This document shows positions 1 to 64,000 of a stretch of DNA of 64,000 nt, piece after piece (within the stretch, counting starts at the first letter, position 1; each line of letters starts with the position of its first letter). Made by a program: the position numbers and the translations under genes. This stretch comes from Salinivibrio kushneri. Its GTDB lineage: Bacteria > Pseudomonadota > Gammaproteobacteria > Enterobacterales > Vibrionaceae. The notes under the pieces are model-generated. The model ran no database searches. It was not told the origin of the DNA and worked only from the letters and a program-made list of their open reading frames with translations. Where the stretch lies: NCBI RefSeq assembly GCF_005280275.1, contig NZ_CP040021.1, positions 1,389,001-1,453,000 of the forward strand, read 5' to 3'.

Positions 1-1
1 T

Positions 2-319
2 GAAAAACAAGGCCATACCGTGACGCTCGCATCCAATGGCGAAGAGGCTCTGGCACGGGTTGAACAAACAGAATTCGATCTTGTGCTCATGGACATGTCG
101 ATGCCCGTAATGGATGGCATCGCAGCCACCAAAGCACTGCGCGCGTCTGGATTTAAACGTCCAATTGTTGCGTTAACGGCTAATGCGATGGATGAAGACA
201 AACAACGGTGTGTCCGTGCCGGTATGGACGACTTTGTGACTAAACCTATTAGAGCCGCGAGTCTTACCGCCGTACTGCATGTTCATCAGCCATTAGATCT
301 GTCCACTAATTACCGCTGA
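2..319 (+). CDS. Response-regulator receiver domain protein, C-terminal part (5' truncated by window edge)
   Basis: The reading frame is open from base 2, so the gene starts outside the window. The visible 105 residues are the second half of a CheY-like receiver domain. The phospho-acceptor aspartate is in LVLMDMSMPVMDG, followed by the conserved threonine in VALTAN and the lysine in VTKPI. The protein stops shortly after the last helix, so no output domain follows. The receiver is therefore the C-terminal domain, as in a hybrid sensor kinase, or a stand-alone CheY-like protein. It lies on the other side of the dif site from the rest of the window, so it belongs to the opposite replichore. 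Its partner cannot be told from what is visible. Confidence 0.85.
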   Translation, partial: EKQGHTVTLASNGEEALARVEQTEFDLVLMDMSMPVMDGIAATKALRASGFKRPIVALTANAMDEDKQRCVRAGMDDFVTKPIRAASLTAVLHVHQPLDLSTNYR

Positions 320-474
320 CTTGAATCGATTTAGGCCAATTCATTTGGAATAATCAAGATTAAAGGAAGTAGTAATTAGCTATTTTATGGTAAATAGATA
401 ATTACGTTTAATGACAGCAAGCGAGTAGTGCTGGGCGAGCAGAAACAGTGTCCAACGTCAGACCTCAAACCATT

Positions 475-502
475 ATTTAACATAATCTATATAATGCGCA
501 CT
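475..502 (-). other. dif: dif chromosome dimer resolution site (XerC/XerD)
   Basis: Read on the minus strand, the 28 bp consist of AGTGCGCATTA (XerC arm), a 6-bp centre TATAGA, and TTATGTTAAAT (XerD arm). From memory, both arms are those of vibrio chromosome I dif and nearly those of E. coli dif; only the central spacer differs. The site lies between genes and 390 bp from matP, in a window rich in matS sites. XerCD recombine here under FtsK control to resolve chromosome dimers at division. The identification rests on arm identity and context. Confidence 0.93.
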
Positions 503-567
503 TAAAGGTGTGCGTTAAGATAGGAGCGATATGGCATTTCTCGTCCCGCACGGCGTGTAATCTGATG

Positions 568-858
568 CTATTTGAATGACTGATGTGGAAATACGTTTTT
601 GATACGTTGTTGAATACGGTTATCGATGCTGCGCGACATCACCACCTTCGCGGGTTTAAAGCGATTGCTATACACTTTCACTGTGCCCGTAAACGGATGG
701 CGCTTCGCGATGTCTTGGCAGTCATGTAAGAAACCTTTCGGCACTTTTCCTTTATGACGCACTAACTGACCATCTTTAAATGCAATCACGATCAGTGGCC
801 GGTCGATCAACATGAATGCGAGGAAAATGGCAAAAGAGATCAGTAAAAAGTAGCCCAT
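568..858 (-). CDS. DUF3634 family small membrane-anchored protein
   Basis: The 96-residue protein has one N-terminal membrane segment (residues about 3-18, FLLISFAIFLAFML). A basic soluble part follows with the motifs DRPLIVIAFKDGQL, FTGTVKVYSNR and QQRIKNVFPHQSF. These match my memory of the DUF3634 family, which is found in vibrios and relatives and has no known function. It is transcribed in the same direction as matP, 31 bp downstream of the matP stop, so the two could share a transcript. It is the first gene on this side of dif. Confidence 0.8.
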   Translation of the reverse strand: MGYFLLISFAIFLAFMLIDRPLIVIAFKDGQLVRHKGKVPKGFLHDCQDIAKRHPFTGTVKVYSNRFKPAKVVMSRSIDNRIQQRIKNVFPHQSFK

Positions 859-889
859 ACTGCAATGCTCGCTTATCGGTTAACAGGTT

Positions 890-1339
890 TCACATTCCTA
901 GCAAGTTACTCAGATCTTGCTTTAAGGTGTCTACCTGCTTATTGGCACTCTCTGAGCGATTAGCCTCAGAAAGTAAGTATTCGATGGTGTCTGACAAGGT
1001 CGCGTCAAGCTCGTGTGCTTTTTGCGAGAGTTTCTCCCACACCCGGTAATCCAAATCGATGGATTTTTTCCGCGTTTGCTCTTGCTCAGCGTTAAAGTGA
1101 CGCTTGCGCTTGGCGCGAATCGCTTGTTTTAGCTTTTTCTCCAACGACGGCGCCATGTGCTTTTCAATCCATTGATGCACCCGCGTGGGTTCATGTTCTA
1201 AGGCTAACAAAGCATCAACGGCTGTTTTAGCCTCATCGCTATCAATGTATTTTGTGACAGTGTCACCGTCTTTCCACTTTTTCACCAGGTAGGCCCATTT
1301 CCAGCCTGCCTCAAGGTTCTCGAGTTGTTGATATTTCAT
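890..1339 (-). CDS. matP: MatP, macrodomain Ter organiser
   Basis: MatP binds matS sites and condenses the Ter macrodomain, delaying segregation of the terminus through contact with the division machinery. The 149-residue protein begins MKYQQLENLEAGWKWAYLVK, as E. coli MatP (about 150 aa) does. It has the DNA-binding four-helix and ribbon-helix-helix parts (RKKSIDLDYRVWEKLSQ, about residues 91-107) and ends in a helical tail. I chose the ATG at 1339 over an upstream in-frame start at 1399 because it gives the family N-terminus. A perfect matS site (1254-1266) lies inside its coding sequence, and a one-mismatch site (1366-1378) lies 27 bp upstream of the start. Divergent ycbZ begins 184 bp away, the same neighbour as in E. 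coli. Confidence 0.96.
   Translation of the reverse strand: MKYQQLENLEAGWKWAYLVKKWKDGDTVTKYIDSDEAKTAVDALLALEHEPTRVHQWIEKHMAPSLEKKLKQAIRAKRKRHFNAEQEQTRKKSIDLDYRVWEKLSQKAHELDATLSDTIEYLLSEANRSESANKQVDTLKQDLSNLLGM
1254..1266. other. matS site, inside matP
   Basis: GTGACAGTGTCAC is an exact match to the MatP site GTGACRNYGTCAC. It encodes part of GDTVTK in MatP itself, so it is also constrained by protein sequence. Confidence 0.8.
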
Positions 1340-1365
1340 ATGCCAAGCTTTTGTCACGCCAAGTG

Positions 1366-1378
1366 GTGACAGCGTAAC
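1366..1378. other. Degenerate matS site upstream of matP
   Basis: GTGACAGCGTAAC differs from the matS consensus at one position of the right half. It lies 27 bp upstream of the matP start, where a bound protein could affect transcription. Binding is not proven by the sequence. Confidence 0.4.
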
Positions 1379-1522
1379 ACTAACGCGCTGTCTGTTCAAT
1401 TATCACACACCGAAATGATGCTAGGTGCGCCAATGGTTGATCCAGTGGCCCCACTATCCTATTACCACAGTGTGTTATCCTTTATACTCTATCCATTCTA
1501 ATCTTAGTCAGTAATCATAGAC

Positions 1523-3178
1523 ATGCATGAAGTTGATTGGCGTGATGCCAAACCACATTATTCTCAGTTTTCTCTCGACATTGCACAATTTGCGCATTTA
1601 GAGGCGGCGTCACTGTTATCACTGCAATCACGCTTAAAAAAGGCGCTGACTTGGTTAATGTCACCTTCGTGTCCAACGGCTTGTCTTACCGTGATGTCCG
1701 CTGACTTACCTCAATACCTTAATGCCTATCAAGCAGAATTAGCGACACAGTACCCAGAGGTGCCGGTTGTGATCGGTGATGCGATTACTGAATCAACACT
1801 GTTTGGCTTTGCTTACGATGCGAATAAAAATGTGACAGCGTCACAAAGAAGGTACGGTTTGCTACATCAAGCTCACGATGGCGTATTGATTTTAAAAGTC
1901 GCGGATATACTGCAGCAGCCGCGCATTTGGGTGCGTCTCAAGCAATACTTGTCAACGGGCAAGCTCGCTTGGCAAACCGCTCGCGCCGATCAAGTGACGG
2001 AGTTGCCCGATGAGGCAGTGAACGTACGCCTGGTGTTAGTCGGCGACAGACAGTGGCTGGCCGACTTTGAAACCAATGAGCCTGATCTCTACGACGGCCT
2101 GTCAGCTTATGCCGAATATGAGCAAGACATTGCGCTCGACGCGACCACCATTTTGCCCTACTTTGCTTGGCTAAAAGGCTTGGTTACCGCACACACTCAC
2201 TTACCCATGACAGAATCAGGCTTAGTACGTTTGTTGCAAGCCGGGGCACGTGAAAGCGAAGATCAATGGCGGATGCCCTTGTGTCCGGTTTGGTATCATC
2301 AACTACTGGCTGAATCTGTCATAACGGCGTCGGATGCCCTCGACAAAGCTGCCATTGATGCTGCTATCTCTCAGCGTTACCAACGTGCTGCCTACCTCCC
2401 CGAACGTGCGATTGAAGATATCCACAAAGGGCAAGTTTTTATTGATACCCGCGGCGAGCATATCGGTCAAATAAACGGATTAACGGTGATCGAAGTGCCT
2501 GGGCATCCGATGAGTTACGGTGAGCCAGCGAGAATTTCTTGTGTCGTTCATTCCGGTGATGGTGATATTGCTGATGTTGAGCGTAAAGCCGAGCTTGCGG
2601 GCAACATTCACGCCAAAGGCATGATGATTATGCAGGCCTTTGTGAGCGTGGCGCTAAACCTCGATGACCCTTTACCGTATTCCGCCTCCATTGTATTCGA
2701 ACAATCGTATAGCGAAGTGGATGGTGACAGTGCCTCCTTGGCTGAATTATGTGCCTTTGTGAGCGCGTTATCTCAACAACCGATTAATCAAGCCATCGCC
2801 ATCACCGGCGCCGTTGACCAATTTGGTCGCGTACAAGCGGTTGGCGGGATTAATGAAAAAATTGAAGGCTATTATCAAGTCTGCGCGCACCGTGGTTTAA
2901 CCGGTCAACAAGGCGTGGTGTTACCCAAAACCAACCTCTCTTCTCTGTGTCTACGTAACGACGTGGTTGATGCGATTAAAGCCGGCCAGTTTCATATTTG
3001 GGCGGTGGATGATGTCGAACAAGCCTTGCCGCTTGTGACAGGTCTCCCATTCTCCGGAGATGATGAGGAGACATTGCTCAGAAAAATATCTAATCGAATA
3101 AATCATTTTCATACTGATGACAAACAAAGCTGCAACAGTTTGTTTAAACGCTTAAAAAACTGGTTTGGCCAGTACTGA
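1523..3178 (+). CDS. ycbZ: Lon-type protease family protein YcbZ (LonH)
   Basis: The 551-residue protein matches E. coli YcbZ in arrangement. The N-terminal region (about 1-300) is a degenerate AAA-like region in which I find no Walker A motif. The C-terminal Lon peptidase domain (about 305-510) carries the Ser-Lys dyad: Ser403 in EVDGDSAS and Lys446 in GGINEKIEG. Other family blocks are GQINGLTVIEVPGHP and ERKAELAGNIHAKGMMIMQAF. The role is probably proteolysis, but substrates and energy use are unknown. It sits between divergent matP and co-directional fabA (68 bp downstream), as in E. coli. A perfect matS site lies within it, and a FadR-like site overlaps its last codons. E. coli YcbZ is slightly longer (about 586 aa). 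Confidence 0.92.
   Translation: MHEVDWRDAKPHYSQFSLDIAQFAHLEAASLLSLQSRLKKALTWLMSPSCPTACLTVMSADLPQYLNAYQAELATQYPEVPVVIGDAITESTLFGFAYDANKNVTASQRRYGLLHQAHDGVLILKVADILQQPRIWVRLKQYLSTGKLAWQTARADQVTELPDEAVNVRLVLVGDRQWLADFETNEPDLYDGLSAYAEYEQDIALDATTILPYFAWLKGLVTAHTHLPMTESGLVRLLQAGARESEDQWRMPLCPVWYHQLLAESVITASDALDKAAIDAAISQRYQRAAYLPERAIEDIHKGQVFIDTRGEHIGQINGLTVIEVPGHPMSYGEPARISCVVHSGDGDIADVERKAELAGNIHAKGMMIMQAFVSVALNLDDPLPYSASIVFEQSYSEVDGDSASLAELCAFVSALSQQPINQAIAITGAVDQFGRVQAVGGINEKIEGYYQVCAHRGLTGQQGVVLPKTNLSSLCLRNDVVDAIKAGQFHIWAVDDVEQALPLVTGLPFSGDDEETLLRKISNRINHFHTDDKQSCNSLFKRLKNWFGQY
1832..1844. other. matS site, inside ycbZ
   Basis: GTGACAGCGTCAC is an exact match to GTGACRNYGTCAC, 578 bp from the site inside matP. 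Confidence 0.8.
3158..3174 (+). promoter_or_regulatory. FadR-like operator upstream of fabA
   Basis: AACTGGTTTGGCCAGTA resembles the FadR palindrome AACTGGTCNGACCAGTT, with about three differences and an intact CTGG...CCAG core. It lies 72 bp upstream of fabA, overlapping the end of ycbZ. FadR activates fabA in E. coli; the same role here is inferred. Confidence 0.55.
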
Positions 3179-3190
3179 TCCGAGTTGTTT

Positions 3191-3208
3191 GGCGTACACG
3201 TGTACGCT
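3191..3208 (+). promoter_or_regulatory. FabR-like operator upstream of fabA
   Basis: GGCGTACACGTGTACGCT is an 18-bp palindrome with one outer mismatch. It fits the FabR repressor site as I remember it (AGCGTACAnnTGTACGCT). It lies 38 bp upstream of the fabA start and 16 bp after the FadR-like site, reproducing the activator-repressor pair known for E. coli fabA. Confidence 0.75.
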
Positions 3209-3246
3209 AATCTGCTCGCAATTGAATAAGGAGCAGTTTAGATATA

Positions 3247-3762
3247 ATGAAACGCCAAAATTCCTATAATCGCGACGATTTACTCGCGTCTAGCCAAGGT
3301 GAGCTCTTTGGCCCGGGACGTCCACAGCTTCCGGCACCAAACATGCTGATGATGGACCGCATCACCAACATTACCGATCAAGGTGGTGACTTTGATAAAG
3401 GCGTGATTGTCGCAGAGTTGGATATCAACCCAGACTTATGGTTTTTCGACTGTCACTTCCCTGGTGATCCCGTGATGCCAGGTTGTCTTGGTCTAGATGC
3501 CATGTGGCAGCTAGTCGGCTTTTTTCTCGGCTGGGTTGGCGGCGAAGGAAAAGGCCGCGCCCTAGGAGTGGGTGAAGTGAAGTTTACCGGACAAGTATTG
3601 CCAACGGCTAAGCGTGTTCGCTATGAAATTCACATGAAACGCGTGATTAACCGCAAACTCGTGATGGGTGTCGGTGATGGCCACGTCTACGTGGATGATA
3701 AAGAGATTTACGTCGCGAAAGATCTGAAAGTGGGGCTTTTCCAAGATACCTCAGCATTCTAA
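3247..3762 (+). CDS. fabA: 3-hydroxydecanoyl-ACP dehydratase/isomerase FabA
   Basis: FabA dehydrates 3-hydroxydecanoyl-ACP and isomerises the trans-2 product to cis-3, the branch point for unsaturated fatty acids in type II synthesis in the cytoplasm. The 171-residue length is usual. Catalytic His70 is in [15 protein letters not shown] and Asp84 in LGLDAMWQ. A ribosome site (AAGGAG) precedes the ATG. FadR-like and FabR-like operators lie upstream and a hairpin terminator lies 13 bp downstream. Neighbours ycbZ and rmf are the same as in E. coli. Confidence 0.98.
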
Positions 3763-3774
3763 TCCTCGCTGTCT

Positions 3775-3799
3775 AGCCGGTGACTATCGCCGGCTTTTT
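3775..3799 (+). terminator. Rho-independent terminator of fabA
   Basis: The stem AGCCGG/CCGGCT with a 9-nt loop is followed by TTTTT, just after the fabA stop. Confidence 0.85.
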
Positions 3800-3944
3800 A
3801 CCGCCCGCCTTCTTGACCCACCATATTTCCCCTCGCGCTTTGCTCGACTAATGGTTCAATTTTTTAGCGATTGTTAATGTTATCTTTGTACTTATTTTTA
3901 CTTGGTGACAAATAAATAAAGTTATAGTGCATTAAGTGCGAGTT

Positions 3945-3972
3945 AAAAAGGCCTTACCAAAACGGTAAGGCC
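3945..3972 (-). terminator. Rho-independent terminator of rmf
   Basis: On the minus strand GGCCTTACC, a short AT-rich loop and GGTAAGGCC form a perfect 9-bp stem, followed by TTTTTAA. It begins 20 bp after the rmf stop. Confidence 0.9.
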
Positions 3973-3991
3973 GTAGAAGATTAGAAAGAGA

Positions 3992-4162
3992 CTACTTCAT
4001 CATTTCCGATTTACTGGTTCTGCCTTCGCGCCATCCGCCAAGCCAGCTACTTCTAGCATCCGTTTGTTGGTAAGGACATAGTTCAGACGATCGACCGTTT
4101 ATACCTGCTTGAAAGCCCTTTGACTGTGCGCGTTCCAAACGATCTCGCTTCTGTCTTTTCAT
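3992..4162 (-). CDS. rmf: Ribosome modulation factor RMF
   Basis: This 56-codon gene reads MKRQKRDRLERA at the start, then GFQAGINGRSSELCPY and SSWLGGWREG. These are the hallmarks of RMF (E. coli RMF is 55 aa). RMF binds 70S ribosomes in stationary phase and drives formation of inactive 100S dimers. The start is supported by AAGAGGG seven bases upstream. It is convergent with fabA, as in E. coli, and has its own terminator. The product is strongly basic, as expected for an rRNA-binding protein. Stringent or stationary-phase control is known for the family; I could not assign its promoter. Confidence 0.96.
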   Translation of the reverse strand: MKRQKRDRLERAQSKGFQAGINGRSSELCPYQQTDARSSWLGGWREGRTSKSEMMK

Positions 4163-4332
4163 AGGGTCGCCCTCTTTATTCCATTTTGTTCAATGCTGCT
4201 TGCTATTTGCAAGGATGCTTCCGTCTGTGACGTTTTTATGAAGCACCTTCTACAGCTTCGATCATGATTATTTTTTAAGCAAGCACTATCGCGCAACAAC
4301 TAAACAAAATGTGAGTCATATCCCTCCCATAT

Positions 4333-4345
4333 GTGACAACGTCAC
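4333..4345. other. matS site downstream of uup
   Basis: GTGACAACGTCAC is an exact match to GTGACRNYGTCAC. It lies in the gap between rmf and the uup stop, 8 bp from the stop codon. Confidence 0.85.
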
Positions 4346-4353
4346 TAGCGCAA

Positions 4354-6264
4354 TTATTGCATCGCTTCCAATTCTTCCCAGCGTTCAAAGGCTTGCTCTA
4401 GTTCCTGTTCAGCCTCTGCTAATCGAGTCAGTTTAGGTTGGGTAACATCCTGACTTTTCGAGAAAAAGTCAGGATCGTTCATTTCTGATTGTAATGCTTC
4501 AATCTCTTCTTCTAGCGCCTCAAGCCGCGCTGGCAGGGCTTCTAGCTCACGTTGCAGTTTATAAGAGAGCTTGCGTGGCTTACTCTTAGGTTTTGCCGTC
4601 TTTTGTTCCGTATCAGCCTCACCATCCGTTGAATGCGTGCGGCTATTGGGTGTGATGGCTTTAAGATACTGCTCACGCTGTTGTTGGGCATCGTGATATC
4701 CCCCAACAAACTTATTAATGGTACCGTCGCCCTCAAATATCCAGCTATGAGTGACCGTGTTGTCGACGAATTGACGATCGTGGCTGACCAGCAACAAAGT
4801 GCCTTGGAATTGCGAAAGCAAGTCTTCCAATAGTTCCAGCGTTTCGATATCGAGATCGTTGGTTGGCTCATCAAGAACCAATAGATTCGCTGGCTTGAGG
4901 AACAACTTAGCCAACAGCAGACGGTTTTTCTCGCCCCCAGACAGTGCCTTAACTGGGGTTTGAGCGCGGCGAGGATGGAATAAGAAATCTTGCAAATATC
5001 CCATCACGTGACGCTTACGACCACCGACTTCAACCTCGGTTTTGCCTCCCGCCAGGTTATCGATAACCGTTTTTTCTGGATCTAGCTTCTCCCGGTATTG
5101 ATCAAAATAGGCCACATCCAGTTTTGTGCCTACATGCAAAGTGCCACTGTCCGGGGTGAGTGTTTCAAGCATCAGCTTTAATAGCGTACTTTTACCACAT
5201 CCGTTCGGGCCAATCAGCGCAATGCGATCGCCGCGCATCACAGTGAAACTAAATGGCTTAATCAGCGGCTTGTCTTGATAGCTAAAGGCGACGTTTTCTG
5301 CTTCAAACACAATTTTGCCGGAGCGGCTGGCATCGTCGAGCTGCAAGTTAGCGTTACCCTGTAACTCAACGCGGCTCGCACGCTCTTGGCGTAGCGCTTT
5401 CAGTGCGCGCACTCGCCCCTCGTTACGGGTACGACGTGCTTTGATACCTTGACGAATCCAGGCTTCTTCTTGAGCCAGTTTTTTATCAAATTCAGCGTTC
5501 TGCTCAGCTTCCACTCGCAGCGCTTCTTCTTTACCGTCGAGGTAGGTTTGATAGTCGCCTGGCCATGAGGTCAGCTTACCGCGATCAAGATCAACGATAC
5601 GTGTGGCCATCGCGCCAATAAACGAGCGGTCATGCGAGATAAAAACGATTGCGCCTTTAAAATCTTTTAAGAATTGCTCTAACCACAAAATGGTCGAGAC
5701 ATCCAAGTGGTTAGTGGGCTCATCAAGAAGCAACACATCCGGCTCACAAACCAGAGCGCGCGCTAAAGCGGCTTTGCGCTGCCAACCGCCAGATAAGGCT
5801 TTAAGCGCGGTATTGCCCTCTAGGCCTAACGCCCCTAACACCACCATAATCTGATTATCAAAGCGCCAAGCGTCAGCGTGGTCGAGCGCTTCTTGCACTT
5901 TGGCCAGCTCGGCAATATTGCGATCACTAGGATCGGTTTCGATCGTCGCGATCAGCTGATGATACTGCTTGAGTTTGTCCCCTGCTTCCGCGAGACCTTC
6001 GGCCACATAATCGAACACAGTTCCTTGGCTATCGCGGGGGGGATCTTGTTCAAGCCGGGAGACTTTGAGTTCAGACTGACTTTGAATACTGCCATCATCG
6101 AGCTGTACCTGACCATCAAGCACCTTCATCAAGGTAGATTTACCGGCGCCATTGCGCCCTACCAGACACACGCGCTCACCTGGCTGGAGAATAAAGTCAG
6201 TTTTGTCCAGTAATGGGTTGTCGCCATACGCCAACTGGGCGGAGGTTATTTTAATCAATGCCAT
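4354..6264 (-). CDS. uup: ABC-F family ATPase Uup
   Basis: Uup is a cytosolic ABC-F protein with two ATPase domains and no membrane part. It is linked to ribosome function and to preventing precise transposon excision. The first domain has Walker A GRNGAGKST (about residue 36) and signature LSGGWQRK. The second has GPNGCGKST and LSGGEKNRL. The linker between them is charged, and the C-terminal 90 residues form a coiled coil (RKLSYKLQRELEALPARLE onward), the DNA-binding tail of Uup. Length (636 aa) is normal. Its start overlaps the preceding glutaredoxin-like gene by 14 bp, so rlmKL, that gene and uup form one operon. Confidence 0.95.
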   Translation of the reverse strand: MALIKITSAQLAYGDNPLLDKTDFILQPGERVCLVGRNGAGKSTLMKVLDGQVQLDDGSIQSQSELKVSRLEQDPPRDSQGTVFDYVAEGLAEAGDKLKQYHQLIATIETDPSDRNIAELAKVQEALDHADAWRFDNQIMVVLGALGLEGNTALKALSGGWQRKAALARALVCEPDVLLLDEPTNHLDVSTILWLEQFLKDFKGAIVFISHDRSFIGAMATRIVDLDRGKLTSWPGDYQTYLDGKEEALRVEAEQNAEFDKKLAQEEAWIRQGIKARRTRNEGRVRALKALRQERASRVELQGNANLQLDDASRSGKIVFEAENVAFSYQDKPLIKPFSFTVMRGDRIALIGPNGCGKSTLLKLMLETLTPDSGTLHVGTKLDVAYFDQYREKLDPEKTVIDNLAGGKTEVEVGGRKRHVMGYLQDFLFHPRRAQTPVKALSGGEKNRLLLAKLFLKPANLLVLDEPTNDLDIETLELLEDLLSQFQGTLLLVSHDRQFVDNTVTHSWIFEGDGTINKFVGGYHDAQQQREQYLKAITPNSRTHSTDGEADTEQKTAKPKSKPRKLSYKLQRELEALPARLEALEEEIEALQSEMNDPDFFSKSQDVTQPKLTRLAEAEQELEQAFERWEELEAMQ

Positions 6265-6505
6265 GTTGCGTTAACCAAGCTTGTAATTGTGTGTGATCAA
6301 ACGGCCATCCTAATTCAGCCCTCACCGCTCCAGACTGATCACGTATTGCGATCACAGGGATAGTGACGCCGTAACGCTCAAAGAGCGTATCGTCAAAGGC
6401 AATGTCCTGACTGTTGAGTGGCGTTTGATAACCGAGAGATTGATAGAGTGCCCACGCTTGTTCACAAAGGTGGCACCCTTCCGTACTAAACAATACGAGT
6501 GTCAT
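6251..6505 (-). CDS. Glutaredoxin-like protein (DUF836 family)
   Basis: The 84-residue protein has a thioredoxin-like fold pattern. Beta strand [10 protein letters not shown] leads into a CHLC redox pair (residues about 11-14), and TIPVI gives the cis-proline. It matches the small glutaredoxin family often found between rlmKL and uup in gammaproteobacteria. I chose the ATG at 6505 because it overlaps the rlmKL stop as ATGA, a sign of translational coupling; an upstream in-frame start would lie inside rlmKL. The partner and substrate are unknown. Confidence 0.85.
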
Positions 6506-8631
6506 GCGGACATATCCTGATGACGAATAATCCAGCAATTGTGAATATGTGGGTTGCGGGCAAAATCTTCAGGAATCGAGCGTTTGCTAATATTTTCTGC
6601 ACTGAGCCCTGCAGCCGCTAAACCTTCCAAATCCATCTTAAAGTGTCGCTTGTTATTGGAAAAAATAATTTCACCATCGGGACGTAAACGGTCTTTTAGT
6701 GCCAAAAGGACATCCAGGTGATCACGTTGAACATCGAAAGTGCTGTGCATTCTTTTCGAGTTAGAGAATGTCGGCGGATCGATAAAGATTAAATCAAATT
6801 GCTGATCTGATTGGCGAATCCATTGCAGACAGTCTGCCTGTTCAAAACGGTGTTGACGCCCGACAATGCCATTGAGCGCCATATTGCGTTCCGCCCACGC
6901 TATATAGGTTTTTGACATGTCTACAGTCGTGGTAGAGCGTGCGCCACCGACCGCGGCATGCACCGACGCACTGCCCGTATAGGCGAAAAGGTTAAGGAAA
7001 TCTTTCCCTTGCGCTTTCTCGTCGATTAGACGACGGGTATTGCGATGGTCAAGAAATATCCCTGTATCAAGATAATCATAGAGATTAACCTCAAGCGCCA
7101 CGCCGTATTCATGGACCGTCATAGTGCGCGACGCGCCAGCAAGCTTTTGATACTGATTGTTGCCCTTTTGCTTTTCGCGCGTTTTCAACACCACTTTATT
7201 GGCATCCACACCCGTCACTGCAATGGCAGCACGCACCATATCCAACAAGCGACGACGTGCTTTCTCAGGCTCAATGGTTTTCGGCGCTGCGTATTCTTGA
7301 ATCACCAAATAATCGCGATAGCGATCTATCGCGGCTTTATAGTCAGGCAAGTCGGCATCATAGAGTCGATAACACTCTAACGCTTGTTTCTTCGCCCATT
7401 TGTCCAGCTTCGCCATATTCTTGCGCAAACGGTTAGCAAAATCTGGGGCGACGTCCGCCTTTGGCGCTTCACTCTCCGGTTTTTCACCACGCGCAGTGAT
7501 CGCATAGGTTTTCATCACACAGTCTAACGCACCGTTGCGTAACTTAAATTTGTCTTCCGCGCGCATCCGCAAGCAACTCAGTAATTCTTCCGATCCCGAA
7601 TACAAAGAAACCGTGTTCCCCGCAAATGCCTCTTTAAGGTGATCACCGAGCTGCGTGTAGAGGGCGATCAAGCCAGGCGTGGTTCCCAAGCGCTCCCCGT
7701 ACGGCGGATTAGAAAGAATATGTCCCCCTGAGAACCCCTCAGGCGGCGTCACTTGCGTGGCATCACCCGTTGCAAAATCAATCAATTCACCCACGCCAGC
7801 ACGTCGTGCATTCGCGCGTGCTGTCTCAATCATACGGGCATCGTTATCCGTGCCATAAAAACGTGTCTGGCACTGACTTACACCTCGTTTGGCCTTGACA
7901 CTCGCTTCCGCTTTGATCGCTTTAAAGGCTTCATCATCAAAGCCCAACAACGATTCAAAGCCCCAGCGCTTGCGCTTTAATCCAGGCGCGATTTTCGCTG
8001 CCATCATCGCCGCTTCTATCAGCAGGGTGCCCGAGCCACACATGATATCCATTAAAGGCTGATCCACCTTCCAGCCACTCCTTGCGACTAAGGCTGCCGC
8101 ATGGGTCTCTCGTAAGGGCGCAGCGCCTGCTTGGGTACGATAGCCGCGCTGATGTAGGCCGCTCCCTACCATATCAATCCCAAGCAGGCCTTGATCTTTC
8201 GATAACCGCATATGGATACGTAAATCAGGCTGTTCGCGGTCGACGCTTGGGCGGGGCAAATTCGACTTTTCAAACTTGTCTACAATTGCGTCTTTGACTT
8301 TCAACGCCCCGTACTGGCTGTTGCGAATCTCGCGATTGGTACCATTAAAGTCCACCGCTATCCGCTGACTGGCGTGAAAATAATCGGGCCAGTTAATTGC
8401 CGTTGCCCCGAGGTAGAGATCCATATCATCGCGCACCGCAAATTCGCCCAGCACTAAGACAAACCGCGACGCAATCCGACTCCATAAACAGCATTGATAC
8501 AGTGTTGAATCGTCGGCTTTAAATTTAACCCCTGCATGAACTTGCTTGACGCTAGAGACGCCAAGTTGTTCAAGCTCTTGAGCTAGCATGTGCTCGAGGC
8601 CTCGAGCGGTTATTGCGAGATAGTGTTTCAT
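6502..8631 (-). CDS. rlmKL: Bifunctional 23S rRNA methyltransferase RlmKL (m2G2445 and m7G2069)
   Basis: The 709-residue protein has three parts. An N-terminal THUMP RNA-binding domain covers about residues 45-155. An RlmL-type methyltransferase carries [14 protein letters not shown] and the catalytic [10 protein letters not shown]-terminal RlmK-type methyltransferase carries [16 protein letters not shown] and [11 protein letters not shown]. RlmL makes m2G2445 and RlmK m7G2069 in 23S rRNA. The fused form and length match E. coli RlmKL (702 aa). It is the first gene of an operon continuing into the glutaredoxin-like gene (4-bp overlap) and uup. A 648-bp gap lies upstream. Confidence 0.97.
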
Positions 8632-9279
8632 TCAGTCTCTACACCCTTTGGGCGTCGTTATCATCATGGCGGCGATTATACATCAATCTTGCGCCTATCG
8701 TTGACCCAAGCGGTAACAAACACCATTGAATGATGAATAAATCGCCGGATTATTGTTTCCATATAAAAACAGACGACCAGAAAGGTTTGTTTCTGCATGG
8801 AATCAATTATCCGGCCCAGACCCCCATCCGTGTTTCCACTAGGAAACCACCTTACTTCTACACTGACATCGCCTCGCGCAATGCGGTTTGAACCGACGCG
8901 TGTAAGTATTCACTGCTGCTATGATATCTATCAAACCTCATTTTATAACAATAAAAACGGACTTATTTTCCCTTTGGGAAAGAATGCATCACCAACAAAA
9001 CTGGACTATACCAGAAGAGGTTTACTCAAGCATTTTGCCGGATAAAATAGGAAGAAAGCAGTCAATAACTGCCGTGATAAGGGTGAAAACATCCCCAAAT
9101 GAATGAAAAAATGATCAGAGATGCGCACACTTTTCGTTCATAAAATGAACTGATATCACATTTTTTTATGCACGTCTGTTTGGTATAAGAAACGTCAAGA
9201 TACAGCTATCGCGCTGTCATCTGTCTACGGAACAAGGAAAGTGAGGGAAGAAAGGAGGCGTGAGCTGAGTGAAAACCAC
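8632..9279. other. 648-bp gap between zapC and rlmKL
   Basis: I recognise no gene here. Two short open frames (8797-9045 and 8921-9106, plus strand) lack a convincing ribosome site and family match. The gap must hold the rlmKL promoter. Its clearest structure is a long inverted repeat at 8745-8814, listed separately. The right half (8930-9200) is AT-rich. Confidence 0.6.
8745..8814. repeat. 18-bp-arm inverted repeat in the zapC-rlmKL gap
   Basis: CCGGATTATTGTTTCCAT (8745-8762) pairs with ATGGAATCAATTATCCGG (8797-8814) at 16 of 18 positions across a 34-bp loop. No T-run follows either side, so it is not a simple terminator. It could be an RNA hairpin, a protein site, or the remnant of a small mobile repeat. 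Confidence 0.75.
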
Positions 9280-9284
9280 TCAGC
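9264..9284 (-). terminator. Possible weak terminator hairpin at the zapC stop
   Basis: GCTGAGTG and CACTCAGC pair around a GTTTT-type loop directly over the zapC stop codon. Only a pyrimidine-rich tract, not a clean T-run, follows on the minus strand. Confidence 0.4.
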
Positions 9285-9834
9285 CCACTAACGCAAAGCG
9301 ACCTTTTTGGCTATTTGTTTGACATATTGGTTGCGATAGCCGGTCGTTCATTACTTTAATCGCACCACAAAACGCCATTTTTTTATTCGCGCTCAGTTCA
9401 AAATCCGCTTCGCGCGCGAGCATGCACAGTGAAGCGGAACCGGCGTTCTCTATGATAATAAACGGCGCCCTATCCCCTGTTTGGCTGGTGAGCTCGACTA
9501 TTTGCCCCCACTCAGGGGTGGCAATAGTGTCTTGTTGTGGCTCGAAAAACCAGCTTTTAGGTAAGACAGGTTTGTGGAAGCGATAGGCTGCCACTGCGTT
9601 CAAAGCGAGTTCGGCCTGACGAGGACCGGAAAGTGAGAGATTTGACAGAGGCTCTGTCAAACGTTGAAAGAGTGATGCATCCTCAACAGAAAATGGGGAT
9701 GATGAGAACGCATCGGGGATGAGATGTTTGGCATTAACCGCCACGCGAAAAACCATGTCATCGCCTAAATCCAGCATCAGTGAATTCGACGTATTATCGA
9801 AATACCATCTCCATGCATCATTAGGTTTTAACAT
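9280..9834 (-). CDS. zapC: Cell division protein ZapC
   Basis: ZapC binds FtsZ and stabilises Z-ring protofilament bundles. The 184-residue protein shares the E. coli ZapC blocks in order: PNDAWRWYFD at the start, SLMLDLGDDMVFR, LIPDAFSSSPFSVEDASLF, AELALNAVAAYRF, LPKSWFFEP and GAIKVMNDRLSQP. E. coli ZapC is 180 aa. It follows pyrD on the same strand, as in E. coli (pyrD-zapC), but a strong hairpin with a T-run stands between them, so it probably also has its own promoter. The 110-bp tract upstream of its ATG is the likely promoter region. Confidence 0.93.
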   Translation of the reverse strand: MLKPNDAWRWYFDNTSNSLMLDLGDDMVFRVAVNAKHLIPDAFSSSPFSVEDASLFQRLTEPLSNLSLSGPRQAELALNAVAAYRFHKPVLPKSWFFEPQQDTIATPEWGQIVELTSQTGDRAPFIIIENAGSASLCMLAREADFELSANKKMAFCGAIKVMNDRLSQPICQTNSQKGRFALVG

Positions 9835-9917
9835 ACTTCAGCTCCCGCGATGACTCACTTACTGGGTGTCTGGCGATAACAACACTGCCATTGCCTGAAG
9901 TGTAATGGGCTGAAGCG

Positions 9918-9947
9918 AAAAAAAAAGGGGAAGAAAACGTCCCCTTT
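9918..9947 (-). terminator. Rho-independent terminator of pyrD
   Basis: On the minus strand AAAGGGGA and TCCCCTTT form a stem followed by a run of T. It starts 27 bp after the pyrD stop. Confidence 0.85.
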
Positions 9948-9973
9948 AATGCGTTAAGCGTTTATTTACTAAG

Positions 9974-10987
9974 CTAAATATGACGCACGATTTGTTTGAT
10001 GAGCCCAGGACCTTGGTAAATTAACCCAGAGTAGACTTGCACCAGATCCGCCCCCGCTTCGAGTTTTTCTCGCGCGGCGGTGACTGAGTCAATGCCGCCT
10101 ACCCCAATGATGGGCATCGCACCATCGAGTGCACGATGTAGTTGGCGAATGACCTCGGTGCTTTTTAGTTGCACAGGACGGCCACTCAGCCCACCCGCTT
10201 CACGATAATGTGGCATACCATCTACCAATGAACGCTCAAGCGTCGTGTTGATCGCAATCACGCCATCGATCTGATGACGAATCAGTGCTTGGGCCACTTG
10301 TTGAATTTCGTCTTCACTCAAGTCTGGGGCAATCTTAACTGTCAAAGGCACGTATTTATCGTGGGTGTCTGCCAAGTGTGCCTGTTCCGCTTTCAGTGTG
10401 CTAAGGAGTTCATCGAACATCTCGCCATATTGTAAGGTACGTAATCCTGGCGTGTTAGGCGACGAGATATTGACGGCAATATAGTCAGCGTGTGGGTATA
10501 CTTTTCGCATGCAGGCGAGATAATCGTCGGTCCCCTGCTCGATGGGTGTATCTTTGTTCTTACCAATATTAATCCCCAACACACCATCGAAGTTTTTCGC
10601 ACGTTTCACGTTTTCTACCAATGCATCAACGCCTTGGTTATTGAAACCCATTCGATTGATGATCCCCTCGGCAGCTATAATACGAAAAAGTCGAGGCTTA
10701 TCGTTACCCGGTTGCGGACGGGGCGTCACTGTCCCCACTTCTACAAAGCCAAACCCCATCGCGCCAAAGGCTTCTATGCACTCGCCGTTTTTGTCCAATC
10801 CTGCTGCTAAGCCAACGGGATTATTGAAGTTGAGTCCCATCACGGTAACTGGACGAGGAGGAAGCTGTTGGGAATAGAGAAAACGAAGCGGGGTGTGGTG
10901 ATATCGAGAAAGGGTGTTGATGGTTAGATCATGTGCTTTTTCTGGATCTAACTGAAAGATAGCCGGTCTGGCGAGGCGGTAAAGCAT
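9974..10987 (-). CDS. pyrD: Dihydroorotate dehydrogenase (quinone), class 2
   Basis: PyrD oxidises dihydroorotate to orotate in pyrimidine synthesis, using FMN and membrane quinone. The 337-residue length and the amphipathic N-terminal helix ([20 protein letters not shown]) mark the membrane-associated class 2 enzyme. Catalytic Ser175 lies in [11 protein letters not shown], as in E. coli. FMN-binding blocks include [18 protein letters not shown] and GVGGIDSV. It lies upstream of zapC, with terminators on both sides, so it is probably transcribed alone. Confidence 0.98.
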
Positions 10988-10999
10988 TATCCCTCCTAA

Positions 11000-11026
11000 T
11001 AAAAAAAGCCCCGTATAAACGGGGCT
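11000..11026 (-). terminator. Rho-independent terminator of the glutamate dehydrogenase gene
   Basis: On the minus strand AGCCCCGT-TTAT-ACGGGGCT is followed by seven T. It lies 28 bp after the gdhB stop and 13 bp before the pyrD start. Confidence 0.93.
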
Positions 11027-11053
11027 AGATTATTGCGTTATTGGCGCGCTAAT

Positions 11054-14000
11054 TCAATTTAAATTTAACAGCGACAATTCACGGAGTGCCACCGAGAACT
11101 TGGCAAACTCATGCACTGAGCCCACTTTGAACTCATCAACAATGCTCTGCCAGCGGCCGAGGATCACCACGTGCTCATCCATCCATTGCGCTAACCCTGT
11201 CTCAGCATCTTGATCATCCGCCATTTCAGACACAATATGAGCGGTGAGTAAGCGTTGTTGCCAATCCAGATCTTCACGGAAAGACGCACGGGCCAAGGCT
11301 TGCCAGTGGTTATCCACGGGTTGATTGTTGATTTGTTTCAAGAACCAGTGCAGTGACAGGCTATCCCCTAGCACGTAATACAAGCGCGCCACCAGCTCAA
11401 ACGGCTTATTCAGCTGCTCTGACACCTGTGCTAAGTCTAAGCCAGAGAACACGCTAGTGAGACGACAGACTCTATTGGCCAGTGCATCCGGCACCCCAGC
11501 TTGTCGCAATGTCTCCGCCTGTTGGTCATGCTCTTTGATTTCACTCTCAACTAGATACTTGTCCAAGTGCTCAACCAAGTTTTGCAGCGCGGGGCGATAA
11601 AAGGCCACTTGTGCCTCGATGCTCTCCCCTTTACGTTTGTTGCGTAACATCCATCGCGTTGCGCGCCGTAACATCCGACGGCAACGGAACAAGATATCGT
11701 ATTGCACCTTAGCACTGACCTGATTATCTAGCGCTCGGACATCGTCAAATAATTGTTCAAAGCCAAACACATCACGCGCGATAGCATACGATTTGGCAAT
11801 CTCACTGACACTTGCGCCGGTTTCATCTTGCATACGCGTAATGAAATTAAAGCCCATGTCGTTCGACATCTGGTTCGCCAACGCCGTCGCAATGATCTCG
11901 CCGCGAAGTGGATGGGATTCCATTTCTTGGCGATAGTGACGCTGTAACTCTTTCGGGAAGTAACTGGGAAGTAGCTGGCCAAAGTGTGCATCTTGCGTCA
12001 CTTCGTCGACCACCAGTTGCTCTTTGAGCACCATCTTCCCGTACGCCACCAGCACGGCAATTTCTGGGCGCGTTAGGCCCGTGCCACGCAGATTACGCTC
12101 AGACAAGGTCTCATCATCCGGCAAATATTCAAGTGCGCGATCCAGCTTGCCCTCTTTTTCAAGATAATGAATAAAGCGGATCTGCTCTTTTAATAACGCA
12201 GCTTGCTGATTGTGGGTAACCGAAATCGACTCACTCTGACTGTACGCATCTTCAAGCACGATATCCGACACTTCATCTTCCATCCGCTCTAGTAGCTCGT
12301 TGCGTTTTTTCATGGTCAAGTCGCCAGCGGCCACCAGCCCATTGAGCAAGATCTTGATATTGACTTCGTTATCGGAACAGTCGACCCCACCAACGTTGTC
12401 GATAAAGTCGGTATTGACGCGACCGCCTTTGAGCGCATATTCGATCCGCCCCAGTTGCGTCATTCCTAAGTTGCCCCCCTCACCGATAATGCGGGCGCCA
12501 ATTTCGTTACCATTAACACGCAATCCGTCATTGGCGCGATCACCAACAGAGGTGTGGGTTTCATCAGACGACTTCACATAGGTGCCGATCCCACCATTCC
12601 AAAGTAGATCAACTTTGGCTTTTAAGATCTGCTTAATCAGATCATTCGGTGCCATTGACTGCTTGCGTGTCCCAAGCAGTTTTTGTATCTCTGGCGTTAA
12701 AGTAATCGACTTGGCGCGGCGAGAGAATACCCCCCCACCTTTGGAAATCAACTTGCTGTCATAGTCTTCCCAGCTTGAGCGCGGCAGGTTGAAAAGGCGC
12801 TGTCGCTCTTTCCAACTTTTTGCCGCATCTGGCTCAGGGTCAATAAAGATATGCATGTGGTTAAACGCAGCCACCAAGCGAATATGTTTAGACAGCAACA
12901 TGCCGTTACCAAACACATCACCGCCCATATCGCCAATCCCCACACAGGTAAAATCTGTGGTTTGACAGTTGATATCAATTTCGCGGAAATGACGTTTCAC
13001 TGACTCCCACGCACCGGAGGCGGTAATCCCCATCTTCTTGTGGTCATAACCGTTGGAACCACCCGACGCAAACGCATCGCCTAGCCAAAAGTCATATTGT
13101 GCGGAAACACTGTTAGCAAGATCGGAAAATGTCGCTGTCCCCTTATCTGCAGCAACCACCAGATAGGCATCGTCTTCGTCATGACGGACAAGGTGTCGCG
13201 GCGGTGTCAGGGTACCTTCCACGATATTATCGGTAATGTCGAGCAACCCTTGGATGAAGATCCGATAGCAGCGCTTCCCTTCCGCGAAAATCGCATCGCG
13301 ACCCGAGAGCTGGTGCTGTCGCTTACAGACAAATCCACCTTTCGCCCCAACAGGCACAATCACGGTGTTTTTCACCTGTTGCGCTTTGACAAGACCAAGC
13401 ACCTCGGTACGGAAATCTTCTTGCCGATCCGACCAACGAAGCCCGCCACGAGCCACCTTACCACCGCGTAAATGCACCCCTTCAACATCGGGGGAATACA
13501 CGAAGATCTCGAACGCCGGAACAGGCTTGGGCATATCCGGGATTTCAGAGGCCTCGAGTTTTAACGAGAGATAAGGCTTGTCTTGGCCATTATCCGGATC
13601 TTTTTGGAAGAAGTTGGTCCGTGTGGTCGCCAACATGATGTCCATGTAACGACGAATAATACGGTCATCATCAAGGCTCTCAACATTATCGAGCGCTTCT
13701 TCGATATCATTGATAATGGCGTCCTGCGCGCGCTTGGTTTGCTTACCCGCCGGATCAAAGCGCGTATTGAACAGTTTTACCAAGAAGCTGGCAAGCTGAG
13801 AGTGTGACGCCAACGTCTCTTCTATATAGGCTTGACTAAATGGAAAGCCAATCTGACGCATATAACGCGCATAAGCACGTAAAATCGTTACTTCTCGTCC
13901 CGACAACCCCGCATTGAGCACCAAGCGATTAAAGCCATCGTTGTCCAAACGGCCATGCCAAATATCGGCAAAGGCATGTTGGAAACGATCTCGGGCATTA

Positions 14001-15874
14001 CCAAGATCAAACGCCGAGCCGGCACTGTGCAACATGGAGAAATCAAGGATCCAGTATGTATCCCCTTGGCTAGTTGCCACCTCATAAGGCGACTCACCAA
14101 TCACTCTCAGCCCGAGGTTTTCCAACATCGGCATCACATCAGACAGATGAATAGGCTCGCCCTTTTGGAACAACTTGAGGCTAATCGCGTTGGATTGATG
14201 GCTCACCTCTTGAGGACGGTAAAGCAACATGTCTAGCTTATTATCATCACTGAGACCTTCAAGGCGCTCAATGTCAGCAACGGCTGAGCCAGGGAGCATG
14301 GCTTCCTTGTACGAACGTGGAAACGCGCGTAAATAGCGTTTGGCGATTGGCGTACCTCGGTTTTCACCAAAGTTAGCAATCACCGCCTCTTGCAGGCGAT
14401 CGTCCCACGACGACGCTGCCTCTGTTAGGTTTTGTTCGATCTTCTTCACATCAATATCGAAATTGTTGTTTTCTACTCGGACGATATAGTGCGTCCGTGC
14501 CAAGGGGCTTTCCGAGAAGAAAGTGGTAAATTCTACCGTCTGATCGGAACCAAAGTATTGCTGGAGAATACGCTGGGTTTGACGACGGAACTCGGTGTTG
14601 TAGCGCTCACGAGTGATATACACCATGCACGAGAAAAAACGCCCAAATGGATCGCGACGGACAAACACTCGCAACATGTCGCGATCTTGCATCTGCACCA
14701 CGCCCATCCCAACGTCGCGCATTTCGTCTTCCGTCGCTTGGAACAACTCATCACGCGGATAGTTTTCCAAAATATTCGCTAATGCTTTCCACGAATGAGA
14801 TTCACGATAAAAACCACTGTTATCGAGAATGCGGCGTACTTTATTTCGCAGGACGGGAATACTTGCCGTGGATTGGTTATAGGCAGATGATGCGTAAAGG
14901 CCTGTGAAACGGTGTTCGCCAATCACATTCCCTTGTTTATCAAACTTTTTAATGCCGATGTAATCCACATAAGCCGGACGGTGAACTCGCGATTTGGCGT
15001 TACTTTTTGTGAGCACCAGTAGCTCTTTTTTCAACGCTTCAGCACGGGCGGACTCTGGCATTTCTGACAAGCTGAGTACCGCGGGCGATTTATGTTTTTT
15101 CGCCAAGCCAAGCGCATTACAGTCTGTGCTTGCTCTCAGTTCATAATCCCCTTCAACAGGCACTAAATCAAAACACTTGTACCCCATAAAGGTAAAGTTG
15201 TTGTCAGTAATCCAACTCAAAAACTCGATCGCTTCTTGCCGACGCTCGTCATCAATCGGCAACGGTGTGTCTTTCAATTCCGACACCAACTCAAGCATCT
15301 GCTCACGCATCGGCTTCCAATCGTTCACCACCATCACCACATCCGTTAAGGTTTCAGACAGCTCAGCCTCAAGTGCCGCCATCTCTGACTCATCGGACAT
15401 TTTGTCAATTTCGATATGGAACGTGCTTTGGAACTGGCCATTATCATCACCAATGGCAATCACATCACCCTGCTCATTCTTTTGTGATTTTATAGGGGTG
15501 TTAAGCATTAAGTGGGTGGTGATCCCCAAACGGTTGAGCGCCATACGCACCGAATCAACCAAGAAAGGGGCGTCAGGTGCCAAGATCTCGACAATGGTGT
15601 GGGTTGACTGCCACCCATTGCCACTAAGACTGGGGTTAAAGACTTTTACAAAGACTTTATCTTGTTCAAAGGTGTTGAGGTGGTGCCACAAACTCATCAC
15701 AGCACCGTAGAGATCTGACTCATTGCGTTCCTGCAAATCATCATCAGAGATTTGACCCAATATCCTTTTGGCTAATGCATCGACAAGTGGTTGTTGAGTT
15801 TCATCGAGTTTATCGGCAATCAACTGATAAACCTTCTCAAGTAACACAGGTACTATAGGGTCACGCGAGGTCAT
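11054..15874 (-). CDS. gdhB: NAD-specific glutamate dehydrogenase, large (L-GDH) type
   Basis: This 1606-residue protein belongs to the 180-kDa NAD-glutamate dehydrogenases, which convert glutamate to 2-oxoglutarate and ammonia, mainly in catabolism. The N-terminal half carries ACT-like regulatory segments (for example LVDSVRMALNRLGI). The catalytic core at about residues 800-1150 shows HLRGGKVARGGLRWSDR, VIVPVGAKGGFVCKR, VGIGDMGGDVFGNGML and GGNLGMTQLGR. A long helical C-terminal region follows. Length matches relatives in Pseudomonas and Vibrio (about 1600 aa). It stands alone, with a terminator after it and a 200-bp upstream gap. The name gdhB follows common usage for this type. Confidence 0.96.
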   Translation of the reverse strand: MTSRDPIVPVLLEKVYQLIADKLDETQQPLVDALAKRILGQISDDDLQERNESDLYGAVMSLWHHLNTFEQDKVFVKVFNPSLSGNGWQSTHTIVEILAPDAPFLVDSVRMALNRLGITTHLMLNTPIKSQKNEQGDVIAIGDDNGQFQSTFHIEIDKMSDESEMAALEAELSETLTDVVMVVNDWKPMREQMLELVSELKDTPLPIDDERRQEAIEFLSWITDNNFTFMGYKCFDLVPVEGDYELRASTDCNALGLAKKHKSPAVLSLSEMPESARAEALKKELLVLTKSNAKSRVHRPAYVDYIGIKKFDKQGNVIGEHRFTGLYASSAYNQSTASIPVLRNKVRRILDNSGFYRESHSWKALANILENYPRDELFQATEDEMRDVGMGVVQMQDRDMLRVFVRRDPFGRFFSCMVYITRERYNTEFRRQTQRILQQYFGSDQTVEFTTFFSESPLARTHYIVRVENNNFDIDVKKIEQNLTEAASSWDDRLQEAVIANFGENRGTPIAKRYLRAFPRSYKEAMLPGSAVADIERLEGLSDDNKLDMLLYRPQEVSHQSNAISLKLFQKGEPIHLSDVMPMLENLGLRVIGESPYEVATSQGDTYWILDFSMLHSAGSAFDLGNARDRFQHAFADIWHGRLDNDGFNRLVLNAGLSGREVTILRAYARYMRQIGFPFSQAYIEETLASHSQLASFLVKLFNTRFDPAGKQTKRAQDAIINDIEEALDNVESLDDDRIIRRYMDIMLATTRTNFFQKDPDNGQDKPYLSLKLEASEIPDMPKPVPAFEIFVYSPDVEGVHLRGGKVARGGLRWSDRQEDFRTEVLGLVKAQQVKNTVIVPVGAKGGFVCKRQHQLSGRDAIFAEGKRCYRIFIQGLLDITDNIVEGTLTPPRHLVRHDEDDAYLVVAADKGTATFSDLANSVSAQYDFWLGDAFASGGSNGYDHKKMGITASGAWESVKRHFREIDINCQTTDFTCVGIGDMGGDVFGNGMLLSKHIRLVAAFNHMHIFIDPEPDAAKSWKERQRLFNLPRSSWEDYDSKLISKGGGVFSRRAKSITLTPEIQKLLGTRKQSMAPNDLIKQILKAKVDLLWNGGIGTYVKSSDETHTSVGDRANDGLRVNGNEIGARIIGEGGNLGMTQLGRIEYALKGGRVNTDFIDNVGGVDCSDNEVNIKILLNGLVAAGDLTMKKRNELLERMEDEVSDIVLEDAYSQSESISVTHNQQAALLKEQIRFIHYLEKEGKLDRALEYLPDDETLSERNLRGTGLTRPEIAVLVAYGKMVLKEQLVVDEVTQDAHFGQLLPSYFPKELQRHYRQEMESHPLRGEIIATALANQMSNDMGFNFITRMQDETGASVSEIAKSYAIARDVFGFEQLFDDVRALDNQVSAKVQYDILFRCRRMLRRATRWMLRNKRKGESIEAQVAFYRPALQNLVEHLDKYLVESEIKEHDQQAETLRQAGVPDALANRVCRLTSVFSGLDLAQVSEQLNKPFELVARLYYVLGDSLSLHWFLKQINNQPVDNHWQALARASFREDLDWQQRLLTAHIVSEMADDQDAETGLAQWMDEHVVILGRWQSIVDEFKVGSVHEFAKFSVALRELSLLNLN

Positions 15875-16077
15875 TCTGGAGCTCCGTTGTCCTTTTTAGA
15901 ACATTATCGTTGTGAGTATTCAGAGGTAAACATTGCGTTAACAAACGCACTGTCTAGTGTAAGGCTTGGCAGATAAAAACGTTATAGATAAACGGCTGGA
16001 TTTACGCGAATTTCGCCAGAATGTGACTGGTGTGGCTATTTAAACAGAAGAATTGATGAGGCTTTACTCGCGCACCA

Positions 16078-16296
16078 CTAGGCTACCCGCATTAACGACT
16101 GGAACTTGTGGTTGGCGTCTGTCACCAGTTTAAAACGCCCGCGTATACCGAGGTGTGATAAGAAAGGACGAAAACGAGAAGCCGGGATCTGAAGACGCAG
16201 CCCCTGATCGGATGTCACCACCACATTGGCCGCGGCACCACTGTAGTAGTGTTGATACTCTGAGTAAGCAATGTAAACGTTAAAATAGTACTCCAT
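16078..16296 (-). CDS. DUF2835 family protein
   Basis: The 72-residue protein reads MEYYFNVYIAYSEYQHYYSG, then RLQIPASRFRPFLSHLGIRGRFKLV. The central IPASRFRPF and the GIRGRF block match my memory of DUF2835, a small family in vibrios and pseudomonads with no known function. No signal peptide or membrane segment is present, so it is probably cytosolic. It lies between pepN, from which a terminator separates it, and the glutamate dehydrogenase gene, all on the same strand. Confidence 0.82.
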   Translation of the reverse strand: MEYYFNVYIAYSEYQHYYSGAAANVVVTSDQGLRLQIPASRFRPFLSHLGIRGRFKLVTDANHKFQSLMRVA

Positions 16297-16350
16297 CTCT
16301 TCCGCTCAATCTATCACCGTGACACCGCAAACCAATCAACCACCGAAAAC

Positions 16351-16378
16351 AAAAAGCCGCCCAAGGTGGACGGCTTTT
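16351..16378 (-). terminator. Rho-independent terminator of pepN
   Basis: AAAAGCCG and CGGCTTTT pair through an imperfect stem, with a T-rich tract following on the minus strand. It lies 43 bp after the pepN stop. Confidence 0.8.
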
Positions 16379-16420
16379 CACACTTGTTAACGCTTGGCTG
16401 ATTTTATCCCAAATCGTTTC

Positions 16421-19030
16421 TTACTGCTCAAGTGTTTTTTCTACTTTTTCATAAAGATCCGCTGCTAAGTTATCCATATCGGCCAACTCTTGCAATATCT
16501 GGCGCATTTGCTGCTGGCGATCGCGATCGTAATGGGCAAGCTTGAGCATAGGATCAATCAATCGAGACGCCACCTGTGGGTTAGATTGGTTGAGTATCAC
16601 TAAGATCTCTTTCAAAAACCGATAGCCGCTACCGTCTTTAGCGTGGAAACGCGCAGGGTTTCGGTTGCAAAAAGCGCCCACTAAGCTGCGAACACGGTTG
16701 GGGTTTTTAAGGGTAAAGGCCGGATGGTCCATTTGCACTCTAACTTGGTCAAGCGCATTGTCTGCTGGGTTTGCCCCTTGCAGCATAAACCATTTGTCCA
16801 TTACTAGCCCATCATGCTGCCATTTATCACTGAAATCTTTCATCAGTGGTTCACGGCACGGCAATTGCGCATTGTTGGCAGCATTCAATGCTGCCATGGT
16901 GTCGGTCATATTATTCGCAGCATGGTAATGACGCTCAACATGCGTATTGCCGTTTTCCGTATGGGCGAGATAGCCCAAACAGGTATTGCGCAACGCGCGC
17001 TCACCGATAGCTTTATGAGTGATCTGATATTCAGGCTGCGCATACTGGCGGTATACCGCATCAAACTCATCAACCATATGATCGGCAAACTGCTGCTTGA
17101 ACGCCGCCATCACCTGGTGAATAGCATCAACGTCAACGGTATCAAACCACCCTGCCACTTCGGTTTCACTTGGAAGATTAAGTACTTCTGCAATCAAAGC
17201 CGGATCCGTGTTGTCACTAAGGAGTACGCCACGGAACGCATCAATCACAGACAGAGGCACATCAATAGGCTGCTCGTTCTGTACCCGTGCGACGTTCGCT
17301 TTAATATGCTTAGCCAGTAGGCTCTGACCCGCATCCCACCGCGCAAAGTCATTACGCGCATGTTGCAATAAGAAGGCTAATTCATCATCTTGATAATCAT
17401 GATCAAGCTTCACCGGCGCCGAGAACTCGCGCAGTAGTGATAGCACAGGTTGCTCGTCCACCTCATCAAAAATAAAGGTTTGCTCTGTCTCCGTTACCGC
17501 GAGCACATTGGAGACGCTCTCACCGTGACGCTGTAACTTAATCACACTGCCATCACGACGATACAGCTCGATATCCAATGGGATGTAAAGCGGCAACTTC
17601 TCCTGTTGATCCGCCGTTGGCGGGGTGTGCTGAGAAACATGCAGTGCTAATTGTTTGCTATCAGGATCATACGTCGACGACACGCTGAGCACTGGCGTTC
17701 CCGACTGGCTATACCAACGACGGAACTGGGTCAAATCAATCCCAGAGGCATCCTCCATCGCTTGAACAAAATCATCACAGGTTGCCGCGGTACCATCATG
17801 GCGCTCAAAGTAAAGCTTAACCCCTTTTTGGAAGCCTGCTTCACCCAAAATAGTATGCATCATGCGGATAACTTCGCTGCCCTTCTCATACACCGTCAGG
17901 GTGTAAAAGTTATTCATCTCGATCACCTTCTCTGGCCGAATCGGATGAGACATGGGGCTGGCATCTTCAGCAAACTGCGGGCCACGCATAATACGTGCGT
18001 TATTGATACGATTAACCGAGCGCGAGCCTAAATCTGACGAAAACTCTTGGTCTCGGAATACCGTTAGCCCTTCTTTGAGGCTCAGTTGGAACCAATCACG
18101 GCATGTCACTCGGTTCCCCGTCCAGTTATGGAAGTACTCATGGCCAATGACCGCTTCGATGCCAAGATAATCGGTATCGGTGGCGGTTTCTGCGTTTGCC
18201 AATACGTACTTGGAGTTAAAGATATTTAAGCCTTTATTCTCCATGGCGCCCATGTTGAAGAAGTCAACGGCGACGATCATGTAGATGTCTAGATCGTATT
18301 CAAGATCAAAGCGATCCTCGTCCCATTTCATTGCGTTTTTGAGTGAAGTCATTGCGTGATCGGCACGATCCAAGTTGCCTTTATCAACAAAAATCTCCAA
18401 CGCCACATCTCGGCCAGATCGTGTGACAAACGTATCGCGTAACACATCAAAATCGCCACCAACCAGCGCAAATAGGTAGCTGGGCTTGGCGTAAGGGTCA
18501 TGCCATTCCACCCAGTGGCGGTCACCTTCCAATTCACCCGACGCGATCTTATTACCATTACTGAGTAAGTACGGATAATTTGCTTTATCCGCAATCACCT
18601 TGGTGGTAAAGCGCGCTAACACATCGGGACGGTCGAGATAATAAGTGATTCGGCGAAACCCTTCCGCTTCACACTGGGTGCAGTACGCCCCGCCTGAGAT
18701 ATAGAGCCCCTCTAAAGCAGTATTGTTTTCCGGGTCAAGCTGAGTTTGTACGGTTAACGTAAACGCTTCAGGAACGTCTCGGATAATCAATTTACCCGCT
18801 TCTTCACTATAAGCCGTCCAAGGGTCGCCGTTGATGTCTAGGCGCACTAACGTCAATGCGTCACCGTCTAGTTCGAGATCCGTCGCGTCATTATTCAGGC
18901 GTTTTACCTGACTGACGGCAGTGACCAGGGTGTTGTTCGGATGGAGATCAAACTCAAGATTGATGTCCGTAATAGTGAAATCCGGTGCACGGTAATCATC
19001 ACGGTATTTGGCGGTGGGTTGTTGAGACAT
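16421..19030 (-). CDS. pepN: Aminopeptidase N
   Basis: PepN is the main cytosolic M1-family zinc aminopeptidase and finishes the breakdown of peptides. The 869-residue protein has the GAMEN exopeptidase motif at 261-265. The zinc site is His297, Glu298 and His301 (HEYFH) plus Glu320 in LKEGLTVFRDQEF, at the same numbers as E. coli PepN. The N-terminal beta-saddle, thermolysin-like domain and helical C-terminal domain are all present in length. It is divergent from pncB with a 278-bp shared upstream region, as in E. coli where pepN and pncB are also divergent neighbours. Confidence 0.98.
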   Translation of the reverse strand: MSQQPTAKYRDDYRAPDFTITDINLEFDLHPNNTLVTAVSQVKRLNNDATDLELDGDALTLVRLDINGDPWTAYSEEAGKLIIRDVPEAFTLTVQTQLDPENNTALEGLYISGGAYCTQCEAEGFRRITYYLDRPDVLARFTTKVIADKANYPYLLSNGNKIASGELEGDRHWVEWHDPYAKPSYLFALVGGDFDVLRDTFVTRSGRDVALEIFVDKGNLDRADHAMTSLKNAMKWDEDRFDLEYDLDIYMIVAVDFFNMGAMENKGLNIFNSKYVLANAETATDTDYLGIEAVIGHEYFHNWTGNRVTCRDWFQLSLKEGLTVFRDQEFSSDLGSRSVNRINNARIMRGPQFAEDASPMSHPIRPEKVIEMNNFYTLTVYEKGSEVIRMMHTILGEAGFQKGVKLYFERHDGTAATCDDFVQAMEDASGIDLTQFRRWYSQSGTPVLSVSSTYDPDSKQLALHVSQHTPPTADQQEKLPLYIPLDIELYRRDGSVIKLQRHGESVSNVLAVTETEQTFIFDEVDEQPVLSLLREFSAPVKLDHDYQDDELAFLLQHARNDFARWDAGQSLLAKHIKANVARVQNEQPIDVPLSVIDAFRGVLLSDNTDPALIAEVLNLPSETEVAGWFDTVDVDAIHQVMAAFKQQFADHMVDEFDAVYRQYAQPEYQITHKAIGERALRNTCLGYLAHTENGNTHVERHYHAANNMTDTMAALNAANNAQLPCREPLMKDFSDKWQHDGLVMDKWFMLQGANPADNALDQVRVQMDHPAFTLKNPNRVRSLVGAFCNRNPARFHAKDGSGYRFLKEILVILNQSNPQVASRLIDPMLKLAHYDRDRQQQMRQILQELADMDNLAADLYEKVEKTLEQ

Positions 19031-19308
19031 GTCGTTTCCTTTTTATCGAGTGTACCTCAGCCAACGAACTGTATTCATTCGCCCAAGGGCGATTTTGCAT
19101 GCCATACCTTACCGCGGCTTGGCATCGATGACTATAGATTTAACAGTTTGTTATCAAATGTTTGCGTTTACATTCAATAAATGCCGCATAATGTCAACGA
19201 AGCCTGCCAATCCCAACGGAAATATAATGTGACGACGGTTAAATTTTATAAAAATTGCGGTACTATGACGCTCATTTCGTTTTGTAACCCGTAAGGCGTT
19301 CACCACGC

Positions 19309-20481
19309 ATGCACAATCCGATCATTACATCACTTTTGGATACTGATGCTTATAAAATCAATATGCAGCAAGCAGTATTCCATCATTATCCTGATGTCCA
19401 CGTTACCGCTGACTTTTACTGCCGCAGTGATGAAGACCTCTCCTACCTATGTGAACAGGTGGTGGATCATGTCCACCATCTCGCGACATTACGGTTTCGT
19501 GAAGACGAGCTCAGCTATCTGGACTCGCTAGGTCTGTATCAAGCAGACTTTCTCGCCTTTTTGTCAGGTTTTCAATTCGATCCTGACCAGGTCACTGTCG
19601 GTATCGAAGACGGTCAATTGGCGATTCATATCGCCGGCCCCTGGCACGAGGTGATTCTCTGGGAAGTACCCCTACTGGCGATTATTTGTGAGTTGAGAAA
19701 TCGCGCCTGCTACCCTCATCACACGGTCAATGACGCGCTCACGCGTCTTGATGATAAACTTGCACATCTACCCAAAGATGGCTTTGCGGATGGGTTTCAG
19801 CTGGTGGACTTTGGCACACGACGACGGTTTTCACGCGAGGTGCACCAAGCGGTAGTGACACGACTGCACGACGTCTATCCGCCTTTAAAAGGCACCTCTA
19901 ACGTGTGGCTAGCGAAACAGCTAGGGCTCCCGCCTGTCGGCACCCAAGCACATGAGTGGTTTCAGGCCCATCAGCAGCTTGCCGGCCAGTTAGCTGACTC
20001 TCAGCAGCTTGCGTTACAAGTCTGGCTACAAGAATATCCCGATAGCCTCGGGATAGCGTTAACCGATTGCATCAACATGGATGCCTTTTTACAGGACTTT
20101 GATCGTTCACTTTGCCATGCCTTTAGCGGCTTACGTCATGACAGTGGTAACCCGATTGCGTGGGGTGAAAAGGCGATCGCGCATTATCGGGAGCATGGCA
20201 TTGATCCCAAAGATAAGACGCTGGTCTTCTCCGATAGCCTCACGCTGGCGAAGGCTGTGCACATCTATCAATACTTTGCCGACAAAGCCACGACCTCATT
20301 TGGTATTGGCACGCAGTTGACCTGTGATCTGCCCAATGTGAAAACCCTGAATGTGGTGATCAAACTTACCACCTGCCAAGGGAAACCTGTCGCCAAAATT
20401 TCTGATGAACCTAACAAAGCCATTTGTAAAGATGAGGCGCACCTCTCTGCACTAAAAGCCGCGTTCAAGTTACCGGACTAA
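19309..20481 (+). CDS. pncB: Nicotinate phosphoribosyltransferase
   Basis: PncB joins nicotinate to PRPP to make nicotinate mononucleotide, the salvage entry to NAD. The 390-residue protein begins with LLDTDAYKINMQQAVFHHYPDVHVT-type family sequence. It also has VDFGTRRRFSREVH and LRHDSGNPIAWGEKAI, where the histidine in RHDSG is the family's phosphorylated residue. AAGGCG precedes the ATG as ribosome site. It is divergent from pepN and followed by a strong terminator. E. coli PncB is 400 aa. Confidence 0.97.
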   Translation: MHNPIITSLLDTDAYKINMQQAVFHHYPDVHVTADFYCRSDEDLSYLCEQVVDHVHHLATLRFREDELSYLDSLGLYQADFLAFLSGFQFDPDQVTVGIEDGQLAIHIAGPWHEVILWEVPLLAIICELRNRACYPHHTVNDALTRLDDKLAHLPKDGFADGFQLVDFGTRRRFSREVHQAVVTRLHDVYPPLKGTSNVWLAKQLGLPPVGTQAHEWFQAHQQLAGQLADSQQLALQVWLQEYPDSLGIALTDCINMDAFLQDFDRSLCHAFSGLRHDSGNPIAWGEKAIAHYREHGIDPKDKTLVFSDSLTLAKAVHIYQYFADKATTSFGIGTQLTCDLPNVKTLNVVIKLTTCQGKPVAKISDEPNKAICKDEAHLSALKAAFKLPD

Positions 20482-20517
20482 ACCGTTGTCGGACGAGACG
20501 CTTCACACCTACAGAGA

Positions 20518-20543
20518 GGGCCGGTTAATTACCGGCCCTTTTT
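20518..20543 (+). terminator. Rho-independent terminator of pncB
   Basis: GGGCCGGT-TAATT-ACCGGCCC followed by TTTTT, 37 bp after the pncB stop. Confidence 0.93.
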
Positions 20544-20578
20544 AATCTCGACTTCTTCTACTGATATAGCCACCACCG

Positions 20579-21229
20579 CTAACGTTGGCGTTGTAACACC
20601 GCCTCCATACCAAACACCTCATTGGTTAAGCGTAAGGTATCTGAGGCGAGTTGGTACTGGGATGAATGGCGTCCTTGTTCATAAATAAGCATCAGGTTGT
20701 CACCTTCAACCAAATACACCCCGCGGTGAGTAATGGAGCGGCCATCGTTGCCACGCACCTGCATCGCGAAGAGAAAGTCTGGGCGAAGTTTCAGCGACAC
20801 ACCATCCACCGCTTCACTCACATCTTCCCCTTCAATACGGTTTGAACGCCATACACCGGAGAGATCCTCCGGCAGCAGTTTGGTAAAAACCGCCCCCTGA
20901 AGCTGCAACTGGTTATGATTCAACTGGTAGGCATGCACTTGATCCGCCCCCTGCCCATCGTACAACCGTAATGCTTGATGGTTCACCGTATATCTGCCGG
21001 CCGCCGTTTCAAGTTGCCCATCACGACGCAGCATATCAATACGAAATTCATAATGAGAATTAAACGAAAGGTTAATGGCTTTATAAGGATGACGAGCCTC
21101 TGACTCTTCCTCAGCACTAAACCAATACCATTGACCAAGCAGTAACGGGACGTCAAATCGCGCTAAGTCGTCACCGCGTACTGGCAACGCCATCACTAAG
21201 GCCACAAAAGCACCCAATAAGCAACGCAT
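20579..21229 (-). CDS. Secreted protein of unknown function with two lipocalin-like repeats
   Basis: The 216-residue protein has a cleavable signal peptide (MRCLLGAFVALVMALPVRGD; cut near residue 19). I do not recognise the family. The mature part looks like two copies of one unit. The first begins LLGQWYWFS, contains LSFNSHYEFRIDMLRRDG and ends GRYTVNHQALRLYD. The second begins LSGVWRSN, contains LKLRPDFLFAMQVRGNDG and ends GVYLVEGDNLMLIYEQG. Each has the form G-x-W, a strand with F and a turn RxDG, then G-x-Y-x-V, as in small lipocalin-like beta barrels. It is convergent with pncB and lies downstream of prc, both beyond terminators. A periplasmic location is likely; the function is unknown. 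Confidence 0.65.
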   Translation of the reverse strand: MRCLLGAFVALVMALPVRGDDLARFDVPLLLGQWYWFSAEEESEARHPYKAINLSFNSHYEFRIDMLRRDGQLETAAGRYTVNHQALRLYDGQGADQVHAYQLNHNQLQLQGAVFTKLLPEDLSGVWRSNRIEGEDVSEAVDGVSLKLRPDFLFAMQVRGNDGRSITHRGVYLVEGDNLMLIYEQGRHSSQYQLASDTLRLTNEVFGMEAVLQRQR

Positions 21230-21357
21230 ACCTTCCCCCTTATTGGCAGTGATGCCCTACCAATAAGGTTAGACGGACTTCTCAGTTTTATGCAGTTTTT
21301 TGAGCAAGATCTCGTTTCATGTTGAGTGACACCGTCTCGTCGTCACCATAATGTCAT

Positions 21358-21387
21358 AAAAAAAGCCTAGGCGAATGGCCTAGGCTT
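21358..21387 (-). terminator. Rho-independent terminator of prc
   Basis: AAGCCTAGGC and GCCTAGGCTT form a perfect 10-bp stem with a 5-nt loop, followed on the minus strand by a T-run. It lies 31 bp after the prc stop. Confidence 0.92.
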
Positions 21388-21417
21388 GGGGGGACTCGGA
21401 CAATGCCAACCTGCTAC

Positions 21418-23427
21418 CTAACGGTTGGCAGAAAGAAGATTAGCCAAATCTTTTGTGATGCTCGCGGCTTCATCTAAGTATGCATCTGGCTCTTCGTAGT
21501 CTTTAGGCACATCATCGAGCGTTTTAAAGGGGGGCTCACCCAATGCTTCCTGGCGCGTATTCAACCGCGCCAAACGCGCTTCGTCTTCCCGATCCATGTC
21601 TTTGCGACGTTTTTGTTCGTTCAAAGAAATCGTATTTTTATCTTTCTCTTCTTGGTAACGCGCAATATCTTGGCGAATGAAGTCGAATTCACGATCATCT
21701 TTGATCCGCGCTTTGTGCCTTTCGCCCAGCGTGCTTACCAGCGACGAAGGCAGCGATCTTGGTTGATAATCTGCTTTTTCAATCCGATCCCAAGGAAGCG
21801 CATTCTCCTCGACACTCTCACCGGTTTCATCCGGTGTGACGGGAGAAGGAAAGACAATATCTGGCACCACACCTTTGTTCTGGGTACTGCCACCGCTAAT
21901 CCGATAGAACTTCTGGATAGTGTATTGCACGTAACCCAGCGGTTTGTCGAACAAGTCATAAATATGGTTGAGCGAACGGTGCTGCTGTACGGTTCCTTTA
22001 CCAAAAGATTGCTCACCAAGCACGACCGCGCGATCGTAGTCTTGCATTGCCGCGGCAAAGATCTCAGACGCTGACGCACTATAGCGATTGATTAATACCG
22101 TCATCGGCCCGTCGTAGAAACGTTTGCCGTCCGTATCACTGTTCACTTTCACTCGCCCATAGCTGTCTCTGACTTGTACAATGGGGCCTTTCTCAATAAA
22201 CAAGCCACTGAGCGCAGTTGCTTCACTCAGTGCACCACCACCGTTATTGCGTAAGTCGACAACGATGCCGCTGATCCCCTTTTCTTTAAGATTGGCGATC
22301 TCTTTTTTGGTGTCATCGGCCAGCCCGACGTAAAACCCGGGGACCGTCAGTACGCCGATTTTTTCGTCACCACGCTCAATCACGTCAGATTTTACCGCGC
22401 GATCTTCTAGGCGTATTTTGTCACGGGTTAGAGTGACGTTGTAACTCTTAGCGTTAGCCCCTTCGGGCAAGATCTTGAGTTTCACCTCACTGCCTTTAGG
22501 GCCTTTAATCAGCTCGACCACATCGTCCAATCGCCAGCCAATCACATCAACAACCGCCTCGTCTTCTTGGCCCACGCCAATAATACGGTCGCCAGGTGAA
22601 AGCTGTTTGGACTTAGATGCCGGGCCACCGGCGACGAGGGAACGAATCACTGTGTATTCGTTTTTCACTTGTAACACCGCCCCTATTCCTTCGAGGGACA
22701 AGTTCATTTCCGACTGGAATTGCTCGGCATTACGTGGTGATAGGTAGCTGGTGTGTGGGTCAACTTCACGCGCAAAGGCATTCATGTAGACCTGAAACAC
22801 ATCTTCGCTGTGACTTTGGGTTAAACGCTTCAATGCGCTGTTATAACGCTTGCCCAAGGTCTCTCGGATTTCTTCATCCTCTTTCCCCGTCAAACGTAGG
22901 TTCAAAGCATCGTTTTTAACCCGTTTATCCCAAATGGCATCCAGTTCGGCTTCGTCAGCCGCCCAAGGCCGCTCCGTCCGATCTAGCACCATGCTTTCGT
23001 CAGCAGAGAAATCAAAGGGCTTGTCCAACACGCGCAGCGCGTACTGATAACGCTCAAAGCGTTTTTTCAGCACATGATTGTAAATCGCATAGGCTGCTTG
23101 TGTATCACCTTCTTTAAGCTGGTCATCTAAACGCGTTTTCCAGCGTGATAGACGTTCGACATCACCTTGGGTTAAAAACACACGGTTATAATCCAGTGTT
23201 TCCAAATAACGATCAAAAATCGCCGCTGAGAAGGCATCGTCGAGCGCGAACTGCTTATAGTGGGATCGAGTGAAACGAGAAGTTACACGCTTGGAAGCGG
23301 TTTCATGTTGGGGTTCAGCGGACAGTGAAGGGAGTTCACTGAGTTGAAAATTGGCTTCTACGGCCTGGGCAGAGGCTGCCAGCATCAAGCTGGCAGCGAT
23401 AGCCGAAACGCGGCGTCGACAAAACAT
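21418..23427 (-). CDS. prc: Tail-specific periplasmic protease Prc (Tsp)
   Basis: Prc degrades periplasmic proteins with exposed nonpolar C-termini and helps control peptidoglycan enzymes. The 669-residue protein has a signal peptide (about 1-22), a long N-terminal helical region, and a PDZ domain near residues 240-330 (LSLEGIGAVLQVKN to RIIGVGQ). The S41 protease domain has catalytic Ser452 in NRYSASASEIF and Lys477 in SFGKGTVQQ. The spacing between the two is the same as in E. coli Prc (Ser430, Lys455). It is 17 bp downstream of proQ, so the two form an operon, as in E. coli. Confidence 0.97.
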   Translation of the reverse strand: MFCRRRVSAIAASLMLAASAQAVEANFQLSELPSLSAEPQHETASKRVTSRFTRSHYKQFALDDAFSAAIFDRYLETLDYNRVFLTQGDVERLSRWKTRLDDQLKEGDTQAAYAIYNHVLKKRFERYQYALRVLDKPFDFSADESMVLDRTERPWAADEAELDAIWDKRVKNDALNLRLTGKEDEEIRETLGKRYNSALKRLTQSHSEDVFQVYMNAFAREVDPHTSYLSPRNAEQFQSEMNLSLEGIGAVLQVKNEYTVIRSLVAGGPASKSKQLSPGDRIIGVGQEDEAVVDVIGWRLDDVVELIKGPKGSEVKLKILPEGANAKSYNVTLTRDKIRLEDRAVKSDVIERGDEKIGVLTVPGFYVGLADDTKKEIANLKEKGISGIVVDLRNNGGGALSEATALSGLFIEKGPIVQVRDSYGRVKVNSDTDGKRFYDGPMTVLINRYSASASEIFAAAMQDYDRAVVLGEQSFGKGTVQQHRSLNHIYDLFDKPLGYVQYTIQKFYRISGGSTQNKGVVPDIVFPSPVTPDETGESVEENALPWDRIEKADYQPRSLPSSLVSTLGERHKARIKDDREFDFIRQDIARYQEEKDKNTISLNEQKRRKDMDREDEARLARLNTRQEALGEPPFKTLDDVPKDYEEPDAYLDEAASITKDLANLLSANR

Positions 23428-23444
23428 GCGTCGAGGAGTCTCCT

Positions 23445-24101
23445 TTAGGCGCTGAGGTGCTCCGCTTTTACTAACATGGTTAACCCGTTAGTCAGGCGAA
23501 CACGCACCTCATCCTTGTTAATTTCAACAATGGTCGCTGGCAGATTACCGTTGCCCATGTTCACATTCACGTCTTTACCTACGACAACGTCGTTGGCGTT
23601 GAGTTCGCGACGTGGCTCACTCTCTTTCTTAGTCATTTTAGCGGGCTTTGGTTTACTCGTACGGCCTTTCGCTGATTGCGCAGCCGCCTTTTTGCCTTTT
23701 GGTGCGGCTTTACCCGCATTTTTCGCCTGGCCTTCTGACTTTTTCGCTTGTTGCTGCTTACGACGCTCTGCCGCACGCGCTTTGCTTTCTGACAAGGTCT
23801 GCGCAGCATGGTCGATATGCTCTTGCTCAAGCTCGCCACACGCATTGCCATCAAGGTCAACGCGTGACGCCCCTGGTTTCACGCTGTGCAGATAACGCCA
23901 GGAAGACGTGTACTGACGAAGCGCAGCGCGCAATTGGGTTTTGCTTACCTTGGGATCGCCTTCAAGACGTGTCGCAAGATCTTGAAAAATACCAATTTTT
24001 AACGGCTTGGCTTCGCCTTCAACAGTAAAACATTTAGGGAAACGTTCAGCAATGTAGGCAATGACTTCTTTGCTGTTCGCGAGCTTTTCAGTATTTTCCA
24101 T
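23445..24101 (-). CDS. proQ: RNA chaperone ProQ
   Basis: ProQ is a global RNA-binding protein acting on small RNAs and mRNA 3' ends. The 218-residue protein has the N-terminal FinO/ProQ domain (about 1-120: [30 protein letters not shown], split here by no gap). A lysine/alanine/glutamine-rich linker covers about 120-165, and a C-terminal Tudor-like domain ends in [19 protein letters not shown] chose the ATG at 24101, which has AGGAA eight bases upstream, rather than an in-frame start 30 bp earlier. It is followed by prc after 17 bp. Divergent msrC lies upstream on the same strand side. Confidence 0.95.
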
Positions 24102-24215
24102 GTTTTTTCCTGGCCTGCTGCGAGAAACCACAGCAGCGTATCTACGTGTATTTAAGTATGAAAGTGGTGCGTATTATAGATACCTGATATGAAAAAACTA
24201 CCAAGATTGGCGAAA

Positions 24216-24674
24216 TCACAAGTGTTTTTGCATTTCTTTGACCAAAGTAGCCAGTCCATGTTCATCTTCTTGGTCAAAGCGACCGATACTTGGACTATCA
24301 ATATCCAGTACTGCCTGTAATTGGCCATTGACCCGAACAGGCACCACAATTTCCGAGTTACTCGCCGCGTCACACGCGATATGTCCTTCAAAGGCGTGAA
24401 CATCTTCTACTCGCATCACGGTATCTTGGCGATAGGCCGCCCCACATACCCCTTTGTCATAAGGGATGCGTACACAGGCTGGTTGGCCTTGAAACGGGCC
24501 GAGCACTAACTCTGCGCCTTCGTCGAGATAGAAACCCACCCAGTTAATATCTTCAAGCTGGCTATTGAGTAACGCACTTATATTCGCCAGTTTTGCAATA
24601 AGGTTGGGTTCCCCTTCACATAACGCAACCGCTTGTTGGGTTAACAAACGGTAAAAATCAGCTTTGTTTTCCAT
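24216..24674 (-). CDS. msrC: Free methionine-(R)-sulfoxide reductase (GAF domain)
   Basis: MsrC (YebR) reduces free methionine-R-sulfoxide. The 152-residue protein is one GAF domain. It shows NWVGFYL and LGPFQGQPACVRI, then GVCGAA and HIACDAASNSEIVVP, which place the three cysteines used by the family. The length is typical (E. coli about 165 aa). It lies upstream of proQ on the same strand with a 114-bp gap, and is divergent from the ABC exporter-letAB cluster. In E. coli the same gene is next to letA (yebS), so the context agrees. Confidence 0.94.
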   Translation of the reverse strand: MENKADFYRLLTQQAVALCEGEPNLIAKLANISALLNSQLEDINWVGFYLDEGAELVLGPFQGQPACVRIPYDKGVCGAAYRQDTVMRVEDVHAFEGHIACDAASNSEIVVPVRVNGQLQAVLDIDSPSIGRFDQEDEHGLATLVKEMQKHL

Positions 24675-24750
24675 AAATCACTGCATCTCAAACAACAAGA
24701 CCATTACAATAGAAATAATCCAAAGACTTTTCAATTGAGTAACCCTATTT

Positions 24751-26550
24751 ATGATCACTTGGCGCTGGCTTCTTGACCAAGCTCGACCCCATCGCACTCG
24801 GCTTATTTGGGCCAATGTGGTAGCCATTGCGGCCACCTTGGTCAGTGTGCCTATTCCGTTACTCATGCCATTATTGGTCGATGAGGTATTGCTAGACAAG
24901 CCAGACTGGGGGCTTGCGGTACTCAACACCCTGCTCCCAACGAGCTGGCAGCATGCGGCCGTCTATATCGCCGCTGTGTTGGTGATTGTCGTGTTGATGC
25001 GTGTGATTAGCCAGGGACTCAATATTTTACAAAGCCGCCAGTTCACGCTCGTCGGCAAAGCGATTACCTACAAGATTCGCCAACACTTGATTGCCAAGCT
25101 CGGGCGGATCAGTATGCGTGAATACGAATTACGCGGGAGTGGCGGCCTTACCTCTCACCTTGTCACCGATGTCGAAACCATCGATAAGTTTATTGGTACC
25201 ACACTAAGCAAGTTTATTATTGGTCTGTTGACGGTGACTGGCACCGCGGTTGTCCTACTTTGGATTGATTGGCGACTCGGTCTGTTCATCTTGCTAATTA
25301 ATCCCATTGTCGTGGCATTAAGCCGCACCCTTGGCCAACGGGTTAAGCATCTTAAAACAGAAGAAAACCAATCTTTTGAGCGTTTCCAGCAACGTCTCGT
25401 GGATACGTTAGACGGCTTGTATCAACTTCGTGCCGCCAATCGAGAGCGTGAATATTTACGTCAACTTGACCACAGTGCCAGTGAAATTAAAGACAGTGCT
25501 GACAAGTATGCCTGGCAGTCAGAAGCCGCAGGACGTTTATCATTTTTGATGTTCTTGATCGGTTTTGAGCTGTTTCGCGCCGTGGCCATGGGCATGGTCT
25601 TTTTCAGCGATTTGTCGATTGGTCTGATGTTTGCGGTATTTGGCTATTTGTGGTTTATGCTCGGCCCGGTCCAAGAGCTGCTAGGGATCCAATTTGCTTG
25701 GTACAGTGCTAAAGCCGCAATGACACGTATTAATGAGGTTTTACAACTGGCCGAAGAGCCGCGTCGACCCGCGGGCATTGATCCCAGTCGTATCGCCACC
25801 CACGCACAGGGCTCGGGCTTAACGGTCGAAATTGATAACCTATGCTTCTCTTACGATGAGGATAAATCGGTACTCAATGGTTTAAGCATGGATATCCCTG
25901 CCGGCCAGCGTGTCGCATTAGTCGGTGCCAGTGGCGGCGGAAAATCAACCCTAATTCAGTTGCTGTTAGGACTATATCCGGTAGAACAAGGGGATATACG
26001 CTTTAACGGCCACTCGATTAATCATGTCGACATGGATGCCCTCCGTCATCAAATTGCCGTGGTATTGCAACAGCCTGTACTGTTTAATGATACGTTGAGA
26101 AATAACTTATGCTTGGGGCGTCATCTCGCTGACACCGCGCTTTGGCAAGCTATAGAGCACGCCCAATTGGGGGATGTGGTGACACAGCTCACCGACGGAC
26201 TCGATACACCGCTTGGACGCCAAGGGATCCGTTTATCTGGCGGTCAGCGACAACGCGTGGCGATTGCACGCATGCTACTGAGTGACCCTAAACTGGTTAT
26301 CTTGGATGAAGCCACGTCAGCGCTAGATACGGCCACTGAGCGCGCGCTGCACCAAGCAATGCAAACATTTTTGGCGGGACGGACAACCCTTATCGTTGCT
26401 CACCGTCTCTCGGCAGTTAAAGAAGCCGATCTGATTTATGTGTTGGATGAAGGGCAAGTGACCCAACAAGGCACGCACACAGAGCTTGTTAATGCGCCCG
26501 GGGTCTATCAAACCTTGTATGGGCCAATACAACAGGCGGCGGGAAAGTAG
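24751..26550 (+). CDS. ABC exporter, fused membrane and ATPase domains
   Basis: The 599-residue half-transporter has six membrane segments in about residues 15-310, then an ATPase domain from about 355. Walker A is GASGGGKST, the signature LSGGQRQRVAIARM, Walker B LVILDEATSALD and the H-loop AHRLSAV. It is of the MsbA/MDR homodimer type. The substrate is not evident. Its stop is 3 bp before letA, so it is co-transcribed with letAB here; E. coli letAB has no such partner. A link to lipid or drug export is possible but only inferred from position. Confidence 0.85.
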   Translation: MITWRWLLDQARPHRTRLIWANVVAIAATLVSVPIPLLMPLLVDEVLLDKPDWGLAVLNTLLPTSWQHAAVYIAAVLVIVVLMRVISQGLNILQSRQFTLVGKAITYKIRQHLIAKLGRISMREYELRGSGGLTSHLVTDVETIDKFIGTTLSKFIIGLLTVTGTAVVLLWIDWRLGLFILLINPIVVALSRTLGQRVKHLKTEENQSFERFQQRLVDTLDGLYQLRAANREREYLRQLDHSASEIKDSADKYAWQSEAAGRLSFLMFLIGFELFRAVAMGMVFFSDLSIGLMFAVFGYLWFMLGPVQELLGIQFAWYSAKAAMTRINEVLQLAEEPRRPAGIDPSRIATHAQGSGLTVEIDNLCFSYDEDKSVLNGLSMDIPAGQRVALVGASGGGKSTLIQLLLGLYPVEQGDIRFNGHSINHVDMDALRHQIAVVLQQPVLFNDTLRNNLCLGRHLADTALWQAIEHAQLGDVVTQLTDGLDTPLGRQGIRLSGGQRQRVAIARMLLSDPKLVILDEATSALDTATERALHQAMQTFLAGRTTLIVAHRLSAVKEADLIYVLDEGQVTQQGTHTELVNAPGVYQTLYGPIQQAAGK

Positions 26551-26553
26551 ACC

Positions 26554-27807
26554 ATGACACAATCACCAGACAAACCATGGGCGACGTCTCCACCTTTAAC
26601 GAGGTGTTCGGGGTGCGATCTGGTGTTACAACCGTGCCAAACAGGCTCCGATCACCTAGCGATCTGTCCACGCTGCGCCACCAAGCTCGCACACGGACGG
26701 CGGCTCTCTTTTAATGGGGAAATAGCCTTAGCGCTGACGATTTTGGTGCTGTTTCTGCCCGCTCACCTTCTGCCACTCCTTTCCATCGATTTACTGGGAA
26801 AAACCATCACCACATCCGTGCTTACCGGTGCCGAGATACTTTGGTCTTCATTTCCATTTGTCGCCAGCCTCGTCATATTCTGTGCGTCATTCGCACCGCT
26901 TTTATTTACCTGTGCCTTATTGGTACTGCACCTCTCTCGACGCCGACAATCTATCCGATGGTTTCGTCCAGCGGTGCGCGTGATTGCGCACAGCCGCCAC
27001 TGGGTGATGGCGGATGTTTTAATGGTTAGCTTAGCCATCGCCTGTTTTAAAATCCAAGATTATGCCACCCTGCACTTTTCCGTAGGGCTTGCCTGCTATG
27101 CAACGATACAAATCTTGCTATCGGTTTTACTGGTGCGGGTCAACACGCAAAGATATTGGGATGCGTTTACACAACCAACGCCGCTGCCCAATCATACGCC
27201 ACTGATGCGCTGCGACCACTGTGGGCTGACTCAAACCGTCAAGCAAGACACTCGATGTCACCGATGCCACCAAGTGCTTCATCCTCGTCTGATACGTAGC
27301 GAACAAAAAACCTGGGCCTGTTTGATCACCGCTACCATTTTTCTGTTTCCGGCCAACCTATTCCCAATCTCCATTTTGTTCTCCAACGGCATTCGACTTG
27401 AAGACACCATTTTTTCTGGGGTCGCGAGTCTGATTAATAATGGGATGCCAGGCATCGCTGCGATCATTTTTACTGCCAGTATCGTCGTGCCCGTTGCAAA
27501 GATACTAGGGCTAAGTTTGATATTAATAAGCTTACGGTGCACCACCGCCATCACACCACGTCAACATATGTGGCTATACCGAGGCGTGAAATGGATTGGA
27601 AAGTGGTCGATGATGGATTTATTCGTGATTGCGTTTATGGTCGCCTTAGTCGATCGTGGTCGCATTATGGACTTTATGCCTGGACCGGGTGCCATTGCAT
27701 TCGGCTTGGTCGTGGTATTAACCATGCTTGCTACTGAATTTCTGGATACGCGTTTGATATGGGATCATCATGAGCGACAAACAAGACATACCCTCACCGA
27801 TCGTTAA
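26554..27807 (+). CDS. letA: LetA (YebS), PqiA-family membrane protein
   Basis: LetA is the inner-membrane partner of LetB in lipid transport between inner and outer membrane. The 417-residue protein has two PqiA modules. Each starts with a zinc-ribbon-like cysteine cluster (CSGCDLVLQPC with CPRC, and CDHCGLTQTV with CHRCHQ) and continues with four membrane segments. The second module shows the family block FPANLFPISI. It is 3 bp after the ABC exporter gene and overlaps letB by 38 bp, so the three are one operon. Confidence 0.92.
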   Translation: MTQSPDKPWATSPPLTRCSGCDLVLQPCQTGSDHLAICPRCATKLAHGRRLSFNGEIALALTILVLFLPAHLLPLLSIDLLGKTITTSVLTGAEILWSSFPFVASLVIFCASFAPLLFTCALLVLHLSRRRQSIRWFRPAVRVIAHSRHWVMADVLMVSLAIACFKIQDYATLHFSVGLACYATIQILLSVLLVRVNTQRYWDAFTQPTPLPNHTPLMRCDHCGLTQTVKQDTRCHRCHQVLHPRLIRSEQKTWACLITATIFLFPANLFPISILFSNGIRLEDTIFSGVASLINNGMPGIAAIIFTASIVVPVAKILGLSLILISLRCTTAITPRQHMWLYRGVKWIGKWSMMDLFVIAFMVALVDRGRIMDFMPGPGAIAFGLVVVLTMLATEFLDTRLIWDHHERQTRHTLTDR

Positions 27808-30406
27808 AAGCAGCTATGGCTTGTCTCCTCTATGGATACTGCCTGTATTGGCCTTATTGATGGCCGCTTGGCTGCTATTTCAATCCATCAGTGAAGCGGG
27901 GCAGCGGATTCAAATTGTGTTTAGCGATGCGCAAGGGTTAGAAGCTGGCCAAACCACGATCCGTTACCAAGGATTAGAAGTGGGGAAGGTGCGCAATATC
28001 ACACTCGCGGATGACTTGGACGGCATTTATGTTGATGCCAATATCTATCCAGAAGCAACAAAACTGCTCACCAGTGGCACCGAGTTCTGGCTAGTGAAGC
28101 CACGCGCCTCAATCACTGGCATCAGCGGCCTCGAAACCTTGGTCTCAGGCAACTATATTGCCTTACAACCGGGTAGCGGCGATCCCAGCCTATCCTTTGT
28201 TGCGCGTGACGAACCACCGACAGACATCGCCGAAAAAGCTGGCACAACGGTCAAGCTACACGCACCGACATTAGGATCACTCAATGTCGGTTCGCCGATT
28301 TACTATCGGAAAATTCGTGTCGGCGAAATCTACAGTTACCGGCTCGATCAAGATGCGCAAGGGGTGACGCTCTCCGCGTTAATTGAGCCGCCATTCTCGC
28401 ATTTACTCAAACAAGACTCACGCTTTTGGTCGATCAGTGGTGTAACAGCCAATGTTGATGTGTCTGGTGTTGACGTGCAGCTCGAGAGTGTGGCGAGCTT
28501 GATTGCCGGTGGCATTGCATTCGACTCCCCGAAAACAAGCCCAACACTTGAAGAAGGTCGCCCTTTCCAGCTTTATCAAAGCCTTTCACAGGCTGCACGC
28601 GGTCAATCGATACAAATAGCGCTCCCTGAACAACATGGACTGCCCGGCTCGGGAACGAAGATCACCTATCAAGGGTTAGAAATCGGTGAAATTACCCATA
28701 TTGACATCGAAGCACAGCAACAGCAGCCTGTCGCGACCGCGCACATTGACCCCAGCATGACCTGGCTTCTCAACCAAGACACCTATTTTCAGATAGAACA
28801 GCCACAAATTGGTTTTGATGGACTAAAGAACCTGGGGAATTTAGTCCTCGGCAACTACTTGGCGATCCAGCCTGGTTCGGCAGATGCTGATCCCGCGATG
28901 CCTGACGATATCTTTACTGCCCGCACTTGGCACCAACAGCAAAAGCAACTGGCCAATGCCCTCACGGTCACCTTAACCGCAGACGATGCCTACGGCTTAA
29001 CTCCCCACACCAAAGTATTACATCGTGGCATTCAAGTGGGTTTTATCGACCGTGTCGGGCTTAACGAAAGTGACACTGTCACTTTGAAGCTGCTCATTTA
29101 CCCAGAATACCGCCATTTGGTGAAGCAACAATCGCAGTTTTTTATTCTCGGTGGGATCACTGGCGAGTTCAGTGGTGATGGTCTCAATGTGGTCGTACCG
29201 GCGATGGAGCAAATTGCCGATCCGGCTTTAAGCTTTACCAGTGAAGGGGCAAAAGGCGTTAAGAAGACGTATCCACTCTACACCTCCCCTATCCAAGCGA
29301 AGCACGCCAAGCAAGATGCCCGCGGTGAAACACGCTTTACCTTAGTGGCGAGTCGTATGCCCGGTGTGAGCGAAGGCAGCCCGGTGATGTACCGTAACTT
29401 TGTGGTCGGCCACGTCGAAGGGTATCAGCTGAACGGCAACAGTGTGTCTATCGCCATCGCGGTGAATAATCGCTATAAGCATCTGATTAATCCGCAAACC
29501 GTATTTTGGAATCAATCTGGGCTGGATATCAAAGCTAACCTCAGCGGCGTCGAAATTAATACAGGCTCGTTGCGGTCACTGGTTAACGGCGGTATCGCGT
29601 TCGGCACCATGCCTGGCATCAGTAATCAACGAAACGGCGATTGGAAGCTTTATCCCTCAAAGCAAGACGCCGCCCAATACGGTGTTGATATCAGGCTAAC
29701 GGTTGACCAGGCCAACGGGGTGAAAGTGGGCAGTGCTATCCGCTATCAAGGGGTCGATGTTGGCGAAGTGATCACCTTAAGCCCCAACTTCGACCAAGAT
29801 AACGTGACCATTCAGGCTCGCCTCTATCCGGAATACAAAACGGCGCTTGCGCGAAGCGGCAGCTATTTTTGGCTGACTCAACCTGTCCTCAGCCTCACTA
29901 AAACAGAGAACTTGGACTCGTTATTTGGCACCTATATCTCCGTGGTGCCCGGAGACGGCGACTTCACCCAACAATTCATCCTCCATGACTCGCCCAAATA
30001 TCCAAAAGGGCTGACACTCATCCTGGAGAGTGACGCTCGCCACTCTATCGCCCCTGGCACACCCGTGTTACATCGCGATATAGAAGTGGGTATCGTCTCT
30101 AGCGTTAAATTAGGCGAGCTATCTGACCGAGTCATTTTCGAGCTACAAGTCGCGCCCCAGTATGCGCACCTGGTTCGTAAAAACACGGTATTTTGGAACG
30201 AGTCCGGGGTCGATGTATCCATCGGCCTGACAGGGGCGGATCTAAAAAGTGGCACCATTGATAGTTTGCTGAAAGGCGGTATTGCTTTCTCAACTCCAGA
30301 CGATCAACCTTTGCAGCCGGTGGCCAATAATCATCGCCATTTCTTGTTGCACAGTGAGAGCAAAAAAGTATGGCGAGAATGGCGAACCGCTATTCCAACA
30401 CCATAA
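27770..30406 (+). CDS. letB: LetB (YebT), seven-MCE-domain lipid transport tunnel protein
   Basis: LetB forms a hexameric tube across the periplasm that carries lipids. The 878-residue protein (E. coli 877) has one N-terminal membrane anchor (about 15-37: LSPLWILPVLALLMAAWLLF) and seven MCE repeats. I count the repeat starts at IQIVFSDAQGL, VKLHAPTLGSL, IQIALPEQHGL, LTVTLTADDAYGL, FTLVASRMPGV, IRLTVDQANGV and LILESDARHSI, each followed by the YQGLEVG-like motif. It overlaps letA by 38 bp. A perfect matS site lies inside it at 29070. Confidence 0.96.
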   Translation: MSDKQDIPSPIVKSSYGLSPLWILPVLALLMAAWLLFQSISEAGQRIQIVFSDAQGLEAGQTTIRYQGLEVGKVRNITLADDLDGIYVDANIYPEATKLLTSGTEFWLVKPRASITGISGLETLVSGNYIALQPGSGDPSLSFVARDEPPTDIAEKAGTTVKLHAPTLGSLNVGSPIYYRKIRVGEIYSYRLDQDAQGVTLSALIEPPFSHLLKQDSRFWSISGVTANVDVSGVDVQLESVASLIAGGIAFDSPKTSPTLEEGRPFQLYQSLSQAARGQSIQIALPEQHGLPGSGTKITYQGLEIGEITHIDIEAQQQQPVATAHIDPSMTWLLNQDTYFQIEQPQIGFDGLKNLGNLVLGNYLAIQPGSADADPAMPDDIFTARTWHQQQKQLANALTVTLTADDAYGLTPHTKVLHRGIQVGFIDRVGLNESDTVTLKLLIYPEYRHLVKQQSQFFILGGITGEFSGDGLNVVVPAMEQIADPALSFTSEGAKGVKKTYPLYTSPIQAKHAKQDARGETRFTLVASRMPGVSEGSPVMYRNFVVGHVEGYQLNGNSVSIAIAVNNRYKHLINPQTVFWNQSGLDIKANLSGVEINTGSLRSLVNGGIAFGTMPGISNQRNGDWKLYPSKQDAAQYGVDIRLTVDQANGVKVGSAIRYQGVDVGEVITLSPNFDQDNVTIQARLYPEYKTALARSGSYFWLTQPVLSLTKTENLDSLFGTYISVVPGDGDFTQQFILHDSPKYPKGLTLILESDARHSIAPGTPVLHRDIEVGIVSSVKLGELSDRVIFELQVAPQYAHLVRKNTVFWNESGVDVSIGLTGADLKSGTIDSLLKGGIAFSTPDDQPLQPVANNHRHFLLHSESKKVWREWRTAIPTP
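29070..29082. other. matS site, inside letB
   Basis: GTGACACTGTCAC is an exact match to GTGACRNYGTCAC. Confidence 0.8.
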
Positions 30407-30597
30407 ACGCCGTACAAAGTGACCATCGATAGGCGCTTTAACAGCAAATCAGGGACCTTGGCTTACTCGCTAGGCCCCTGATAATACTGTTTATTCCACA
30501 AAGTCGTGTCACAAACTGGCAAGCCGTTATTGATAGACTACACTTTAGTAATCACAACCTAAATATTGGCATATGGCTCTTTGAGCCTTTTCCCTGA

Positions 30598-30628
30598 ACC
30601 CGGAACAGGACGTTCCGGGTATTTTTTT
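30598..30628 (+). terminator. Rho-independent terminator downstream of letB
   Basis: ACCCGGAAC and GTTCCGGGT form a perfect 9-bp stem with a 5-nt loop, followed by A and seven T. It is 190 bp after the letB stop, so it may instead end a separate short transcript. Confidence 0.9.
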
Positions 30629-30639
30629 ACGCTTAGAAA

Positions 30640-30652
30640 GTGACACCGTCAC
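30640..30652. other. matS site at the letB/cvfB convergent junction
   Basis: GTGACACCGTCAC is an exact match to GTGACRNYGTCAC. It overlaps the stop codon of the minus-strand S1-domain gene and follows the letB-side terminator by 11 bp. Confidence 0.8.
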
Positions 30653-31482
30653 TTGTTCAGGTAAATCCCGTCCGCTTCGATACGAATTTTACGTTGCTTG
30701 TAAAGTCCGCCCAACGTCTTTTTAAACGTGGCCTTGCTGGTACGAAAGAGAGAAAAAATAGCGTCCGGCGAGCTCTTATCATTGAGTGGTAGAAAGCCCC
30801 CTTTGCTCTCAAGCGTTTTCATCACTTTGTCACTCAGATCATCAACCCGCGCCTTGCCGTGCTTTTGTAGGGCAAGATCGATTTTGCCGTCCTCACGCAC
30901 GGTTTTTACAAAGGCACTGAGCTTTTTACCGATAAACAGCTTCCCGAACGCTTCAGCGCGATAAATAAGCCCCCAGTACTGATTATTCACCACGCACTTA
31001 AAGCCGAGATCAGTGATATCCGTAATGATGACCGACACTTTGTCACCCGCTTTTAAACGCGGCTTTTCGTCGCTGATAAACTTGTTGAATTTGCGGCTAG
31101 CGACGATACGGCCCGAGGCTTTATCCGTGTATACGCGAACCACATAAGGCTTACCCTCTTCCATGCGCGTACGTTGCTCGCTAAAGGGCACTAATAAATC
31201 TTTGCTTAACCCCCAGTCGACAAACGCCCCGACCGAATTCACGCCAACACAGCGCAACGATGCAAACTCGCCCACTTGCACATACGGCGTTTCAGTGGTG
31301 GCAATAATGTCATCTTCGGAGTCAAAATAGATGAACACATTAAGCTCGTCGCCGATATGGGTATCCTCCGGGACGTACCGAGTTGGCAGCAAAATATTGC
31401 CGAACTCATCACCATCAAGAAACACGCCGAAGTCTGCCTGCTTCACTACCGTCAATGTGTTGTATTGGCCTAGTTTAATCAT
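30649..31482 (-). CDS. CvfB-family S1 domain RNA-binding protein (YitL-like)
   Basis: The 277-residue protein has tandem OB/S1-like domains. The first (about 1-60) contains ADFGVFLDGDEFGNILLP. The second contains VNSVGAFVDWGLSKDLLVP, the third contains DLGFKCVVNNQYWGLIYRAE, and a winged-helix-like C-terminal part (SPDAIFSLFRTSKATFKKTLGGLYK) follows. This order is that of CvfB from Gram-positive bacteria and its proteobacterial relatives, which bind RNA. I chose the internal ATG at 31482 (MIKLGQYN) because this is where family similarity begins. It is convergent with letB and divergent from selO. The role is inferred from the domains only. Confidence 0.85.
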   Translation of the reverse strand: MIKLGQYNTLTVVKQADFGVFLDGDEFGNILLPTRYVPEDTHIGDELNVFIYFDSEDDIIATTETPYVQVGEFASLRCVGVNSVGAFVDWGLSKDLLVPFSEQRTRMEEGKPYVVRVYTDKASGRIVASRKFNKFISDEKPRLKAGDKVSVIITDITDLGFKCVVNNQYWGLIYRAEAFGKLFIGKKLSAFVKTVREDGKIDLALQKHGKARVDDLSDKVMKTLESKGGFLPLNDKSSPDAIFSLFRTSKATFKKTLGGLYKQRKIRIEADGIYLNK

Positions 31483-31664
31483 TGTCTCAGTGCTGTAAAA
31501 AATAATGCCTGTGAGTATACGCAATTTGTCCTTCAGATGTGGAAGAAATGCGTTGTGGGTGAGGAAAAAAACACCAAACCATGCCAGCTAATATCCCTAC
31601 ATTCTATCTCTTGTTAGCCACCGCTAAGCTGTTAGGCTTACACCATAAAACCAAGGGGGAAGAT

Positions 31665-33134
31665 ATGGCAGTATTTGATGGTGAACACATTCGGTTTAGC
31701 TTTAGCCAGCTAGGCAGTGCTTTTGGCAATGCAGTGAAACCCACTCCCCTCGACAATGGCCGGCTTCTAACATACAACGCCGCACTGGCTGATGAGCTTG
31801 GATTAACGACGGCAGACATTCACAGTGAAAGCTTTCGAGCGATTCTGTCTGCGGAGGCGCCGCTTGCGGGCCGCCAACCCTTTGCAATGAAATACACAGG
31901 GCACCAATTTGGTCAATATAACCCTGAACTCGGTGATGGCCGTGGGGTGTTATTGGGGGAGTGGCGTGATGATAAAGGCACACTCTGGGATTGGCATTTG
32001 AAAGGGGCGGGAAAAACCCCCTATAGCCGCCACGGCGATGGTCGAGCGGTGTTGCGTTCGACACTCCGTGAGTATCTCGCTAGCGCCGCCATGAGGGGGC
32101 TCAACATCCCCACCACACAAGCATTAGCCATGGCCACCAGCGATACCCCGGTGATGCGCGAACGTATCGAGACCGCCGCAACGCTGCTTCGCGTTACCGA
32201 GAGCCACGTGCGTTTTGGCCACTTTGAGTACTTATTTTACAGCCGACAGCACGATGCGCTGCGCACTCTCGCTGATTATGTCATTGCACGCCACTTCCCT
32301 GAGCTTGCCGAGGCCGAGACGCCCTATGCCGCATTGCTACAGGAAATTGTCGAACGCACGGCAGAAATGATTGCCCAGTGGCAGGCAGTCGGCTTTAATC
32401 ACGGGGTGATGAATACCGACAATATGTCGATTTTAGGCCAGACCTTCGATTATGGCCCCTATGCTTTTTTGGATGATTTCAATCCGAGTAATATTTGTAA
32501 CCACACTGATTACACCGGGCGATATGCCTTTAATCAGCAACCGGCTATTGCGCTATGGAACCTCTCTGCGCTTGGCTACGCCTTTACGCCGCTGCTTGAA
32601 AGTGACGTGATTAACGACATTCTCGGCGGTTACGAGCATCACCTCCAAGTTGCTTATAGTCAGGTAATGCGCAATAAACTCGGGATCTCCGATGCCCAGC
32701 AAGGAGACAGTGAGTTGTTCAATGCCCTCTTTTCGTTGCTCGAGTCTCAACGTGTCGATTATACCCTGTTCTTTCATAGACTCAGCCACATCACACAAGA
32801 TGCGTTATTAAGCGCAAAGACACTCAGCCAGTTTAACGACCTCGTATCAGATGCTGACACATTAACGGCTTGGTTAAGCGAGTACCACCAACGGGTAGCG
32901 GCACATGACGACAACACTCGCCTCACTTGCATGCAGGCCACCAACCCTAAATTTGTTTTACGTAATTATTTGGCCCAACAAGCAATCGAGGCGGCAGAAC
33001 AAGGCGACATGCAGCCAACGCACGATTTAATGCGTGTTCTGGCTGACCCCTTTCGATCACACAGCGGCCTCGACCATCTTTCCCAACGCCCCAATGATGA
33101 TGAGAAAGATTTGACGCTAAGCTGCTCATCCTAA
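31665..33134 (+). CDS. selO: Protein adenylyltransferase SelO (YdiU)
   Basis: SelO is a pseudokinase that transfers AMP from ATP to serine, threonine or tyrosine residues of proteins in redox stress. The 489-residue protein shows YTGHQFGQYNPELGDGRG, LKGAGKTPYSRHGDGRA, FNHGVMNTDNMSI and DYGPYAFLDDF, all family blocks. It ends SCSS, where eukaryotic SelO has selenocysteine. I chose the ATG at 31665 because of AGGGGGAA just upstream and the family N-terminus; an in-frame start at 31581 is unlikely. It is divergent from the S1-domain gene and followed by aroH. Confidence 0.95.
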   Translation: MAVFDGEHIRFSFSQLGSAFGNAVKPTPLDNGRLLTYNAALADELGLTTADIHSESFRAILSAEAPLAGRQPFAMKYTGHQFGQYNPELGDGRGVLLGEWRDDKGTLWDWHLKGAGKTPYSRHGDGRAVLRSTLREYLASAAMRGLNIPTTQALAMATSDTPVMRERIETAATLLRVTESHVRFGHFEYLFYSRQHDALRTLADYVIARHFPELAEAETPYAALLQEIVERTAEMIAQWQAVGFNHGVMNTDNMSILGQTFDYGPYAFLDDFNPSNICNHTDYTGRYAFNQQPAIALWNLSALGYAFTPLLESDVINDILGGYEHHLQVAYSQVMRNKLGISDAQQGDSELFNALFSLLESQRVDYTLFFHRLSHITQDALLSAKTLSQFNDLVSDADTLTAWLSEYHQRVAAHDDNTRLTCMQATNPKFVLRNYLAQQAIEAAEQGDMQPTHDLMRVLADPFRSHSGLDHLSQRPNDDEKDLTLSCSS

Positions 33135-33303
33135 AACATTGTGCGCCTCCGCCATTTATTTGGCCGAGGCGCACGCTGCCCAGCCAAGAGGGCATTCTAA
33201 TAAGAAAAATCCAACAGATGTCACATTGATGCTTTCATGGGCGGCGTTTTTTGCTATCTTACTGGCTTCGCAACAGAATAAGATGTGAGGAAGGCTGTCC
33301 TCT

Positions 33304-34359
33304 ATGCCCCTGAAAACCGATGAGCTTCGAACACGCGTGGTCGATACCATGCCCACGCCCGCAGAGGTGGAAGCTGCCCACCCCATCAGCGACAGTGTTG
33401 CTCACCATATCACCGCCGCTCGACAGGCGATCAGTCGCATTCTAAATGGCGACGATCAGCGGCTTCTCGTGATTGTTGGGCCCTGCTCCGTCCATGATCC
33501 CGATGCGGCCCGTGATTATGCGGAAAAACTTAAAACCCTAGCGGACAAATACACCGATCAATTATTGGTGGTGATGCGCACCTATTTTGAGAAACCACGT
33601 ACTGTGGTTGGTTGGAAAGGTCTCATCAATGACCCGCACCTTGACGGTAGCGGAGACATACGTGCAGGGCTATTCACCGCACGAGAGCTACTGTTAGATA
33701 TCAACAAAATGGGTCTCCCGACCGCCACTGAATTCCTAGACATGATCACGGGTCAGTACATTGCCGACTTGATCAGCTGGGGCGCGATTGGTGCCCGTAC
33801 CACGGAGTCACAAATCCATCGCGAGATGGCCTCTGCGCTATCGAGCCCGGTAGGATTTAAAAATGGCACTGACGGTAACATCCGTATTGCGGTCGATGCC
33901 ATTCGCGCAAGCAGAGAGTCACACCTTTTCTGCTCGCCCGATAAAAATGGCAGCATGACCATTTATCGCACCGCAGGCAACCCAGATGGGCATGTCATTT
34001 TGCGAGGCGGTCATCAACCGAACTATGGCGCCGACGATGTGAAAGCCGCTGCGCAAACGCTGAGCGATTTCAAATTGCCTCGCAAGCTTGTGATAGACTT
34101 CAGCCACGGTAACTGCCAAAAACAGCATCGCCGCCAACTGGATGTGTGTGCCGATGTGGCTGAACAGATCCGTCATGGCGAACAAGCGATTGCTGGCATC
34201 ATGGCTGAGAGCTTCTTACAAGAAGGTAATCAAGCCATGGGTAACGTCCAATCACGTGTTTATGGCCAGTCGATCACTGACCCCTGTCTGGGTTGGGCCG
34301 ATACCGAGCGCTTGCTTGCACAACTGGCTGATGCCGTCGCGGCGCGCAACAACTCATAA
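33304..34359 (+). CDS. aroH: 3-deoxy-7-phosphoheptulonate (DAHP) synthase, AroH-like
   Basis: The enzyme condenses phosphoenolpyruvate and erythrose 4-phosphate, the first step of the shikimate pathway. The 351-residue protein has LLVIVGPCSVHDP, YFEKPRTVVGWKGL, GARTTESQIHREMAS and DFSHGNCQKQHRRQ. Among the E. coli isozymes these blocks fit AroH (tryptophan-sensitive) best, especially TGQYIADLISW and IAGIMAESFL. I saw no clear TrpR operator in its 170-bp upstream region. GAGGAAGG serves as ribosome site. Isozyme sensitivity is inferred from resemblance. Confidence 0.9.
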   Translation: MPLKTDELRTRVVDTMPTPAEVEAAHPISDSVAHHITAARQAISRILNGDDQRLLVIVGPCSVHDPDAARDYAEKLKTLADKYTDQLLVVMRTYFEKPRTVVGWKGLINDPHLDGSGDIRAGLFTARELLLDINKMGLPTATEFLDMITGQYIADLISWGAIGARTTESQIHREMASALSSPVGFKNGTDGNIRIAVDAIRASRESHLFCSPDKNGSMTIYRTAGNPDGHVILRGGHQPNYGADDVKAAAQTLSDFKLPRKLVIDFSHGNCQKQHRRQLDVCADVAEQIRHGEQAIAGIMAESFLQEGNQAMGNVQSRVYGQSITDPCLGWADTERLLAQLADAVAARNNS

Positions 34360-34411
34360 TGACTGACGATTTATCGGCGTGACTGACTCATGCCCCAATT
34401 AGGAAAAGACT

Positions 34412-34894
34412 ATGCCTTCATTTGATATTGTCTCTGAAATTGACAACGTTGAGCTAAAAAACGCAGTGGATAATGCCAACCGAGAGCTTGCAACTCGCTT
34501 CGACTTTCGGGGTGTCGAGGCCAGCTTCGAACTTGATAAAGAAACCGTGAAAGTAACGGCTGAAGCAGATTTTCAGGTTAACCAAATGATGGACATGTTA
34601 CGCAGTAACCTCGCCAAGCGTGGCGTTGACGCACGCGCAATGGAAACCCAAGACATGGTCCACTCTGGCAAAACCTTTTATCAACAAGTGAAGTTTAAAA
34701 ACGGTATTGAAACGCCTGTCGCCAAGAAGATCACCAAAGCGATTAAAGATGCCAAGATGAAAGTGCAAACCCAGATTCAAGGCGAGCAAGTCCGTGTCAC
34801 CGGCAAAAAGCGTGATGATCTACAGGCCGTGATTCAATTAATCAAGGAAAGTGACTTTGAGCAGCCTTTCCAATTTGAAAACTTTCGCGACTAA
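34412..34894 (+). CDS. yajQ: YajQ family nucleotide-binding protein
   Basis: The 160-residue protein begins [20 protein letters not shown] and contains [16 protein letters not shown] and [19 protein letters not shown], the YajQ (DUF520) hallmarks. The family has two ferredoxin-like halves, and some members bind cyclic di-GMP or tRNA; its exact role here is unknown. AGGA precedes the ATG. It follows aroH by 52 bp on the same strand and is closed by a strong terminator, so the two may be co-transcribed. Confidence 0.95.
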
Positions 34895-34919
34895 CCCAAA
34901 GCCCTTTTATCGATACAAT

Positions 34920-34953
34920 AAAAAACGGGCCTATTAGACTTAGGCCCGTTTTA
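34920..34953. terminator. Bidirectional terminator between yajQ and the solute-binding protein gene
   Basis: ACGGGCCTA and TAGGCCCGT form a 9-bp stem with a 7-nt loop. An A-run before it and TTTT after it let it serve both convergent genes. Confidence 0.88.
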
Positions 34954-35006
34954 TCCGGCGGTACGTGTGTCGCTAAGCGCTTTTTCGTGACAACACTCGC
35001 ACTGCG

Positions 35007-35744
35007 TTACTTGTACTTGCTTTTGATGGCCTCAAGCGTGCCATCTGCGGTCGCTTGGTCAATGCCCGCTTGTAGCTTTTCAATATAGCTGTCTGGCGTG
35101 TTGTTACTAAAGCTATAGTAGAGCTGAGACTCATCCAAGACATGAACCACTTCAAACTGGCTGGTATCAATATTGTTTTGGCTCATAATAAAGGCACTGA
35201 CGTTTTCCTCGTAAGCCCACATATCGACACGGCCCGCCGCCAATTGTTTAGCGAGTAAATCCGCTTTTGGCGACAAGCGCAGCGCGTCTTCATCGACCCC
35301 CATTGAGCGTAACAAGTGCTCGCCGACGTCATCGCGTACAACGCCTACTTTATAATTGGCAAAGTCACTCGCATTGTCGATAGTGATCCCTTTACTTTTA
35401 GGCGCCCAGACCACAATTTTAGTGTCTGTAATCGGCCCAACCCATTTAAATTTATCTTCCCGTTCATCCGTCCGCGTGGTTGAAAACAGTACCGTATTGG
35501 GCTCAGACAGTGCTGTGGCATAACCACGGGCCCATGGCTGAATTTTCACTTGATCTCGGCTCACCGGATCGCCCGCTGCTTCTGTCGCAGCTTCGAGAAA
35601 ATCAACCGCAATCCCCTTTAATTCACCGCGCTCTTCATAGTTGAACGGCGGATACACCTCAGTGATGTAATCCAGTTCGCCTAAGTTTGCAGCGACTGTG
35701 GTGGTTGAAAAAACCAGCAAGCTGGCGGCAATGAGTGACTTCAT
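35007..35744 (-). CDS. Periplasmic solute-binding protein, family 3, orphan
   Basis: The 245-residue protein has a signal peptide (MKSLIAASLLVFSTTTVAA, cut near residue 19). A family 3 binding domain follows, of the type used for amino acids: YPPFNYEERGELKGIAVDFL, GVVRDDVGEHLLR and GRVDMWAYEENVSAF. No permease or ATPase gene is next to it. It may therefore deliver a ligand to a transporter elsewhere or act as a sensor input. It is convergent with yajQ across a shared terminator and divergent from maeA across a 480-bp gap. The ligand cannot be told. Confidence 0.85.
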   Translation of the reverse strand: MKSLIAASLLVFSTTTVAANLGELDYITEVYPPFNYEERGELKGIAVDFLEAATEAAGDPVSRDQVKIQPWARGYATALSEPNTVLFSTTRTDEREDKFKWVGPITDTKIVVWAPKSKGITIDNASDFANYKVGVVRDDVGEHLLRSMGVDEDALRLSPKADLLAKQLAAGRVDMWAYEENVSAFIMSQNNIDTSQFEVVHVLDESQLYYSFSNNTPDSYIEKLQAGIDQATADGTLEAIKSKYK

Positions 35745-36224
35745 TGGACTACCTCTTTTAACCTTCCATTAAACATGCCTAGCCAACATTATTATTATTC
35801 GCTCGTACCAAATAGGGTAAGTGGCACCGAACAAGGCATGACCTTATCGCGATTCACTTACTACTTTTAGTGTAGTCAGCTTCCATATCCCGTGCGCAGT
35901 TTTGCTAGAGGTTGTGATCTAACTTCCGTTTTTTCTATACACAAGCGTTTGAATAAAAAGACAAAAAAGAGCCCTTCAGCGCTGATTACGAATTTAAACG
36001 CGCCCTCATATGCCTCTGCCAAACCCGCACAATCAAGTAAAAAAGTTGAATTAGGTCACCATTCATGCCTAAACTTTGTCCCCAATTACAGCGTAGTTAT
36101 GGGTTATCGCAGACCAACGCCTTTACAGCGTTTCGCAAGGGATCATTTTTGCCACGAAGGCACCAGATAACGCCCAATACTCATCATCGACCTAATTAAA
36201 AGACAATATCGAGTCTGATCATTC
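35745..36224. other. 480-bp gap between the solute-binding protein gene and maeA
   Basis: I see no convincing gene. A short plus-strand frame (35892-36170) has no family resemblance and no clear ribosome site. The gap must contain the two divergent promoters. No operator stood out to me. Confidence 0.55.
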
Positions 36225-37916
36225 ATGAATAACCAAAAACGTCCTCTCTATATTCCCTATGCGGGACCGGCCTTGCTAGAAACACCATTGTTGAATAAAG
36301 GCAGCGCATTCAGCGTCGAAGAGCGTAAGTTTTTCAACCTCGAAGGCTTGCTGCCTGACGCCATCGAAACAATCGAAGAACAGACGGAGCGCGCTTATCA
36401 GCAATATCAACGTTTCGAGAACGATATCGACAAGCATATTTATCTACGCAACATCCAAGATACCAACGAAACGCTTTTTTACCGGTTGGTTTCCAATCAC
36501 ATCACCGAGATGATGCCTATCATCTATACCCCGACGGTAGGAGCAGCCTGTGAGAACTTCTCCAATATCTATCGTCGAGGCCGCGGGCTTTTTATTTCCT
36601 ACCCTAACCGTGATCGCATTGATGATGTGCTCAACAACGCATCACGTCACAACGTCAAAGTGATTGTGGTCACCGATGGGGAGCGTATCCTTGGCTTGGG
36701 CGATCAAGGCATTGGCGGCATGGGCATCCCGATTGGTAAGTTATCGCTTTACACGGCTTGTGGCGGGATTAGTCCAGCCTACACACTCCCGATCGTGCTG
36801 GATGTCGGTACCAACAACCCACAACGTCTTTCCGATCCCATGTACATGGGCTGGCGTCACACCCGTATAAGTGGACAAGAGTACGATGCCTTTATTGAAG
36901 AGTTTATCCAAGCGGTGCAGCGTCGCTGGCCAGATGCCTTGATTCAATTTGAGGACTTTGCGCAAAAAAATGCTATGCCGATCCTGGAGCGCTATAAGGA
37001 TCGCGTCTGCTGCTTTAATGACGATATTCAAGGCACCGCCGCGGTAACGGTTGGTTCCTTGATTGCGGCGTGTAAGGCGGCAGGTACCAAGCTCTCCGAA
37101 CAACGCATCACATTTTTGGGCGCGGGATCAGCGGGCTGTGGTATTGCCGAAGCGATCATCGCGCAAATGGTCTCTGAAGGGATTTCCGACCAAGAAGCCC
37201 GCGCACGTGTCTACATGGTCGATCGCTGGGGATTGTTAATCGATGCCATGCCTAACTTACTCGACTTTCAGCAACGACTGGTGCAAAAGAACGAGGCGCT
37301 CAGCCACTGGCAGTTAGAAGACAGTAACATTTCATTGCTCGATGTCGTGCGTAATGCGAAACCGACCGTGTTGGTCGGTGTCTCTGGCGCACCTGGATTA
37401 TTTACCGAAGACGTGGTGAAAGAAATGTATGCCAATTGCCCACGTCCTATCGTTTTCCCTCTCTCTAACCCGACCAGCCGTGTAGAGGCGACGCCCTTTG
37501 ATATTCTGCGCTGGACAGAGGGTCAAGCACTGGTTGCTACGGGGAGTCCGTTCGAGCCTGTCCGTTTAGACAATGGCAAGACCTTTCCTATTGCGCAATG
37601 TAATAACAGCTACATTTTCCCAGGCATCGGGCTGGGCGTGTTAGCCGTCGCCGCCTCCCGGGTGACAGATGGCATGCTGATGGCCTCGTCACGTGCTTTA
37701 GCTGAGTGCTCGCCGTTAGCCAAGCGTGGCACAGGCGCCCTACTACCGTCGTTAGAAGATATCACTCAGGTATCAAAACGCATCGCGTTTGCGGTAGCAA
37801 AAGAAGCGATCACTGAGGGGGTGGCATCAGAACTGTCTGACGAGGCGCTTAAAAAGCGTATTGAAGAGAGCTTTTGGTCACCGCAATATCGTGCTTATAA
37901 ACGGACCTCTTTTTAA
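36225..37916 (+). CDS. maeA: NAD-dependent malic enzyme
   Basis: MaeA decarboxylates malate to pyruvate, making NADH. The 563-residue protein (E. coli 565) has [36 protein letters not shown], the metal-site FEDFAQKNA and [12 protein letters not shown], and the nucleotide-binding [15 protein letters not shown]. The length and N-terminal region are those of the large eukaryote-like SfcA form. It has a terminator 14 bp downstream and its own upstream gap, so it is probably transcribed alone. Malate could be supplied by the carboxylate transporter two genes away; that link is inferred. Confidence 0.97.
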
Positions 37917-37930
37917 CGCGAACCTAACAG

Positions 37931-37959
37931 AAAAAAGCGTCTACCGAGGCGCTTTTTTT
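37931..37959 (+). terminator. Rho-independent terminator of maeA
   Basis: AAAAGCG and CGCTTTT pair around a short inner stem, followed by seven T, 15 bp after the maeA stop. Confidence 0.85.
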
Positions 37960-38035
37960 GCTATTATTCCACCTACTTGCCCGCACACGTGACCCCGAGT
38001 GCGGCTTAATGCTCGCAAAGGTAATAAAACGCACC

Positions 38036-38707
38036 ATGGCTCTCCAGCGCCTTTTTCGTCAGGCGATTTTCACATTGATTGGGTTTACTGTGGTCACCGC
38101 TATCGTGATGGCTGCCAGTGATATCGCGATCACAGTTAACGCCAAAGGCCGGGTTTATCAACACGCTGAGACGCTACCCGCTCGGCAAGTCGGCTTGGTT
38201 CTGGGAACCAGCAAGTACATTGGTAAAACCCCCAATCCCTATTACACCTATCGGATTGAAGCGGCGGAGTCGTTATACCATGCAGGTAAGATTCAGCACC
38301 TTTTGCTCAGCGGCGACAACGCGCACCGCTCGTATAATGAGCCCTGGACGATGAAGCGAGATTTACGTCAAGCAGGGATCCCGGAAGAGACAATTCACCT
38401 AGACTATGCTGGCTTTCGAACGCTGGACTCTGTTGTCCGTGCGAAAACCGTTTTCAGTTTGGCGCGCTACACCGTGATCAGCCAACAGTTTCATTGCGAG
38501 CGTGCGTTGTTTCTCGCCGATGTAAACAATATTGATGCTATTTGTTACGCCGTACCGAGTCCGCAAGGCTGGGCAGGGGTCAAAATTCGCGCTAGGGAAG
38601 TATTAGCGAGAACCAAAGCGGTACTTGATAGCTTTATTCTCAACGTCAAACCTAAGTTTACCGGCCCCAAAGAGCCAATCAGTGGCGTCTCAACGTCGAA
38701 GGACTAA
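38036..38707 (+). CDS. sanA: SanA-like envelope protein (DUF218 domain)
   Basis: SanA affects envelope permeability to large antibiotics such as vancomycin. The 223-residue protein has one N-terminal membrane segment (about 10-30, AIFTLIGFTVVTAIVM). The DUF218 domain has VGLVLGTSKY, LLLSGDNAHRSYNEPWTMKRDL, YAGFRTLDSVVRA and FHCERALFLA, matching E. coli SanA block by block. I chose the ATG at 38036 to match the SanA N-terminus; in-frame starts at 37958 and 38009 are possible. It stands between maeA and the carboxylate transporter gene on the same strand. Confidence 0.88.
   Translation: MALQRLFRQAIFTLIGFTVVTAIVMAASDIAITVNAKGRVYQHAETLPARQVGLVLGTSKYIGKTPNPYYTYRIEAAESLYHAGKIQHLLLSGDNAHRSYNEPWTMKRDLRQAGIPEETIHLDYAGFRTLDSVVRAKTVFSLARYTVISQQFHCERALFLADVNNIDAICYAVPSPQGWAGVKIRAREVLARTKAVLDSFILNVKPKFTGPKEPISGVSTSKD
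38571..38578 (+). other. KOPS-like octamer, pointing away from dif
   Basis: GGGCAGGG matches the FtsK orienting octamer GGGNAGGG but points rightward, away from the dif at 475. It is inside sanA and may be chance. Confidence 0.25.
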
Positions 38708-38937
38708 CCCCAGTACCGACCAGTGCCGACCCAATCACAATTTTCACATTACTTTAATCATTTGTTTAAAAACCTGCCTGCAATCGATTAACACACTGAC
38801 TATTTAGGCGTATATTAGCCGTCGCTTGACGGCCAACTGCCACCCAAATAGCAGCAACCCTGTCCCTATCAAGCACCTAAAAACTCAAAGTAAAACATTA
38901 TAAAAACACTCAATAACGTTTAAGAAAAGGACGCCCT

Positions 38938-40308
38938 ATGGATGTGCAAACCCTTTCCTCCCGTGCGCCGGGGCTGGATAGAAAAGCGTGGATCTTGTTT
39001 GCTGACATTGCCCTGTTTTTCATCTTGTATAATACTCTGCCGTTTGAAACAGATGTCACAACCGGCCTGAGTCTACTGATATTCATTGCCGTGCTATGGC
39101 TGACTGAAGCGATTCATGTCAGCATCACCGCGATCCTGGTGCCCATTATGGCCGTCGCGCTTGGCGTGTTTGAAACACCCGCGGCGATGTCAAATTTCGC
39201 TAATCCCATCATTTTTCTCTTTCTCGGTGGCTTTGCCTTGGCAGCCGCGCTGCAGGCCCAAGGCCTCGATCAAGCCATCGCCAATAAAGTGCTCACGATT
39301 GCGCAGGGCAAAATGTCAGTGGCCGTGATGATGCTGTTTGGGGTCACCGCCGCCCTTTCCATGTGGATCAGTAACACCGCGACCACCGCCATGATGTTGC
39401 CATTGGTGTTAGGCATTTTACACAAGGTGAACAATCAAAAAGATCATGGCACTTATGTGTTTGTGCTCTTGGGTATTGCCTATTGCGCGAGCATCGGCGG
39501 CATAGCAACCATTGTCGGTAGTCCCCCTAATGCGATTGCAGCGGCTGAAGCCGGGCTTAGCTTCGCAGATTGGATGAAACTAGGCCTGCCTGTCACTCTG
39601 ATATTGCTCCCCGTCGCGGTTATCGTCTTGTATGCACTGACCAAGCCGAACCTTAACCACCGTTTTGAAGCGGATCAGCGTGACTTCACCTGGAGCACAC
39701 CTCGCGTGATCACGCTTGTGATTTTCGCACTGACCGTCAGCGCTTGGATTTTCAGTAAACCATTGAATGCCATGCTCGGTGGCCTGAGCAAATTTGACAC
39801 CATTGTGGCGTTATCTGCGATTGTCTTGCTGGGGGCGACGCGGGTTGTAAAATGGAAAGAAGTCGAAAAAACCGCTGACTGGGGCGTGCTGTTACTCTTC
39901 GGCGGCGGAATTTGCTTGAGCAATGTGCTCAAAGCAACCGGTACGAGTTTGTTTCTCGCCAACCACCTGAGCAATGCACTGACAGGATCTGGGCTATTTT
40001 TCACCATGCTAGGCGTGGTGGCATTCGTGATCTTCTTGACTGAGTTTGCGAGCAATACCGCCAGCGCCGCATTATTGGTACCGGTTTTTGCCACCATCGC
40101 CGAAGCATTGGGCGTGTCGCCAGTCGCACTTTCTGCGCTGATCGCGATTGCCGCGTCGTGTGCCTTTATGCTGCCCGTTGCCACGCCACCAAACGCCATT
40201 GTGTTTGGCTCAGGGCATATAGAGCAACGTGATATGATGCGTGTTGGCTTATATCTCAACATTGTTTGTATTGCGGTCTTGGCGATTTTCACTCGCCTAT
40301 TCTGGTAA
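38938..40308 (+). CDS. DASS (SLC13) family sodium/carboxylate symporter, VcINDY-like
   Basis: The 456-residue membrane protein has about eleven hydrophobic segments and the two Ser-Asn-Thr motifs of the DASS family: [14 protein letters not shown] and [14 protein letters not shown]. These bind sodium and the dicarboxylate in VcINDY. Other blocks are GSPPNAIA and [12 protein letters not shown], near the second binding half. The substrate is probably succinate, malate or a related acid. It lies two genes after maeA, whose substrate is malate. A strong terminator follows; a 230-bp upstream gap precedes it. Confidence 0.92.
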
Positions 40309-40317
40309 TCACTCTCC

Positions 40318-40350
40318 CACTACCTGGTGTTTGCGCCAGGTAGTGTTTTT
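40318..40350 (+). terminator. Rho-independent terminator of the carboxylate transporter
   Basis: CACTACCTGG and CCAGGTAGTG form a perfect 10-bp stem with an 8-nt loop, followed by TTTTT, 9 bp after the stop. Confidence 0.95.
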
Positions 40351-40431
40351 CACGCCTTATCGACCATCAAAATTGTTTCATCCGAGTTTCAGGTTTACAC
40401 TAGCGCCACGCTAAACAACCCGTAACTAACT

Positions 40432-41514
40432 ATGGCATTTGCAGAAATTACAGGCTGGGGGAAGTGTCTTCCGCCCGCGGTGTTGAGCAATGACGATCTC
40501 AGCACAATTTTAGAGACCAATGATGAATGGATTCGCTCACGCACAGGCATTGAAGCACGCCGAGTGAGTCATGTCGAAACCTCTGAGCTCGCCACTGTTG
40601 CCGCCCAACGCGCGTTAGCGACAGCAGGGATTGAAGCAAGCCAGCTCGATCTGTTGATTGTAGCGACCTGCTCACCAGATACCCTGATCCCTAATATTGC
40701 CTCCAAAGTGCAAGGCAACTTGGGGGCACTTCGTGCCGCGGCATTTGATATGAATGCTGCTTGTACCGGTTTTTTATACGGGTTAGAGACCGCAACCAAG
40801 ATGCTCCAAGCTGGCCATTATCAGCATGCACTCATTATCGGCGCAGAGCATTTAACCTGGTATTTGGATTGGAGCAAACGCGATACCGCCGTGCTATTTG
40901 GTGATGGTGCCGGCGCCGTCGTGGTAAGCAAAAGCGAGCAGGAAGTGGGGTTACTTGATGCACAACTTGGTTGCGACCCAGCAGGCCGTGACGTGTTAGC
41001 GATCCCCGCTTTCGGGACGGCAATGGATCGCTTCGACCCGGATAATGGCTATTTTGCGTTTGATTTTATCGGCCGTGATATTTTTAAGCGTGCGGTCAAA
41101 GGCATGGGATCAGCGGCAAATCAGGTATTAACACGGAATCAGCTCAACGCCGACGGTATTGATCTGGTCGTGCCGCATCAAGCCAACAAACGGATTATCG
41201 AAACCTTATGTGAGCACGCTGGCATCGAGTTAGACAAGGCGTTTATTAATATCCAGCGCTATGGCAATACCTCAGCAGCCACCATCCCTATCGCCTTGTG
41301 CGAAGCGGTTGAGCAAGGGGCCGTTAAGCCAAATAGCCAGCTGCTCACCGCGGCATTTGGCGCTGGCCTGACATGGGGCGCAGGATTAATCCGTTGGGGC
41401 GAGCGTACAACACCGATCGCCGAGTCTGATGCGGCGTTACCGCCAACGGACAAAACGGCACTTGAGTTACTCGACAACGCCATCCGCCATTGTCAGAACA
41501 AAAAACCAGAATAA
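40432..41514 (+). CDS. 3-oxoacyl-ACP synthase III (KAS III) family protein, FabH-like
   Basis: The 360-residue protein is a KAS III-type condensing enzyme with the full triad: Cys111 in [11 protein letters not shown], His249 in [10 protein letters not shown] and Asn279 in [11 protein letters not shown]. It is longer than E. coli FabH (317 aa) by a C-terminal tail of about 30 residues. It is not next to the fab cluster where the housekeeping fabH sits, so it is probably a second KAS III. The family includes FabH that starts fatty acid synthesis and relatives acting on longer acyl chains; which reaction applies is unknown. It is convergent with nagK across a shared terminator. Confidence 0.88.
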
Positions 41515-41524
41515 AATCGCTCAC

Positions 41525-41551
41525 ACAAAGCCGACGTTCGTCGGCTTTGTT
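41525..41551. terminator. Bidirectional terminator between fabH-like gene and nagK
   Basis: ACAAAGCCGAC-GTTC-GTCGGCTTTGT is a perfect 11-bp stem lying between the two convergent stops. Confidence 0.9.
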
Positions 41552-41558
41552 ATTGGCA

Positions 41559-42461
41559 TCAGGTTAAATGTAAGAAGGCAGCGCCACGCACCCCTCCCGC
41601 ATCACCGTGCTGCGCTTTCACAATATCAGGGGCGTTAGCCGCAGACAGCAGATGTGCCGGTAAGCGCTCAGGCATCGCTTGATACAGCTCATCAAAGTTA
41701 GAGAGACCGCCACCAAGCACGACCATGTCTGGATCAAACGCGGTTAACACGCCTCCCAGTGCCATGGCTAATACATCAAAAAAGCAGTCAACAAATGCCA
41801 CCGCATCCGGCTCACCTTGGCGATACTGTTCGATGATTTCGATCGCTGACAACGGCTGATAAAAGTGAGCATAAAGCTGTTCAAACCCACGCCCAGATAA
41901 ATAATTGTCCAGGCAGCCTTTATTGCCACAGCCACAGTCAAACATCGGCGGTTTATCCCCCAACCGTAACCAGGCATCAATCGGCATACGCATGTGCCCG
42001 ACTTCGCCTGCCATTTGGTTTTTACCATTAATGACCTTGCCATTGATCACTAATCCACCACCGAAGCCGGTGCCCAAAATTAACCCTAGAACGGTTTTTG
42101 CCGATTGCGCTTGCACATCCCATGCTTCCGACAACGCAAAACAATTGGCGTCATTGCTAATCCGCACTTCTCGCCCCACACGTGCTTGTAAATCATCTCG
42201 CAACGACTGTCCATTTGCCGCGGGAACATTGACCGTCAGCACCGTGCCATCTTCTGCTTGAGAGCCAGGGATACCAATACCAATGGTTCCTTTTTGCCCT
42301 AGCTCCGCATCATACTTTTCCACCAACCGCACTAATGTGTCGATTAAGGCAGGGTAATCTTGCGTTGGGGTTGGGTGACGCTCGGTCGCGACACGATTGA
42401 GTTGTTTATCGAAGGCACCAAATTCAATTTTCGTGCCGCCCACATCAAAGCCGTAATACAT
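41559..42461 (-). CDS. nagK: N-acetyl-D-glucosamine kinase NagK
   Basis: NagK phosphorylates free N-acetylglucosamine, from murein or chitin turnover, to GlcNAc-6-phosphate. The 300-residue ROK-family protein has the ATP-binding [17 protein letters not shown], substrate motif [29 protein letters not shown] and the zinc-site [15 protein letters not shown]. It ends [16 protein letters not shown], nearly as in E. coli NagK (303 aa). It stands alone on the minus strand, ahead of tapT by 107 bp in gene order. Confidence 0.95.
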
Positions 42462-42568
42462 GGCTGAGCCACCTTAAATTGTCGTTATTTAACTAGATTA
42501 TTCAGCAAAACAAGGCAAAAGTCCGTGATTTGCCCCAAGTTTCGTTGTTTTCCAACCAGACTTTTCAC

Positions 42569-43318
42569 TCAGGTGTCGACATTTTTCGCCAGCGTTTGGA
42601 CATCAAGCAAGCGCGTCAGCGCATTGTCTTCTGCAAGGTGTTGTTGTCGTTTGCCTGCTAAGTATCGCTCACGAAAGACATCGAACCATTGGTTTAAGTA
42701 CTCTGCCGCCTTGCGCTCTTGATTCACGGCAAGCACTTCTGCAGCCACTTCTGCTGTTGCCAGTTGATTTTCACCGTGAGCATCGCGCACGCGATAACGA
42801 GATAATGCCTGAGGCTCGATGCTTAAAACCGGAAAGTGATCAAGCCAAGGGCTTTTGCGAAAGATTTTTTTCGCCTCCCGCCAGGTACCGTCAATGATGA
42901 TAAATAGCGGCCGCTTCGCGTTATCATGGAGACGTGCTGGTGAGGTCATGCGCGTCGGGGTCGTGTACTGAGCAGGAAAGACCACATACGGTTGAAAAGC
43001 TGAGCGGGATAACAACGCCAGCATGTCAGGATCAGGGTGCGTGCGAGACCAGATAAAGGCGTAGGTATCGGCCACGCAGTCAGCAATCAAACGTCCTGTG
43101 TTACTCGGTTTTAGTACCTCGTCGTCGTACATCAGTAACATGAACGCAGCATGGGTCTGGCGGGCGGCACGGTAATCACACACACAGAAATGACGAACTA
43201 ACATACATGCTGAACAGCGGTCTACACCAGCGCCACGTGCGCGATAGGGACGCGTTGCACGTGCCAAACGGGCGGAGTAAAGCTGATGAATAGCGTGACG
43301 CGGAGCGGATGGGGACAT
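42569..43318 (-). CDS. tapT: tRNA-uridine aminocarboxypropyltransferase TapT (DTW domain)
   Basis: TapT makes acp3U at position 47 of tRNAs. The 249-residue protein has the DTW domain: a zinc-binding region CSACMLVRHFCVCD (about residues 36-49) and the name motif in IIDGTWREAKKI. The block FPAQYTTP and the ending QQHLAEDNA also fit the family. I chose the ATG at 43318; an in-frame TTG at 43339 is less likely. It lies between nagK and the DUF3802 gene on the same strand. Confidence 0.9.
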   Translation of the reverse strand: MSPSAPRHAIHQLYSARLARATRPYRARGAGVDRCSACMLVRHFCVCDYRAARQTHAAFMLLMYDDEVLKPSNTGRLIADCVADTYAFIWSRTHPDPDMLALLSRSAFQPYVVFPAQYTTPTRMTSPARLHDNAKRPLFIIIDGTWREAKKIFRKSPWLDHFPVLSIEPQALSRYRVRDAHGENQLATAEVAAEVLAVNQERKAAEYLNQWFDVFRERYLAGKRQQHLAEDNALTRLLDVQTLAKNVDT

Positions 43319-43440
43319 GGTAAAATCTAAGGTTGTCAATGGGCCGTCTAGTATACCGACCTGAGCTTAGCTGTCAGTCTCGATCGCTCACAATCGTACA
43401 AGGGGTATACAGGCATTAGACGGTTACCGTCAGGGGGTCA

Positions 43441-43785
43441 CTAGCGTAGCTCGACCATGGCACCATCGAACAGGTTTTTCACCAGGGCAACGTACTCTTC
43501 GAGAAAGCCAACCTGCTCGGCGGTGACTGGTTGCTCCCAGCGACCCGCCAGCACTTCTTCCATATCTTCCACTACACGGTCTGCCTCTCGCAATATGGTG
43601 AAGCGCAATGCAGACGAAAGCCCAGGATTTTGCTCGCAAATGGTCATAATGTTAGAGGCGACTAGATCGTGCACAATATCCGCAACGGTATCATCGCCAA
43701 TGGCTTCACCCGGTTTTTCAAACACAGAGAGATTAAACGCAAAATGTTCGATCAGTGCTTGATACCCGTCTGAATCTACTACCAT
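43441..43785 (-). CDS. DUF3802 family protein
   Basis: The 114-residue acidic, helical protein begins MVVDSDGYQALIEHFAFNLSVFE and contains IMTICEQNPGLSSALRFTILREADRVVEDMEEVLAG. These blocks match my memory of DUF3802, which is found in vibrios and relatives and has no known function. No membrane segment or signal peptide is seen. It is divergent from the hybrid kinase gene across a 350-bp gap, and 122 bp upstream of tapT on the same strand. Confidence 0.8.
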   Translation of the reverse strand: MVVDSDGYQALIEHFAFNLSVFEKPGEAIGDDTVADIVHDLVASNIMTICEQNPGLSSALRFTILREADRVVEDMEEVLAGRWEQPVTAEQVGFLEEYVALVKNLFDGAMVELR

Positions 43786-44135
43786 GATTACTTGTCCTTA
43801 GACTGTTCAACTATCGTTATTGTATCGTGCCCGTCGGCTATTTGCGCCTCTTGAAGGCGAAATTAGAAAGCGAGTCACGCTTCGCAGTGCTTAGCGTACT
43901 GTATACTATAAACTAACCATCGTACTATGACACGATGGCTGCTCTCACCGCCCCTCCCTTTCATTCTAGCTCGAGCAAGGAGAGAGCAGAGCGGCAAGGC
44001 CAAATCATACAAACGACTGACGCCAGTCTCTTTGCAGTATAGTCTGGCTTCACCGTGATGAAAGCAAACAACACAACGCGCAATTTAACACGGATCACGC
44101 CCAAATCAATCGTTGACAAGGATGTAGGAATCGTC
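43786..44135. other. 350-bp gap with promoter-like element and inverted repeat
   Basis: It holds the divergent promoters of the DUF3802 and hybrid-kinase genes. TATACT at 43902-43907 could be a -10 box for the kinase. Right after it CCATCGT (43917-43923) and ACGATGG (43932-43938) form a perfect 7-bp inverted repeat with an 8-bp spacer, suitable for a repressor or a leader hairpin. Confidence 0.45.
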
Positions 44136-47100
44136 ATGAAGGTAAATCGCCCTCGCCCATTTGGTAAGAGTATCGTCAGCAAGATTGGGTTGATTATGAC
44201 CTTCATCACCTTGATGGTGTTGGGCCTGTCAGTCTCGAGCTACATCATGCAAGATCGGGTTAACCGCGATGTCGGCCGCGCCACTCATCAAGAAATCCCG
44301 AGCGCGATCATCACCATGCGCATGCAACGGGCCGCCAGTGATATGAATGCCAGCATGCTCAAATATGTCATGGGCCGTCATGAATCGCTCGCCGTTTTTT
44401 TAGAAAGTCAGCAAGATTTTGAGCAATTACTGGCGCGCCTTCGTGAGGTAAAACCCGACGCAGAGCAGCGGCTTTCCTTGATCAGCCAGCTTTATGAGCG
44501 CTTCCAGCGTATCGCTCATCAAAAAGTCTTAACGGAGTTTGATCCCGTCGCTGAGCAATGGGCGCGTAAACAGGTGATGCGGCTATCCATTGATGTGGTT
44601 CGCCCTATCGATAACTTGATTGCCGAATTAAAAGCCTCACAAGCGCTGACACAGCCTGATAACCTTGCCGTGTTGCAATACCTTGATGAACTGGTGGATG
44701 AAAATGGCGATATGCTGACTGAGCTTAATCAGTATTTAGATGGGCGAAAAAGTAGCCGACAGCGCTTTATGGAGGATATGGCAACCTTTGAGCGCTATCT
44801 TTCCTTGACGCAGTTCGAGATCAATCACCCTGACTCACTCAACAAACTGTCGAGCATCCGCCACCATTTCACCAGTTTAAAGCGCAGTGGTATCGCTATT
44901 TTTAACAACTATCAACCCAGTGCCAAAGTCGCCGCCATGACCGCAGTGCGAACCTTGAGTGACCAAGAATACCAGGCGCTTGAGGATGCGCTCTCTACGT
45001 TCGCACAAGAGACAGGAAAAGTGGTAACCCGGTCTATGGTTGATTTACGTGCAATACTCCACTCAAATCAACTCAACCTTGGCTATTTACTGATTTTTAT
45101 CTTGTTCGTTAGTGGCGCGATGTACTTTTATATTTACCGCACATTCACTCAGCCGATTGCCAAACTCGCCGACTCCATGCAGCGCCTTGTGGCTGGCGAC
45201 ATGACGCCCCCGGCCCGCAATTTTCAAGATCGGACGGATGAAGTCGGCAAAATCGCTAATGGGTTAGTCATATTCCGCGCGCATATTATTTCTCGTAACC
45301 AAGCACGCGAACAGTTAATGGCCGAAAAAGAGCGCGCCGAAAGCGCATCACGTGCGAAAGCGCAATTTCTTGCGACCATGAGTCACGAAATCCGCACGCC
45401 AATGAATGGCGTGATTGGGATGCTCGATATGCTTCGTCGCTCGTCGTTAACGCCCTCTCAATATAGCCTGACGAGTACGGTGCGTGAATCCGCCCTTTCT
45501 TTGCTCTCCATCATTAACGACATCCTCGACTTTTCTCGCACCGAGGCCGGAAAGCTGCAATTTGAACGCGTCACCTTTTCTTTATCCGACACCGTAGAGC
45601 AAGTGATGGACACCCTCAGCCATCAAGCCAACAAGCGAAAGGTGACACTGTCACTATTTATTAATCCTGACCTCCCCGAACAACTGGTGGGCGATCCCAA
45701 CCGATTAAAGCAGATACTGTATAATCTTGTTGGCAATGCGATTAAGTTCTCCGGCGGCCAGCATCGTCAACCCGGTTTTGTCGCTGTCAATATTGACGCG
45801 ATGGATAACCAAGACGCGCAAAAAGCCCAGCTGGAGTTTACCATCACCGATAACGGCATCGGCATTGCGCCTGATAAAGTCGACACCATCTTTCAGCCAT
45901 TCAGTCAGGCGGAGTCGTCGACCACCCGTGAGTTTGGTGGCTCTGGGCTTGGCTTAGCCATTTGTAAGAATATTATCGATCTCCTCGGCGGTGATATTGA
46001 CATTGAGAGTGAGCTGGGAGTCGGCACACGATTTACCGTGCGTATCAGTTATACGGTGAATCCATTAGCAGAGCCTGAAGATTTACCGATTACTCGCGAG
46101 CAGGCGCAACAATTATCGGTTGAAGTGGATATTCCTCAAGACGCACTCAATCACGCAGTGTGCCGCTATCTGGCGCACTTGGATATCGCTTATCACCATG
46201 GCTCAGCACCGTCTAACGCAGAAAAGCAACCGACGAAGCACCGATTATTGATAACCACCCACACCGAGCCAAGCACATTAATCACTGAACGCGCTGTCGA
46301 GCATGTGATTGCACTCAAACATACCTTATCGCTAGCAACCCACCCTGATAAACGCATCGTCGAGCTGTTTGCCTCGCCATTAACCTATCGTCGTCTGGTC
46401 CACGGTCTACGCGTCTGCCTCGGGCTTGAGAGCCCTGATATCAGCATGTTAGCGGAATCTGACGCAATGCTACCTCTTCCCGACGAGGCAGACGCCAAAA
46501 CATGCGAGCCGGAACGCACTCGTGGATGTATTTTAGTGGCAGAAGACAACCCCACTAACCAACAGGTGCTGACTCAGCAACTCCATTACCTCGGCTATGA
46601 GGTGGTGATGGCGGATGATGGTAACCAGGCACTCGCGGCATATCAGAACCATCAGGTAGATCTTGTCCTCACCGACTGCCATATGCCCAATAAGGATGGT
46701 TATGCGCTCACCGCCGCTTTACGCGAGATCCAAGGTGCATCGGGTTGGGTACCTATTATCGCCATTACCGCCAATGCGCTCAGTGGTGAACAAGCGCGGT
46801 GTTTTGAGGCAGGCATGGACGATTACATTACCAAGCCCATTGAGCTGGATCCGCTTGACGAACGCTTAACCTATTGGATTAACCGTCCTCACACCACGAC
46901 AAGTTCGACACCCCCCCCTGTGACAGCCAGCGCCGAAGAGCCACATGTACTTGATCCAACGGTGGTTGAGCGCTTATATGGCGGGCAGCAACAGGCCTAT
47001 CAAGATATTGTCGATGTTTTCCTTAAACGTAGCGTCCCTAGCCTACGCGCCCTCGCGCAATCGCAACCGCCTTTTGAACATTGGCAAGCATTAAAAGAGG

Positions 47101-47279
47101 CCGCACACAAACAAAAATCTGCCGCAGGCAGTATTGGTGCAACAGCCCTTCATCAAGCCTGCCTTGAGGCCGAGCAAGCCGCTAACCAGCAGCAAACAGA
47201 GGGACTCATTCAGGCACTAACTCGTATCAACACCGCACTGGATCAGTTGCTAGCGGTACTACCTCGCGCCTCTCAATGA
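44136..47279 (+). CDS. Hybrid sensor histidine kinase with receiver and HPt domains
   Basis: The protein has about 1047 residues in TorS/EvgS-like order. Membrane segments lie near residues 15-38 and 315-340, flanking a helical periplasmic sensor of about 275 residues, and HAMP follows (about 340-395). The kinase has His417 in MSHEIRTPMNG and ATPase boxes NLVGNAIKFS, DNGIGIAP and GGSGLGLAI. After a degenerate receiver-like stretch comes a true receiver with Asp847 in LVLTDCHMPNKDGY, and an HPt domain with His991 in AAHKQKSAAGSIGA. I chose the ATG at 44136, which has GGA six bases upstream. No cognate regulator is adjacent. A matS site lies within it. Confidence 0.88.
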   Translation: MKVNRPRPFGKSIVSKIGLIMTFITLMVLGLSVSSYIMQDRVNRDVGRATHQEIPSAIITMRMQRAASDMNASMLKYVMGRHESLAVFLESQQDFEQLLARLREVKPDAEQRLSLISQLYERFQRIAHQKVLTEFDPVAEQWARKQVMRLSIDVVRPIDNLIAELKASQALTQPDNLAVLQYLDELVDENGDMLTELNQYLDGRKSSRQRFMEDMATFERYLSLTQFEINHPDSLNKLSSIRHHFTSLKRSGIAIFNNYQPSAKVAAMTAVRTLSDQEYQALEDALSTFAQETGKVVTRSMVDLRAILHSNQLNLGYLLIFILFVSGAMYFYIYRTFTQPIAKLADSMQRLVAGDMTPPARNFQDRTDEVGKIANGLVIFRAHIISRNQAREQLMAEKERAESASRAKAQFLATMSHEIRTPMNGVIGMLDMLRRSSLTPSQYSLTSTVRESALSLLSIINDILDFSRTEAGKLQFERVTFSLSDTVEQVMDTLSHQANKRKVTLSLFINPDLPEQLVGDPNRLKQILYNLVGNAIKFSGGQHRQPGFVAVNIDAMDNQDAQKAQLEFTITDNGIGIAPDKVDTIFQPFSQAESSTTREFGGSGLGLAICKNIIDLLGGDIDIESELGVGTRFTVRISYTVNPLAEPEDLPITREQAQQLSVEVDIPQDALNHAVCRYLAHLDIAYHHGSAPSNAEKQPTKHRLLITTHTEPSTLITERAVEHVIALKHTLSLATHPDKRIVELFASPLTYRRLVHGLRVCLGLESPDISMLAESDAMLPLPDEADAKTCEPERTRGCILVAEDNPTNQQVLTQQLHYLGYEVVMADDGNQALAAYQNHQVDLVLTDCHMPNKDGYALTAALREIQGASGWVPIIAITANALSGEQARCFEAGMDDYITKPIELDPLDERLTYWINRPHTTTSSTPPPVTASAEEPHVLDPTVVERLYGGQQQAYQDIVDVFLKRSVPSLRALAQSQPPFEHWQALKEAAHKQKSAAGSIGATALHQACLEAEQAANQQQTEGLIQALTRINTALDQLLAVLPRASQ
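45642..45654. other. matS site, inside the hybrid kinase gene
   Basis: GTGACACTGTCAC is an exact match to GTGACRNYGTCAC. Confidence 0.8.
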
Positions 47280-47407
47280 TCGAATAGGCGCAATCACAGA
47301 CGGATGAATGTGATCCCTTATCCGGATATCCAGAAAATCGGTGTACAAATTGCGCAATCCAGTGCCACACTGACAGTAAGTGTTATCAACCATGACGGTA
47401 GTGAATA

Positions 47408-48094
47408 ATGAGAAAAACCAAAGTAGTCACCTCCGAGGACATTCTGCTCAAACTGTGTCAGTCCGCCACGGCAGTATTAACCAAAGCGACTGACTCTCCC
47501 GTGCACCATGCTGCAATGGTACAAAAGATTGCCAAAACCAGTCTCAAGCCTGACCTCGGCTGTTTTGTGCTGTTTGATGGTGGCTTCTCTGGGCTTGTTG
47601 TGATCAACTTTTCCTCCGCCGCGGCGTTAGAAATCTACCGCAATTACATGCAGCATATGGGGATCCCCGAAGAAGAGTTGGCCAGCTTACACACCGCAGA
47701 TGAAGTGGGTGATGTGCTCGGTGAACTCATGAACCAGATTATTGGCGATTTCACCGGCAAGATTAAGCGCTCAATCCAAACCTCGATCACCCAAAACCAA
47801 CCGAAGATGATGGCGGTTAACAAAAATCTTACCGTGTCAGTCGATAGCAACATCGACAAGCCACAGGCGCGCCGCGTGAGCTTTACCACTGAGCACAACA
47901 ATATCTTCTATCTTGAGCTTGCCATGGAACGTACCGAATTTATCCAGCTTCAAGACTTTGAAGAAGGGGAAGAAGTTGATCCTGATTCCATTCTGGAAGC
48001 AGAAACGGTTCGCCAATTAGAAGAAAAGTCTAACGACAAAAGCGATAAAAAAGATAGCGGTAGCAACGATTTACTTGATGAGCTAGGGATTTAA
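47408..48094 (+). CDS. DUF3334 family protein with CheX-like core
   Basis: The 228-residue protein matches my memory of DUF3334, a vibrio family. Its middle part (FDGGFSGLVVINFSSAAALEIYRN, then TADEVGDVLGELMNQIIGDF) has the E-x-x-N pattern of the CheC/CheX fold, which includes phosphatases of response regulators. The C-terminal 30 residues are charged and end NDLLDELGI. It follows the hybrid kinase by 128 bp on the same strand. A role in the same signalling chain is possible but only inferred. A terminator lies downstream. Confidence 0.75.
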   Translation: MRKTKVVTSEDILLKLCQSATAVLTKATDSPVHHAAMVQKIAKTSLKPDLGCFVLFDGGFSGLVVINFSSAAALEIYRNYMQHMGIPEEELASLHTADEVGDVLGELMNQIIGDFTGKIKRSIQTSITQNQPKMMAVNKNLTVSVDSNIDKPQARRVSFTTEHNNIFYLELAMERTEFIQLQDFEEGEEVDPDSILEAETVRQLEEKSNDKSDKKDSGSNDLLDELGI

Positions 48095-48153
48095 CCTCTC
48101 CCTCTTTTGACTTTAGCTAAGACAGAAACACGAGTGACTCGCGAGTTATCATA

Positions 48154-48190
48154 GCCTCTCGGCAACGATCCGAGTGGCTTGTGTTTTCTT
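48154..48190 (+). terminator. Probable terminator of the DUF3334 gene
   Basis: GCCTCTCGG and CCGAGTGGC pair with one mismatch around a CAACGAT loop, followed by a T-rich tract. Confidence 0.7.
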
Positions 48191-48460
48191 TTCGTCCACT
48201 GACTTTTTTCTTGCCGATTATTAAGAAACTTAACGGACGTCGTACCTCACAGTTATAAATGCCCAATGTAATTTGTTTCATTTAGGTTACAGCTTCGATC
48301 ACATTTGCTAGATCGTGTGGTCGTCATTCTACCCACCTCTCACCGTCATAACGCCTTATCACTGCCCACTTTTTTTTAGTAGGTGAATAATGCCGCATCA
48401 TTTAGACTGCGCGGCATAATCAAAAGGCTGGCAACGATCAGCCAAATACCCTACTGGGCA

Positions 48461-48468
48461 CCCTGCCC
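48461..48468 (-). other. KOPS-like octamer pointing toward dif
   Basis: CCCTGCCC is the reverse complement of GGGNAGGG and points left, toward the dif at 475. Confidence 0.3.
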
Positions 48469-48499
48469 ACCCACTATCATTCGTGAAAAAGGTCGATTC

Positions 48500-49948
48500 A
48501 TGAGTCCAGAAAGCTACCTACTCGATTGGCAAACCAGTCAAACTCACTCTGAAACCATGTATCCGCTGCTTAGCCAGCTTTATCGCCAAAAAGGCGTCGA
48601 AATCCAACTGTTCGGTCGTCAACTGATCAATGCGAGTACCATTGATATCATTAAGGCACACCGCGTGGCGCGTCGCTATACGGGGGGCACCTTATCCCCC
48701 AGCCAGACGTTGCCATTAATCGAAGTGATGGCTGAATTGGATCTTGCTCCCAGTAAAATCGATATCGGTCAGCTCGCCTGGACATACTGGCAACAGCATG
48801 ACAGTGAAAATGGCATTCCTGATTTTCTTCATAGCCAGCTTGGGCATTTGCTAGGGACAGGCAACGGCGTTGATCCGAAAGACGTGGTACTGTATGGCTT
48901 TGGTCGTATCGGTCGCTTACTCGCACGCTTACTGATTGAAAAAAGCGGTCCTGGCTACCCCTTACGCTTACGCGCTATCGTGGTGCGTGGCGGAAAAGAA
49001 GGCGACCTGGAAAAGCGCGCCAGCCTGCTGCGTCGCGACTCTGTTCACGGCCCGTTCAATGGCAGCATTACTGTTGATGAGTCGCGTAACGCGTTGATCG
49101 CCAATGGTAATTTCATCCAAGTCATTTATGCCAATAACCCAACGGACGTCGATTACACCCAATTCGGTATTCATGACGCATTGGTAGTCGATAACACAGG
49201 TATGTGGCGAGATGAAGAAGGCCTGAGTCAACACCTTGACAGCAAAGGCGCTAAGAAAGTCCTTCTCACCGCGCCGGGAAAAGGCGATCTTAAAAATGTG
49301 GTATTCGGTGTCAATCATGACGTGATTAACGACGATGATCGAATTATCTCTGCCGCTAGCTGCACCACCAACGCCATTACCCCGGTGCTCAAAGCCATGC
49401 ACGATAAATTTGGTATTGATGGCGGACACATTGAGACAGTTCACTCGTTTACCAATGATCAAAACCTGATTGATAACTATCACAAAGGCGATCGCCGTGG
49501 CCGCTCTGCGTCTTTGAATATGGTACTCACGTCTACCGGTGCCGCGAGTGCTGTTGCCAAAGCACTGCCTGAGCTTAAAGGTAAATTAACCGGTAACTCT
49601 GTGCGTGTGCCCACGCCCAATGTCTCTATGGCTATTGCTAACCTGAATTTAGATAACCCCACTCACAAGGATGAAATCAACGCCTATTTACAAGACGTCG
49701 CTTTGTACTCGCCGCTATCGGGGCAAATTGATTTTACTCAGTCGACCGAATTAGTATCGAGTGATTTGGTGGGATCACGCTTTGCCGGTGTGGTGGATAG
49801 CCAAGCAACCATCGCCGAGGGCAACCGTTGCGTGCTGTACATTTGGTACGACAACGAGTTCGGCTATAGCTGTCAGGTAGTACACTGTATGGAGCAAATG
49901 ATGGGAGTACGCTACCCCATGGTTCCCGAGCCAGAAGCGCTTTCTTAA
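48500..49948 (+). CDS. gap: Glyceraldehyde-3-phosphate dehydrogenase, long N-terminally extended form
   Basis: The 482-residue protein has a normal GAPDH from about residue 130: NAD-binding YGFGRIGRLLARLL, catalytic Cys288 in SAASCTTNAITPV, the paired histidine in ETVHSFTNDQ, and YDNEFGYSCQVV near the end. About 130 extra N-terminal residues (from SPESYLLDWQTSQTHSE) precede it; ordinary GAPDH is about 330 aa. Long forms of this kind occur in vibrios and other gammaproteobacteria beside the usual GapA. I chose the ATG at 48500, with AAAGG upstream; an in-frame start at 48383 lies in the leader hairpins. Whether it works in glycolysis or gluconeogenesis is not evident. Confidence 0.92.
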   Translation: MSPESYLLDWQTSQTHSETMYPLLSQLYRQKGVEIQLFGRQLINASTIDIIKAHRVARRYTGGTLSPSQTLPLIEVMAELDLAPSKIDIGQLAWTYWQQHDSENGIPDFLHSQLGHLLGTGNGVDPKDVVLYGFGRIGRLLARLLIEKSGPGYPLRLRAIVVRGGKEGDLEKRASLLRRDSVHGPFNGSITVDESRNALIANGNFIQVIYANNPTDVDYTQFGIHDALVVDNTGMWRDEEGLSQHLDSKGAKKVLLTAPGKGDLKNVVFGVNHDVINDDDRIISAASCTTNAITPVLKAMHDKFGIDGGHIETVHSFTNDQNLIDNYHKGDRRGRSASLNMVLTSTGAASAVAKALPELKGKLTGNSVRVPTPNVSMAIANLNLDNPTHKDEINAYLQDVALYSPLSGQIDFTQSTELVSSDLVGSRFAGVVDSQATIAEGNRCVLYIWYDNEFGYSCQVVHCMEQMMGVRYPMVPEPEALS

Positions 49949-49961
49949 GACTGACAAAACG

Positions 49962-49985
49962 AAAAGGCCCAAATGGGCCTTTTTT
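49962..49985. terminator. Bidirectional terminator between gap and fruA
   Basis: AAAAGGCCC-AAAT-GGGCCTTTT with T-runs on both strands, between the convergent gap and fruA stops. Confidence 0.92.
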
Positions 49986-50020
49986 ATTGGTGTATCCGCT
50001 TGTGCCAGAAAAATACCTGG

Positions 50021-51748
50021 TTATGATTGCTCGGCGGCCGTCAGTGGTGAAGGCTGACTGACGGGCTTAAGCACCGCATAAACCAAACCAGTTACCAAGG
50101 TACCTGCGGCAATAGCAGCCAGGTACATAAACACAGGGCTGATGGCATTGGGGATTAACAGCACGAAGAGGCCACCGTGTGGTGCCATCAATTTTGCCCC
50201 AATCAACATAGAGATTGCGCCTGTCAGCGCACCACCTGCGATGCAAGATGGGATCACTCGCATTGGGTCTTTAGCCGCAAAGGGGATCGCCCCTTCCGAG
50301 ATAAAACATAGCCCGAGCACAAACGATGCTTTACCCGCCTCTTGCTCGGCATCATTAAATTTACGCTTGGCTAAGAAGGTTGATAGTCCCATCCCTAGCG
50401 CCGGCACCATACCAGCCGCCATGATCGCTGCCATCGGCATATAGGTACCACTCTCAATCAGGCCGACGCCAAAGGTATACGCCGCTTTGTTGACCGGACC
50501 GCCAAGGTCGAAACACATCATCGCCCCCAATACCACGCCTAGGATTACTGCGTTCGTTGAGTTCATCCCCTGCAAGAAGCTGGTCAGGCTTTCCATGGCG
50601 ACAGAGACAGGCCCGCCCACGACATAGATCATCACCAAACCGGTAAACAAACTAGCTAATAAAGGGATCACGAGAATGGGTTTAAGGGCTTCCATTGAAG
50701 CCGGCAAGCTGACTTTATCTGCCACAAACTTAGCACTGTAGCCGGCGATAAACCCCGCCAGTATGCCCCCTAAAAACCCAGCGCCGGTGGACGCGGCGAG
50801 CATGCCACCAATCAAGCCTGGTGCCAGACCCGGGCGATCCGCAATTGAGAAGGCAATAAACCCGGCCAGTACCGGTACCATCAGCGCGAACGCACTACCA
50901 CCACCAATTTCCATCAGTGCGGCTGCAAGTGTTCCCTCCTCTTTAAAAGCTTCAATCCCGAATACAAATGAGAGCGCAATAGCTAAGCCACCGGCCACAA
51001 CCAGTGGTAACATATGTGATACGCCTGTCATCAAGTGCTTATAGACACCGGTACGTTCGCCTTGGTTAGCACTGGCGTTCGATGAACTCGCTTGCGTTGT
51101 TTGGTAGACCTCAGCGTTAGCAAGCGCATCATCGAGCGTCTGCGATGCTTTTTTCAGCGCCATGCCTGTACTGGTTTTATATAAACGTTTACCCGCAAAC
51201 CGGCTCAAATCAACCTCAATATCTGCGGCGATAAAGACGAGATCCGCGGCTTCAATTTCCTGATCCGTTAATGCATTTTTCGCACCCACCGACCCACGTG
51301 TCTCAATTTTGACCTGATAACCTTTCGCTTTAGCCGCTTCTTCAACCGCTTCCGCTGCCATAAAGGTATGTGCAACACCGGTAGGACACGCGGTAATACC
51401 CACAATGCTGACGGTACCGCTTTCGCTTGGCGTCTGCGCGTGATACGGCTGTGCATGATCCGCGGCGGCCTCCAATACCGCTTGGGGATCGGCCATTACC
51501 TCATTTAAGCTTGCTTGATAGACAGGCTTGCCGTTAAAGCGAGCCGACTCTTTTGGCTCACCGACCAAGAGAACACGGTCAGCGTTTTCAATATCAGCAG
51601 TCGATACCGCCTGTGTTGGTTGCACACTAGACTGACACTCGATCTGTGCCGTCCATCCTTTAACCTCGGCAGCCTTTTCTAACAAGCCCGCCGCGATAAC
51701 GGTATTGGCGACGCCACTTGGGCACGCCGTCACAATCACCAGATTCAT
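50021..51748 (-). CDS. fruA: PTS fructose transporter EIIB'BC (FruA)
   Basis: FruA imports fructose and phosphorylates it to fructose 1-phosphate. The 575-residue protein has an N-terminal IIB' domain with Cys9 in VTACPSGVANT and a catalytic IIB domain with Cys121 in ITACPTGVAHTFMAAEA. A IIC membrane domain runs from about residue 235 (LMTGVSHMLPLVVAGG) with GGPVNKAAY and EGAIPFAAKDP. I chose the ATG at 51748, which has GTGGGG eight bases upstream, over one 18 bp earlier. It is last in fruB-fruK-fruA, 27 bp after fruK. Retention of the IIB' cysteine is unlike E. coli FruA. Confidence 0.96.
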   Translation of the reverse strand: MNLVIVTACPSGVANTVIAAGLLEKAAEVKGWTAQIECQSSVQPTQAVSTADIENADRVLLVGEPKESARFNGKPVYQASLNEVMADPQAVLEAAADHAQPYHAQTPSESGTVSIVGITACPTGVAHTFMAAEAVEEAAKAKGYQVKIETRGSVGAKNALTDQEIEAADLVFIAADIEVDLSRFAGKRLYKTSTGMALKKASQTLDDALANAEVYQTTQASSSNASANQGERTGVYKHLMTGVSHMLPLVVAGGLAIALSFVFGIEAFKEEGTLAAALMEIGGGSAFALMVPVLAGFIAFSIADRPGLAPGLIGGMLAASTGAGFLGGILAGFIAGYSAKFVADKVSLPASMEALKPILVIPLLASLFTGLVMIYVVGGPVSVAMESLTSFLQGMNSTNAVILGVVLGAMMCFDLGGPVNKAAYTFGVGLIESGTYMPMAAIMAAGMVPALGMGLSTFLAKRKFNDAEQEAGKASFVLGLCFISEGAIPFAAKDPMRVIPSCIAGGALTGAISMLIGAKLMAPHGGLFVLLIPNAISPVFMYLAAIAAGTLVTGLVYAVLKPVSQPSPLTAAEQS

Positions 51749-51775
51749 ACCTTTTACCCCACTCATGGATTGGTT

Positions 51776-52732
51776 TTATTCCGCGTGCACTGACAGCTCA
51801 ACAGGCGACACGCTGATTTTTTCGATTAATTGGTTCACGTCTTCATCATTGCGCACACCGACCCCCACTTGGGTTACCGCGAGCGCAGAGATAGCGACCG
51901 CGCGACACAGCGCCGCCTCTTTGCTTAGGCCGGTCTGGCATCCTGATACCAGCCCTGCCACTAAAGAATCCCCGGCCCCAACGGTACTCACCACCGATTG
52001 CGCCGGTGCCACAGCCTTAAGCCAGCCTTCCTTATCGCGCCAGAGCACCCCGTCTACGCCGCGAGAAATAACCACATTCGCGATCCCTTGGTTAAACAAT
52101 TGCTCGCCGCGCGCCAGCAACACGGCTTGCTCATTACTGATGGGCGCGTTGAGGCATTGCGCCAGTTCTGCTTCATTAGGCTTTACCAACCAAGGTGTTG
52201 CCTCAACGGCGGCGCGTAAGGCGTGCTGGCTGGTATCGACAACCACTTTTTTCCCTGCATCGCGCAAGGTGGTGATCCAAGTGGTCAACTGCTCGGTCGA
52301 GACACCAGGTGGCAAACTGCCCGCTAGCACGATCCACTCATGGTGCTCAGCCAGACTGAGCAAGCGTGCCGTCAATGCCTCAATATCGGCCTGTTCAACC
52401 GCCATACCAGGAAAATTCAAATCAGTGACACGTCCCGCTTTTTCAACCAGCTTGACGTTGGTGCGGCTCACCCCCGGCACGCGCAAAAAGTGATCGGCAA
52501 TGCCGTGCTCGGTAAAAAGGTGAGCAAACGGGTCTTGGTTATCTGCACCAAGAAAGCCTGACGCCGCGACCGTCGCGCCCAAATCCGTTAAGACACGTGC
52601 GACATTGACGCCTTTTCCCGCCGGGTGCAGTGTATAGTTTTGCACCAAGTTGACATCACCAGGCTGTAGCGCACTGACTGAGCCTGTCATGTCGAGTGCG
52701 GGATTGAAGGTTACGGTCAGAATGGCACTCAT
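51776..52732 (-). CDS. fruK: 1-phosphofructokinase FruK
   Basis: FruK phosphorylates fructose 1-phosphate to fructose 1,6-bisphosphate. The 318-residue PfkB-family protein has VTFNPALDMTGSV at the start, the substrate region PAGKGVNVARVL, KPNEAELAQ and the catalytic GAGDSLVAGLVSG. It overlaps fruB by 4 bp (ATGA), so translation is coupled. Its place between fruB and fruA is the standard operon order. Confidence 0.97.
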   Translation of the reverse strand: MSAILTVTFNPALDMTGSVSALQPGDVNLVQNYTLHPAGKGVNVARVLTDLGATVAASGFLGADNQDPFAHLFTEHGIADHFLRVPGVSRTNVKLVEKAGRVTDLNFPGMAVEQADIEALTARLLSLAEHHEWIVLAGSLPPGVSTEQLTTWITTLRDAGKKVVVDTSQHALRAAVEATPWLVKPNEAELAQCLNAPISNEQAVLLARGEQLFNQGIANVVISRGVDGVLWRDKEGWLKAVAPAQSVVSTVGAGDSLVAGLVSGCQTGLSKEAALCRAVAISALAVTQVGVGVRNDEDVNQLIEKISVSPVELSVHAE

Positions 52733-53898
52733 GCGTTCTCTCCCAACCCATCTTTAATGGCATCACCCAGTGCCGCAATCGCTTGTTCGGCGTCGCTTCC
52801 TTGGGCGGAAAACTGTAACTGGTGCCCATGCTTCACCCCAAGCGCGATCACTTTCATCAAGCTTTTTGCGTTAACCGGCGCCGACTGGGTGGACGCGTTG
52901 GCAACCTGTATATCAGCACTGAATTTTTTCGCTGTATTGACCAACATCGCCCCAGGACGAGCGTGCAAACCATGCGCATTCGTCACCGTATACAGGCCTG
53001 TTGATCCCTCTGCGGTGAGCGCTTCAGACGGCGCCGCTGTATGAGGTTGTGCGGGGGCGGGTTCAGCAGACAACGCATCAACCAGCGCTTGTGGCGAGTA
53101 ACGGCCAGATGCCGCCAGTTGTTTATCAAGCTTCCATTGCATCAAGGTATTGAGCACAGGAAGATGCGCAGGGTTGTTGGCTGCGACACACCAAAGCGCA
53201 CTGACCGACTGGGATTGGTGAGACAGTGACGTCGCGGGCATGACCACCGACATCCCGGTCTGCAGTACACCGTCTCCCACACCGAGCAACCAATGCTCTT
53301 CACCAAGGTGCACCGGCTGGCCCGCGACAGCGTGGCTGACGCCATCGCTATTTAAACAATGATGGTTTTTGAGCAATCCCGCGCCCACGGCTTGCAAGGT
53401 AGTGATATCTGACGCTGGAAAGCCGGTTAACACCATGTCGCTGCTAAACGTGAAGGCCTGAGTATCCGCCGTTTGCCCATTGAGTAGGGTAACCAGTTGC
53501 TCTGATCCCGATATGGTTTTTAATTGTTGCTCGATGCCGTCTTGTGACAGCACACGCGTCAACTGACGTAAGATACTCAAGTGTTCGTCTGATTTGGCGG
53601 CGATACCAATGGCCACGTAAGCGAGGTTTCCCTCTCCCCAGTCAACCCCCTGGGGAAAATGAAACACTTGTACCCCTGTTTGTTTAACTTGATCGCGGGT
53701 ATCCGTTGTGCCATGCGGGATGGCAATACCGTTGCCCAGATAGGTACTGGTTTGGGCTTCACGCGCCAGCATTCCGTCTTGATAGCCCGCTTCTACTAGT
53801 CCTTTTTGGGTGAGTGCTGCGGCCATGGCTTTGATAGCCTCGTGCTTAGACGCCGCGTGTTGCTGCATATGAATATCGTGTGCGTTGAGTGCCAACAT
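52729..53898 (-). CDS. fruB: PTS fructose EIIA-HPr fusion (FPr, FruB)
   Basis: FruB passes phosphate from Enzyme I to FruA. The 389-residue protein has an EIIA domain (about 1-145) with His62 in GIAIPHGTTD. A linking middle domain covers about 150-280, and a C-terminal HPr-like domain has His312 in NAHGLHARPGAMLV. It is the first gene of fruBKA. The 428-bp region upstream, shared with divergent cra, carries the Cra-type operators listed separately, so repression by Cra relieved by fructose 1-phosphate is expected from the family. Confidence 0.96.
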   Translation of the reverse strand: MLALNAHDIHMQQHAASKHEAIKAMAAALTQKGLVEAGYQDGMLAREAQTSTYLGNGIAIPHGTTDTRDQVKQTGVQVFHFPQGVDWGEGNLAYVAIGIAAKSDEHLSILRQLTRVLSQDGIEQQLKTISGSEQLVTLLNGQTADTQAFTFSSDMVLTGFPASDITTLQAVGAGLLKNHHCLNSDGVSHAVAGQPVHLGEEHWLLGVGDGVLQTGMSVVMPATSLSHQSQSVSALWCVAANNPAHLPVLNTLMQWKLDKQLAASGRYSPQALVDALSAEPAPAQPHTAAPSEALTAEGSTGLYTVTNAHGLHARPGAMLVNTAKKFSADIQVANASTQSAPVNAKSLMKVIALGVKHGHQLQFSAQGSDAEQAIAALGDAIKDGLGENA

Positions 53899-54039
53899 GA
53901 GGTCATTCCTCTTTTTTCAGTGCCGCGGCACGGGTTGATGTTGTCGTCGGCCACATCAGTATCACTAAGACATGGCGGACATATTGGTTGGTCGCAAGTC
54001 ACCGTTGATTGGCAGTGTTCGTGTTTGACTTGCCACATT

Positions 54040-54083
54040 CGCTTTACCTAAAAACTGAAACGATTCAGCTTTTAGGTAAAGCG
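54040..54083. repeat. 44-bp near-perfect palindrome in the fru control region
   Basis: Each arm is 22 bp (CGCTTTACCTAAAA outward, CTGAA inward) with only two mismatched pairs, and the centre of symmetry falls at 54061/54062. The Cra operator is exactly in the middle. It has almost no loop, so cruciform or RNA hairpin formation is possible. Confidence 0.9.
54055..54068. promoter_or_regulatory. Cra (FruR) operator 1
   Basis: CTGAAACGATTCAG has the Cra box form (TGAAACGNTTCA-like) and lies at the centre of the 44-bp palindrome, about 160 bp upstream of fruB. Confidence 0.82.
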
Positions 54084-54192
54084 ATAGAAATTGCTACCCG
54101 CGTTTGGTCAATCTCTTCCACTTATATGCGCCGGAAGCGATGAGCCGCATCGTCGTTCCAGCGTCTTGAGATCAGCCGCCAATATTTGACAC

Positions 54193-54212
54193 AAGCTGAA
54201 ACCTTTCAGCTT
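54193..54212. promoter_or_regulatory. Cra (FruR) operator 2
   Basis: AAGCTGAAACCTTTCAGCTT is a perfect 20-bp inverted repeat of the Cra type, 115 bp before the cra start. Confidence 0.85.
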
Positions 54213-54215
54213 TAA

Positions 54216-54234
54216 GGCTGAATCCTTTTAGCTT
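54216..54234. promoter_or_regulatory. Cra (FruR) operator 3, weaker
   Basis: GGCTGAATCCTTTTAGCTT keeps GCTGAA on the left and a degenerate right half. It starts 3 bp after operator 2 and abuts the TATAAT box, suggesting autoregulation of cra. Confidence 0.6.
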
Positions 54235-54326
54235 ATAATGCAAATAAATTATGGATCTGAAGTGCGTAAACTTTGATCGCATTCACAAAGCCATCAATAA
54301 CGATCGGCCTACTTAAGGATCGCTTT

Positions 54327-55340
54327 ATGAAGCTTGATGAAATTGCCCGTCTTGCCGGTGTATCACGCACAACGGCCAGTTATGTGATTAATGGCAAAGC
54401 CGACCGTTATCGGATCAGTGAAAAAACGCGAGCACGCGTGATGGCAGTGGTCGAACAACACAATTATCAGCCGAACCGCGCCGCCACCGCCTTGCGTGCA
54501 GGCACCACACAAACGCTGGGGTTGGTCGTGCCTGACTTAGCGAACACCAGTTACGCCACGTTGGCAAAACTCTTTGAACGAAAAGCCCACGATCAAGGCT
54601 ATCAGGTTATTATCACGGGCTCTGATGACGACCCAGAGCGAGAAAAAATAGTGGCTGAAACTCTCGTCTCCAGGAAAATTGATGCGTTAATCGTGGCCTC
54701 TTGTTTGCCTGCAGATAATACCTTCTACCCCAAATTACAACAGCAAGGCACTCCCATCGTTGCCATTGACCGTGGGCTGGATGCCAACCAATTCGCGAAT
54801 GTACTGAGTGATGATGAAAAAGGCGCTTACCAGCTCACCGAGATGTTAATTGCCCCAACGGATGTCTATCAAGCAGGACTGATTGGTGCCGTCCCCTCGC
54901 TGGCCATCTCACAAGACAGGGAGAACGGCTTTCGTGGTGCGTTAGCGGCACAAGGCGTAGATGGACAAGTGCGTTACGGTCAAGCTTTCAGCCGTACAGA
55001 GGGGCAAAGGCTGATGACAGAGTGGATTGAAGCCGGTGACTTACCCGATGCCTTACTCACCACCTCCTTCACGCTTTGTGAAGGAATACTGGACGCCATC
55101 CGGCAAACAGGGATCGCCCCCACTGCACTGTATTTTGCCACTTTTGGGGATAGCCGCATCCTCGATTTTCTTCCTTTTGGGGTGCAGTCTCTCCCTCAAC
55201 AGTTTGAAGCGATTAGTGACGCGGCACTCAGTCTCGCGGTATCGGCCGCACAAGGAGACAATCATCCTGGGGTTATCACGGTTGAACGCCAACCGATTTG
55301 GCGCCCCCATCAAACACAAGCTTGGGTCGGACTGGGTTAA
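54327..55340 (+). CDS. cra: Catabolite repressor/activator Cra (FruR)
   Basis: The 337-residue LacI-family protein has an N-terminal helix-turn-helix (MKLDEIARLAGVSRTTASYV), hinge helix (PNRAATALRAG) and sugar-phosphate-binding domain. Cra controls the fru operon and carbon-flow genes and is released from DNA by fructose 1-phosphate. I chose the ATG at 54327, where the family N-terminus begins. It is divergent from fruBKA across a region with three matching operators, which identifies it as the local fructose regulator. Its stop overlaps the stop of the convergent AttH-like gene by 3 bp. Whether it is a global regulator as in E. coli is not shown. Confidence 0.94.
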   Translation: MKLDEIARLAGVSRTTASYVINGKADRYRISEKTRARVMAVVEQHNYQPNRAATALRAGTTQTLGLVVPDLANTSYATLAKLFERKAHDQGYQVIITGSDDDPEREKIVAETLVSRKIDALIVASCLPADNTFYPKLQQQGTPIVAIDRGLDANQFANVLSDDEKGAYQLTEMLIAPTDVYQAGLIGAVPSLAISQDRENGFRGALAAQGVDGQVRYGQAFSRTEGQRLMTEWIEAGDLPDALLTTSFTLCEGILDAIRQTGIAPTALYFATFGDSRILDFLPFGVQSLPQQFEAISDAALSLAVSAAQGDNHPGVITVERQPIWRPHQTQAWVGLG

Positions 55341-56476
55341 TAGCCTGTCGCTTCCATAAAGCCACGGCCTGTGGCACTGCCATGCACTTCCACAGGCCCT
55401 TCCCAATAGGGAAAACTCAAGTCCATCCAGCTCTGTGGGTTAAGCGGTTGCGTAGTCAGGCTAATGCCCTCACTGGGTACTTTGATCTGCCAACGAATCG
55501 GCAAGTTAGCGCCCTCCGCCATCTTGGCATGACTGACCGGCAGCATACGAATATCATCCTGGCTTAGCGTCACTACTCGGCCATCAGGAAACAGTAATGA
55601 ACCAAACATAAACGGCTCGGTGCCGCGTATTTGGGTAACCATTAACGCACGGCCATCATCTAAGTTAAGCCCAAACCAATCCCATCCCGTTTGTTCGGCG
55701 GCCATCGCGCCATTCGACCACTCCTTATCAAACCAGCCTTTTCCTGTCACGGGAATGGTTTCACCCGCAATGGTTAGCACACCCTTGACGGTTAGCTGTG
55801 GCAAAGAAAAATAATACGAAGCCGACGGCTGACTGGCATGACGGACACTATATCCCTCTTCACCGTGCTTGACCTGTTGTCCATTCTCTCGCACCTCCAA
55901 CGTAAAGCCGACTGGCTTACCTTGCGCAGGCCATATCGCACGCACACGGGCTGGAAAAGGTTGTTGACCGCCCTGCCATTGCCAGTCGTCTAACCAAGCC
56001 TGAAAAGGTGACAGCGTCACTCCTGTTTGATCAATCCCGCCACGGGCAAAGCGCTCCGACTCCCATTGTTTATCATCGCTCGTGATCGCTACATGCGCCA
56101 TATACAGCTGCTGACTCGCCCACCCTTCTTTGCGATCCGGAGCTAACGCGCGGCGAAACAATGTCCATTGCACGCCATACGCTTGTCCATTAGCGTCGGT
56201 TAAGGTCGCGGTCAAATACCACCATTCAGTAGCAAAATCTGAGTGTGCCGCCATGTCTTGGGGATAGGTAGGCGTGTGGTCTGGGGTTACAGAGGCAAAG
56301 CCACTTTGCGAATCAAAAACGGCAAAATTTCCACGGGTATCAGGAGACGATGACGGCGGCTGCCCCCACCATACTAGCGCGCCGAGCGCGATGATCACAC
56401 CACCCCCTAACAATGAACGTATCATTTTCCGCTTCCATCGCTGAATCACTTCACTGCCTCTTTTTTTACTGCGCAT
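55337..56476 (-). CDS. AttH/CrtC-like lipocalin-domain exported protein
   Basis: The protein of about 379 residues has a basic N-terminus and one hydrophobic segment (MIRSLLGGGVIIALGALVWW), then two lipocalin-type halves of the CrtC/AttH family. Hallmarks are DFATEWWYLTATL, TGKGWFDKEWSNG, GWDWFGLNLDDGRALM and, at the end, YWEGPVEVHGSATGRGFMEATGY. It overlaps the permease stop, so it is the third gene of an ATPase-permease-AttH operon. An in-frame ATG at 56425 with GGAAGCGGA upstream is also a good start. It is probably the envelope part of an export system. There is no sign of a carotenoid role. Confidence 0.82.
   Translation of the reverse strand: MRSKKRGSEVIQRWKRKMIRSLLGGGVIIALGALVWWGQPPSSSPDTRGNFAVFDSQSGFASVTPDHTPTYPQDMAAHSDFATEWWYLTATLTDANGQAYGVQWTLFRRALAPDRKEGWASQQLYMAHVAITSDDKQWESERFARGGIDQTGVTLSPFQAWLDDWQWQGGQQPFPARVRAIWPAQGKPVGFTLEVRENGQQVKHGEEGYSVRHASQPSASYYFSLPQLTVKGVLTIAGETIPVTGKGWFDKEWSNGAMAAEQTGWDWFGLNLDDGRALMVTQIRGTEPFMFGSLLFPDGRVVTLSQDDIRMLPVSHAKMAEGANLPIRWQIKVPSEGISLTTQPLNPQSWMDLSFPYWEGPVEVHGSATGRGFMEATGY
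55397..55404 (-). other. KOPS-like octamer pointing toward dif
   Basis: CCCTTCCC is the reverse complement of GGGNAGGG and points left, toward dif. Confidence 0.3.
56008..56020. other. matS site, inside the AttH-like gene
   Basis: GTGACAGCGTCAC is an exact match to GTGACRNYGTCAC. Confidence 0.8.
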
Positions 56477-58931
56477 CACGCAACGACGCCGCCGCGGTGC
56501 GTTTTAGCATGCGATAAACAGGCCAAGCCCCTGCGACCATAAGCGCCAACATGGACAGCCCGATGGTGGTGGCATAGCTTATCGGGAAGAAGCTCATGGT
56601 CATGGTCCACCCAAACGATGCTTTCAGGACAACATGGATCAACATACCCGCCAGCACAAGCCCCAACGGGATGGCAATTAGCGCACTGGTGAGGCCAAGC
56701 AGCACCAATTGCCCTCCCCCGAGCGCGATAAGCTCACGCCCTGACAGGCCAAGGTAACGTAGCAAGCTATATTGCCGTTGGCGCGATAGCTCGGTCGCCA
56801 AGGTGGAAAAGAACAACCCACATATCGCGACAATCAACATCAGTGCACACAAGCTTTCCGTCACGGTAAAGGTACGATCAAAGATACGCATTGCATAACG
56901 CATAATATCCGCTTGGTTTTGCACCTGCCCAGTGGTCAGCGAAAAACGGTGATTGATGCGATCAACAAACTGCTCGGTTTGCGTGTCCTGATTGAGGACC
57001 ACCGCCAGCGATGATCGGCCCTGCTTTAGCCATTGTCCCGCATCACTGCGGGTAGACACTACTAGCTGGCCATAGGGGTTGCCATAATCGTAATAGATCC
57101 CAGCAACCTGCCAGTGCTCGCCCATTGGGGCGGGAAGATTGATGCTCTCTCCCACGCCAACGCCAAATTTAGCCGCTAACGCTTCACTGAGTAATACCGT
57201 GCGCGCTTGATGTAATTGCGCCCAGTAATCAGGTTGGGACGCCTTCATCGCTAACGTTTGCTTCTCAGACATACGGTTGCCTACCGACAGCACTTCAAGC
57301 CGCCCTTGGTTTGTCGTCAGCTCACGCCGATACGTGGTCCAAAATTGCGCCACGTCTTTATTCTTTACCAACCATGTTTCCATCTCCGCGAGAGCAGCAT
57401 GGCTCGGCCTAACATAAACGTCCGCTGCCAAGCGTTGTTGCAGCCAAGTCTCAGTGCTCGTGCGAAAGCTACCGACCATGGTTTCCATACCAATATGTGC
57501 CGAAACCGCGAGCATAAACGCCATCGCCGCCACACCACGGTAACTTAAACTTGCCGCCGCATCGGTGAAAAACCATCGCCATCGCGCGCCCGCATACACT
57601 GCTGCACTGGTATGAAACAGCCAGCCACACAAATAAGGCAGCGCTAAAGCGGCACTTAGCATGGTAAAGGCAATCAAGGTAAACCCTTGCCATTGACTCG
57701 TCTCCCAATACGACACGCCCCACGCCGCCACGCCAAGCAACACCGCTAAAATAGCCTGTACGGCATATTCTCGATGTGTACCACGCATCAGGGTCATCCG
57801 TTGCGATAAGCGCCCCGGGGAGGTGTTGACTAAGCGCACCAAAGGCCAAGCGGACGCCATCGCCGCCCCTAAAATAGCAAGCAGTAAACTGTAGAGCCCC
57901 CATTGCCACTGCCAATGCATCACTAAATTAATGTCTGCGCCGTACAAATCAGACAAGGTCGTGGCGACCGCGGGAAGTAATTGGTTGGCAAGTAACATAC
58001 CCAGGACGTTGCCACTGACCACGCCGAGTAGCACCCAAAGCAACAACTCTGTTGACATGACAGCTGAGAGTTGGCGTCCATCAACGCCAAGCTGCCGCAA
58101 GGTTCCGACCAAGGGCTGACGCTGAGTCATGGAAAGGGAGATCGCCTGATAAAAAATAAACAGTCCCACCACAAAAGCCAATAACCCCATCGCGAGCAAA
58201 TTTAAGTGAAAAGCACGGGTGAGTGGGCCAAGTTGGGTTGATTGGGTTTTGGTCAACGTCAAGGCTGAGGGTAACGCTTCGCGAATCGTTTGTCGCTCCG
58301 CTTGAGACAAATCGCCGCATAACACCTCGGTAAACCCAGTACGCGCAGAGAGATGACGCAGTAGCGCCATATCAGCCACCAAGTAAGTGCCCATACTCAG
58401 CGCATCATTATCGATAATACGCAAAGGGCCGATCGGCGGGTAATCCAGCAAATCAATCATTTGCCCCTCTTCCCAGCCTTTATGTTCAGCCATGGCCTCT
58501 CCCACATAGACAGGATATGGCATTGAGATCGCATCCATAGGGGACAATGAAGGGGCTTCATCGGCTCGCTGATTGGCGATAAATGGCAGCATCGCGATTG
58601 TATCCACCCCCATCAGATGGATATCACTAAGTGACGGTGTCACAACATCGAGACGATCAATCGGCACACATTGGGTTAAGCCTTGACGGCGCAAGCCAAT
58701 GTAAAAGGCATGCGGCACGCGTTGTGTTCGCTCGGTATGATGAATGCTAAAAGGGTAAGGGTTGCTAAAAAGCTGTTCACCTTGGCGATAGCTTTGCTGC
58801 GCATGTTGGTTTATCGATAACACGCCAACCAGCAAAGAGACACCCAGGGTTAACCCAAGCCAGACGAGAAAGACTTGAAAGGGATGGCGACGATAATGCC
58901 CCCATAAAGCGCTAGCGACGGGCCCGAACAC
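56466..58931 (-). CDS. ABC transporter permease, FtsX/MacB type, two-unit
   Basis: The 821-residue protein has a first membrane segment near residues 18-38 (VFLVWLGLTLGVSLLVGVL), a large outside domain, three segments at about 235-370, a central group at about 390-480, another outside domain, and three segments near the C-terminus. This is the double FtsX layout of permeases that move lipids or lipoproteins rather than soluble substrates. It starts with GTG at 58931 and overlaps the ATPase by 20 bp. With the ATPase and the AttH-like protein it forms one operon. A KOPS-like octamer and a matS site lie within it. Confidence 0.88.
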   Translation of the reverse strand: MFGPVASALWGHYRRHPFQVFLVWLGLTLGVSLLVGVLSINQHAQQSYRQGEQLFSNPYPFSIHHTERTQRVPHAFYIGLRRQGLTQCVPIDRLDVVTPSLSDIHLMGVDTIAMLPFIANQRADEAPSLSPMDAISMPYPVYVGEAMAEHKGWEEGQMIDLLDYPPIGPLRIIDNDALSMGTYLVADMALLRHLSARTGFTEVLCGDLSQAERQTIREALPSALTLTKTQSTQLGPLTRAFHLNLLAMGLLAFVVGLFIFYQAISLSMTQRQPLVGTLRQLGVDGRQLSAVMSTELLLWVLLGVVSGNVLGMLLANQLLPAVATTLSDLYGADINLVMHWQWQWGLYSLLLAILGAAMASAWPLVRLVNTSPGRLSQRMTLMRGTHREYAVQAILAVLLGVAAWGVSYWETSQWQGFTLIAFTMLSAALALPYLCGWLFHTSAAVYAGARWRWFFTDAAASLSYRGVAAMAFMLAVSAHIGMETMVGSFRTSTETWLQQRLAADVYVRPSHAALAEMETWLVKNKDVAQFWTTYRRELTTNQGRLEVLSVGNRMSEKQTLAMKASQPDYWAQLHQARTVLLSEALAAKFGVGVGESINLPAPMGEHWQVAGIYYDYGNPYGQLVVSTRSDAGQWLKQGRSSLAVVLNQDTQTEQFVDRINHRFSLTTGQVQNQADIMRYAMRIFDRTFTVTESLCALMLIVAICGLFFSTLATELSRQRQYSLLRYLGLSGRELIALGGGQLVLLGLTSALIAIPLGLVLAGMLIHVVLKASFGWTMTMSFFPISYATTIGLSMLALMVAGAWPVYRMLKRTAAASLRDAQ
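56712..56719 (-). other. KOPS-like octamer pointing toward dif
   Basis: CCCTCCCC is the reverse complement of GGGNAGGG and points left, toward dif. Confidence 0.3.
58631..58643. other. matS site, inside the permease gene
   Basis: GTGACGGTGTCAC is an exact match to GTGACRNYGTCAC, the only copy here with G at the R position. Confidence 0.78.
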
Positions 58932-59583
58932 TGAGCACGCCTCCTTGTAGCCCTACACTACCCTGCAAATAGCTAGCCACGGTATCACTGTGTGTCACCA
59001 ACAGCAGTCCGGCTTCCTGCTGACTGGTTAGTGTGATAAGCAAACGCATCACCGCATCCGCATTGCGCTCATCCAAACTCCCCGTTGGCTCATCGGCAAG
59101 TAGCAGTTTAGGCGACATATATAACGCGCGTGCGATGGCGGCGCGCTGCTGCTGACCACCAGACACCTCTTCTGGGTAACGATTGAGCAACGGCATTAAA
59201 TCAAGCTGAGAAACAATTTGTCGCCACAGACAACTGTCTTCTTTCAAGCCTTTTAGTTGGCGACAGAAACGAATGTTATCCGCAATAGAGAGGGTGGGAA
59301 GCAGATTAAATTGCTGGAAGATCAAGCCGATGTTTTGGCGTCGAAACTGCGTGCGTGCCCCCTCGCTCAACCGATGGAGAGGGGTATCGTCAAACCAGAT
59401 CTCACCGCTATCGGGTTTATCCAGCCCCGCAATCACATTTAACAAGGTACTTTTACCCGACCCACTCTCGCCCATCAACGCCAGTTGACTGGTCGACGAC
59501 AGCGACATCGCGGCGCCTTGCAGCACAGGATGGAAGTCGCTCCCATCCTGATAACCTTTACACAGCCCTTTAATTGCTAACAT
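58912..59583 (-). CDS. ABC transporter ATPase, LolD/MacB type
   Basis: The 223-residue protein has Walker A GESGSGKST, signature VSGGQQQRAAIARAL, Walker B LLLADEPTGSLDERNAD and the H-loop VTHSD, all of the LolD/MacB group. I chose the ATG at 59583 (MLAIKGLCKGYQDG); an in-frame GTG 12 bp upstream is possible. It overlaps the permease by 20 bp and is first in the three-gene operon. It should power the FtsX-type permease; the cargo is unknown. Confidence 0.92.
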   Translation of the reverse strand: MLAIKGLCKGYQDGSDFHPVLQGAAMSLSSTSQLALMGESGSGKSTLLNVIAGLDKPDSGEIWFDDTPLHRLSEGARTQFRRQNIGLIFQQFNLLPTLSIADNIRFCRQLKGLKEDSCLWRQIVSQLDLMPLLNRYPEEVSGGQQQRAAIARALYMSPKLLLADEPTGSLDERNADAVMRLLITLTSQQEAGLLLVTHSDTVASYLQGSVGLQGGVLSVRARR

Positions 59584-59733
59584 GCCAATGCACACCCTTA
59601 TAGTGTCTTAAAAACAGCAATAAACGAGAACTAGGTCACACTGTTTGATTAATTTGGCAATGTACCCCAATTAAGAGGCTGAGAAAAGCGTTAAAAACGG
59701 TGGGCAGCTTCCCAATTTCTTTTTCGCCGATCC

Positions 59734-61107
59734 TTAGCCGTCATTAACAAGATTATTGAGCCAAACGCCTGACTTCACCCGAATCAAAGACCCAACCCAT
59801 TTGACCACTTCTTCCACTCCCAAAAGCGCATAAACCCAATAAACCGGCCACTCAAAGACCACCGCGGCGGTCAATACCACAGGAATACCAATTAGCCACT
59901 GTGCAACAAAATCTTGTCCCAGGCAGTAGCGCACATCACCCCCAGCACGCAGTACCCCAACAATCATTGCCATGGGGATGGTTTTCACCACAATCAACGC
60001 ACACATCGCCCAGTAAAAGTAAGCCGTGATCTGTGCCGTCTCGCCCGTTAATGCAGGGAAGAAACTCAACACCCAGGGCTGAATCATCAGCATCACGCAG
60101 GCAATCGCCACACCGGCAATAAAATTAAATATCGCCACCTGCCAGGCTTGGTGATAAGCGGTGTCCGTTTGTTGGGCTCCCAGGTTATTACCGACCAACA
60201 CCGCCGCTGCATTGGCTGTACCAATCAAAAACGACAGTGAGAGTGACTCGACGGGAGTGATAACCGCAATAGCAGCCAGGCCGGCTTCGTTAACATGACC
60301 GATAATCGCGTGGTAAACGAACAGACCGGACGACCACATTAAAAAGTTAAACGCCGTTGGCAACGAAAGCGACAAAAACCGCTTTACTGCCACAAGCGTC
60401 AGCGAGGCTTTCCAATCAGATAACGAGAAGGCAACCAGATGTTGGCGACGATATAGATAAGCGTACAAAGCGACAACTTCGACGATACCACTCAGGACGG
60501 TAGCAACCGCTGCCCCTTTCGAACCCAGTTCAGGCGCGCCCAGATTACCGAAGATAAAAACCCAGTTGAGCACCACGTTGACACTGATCCCGACTCCGCT
60601 AAAAAAGGTGCTAATGCCTGGCTTGTGCATGGCACGAAGCCCGGCAGCCAGCCCTGAGACACTGGCCAAACAAAACAGTGATAAGCCAGCTATTTGTAAG
60701 TAATCTTTCCCCAACGCAATAACAGTAGGATTGTCACTGGCAAACCCCACAATGACATCCGCATAAGCCCAGAAGACAAACGCACTTAACGCCGCCGTGG
60801 CATTGGTTAAAGTCACCGTTAGCGCTGTTTTTTCACGAAAACCTTGTCGATCCCCCGCGCCCCAATATTGCGCCACCAACATAGAGCCGCCGGTCATGGC
60901 ACCAAGGATCAGTAAGGAGGAGACAAACATCGCTTTACCGGCAATACCAATGGCGGCGACATCCGCTTCACTTAATTGTCCCACCATTAAGATATCGACC
61001 AAACTGCGGCTCGAAAACATCATGGTTTGTAGTGCAATCGGTACGGCAATTAACAGCAAACGCTTTAAAAACACAGGATCAAAGAAAGGACGGGAAAGTA
61101 CGCTCAC
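59734..61107 (-). CDS. MATE family multidrug/sodium antiporter
   Basis: The 457-residue membrane protein has twelve hydrophobic segments in two repeated halves, with MATE blocks DILMVGQLSEADVAAIGIA, GGSMLVAQYWGAGD, HKPGISTFF and VGNNLGAQQTD in the second half. MATE proteins export cationic drugs in exchange for sodium or protons. It is on the same strand as the DUF2913 gene upstream, from which a terminator separates it. The substrate cannot be told from sequence. Confidence 0.93.
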   Translation of the reverse strand: MSVLSRPFFDPVFLKRLLLIAVPIALQTMMFSSRSLVDILMVGQLSEADVAAIGIAGKAMFVSSLLILGAMTGGSMLVAQYWGAGDRQGFREKTALTVTLTNATAALSAFVFWAYADVIVGFASDNPTVIALGKDYLQIAGLSLFCLASVSGLAAGLRAMHKPGISTFFSGVGISVNVVLNWVFIFGNLGAPELGSKGAAVATVLSGIVEVVALYAYLYRRQHLVAFSLSDWKASLTLVAVKRFLSLSLPTAFNFLMWSSGLFVYHAIIGHVNEAGLAAIAVITPVESLSLSFLIGTANAAAVLVGNNLGAQQTDTAYHQAWQVAIFNFIAGVAIACVMLMIQPWVLSFFPALTGETAQITAYFYWAMCALIVVKTIPMAMIVGVLRAGGDVRYCLGQDFVAQWLIGIPVVLTAAVVFEWPVYWVYALLGVEEVVKWVGSLIRVKSGVWLNNLVNDG

Positions 61108-61158
61108 AAGAGACTCCAGCTTAGAGGGGACCGATGTAGTTTACGTGCCTTTAAAACA

Positions 61159-61182
61159 GAAAAAAACGCCCGAGAGCGTTTT
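61159..61182 (-). terminator. Rho-independent terminator of the bcr-DUF2913 unit
   Basis: On the minus strand AAAACGC and GCGTTTT pair around a 6-nt loop and run into further T residues, 22 bp after the DUF2913 stop. Confidence 0.85.
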
Positions 61183-61204
61183 CTTATCTGCGAATCAATG
61201 CCGA

Positions 61205-61846
61205 TTAGCGCGGCATCACCATTAAGCCATCGGCTTGATTGTTGGGCCAAATACGGTACTCAGCATGGTATTTGACGATCGATTTATAAGCCGTCACCTT
61301 CGTCGGTGCTATCCATGCCTGATGCGCCCATTGTATTACCTCGGCTTCTGGCCCTCGGACATACACGCTCAGTGGTGAGACCAAGTGCTGATCATCATCA
61401 AAAGCCGATTGCATCGCGTCTGGGCACACGGCCATTGAATGCTGCCCACCTGATATAATTTTCACTTTTCGATCAATCGTATCTTGCGTATGCACGCACC
61501 ATCCCGCGTCAATTGCACAATCAACCCACTGTTGCAATTGCTGTTTATGCACTGGCTTGACGGATTCACCGACGGGAAACCACTCGGCATACACCTGTTG
61601 AATTTGACCAAACTCGGTGTCTAACCCGGCTTGGGTCCCGGCACTGCGGGCGCGCTGGGTCCAGCGTTGTAAGTCCGCTTTGACACTGTGATGAAAACGT
61701 TGCTGCTTCACCGCTTGTGCCACCCAACGGCCCAAAAACGCTTCGCGCGCGTGGGGCGCATTAGCCACTTTTTTGGCGGCGATCGCAGCCCAGAGATCGT
61801 CATAGGCAGCGGCCATCACAGTTTGAATTTCGGTGACATAACTCAT
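61205..61846 (-). CDS. DUF2913 family protein
   Basis: The 213-residue protein begins MSYVTEIQTVMAAAYDDLWAAI and contains FLGRWVAQAVKQQRFHHSVKADLQRW and AYKSIVKYHAEYRIWPNNQADGL. These match my memory of the vibrio family DUF2913, which has no known function. I chose the ATG at 61846 because it overlaps the bcr stop (ATGA); it is therefore translationally coupled to bcr. No membrane segment or signal is seen. Confidence 0.8.
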   Translation of the reverse strand: MSYVTEIQTVMAAAYDDLWAAIAAKKVANAPHAREAFLGRWVAQAVKQQRFHHSVKADLQRWTQRARSAGTQAGLDTEFGQIQQVYAEWFPVGESVKPVHKQQLQQWVDCAIDAGWCVHTQDTIDRKVKIISGGQHSMAVCPDAMQSAFDDDQHLVSPLSVYVRGPEAEVIQWAHQAWIAPTKVTAYKSIVKYHAEYRIWPNNQADGLMVMPR

Positions 61847-63051
61847 GGTTCTTTGCTTGCTAATAGCCAATAGAAAGCGGCAGAGAGTATCGCACAAAGG
61901 GCTATCGCGCCAACCATGCCCCACGGCGTACCATCAGAGGCAACCGCCACACCCGCACCGACCAGCGAGCCGATACCAAACCGCATCGTCCCCGCCAATG
62001 AAGAGGCCGTTCCCGCCATTTGCGGATAGCAAGCCAACAAACACGCCATGCTGTTGCTGCCGATAGTTGAAATCACGCCAACGTACATCATCACTGGAAT
62101 CACGGTGCCCCAAAGCCCAATATCTAACCATTGGAAAGTGGCAATGGCTATCCCAGCCACCAGCTGTAAGCCTAACCCTAGGCGAAGCATCCAATGCGAG
62201 CCCATTTTGCGCACCAAACGGCCATTAATAAAGGTCATCACAATCAGACAGACAATGTTTAACGCAAACAAGTAGCCAAACATCTTCGCGCTGACGCCAT
62301 AATAATCAATGTAAACAAATGAGCCTGCGGTCAAAAAAGAGAACATCCCAGCAAAGGAAAACCCGGAACAAAAGATCATGCCCACAGCAAACGGTGTTTT
62401 CAGCATACGGGCATAGTTACGCAGTGACGCACCAATACGCATCGGCGGCCGATTGTGTTTAGGTAAGGTTTCAGGGATCCGGACAATAATGCAAAGCGTC
62501 ACAAAGCACGCCCATCCGGCCAGCACCCAAAAAATTGCGCGCCAGTCAAACCAGGTCAGCAAATAACCACCAATCATCGGGGCAGCTAAAGGCGCAATCG
62601 TCATGACCAAGGTGATGAACGACATAGTCCGCGCAAACTCCTCGCGCTCAAACATATCACGGACCAAGGCTTGGATAATGACGGCGGCAGCGGCTCCAGC
62701 AAACCCTTGCGTTGCACGTACAACGGTCAGTACGTCTATATCTTGAGCCATCGCACTGACCACGGCACAAATGAAAAACAGTGCCACACCGACCAGCATC
62801 ACCGGTTTGCGGCCATAACTATCAGAGATCGGGCCATGAAAAAGCTGTCCAATCGCAAAGCCGGCCGTGTACGCGACCAAGGTTGATTTCACCGCACTGC
62901 TGGGTGCATTTAAGTCCGCGGCAATCGCTGGCATGGCTGGGAGGTACATATCAATCGCCAACGGCGTCAGCGCCGCAATCGCGCCAAGCACCAAGATCAA
63001 AAGCCAGCTTAATTGCGTCGGGGACGACGTGACAGCCGATGATTGCGACAT
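61843..63051 (-). CDS. bcr: Bcr/CflA family drug efflux transporter
   Basis: The 402-residue MFS protein has twelve membrane segments. The first carries IAALTPLAIDMYLPAMPAIAADL-type Bcr sequence, with the MFS loop motif GPISDSYGRKPVMLVG between segments 2 and 3 and QALVRDMFEREEFA in the middle. Bcr exports bicyclomycin and other compounds by proton antiport. I chose the ATG at 63051 (MSQSSAV), which gives the family length; an in-frame start 54 bp upstream is unlikely. It follows rsuA, as in E. coli, though a terminator lies between, and it overlaps the DUF2913 gene by 4 bp. Confidence 0.92.
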   Translation of the reverse strand: MSQSSAVTSSPTQLSWLLILVLGAIAALTPLAIDMYLPAMPAIAADLNAPSSAVKSTLVAYTAGFAIGQLFHGPISDSYGRKPVMLVGVALFFICAVVSAMAQDIDVLTVVRATQGFAGAAAAVIIQALVRDMFEREEFARTMSFITLVMTIAPLAAPMIGGYLLTWFDWRAIFWVLAGWACFVTLCIIVRIPETLPKHNRPPMRIGASLRNYARMLKTPFAVGMIFCSGFSFAGMFSFLTAGSFVYIDYYGVSAKMFGYLFALNIVCLIVMTFINGRLVRKMGSHWMLRLGLGLQLVAGIAIATFQWLDIGLWGTVIPVMMYVGVISTIGSNSMACLLACYPQMAGTASSLAGTMRFGIGSLVGAGVAVASDGTPWGMVGAIALCAILSAAFYWLLASKEP

Positions 63052-63193
63052 AACTCTCCTTAACGTAAAAGACAGGAAAAAAGGAAATAACGTGAGCGTG
63101 GTCAAAGTGTAACAATTTATTGTGTCGCCGTGGGAAATAATGTCTTTCTTTTTATCACACCATCGTCACACTCCCCCCCCTTAGGCTGAAGGC

Positions 63194-63221
63194 AAAAAAA
63201 AGCACAGCCCATGCTGTGCTT
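63194..63221 (-). terminator. Rho-independent terminator of rsuA
   Basis: AAGCACAGC and GCTGTGCTT form a perfect 9-bp stem with a 4-nt loop, followed on the minus strand by a run of T, about 50 bp after the rsuA stop. Confidence 0.93.
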
Positions 63222-63271
63222 ACCGTTGCTTACCGAGAACCTGCAATGACGAAGCGAGCCAGTCACCTGCG

Positions 63272-63964
63272 TTAACCCAGTAACGCGATCTCTTCGTCTG
63301 TTAATGGACGATATTCACCCGGCTCTAAGTGTTCGTCTAATACCAAGTGACCGATGGATTCTCGATGCAGCGCGTCGACTTTATTGCCCACTGCCGCAAA
63401 CATACGTTTTACTTGATGATACTTGCCCTCTTGAATGGTGAGCAGAGCCTCGTAATCACCCACTTTCTCTAGGGTTGCCGGTAGCGTGGTTTGCTTCTCG
63501 CCTCGTAGCATCACCCCTTCTTTAAACGCAGGAGCAGTCTCAGGACTAATCGGATCAACCAGCCACACACGATAGGTTTTAGAGCACTGATGCTTGGGTG
63601 AGGTAATACGATGTGACCACTGACCGTCATCAGTCAATAGCAACAGCCCGGTTGTATCCGCATCCAAGCGACCCGCTATATGCAGCTTCTCCGCATTGAC
63701 TTCATCCAGTAATACAAACACCGTCGGATTAAACGCATCCTCATGCGAGCACACCACGCCAGCAGGCTTGTGCATCATAAAATAGCGCGGGCCTGATAAC
63801 GTCAGCGGTCGTCCCTCAAACGCCACCTCTTCATGCTCGTTCACTTTGACGGCCCCCGACTTGATCACCTCACCATCAACCGTCACCCGTTCGCTTTTAA
63901 GCACACGCCCTGCTTGCTTGCGTGTCACCCCTAGGGTTTCACATAAAAATTTATCTAATCGCAT
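63272..63964 (-). CDS. rsuA: 16S rRNA pseudouridine(516) synthase RsuA
   Basis: RsuA makes pseudouridine 516 in 16S rRNA. The 230-residue protein has an N-terminal S4 RNA-binding domain (MRLDKFLCETLGVTRKQAGRV). The RsuA-type catalytic domain has the active aspartate in AGRLDADTTGLLLLTDDG, plus YFMMHKPAGVVCS and YHQVKRMFAAVGN. Length matches E. coli RsuA (231 aa). It is upstream of bcr on the same strand, with a terminator between. Its promoter lies in the last bases of the window. Confidence 0.97.
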   Translation of the reverse strand: MRLDKFLCETLGVTRKQAGRVLKSERVTVDGEVIKSGAVKVNEHEEVAFEGRPLTLSGPRYFMMHKPAGVVCSHEDAFNPTVFVLLDEVNAEKLHIAGRLDADTTGLLLLTDDGQWSHRITSPKHQCSKTYRVWLVDPISPETAPAFKEGVMLRGEKQTTLPATLEKVGDYEALLTIQEGKYHQVKRMFAAVGNKVDALHRESIGHLVLDEHLEPGEYRPLTDEEIALLG

Positions 63965-64000
63965 ATTACCGCTTATTGCACCTTTGTTTGCCGCGGATTA

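What the first reader, a model, noticed from the sequence alone, without database searches (positions are those of the whole stretch)
1254..58643. Dense set of eight perfect matS sites defines a Ter macrodomain
Exact GTGACRNYGTCAC occurs at 1254, 1832, 4333, 29070, 30640, 45642, 56008 and 58631. With equal base use, about 0.015 would be expected in 64 kb. One site per 8 kb is about four times denser than what I recall for E. coli (about 23 in 800 kb). Several come in pairs (1254/1832, 29070/30640, 56008/58631), which could suit bridging by MatP tetramers.
Basis: partly seen in the sequence, partly recalled or inferred. Interest (0 to 1): 0.75.

Follow-up and report, generated by a model that had tools for sequence, protein, structure and literature searches.

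The report
Salinivibrio Ter macrodomain with matP operator
The eight repeated 13-base sites are very probably binding sites for the chromosome-organising protein MatP around the end point of replication, a known arrangement; the less expected part is that the matP gene sits beside that end point and carries a conserved, slightly altered copy of the site in its own promoter region, which suggests that MatP controls its own level.

Summary
matP (890-1339) is about 0.4 kb from dif. The genus is Salinivibrio, whose matS-rich Ter domains are already tabulated (PMC10945525, passages). The four-fold density is a dif-proximal peak; the pairs are not significant.

Beyond the finding, a half-altered matS, GTGACRNYGTAAC, is confined to Ter: 38 of 38 main-contig copies in six genomes lie within 250 kb of matP, against 5 of 17 for other letters there. 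Five occur in this window, so MatP probably has about 13 sites here. One lies in the matP promoter region: a matS-like 13-mer with a GTTAC half precedes matP in 80 of 80 Vibrionaceae loci examined (best 80 of 518), with TTG at -35 spacing in 78. MatP autorepression is the likely meaning (inferred); six library searches showed no report of it.

The parts
475..502 (-). dif1 (XerCD dimer-resolution site)
   Evidence: No mismatch to the dif pattern used (the 28 bases printed). Same site in Salinivibrio relatives. KOPS-like GGGNAGGG in the window 1 on +, 4 on -.
890..1339 (-). matP, 149 aa
   Evidence: PF06303 E 1.4e-41; translation; solved MatP chains E 1.3e-50 to 6.5e-48.
1254..1266 (.). matS inside the matP coding sequence
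   Evidence: strict site kept in 5 of 5 Salinivibrio relatives.
1366..1378 (-). matP operator (inferred), GTTACGCTGTCAC on the - strand; contains the -10-like TACGCT at 1371-1376
   Evidence: footprint.
1394..1399 (-). -35-like hexamer TTGAAC, 17 bases from TACGCT
   Evidence: Read; TTG at this spacing in 78 of 80 loci. The consensus scan found no promoter-like site here.
1832..1844 (.). matS in a LonB-like gene
   Evidence: strict in 3 of 5 relatives.
4333..4345. matS between the fabA-like and uup-like genes (names by synteny with E. coli)
   Evidence: strict in 4 of 5 relatives.
6363..6375 (+). half-altered matS GTGACGCCGTAAC in a 95-aa ORF (glutaredoxin-like by eye)
   Evidence: Identical in 5 of 5 relatives. 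In that frame 3 of 91 13-mers have all ten fixed bases invariant.
11936..11948 (+). half-altered matS in the NAD-glutamate dehydrogenase gene
   Evidence: Kept in 5 of 5 relatives; background 21 of 1602; gene by Pfam.
17525..17537 (+). half-altered matS in a peptidase M1 (pepN-like) gene
   Evidence: Kept in 4 of 5 relatives; G007 differs by one base; gene by Pfam.
22433..22445 (+). half-altered matS in the tail-specific protease gene
   Evidence: Kept in 5 of 5 relatives; background 10 of 665; gene by Pfam.
29070..29082 (.). matS
   Evidence: strict in 5 of 5 relatives.
30640..30652 (.). matS just past the SdsR/SraC RNA locus
   Evidence: strict in 5 of 5 relatives.
45642..45654 (.). matS
   Evidence: strict in 4 of 5 relatives.
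56008..56020 (.). matS
   Evidence: strict in 5 of 5 relatives.
58631..58643 (.). matS
   Evidence: strict in 5 of 5 relatives.

Best explanation
The window is the dif-proximal part (dif at its left edge, then one replichore side) of the MatP/matS Ter macrodomain of the main chromosome of a Salinivibrio. MatP binds the eight full matS and, with probably lower affinity, five half-altered sites (GTGACRNYGTAAC), keeping MukBEF off the terminus and holding it at mid-cell (function taken from E. coli and V. cholerae work, not shown here). One half-altered site lies in the matP promoter region: its GTTAC half supplies the -10-like hexamer TACGCT, so MatP bound there should exclude RNA polymerase. 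matP is therefore most likely autorepressed. Shown: sites, distribution, conservation, promoter-like geometry. Inferred: binding, promoter function, repression, relative affinities.
For: Sites and Ter confinement. dif on both contigs. matP next to dif. Conservation in Salinivibrio. Half-altered class confined to Ter, 38 of 38 against 5 of 17 for the control letters, Fisher p 1.4e-8. Matching 13-mer upstream of matP in 80 of 80 loci; among 44 representatives differing by more than 30% outside the 13-mer, only the 13-mer and the TTG 17 bases upstream of its TACNNT stand out, and the third base is T in 44 of 44. Similar sites precede matP in other families within one mismatch of GTKACRNYGTMAC: f27 7 of 7, f19 4 of 6, f9 3 of 5. 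In G009, with one strict matS, the promoter site is also eroded; G008 has no strict matS and no such match in its locus.
Against: No binding or expression data. Of the 19 loci outside family f1, five lack a site within one mismatch (L162, L167, L170, L174, L175; L167 has one at two mismatches, the start of L170 is uncertain). L045/G034 has 12 matS but no such site. L032 and L036 (f1) keep only a shorter match, ATTACACTGTCAC. TACGCT is a weak -10 and the consensus scan found no promoter. E. coli K-12 has GTTACACGGTAAC there, three mismatches from strict matS, read by eye. Genomes pooled in the counts are related, not independent.
Confidence: 0.85

Rival explanations
1. The half-altered sites in coding sequence are by-products of codon and protein conservation, not MatP sites; only strict matS matter.
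For: All four coding copies in the window lie in - strand genes and read as conserved peptides (YGVT, LQRH, LQRH, YNVT or YSVT).
Against: 38 of 38 Ter confinement on main contigs in six genomes against 5 of 17 for control letters; middle triplets vary only within RNY in the five relatives; low in-frame background of invariant 13-mers for three of the four genes.
Confidence: 0.15
2. The polar row at 1366-22433 is a Tus/Ter-like replication fork trap (the E. coli Ter core GTTGTAAC, recalled, looks similar).
For: All 7 copies in the genome are on one strand and 5 lie in 21 kb beside dif. In six genomes put in window orientation, 20 of 25 copies on the window side of matP are on +, against 6 of 13 on the dif side, though many are orthologous.
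Against: No Tus homologue (PF05472) at E up to 10. In four other complete genomes copies occur on both strands. The middle triplet follows matS RNY, including GCC and AGC.
Confidence: 0.04
3. The matP promoter site is bound by another regulator that resembles MatP in specificity, or by MatP as activator.
For: No binding data; the Vibrionaceae site with its constant GTTAC half differs from matS.
Against: In 67 of 80 loci it differs from strict matS at one position and in 13 at two; it overlaps the inferred -10. One f27 member has a full matS there (L168).
Confidence: 0.12

Closest known systems
MatP/matS Ter macrodomain of Escherichia coli
   Same: MatP protein, the 13-bp matS, confinement to the dif region, density rising to dif (PMC10945525, passages).
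   Different: matP lies next to dif here; in E. coli K-12 it is at 1.018 Mb, far from dif (about 1.59 Mb, recalled). Two replicons each carry matS here.
TerI and TerII of Vibrio cholerae (PMC4177673, passages) and the Salinivibrio kushneri entries of PMC10945525 (table seen)
   Same: matS on both replicons around dif1 and dif2; similar domain sizes.
   Different: Strict consensus here counts 21 and 13; the paper's motif search gives 37 and 20 for S. kushneri, which would fit a population of sites below the strict consensus (another species, another method).
Autoregulated ribbon-helix-helix DNA-binding proteins (recalled)
   Same: Small DNA-binding protein with an operator over its own promoter.
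   Different: Here the regulator's main job is chromosome organisation, and the operator is a weakened copy of its structural site.

Membership tests
MatP/matS Ter macrodomain | MatP orthologue in the genome | tested here: met
   PF06303 142.7 bits, cut-off 27; solved MatP chains matched.
MatP/matS Ter macrodomain | matS consensus sites far above chance | tested here: met
   8 against 0.00 in shuffles; genome 34 against reversed control 0.
MatP/matS Ter macrodomain | Sites confined to the terminus around dif | tested here: met
   C1: 21 of 21 in 424 kb including dif. C2: 13 sites, 7 of them within about 20 kb of its dif; confinement on C2 was not measured.
MatP/matS Ter macrodomain | MatP bound at matS in vivo; MukBEF excluded; mid-cell Ter | not testable with these tools
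   Needs ChIP-seq, Hi-C or imaging.
MatP autorepression | Conserved matS-like operator overlapping the promoter | tested here: inconclusive
   Conserved 13-mer in 80 of 80 loci and TTG spacing in 78 of 80, but promoter function is inferred and the consensus scan found none.
MatP autorepression | MatP lowers matP transcription | not testable with these tools
   Needs a reporter or RNA measurement with and without MatP.
Tus/Ter fork trap | Tus protein present | tested here: not met
   PF05472: no match at E up to 10 in the genome.

The most novel reading that the evidence does not exclude
MatP level is set by titration. The many strong matS soak up MatP, and a permanently weakened matS that doubles as the -10 of matP, placed at dif among the densest matS, reads only the free excess. 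MatP supply then tracks the number of terminus copies of both replicons. The same operator logic is old, present across several families of the order, and in Vibrionaceae kept from becoming a full matS because GTGAC would destroy the -10.
Probability: 0.3. Interest if true: 0.65.

Novelty: new member of a known kind. Interest (0 to 1): 0.42.

Why it matters
The macrodomain itself is expected. The added results give two direct tests: whether MatP controls its own gene through a weakened matS, which would explain how its supply is matched to site number, and whether strict-consensus counts miss a defined class of Ter-confined sites near dif.

Tried and rejected
Tus/Ter fork trap: rejected on the missing Tus and on both-strand copies in other genera, although a strand excess on the window side remains (20 of 25). 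Polarity as a general rule: complete only in the own genome; the four coding copies lie in - strand genes, and in two of them a full matS in that frame would put TGA in the reading frame (frame offset 2), whereas the six strict matS inside listed ORFs never use that frame. Pairs as designed units: not significant. Near-consensus site 21326 (GTGACACCGTCTC): conserved in 0 of 4 relatives with an alignment, so taken as chance. The promoter consensus scan found nothing. A search for the E. coli dif with up to 3 mismatches in the window found nothing; the looser pattern did. Reading for prior reports of matP autoregulation: searches (listings), with passages of PMC11205535 and PMC6538776, showed none; subscription papers are mostly not held, so this is weak evidence of novelty.

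Full report
Observation. The genome has 3,443,290 bases in two contigs, and the window is C1:1389001-1453000. Genome-wide there are 34 strict sites and none of the reversed control pattern. All 21 on C1 fall in 1,166,034-1,590,192; 13 are on C2.

Where the window lies. A dif site with no mismatch to the pattern is at C1:1389475 (- strand), that is window 475-502; a second, with one mismatch, is at C2:77612. GC skew is slightly positive in the first 4 kb and negative in every later 4-kb block. KOPS-like octamers are 1 on + and 4 on - in the window; in four relatives where dif was located by pattern all of them (2-10 on the right, 1-2 on the left) point to dif, small numbers; in the fifth, G001, the pattern did not find dif, though blastn aligned its dif region to the window. 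Strict matS density falls away from dif: 25 per 100 kb within 10 kb, 11 within 50 kb, 4.2 within 250 kb.

Organism. PMC10945525 (passages and table) already lists S. kushneri chr1 with 37 matS in 613 kb and chr2 with 20 in 314 kb, and states that density rises to dif in the 16 bacteria it studied. The finding as given is therefore known biology. The seven same-genus genomes searched have 30-39 strict sites.

Conservation of the eight sites. In five Salinivibrio relatives the orthologous 13-mer is a strict matS in 36 of 40 cases (my count); the middle three letters often change within RNY. Losses are in G002 (1832, 4333, 45642) and G007 (1832).

A second class. GTGACRNYGTAAC, one letter off, occurs 7 times in the genome, all on +, five of them in this window at 1366, 6363, 11936, 17525 and 22433, about 5 kb apart. 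These are kept in 24 of 25 site-genomes in the five relatives, with middle letters only within RNY. In six complete genomes of the family all 38 copies on the matP-bearing contig lie within 250 kb of matP (28 within 100 kb); other letters at that position (GTGACRNYGTKAC) give 5 of 17, Fisher p 1.4e-8. The doubly altered GTTACRNYGTAAC gives 7 of 8. These counts pool related genomes, two of them Salinivibrio, and are not independent events; copies on second contigs were left out because their termini were not located. In window orientation 20 of 25 copies on the window side of matP are on +, against 6 of 13 on the dif side, so some strand excess exists, partly through shared orthologous sites, but it is complete only in the own genome. 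In coding genes the background chance that the ten fixed bases are invariant in the same frame is 3 of 91, 21 of 1602 and 10 of 665 for three of the four genes; the fourth site is not invariant. Taken together these look like weaker MatP sites. They fill the 25-kb gap between strict sites 4333 and 29070.

The matP gene and its promoter region. matP (890-1339, - strand) lies about 0.4 kb from dif and holds a matS (1254). Within their flanks of up to 10 kb, dif (at most one mismatch) was found in 38 of 80, in all 38 on the same side and strand; in the rest it is further away, diverged or cut off. Upstream of matP GTTACRCTGTMAC is found in 79 of 80 loci and the variant GTTACGGCGTCAC in one; a hexamer beginning TTG lies exactly 17 bases upstream of the hexamer at the -10 place in 78 of 80. 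Among 44 representatives differing by more than 30% outside the 13-mer, flanks are mostly near random while the 13-mer and the TTG stand out; the third base, free to be G or T in the search, is T in all 44. The 13-mer was used to place the alignment, so its own invariance is partly by construction; the TTG and the constant T are not. Of the loci, 24 were given to (L031, L033, L046, L047 and L048 were left out: two Salinivibrio already in the set of 80, the two overlapping pieces of G006, and the diverged G008) and 20 of 24 have the site (misses L044, L032, L036, L045). Of the 38 genomes with MatP, 26 new loci were fetched and examined; eight matches came without a locus there. Within one mismatch of GTKACRNYGTMAC: f1 7 of 7, f27 7 of 7, f19 4 of 6, f9 3 of 5, f22 0 of 1. 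E. coli K-12 has GTTACACGGTAAC just upstream of matP, read by eye. Some of these loci may come from the same species as the set of 80.

Reading. In Vibrionaceae the GTTAC half would serve as -10 (TACRCT), which a full matS (GACRCT) would destroy, so the operator stays a weakened matS. A MatP dimer there should block RNA polymerase. That is inferred from anatomy; the consensus promoter scan found nothing. In G009, a 2.1-Mb genome with one strict matS, the promoter site has decayed too, and G008, with a diverged MatP, has no strict matS and no such site in its locus; both fit a link between MatP binding and this site. G034 is a counter-example, with 12 matS and no operator.

Pairs and bridging. 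Four of seven gaps at or below 2,623 bases has P about 0.07 under uniform placement. PMC7394560 (passages) concludes that bridging of matS sites is infrequent in a DNA-rich environment.

Verdict. Observation confirmed, interpretation supported, finding itself already known in kind and in genus. The matP operator and the Ter-confined half-altered class are the parts worth a bench test.

Noticed in passing
window 30513-30652: SdsR/RyeB on + and SraC/RyeA on - overlap here; a conserved matS starts 12 bases after the SdsR 3' end, upstream of the predicted SraC start.
   Followed up: no
L046, L048 (genome G006): matP of one Salinivibrio draft is in two overlapping pieces while the upstream operator and nearby matS are present; sequencing error or a broken gene.
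   Followed up: partly
L047 (genome G008, 2.6 Mb) and L044 (genome G009, 2.1 Mb): Smaller genomes of the family with a MatP homologue but 0 and 1 strict matS: the site set seems lost before the gene.
   Followed up: partly
L069-L148, 5.0-8.1 kb upstream of matP: GTGACRCCGTAAC recurs there in 46 of 80 loci in the same orientation; that it lies in the same glutaredoxin-like ORF was not checked in each.
   Followed up: partly
C2 of the own genome, 57539-97234: The second contig has its own dif at 77612 with seven strict matS between 57.5 and 95 kb and one half-altered site at 97222.
   Followed up: partly
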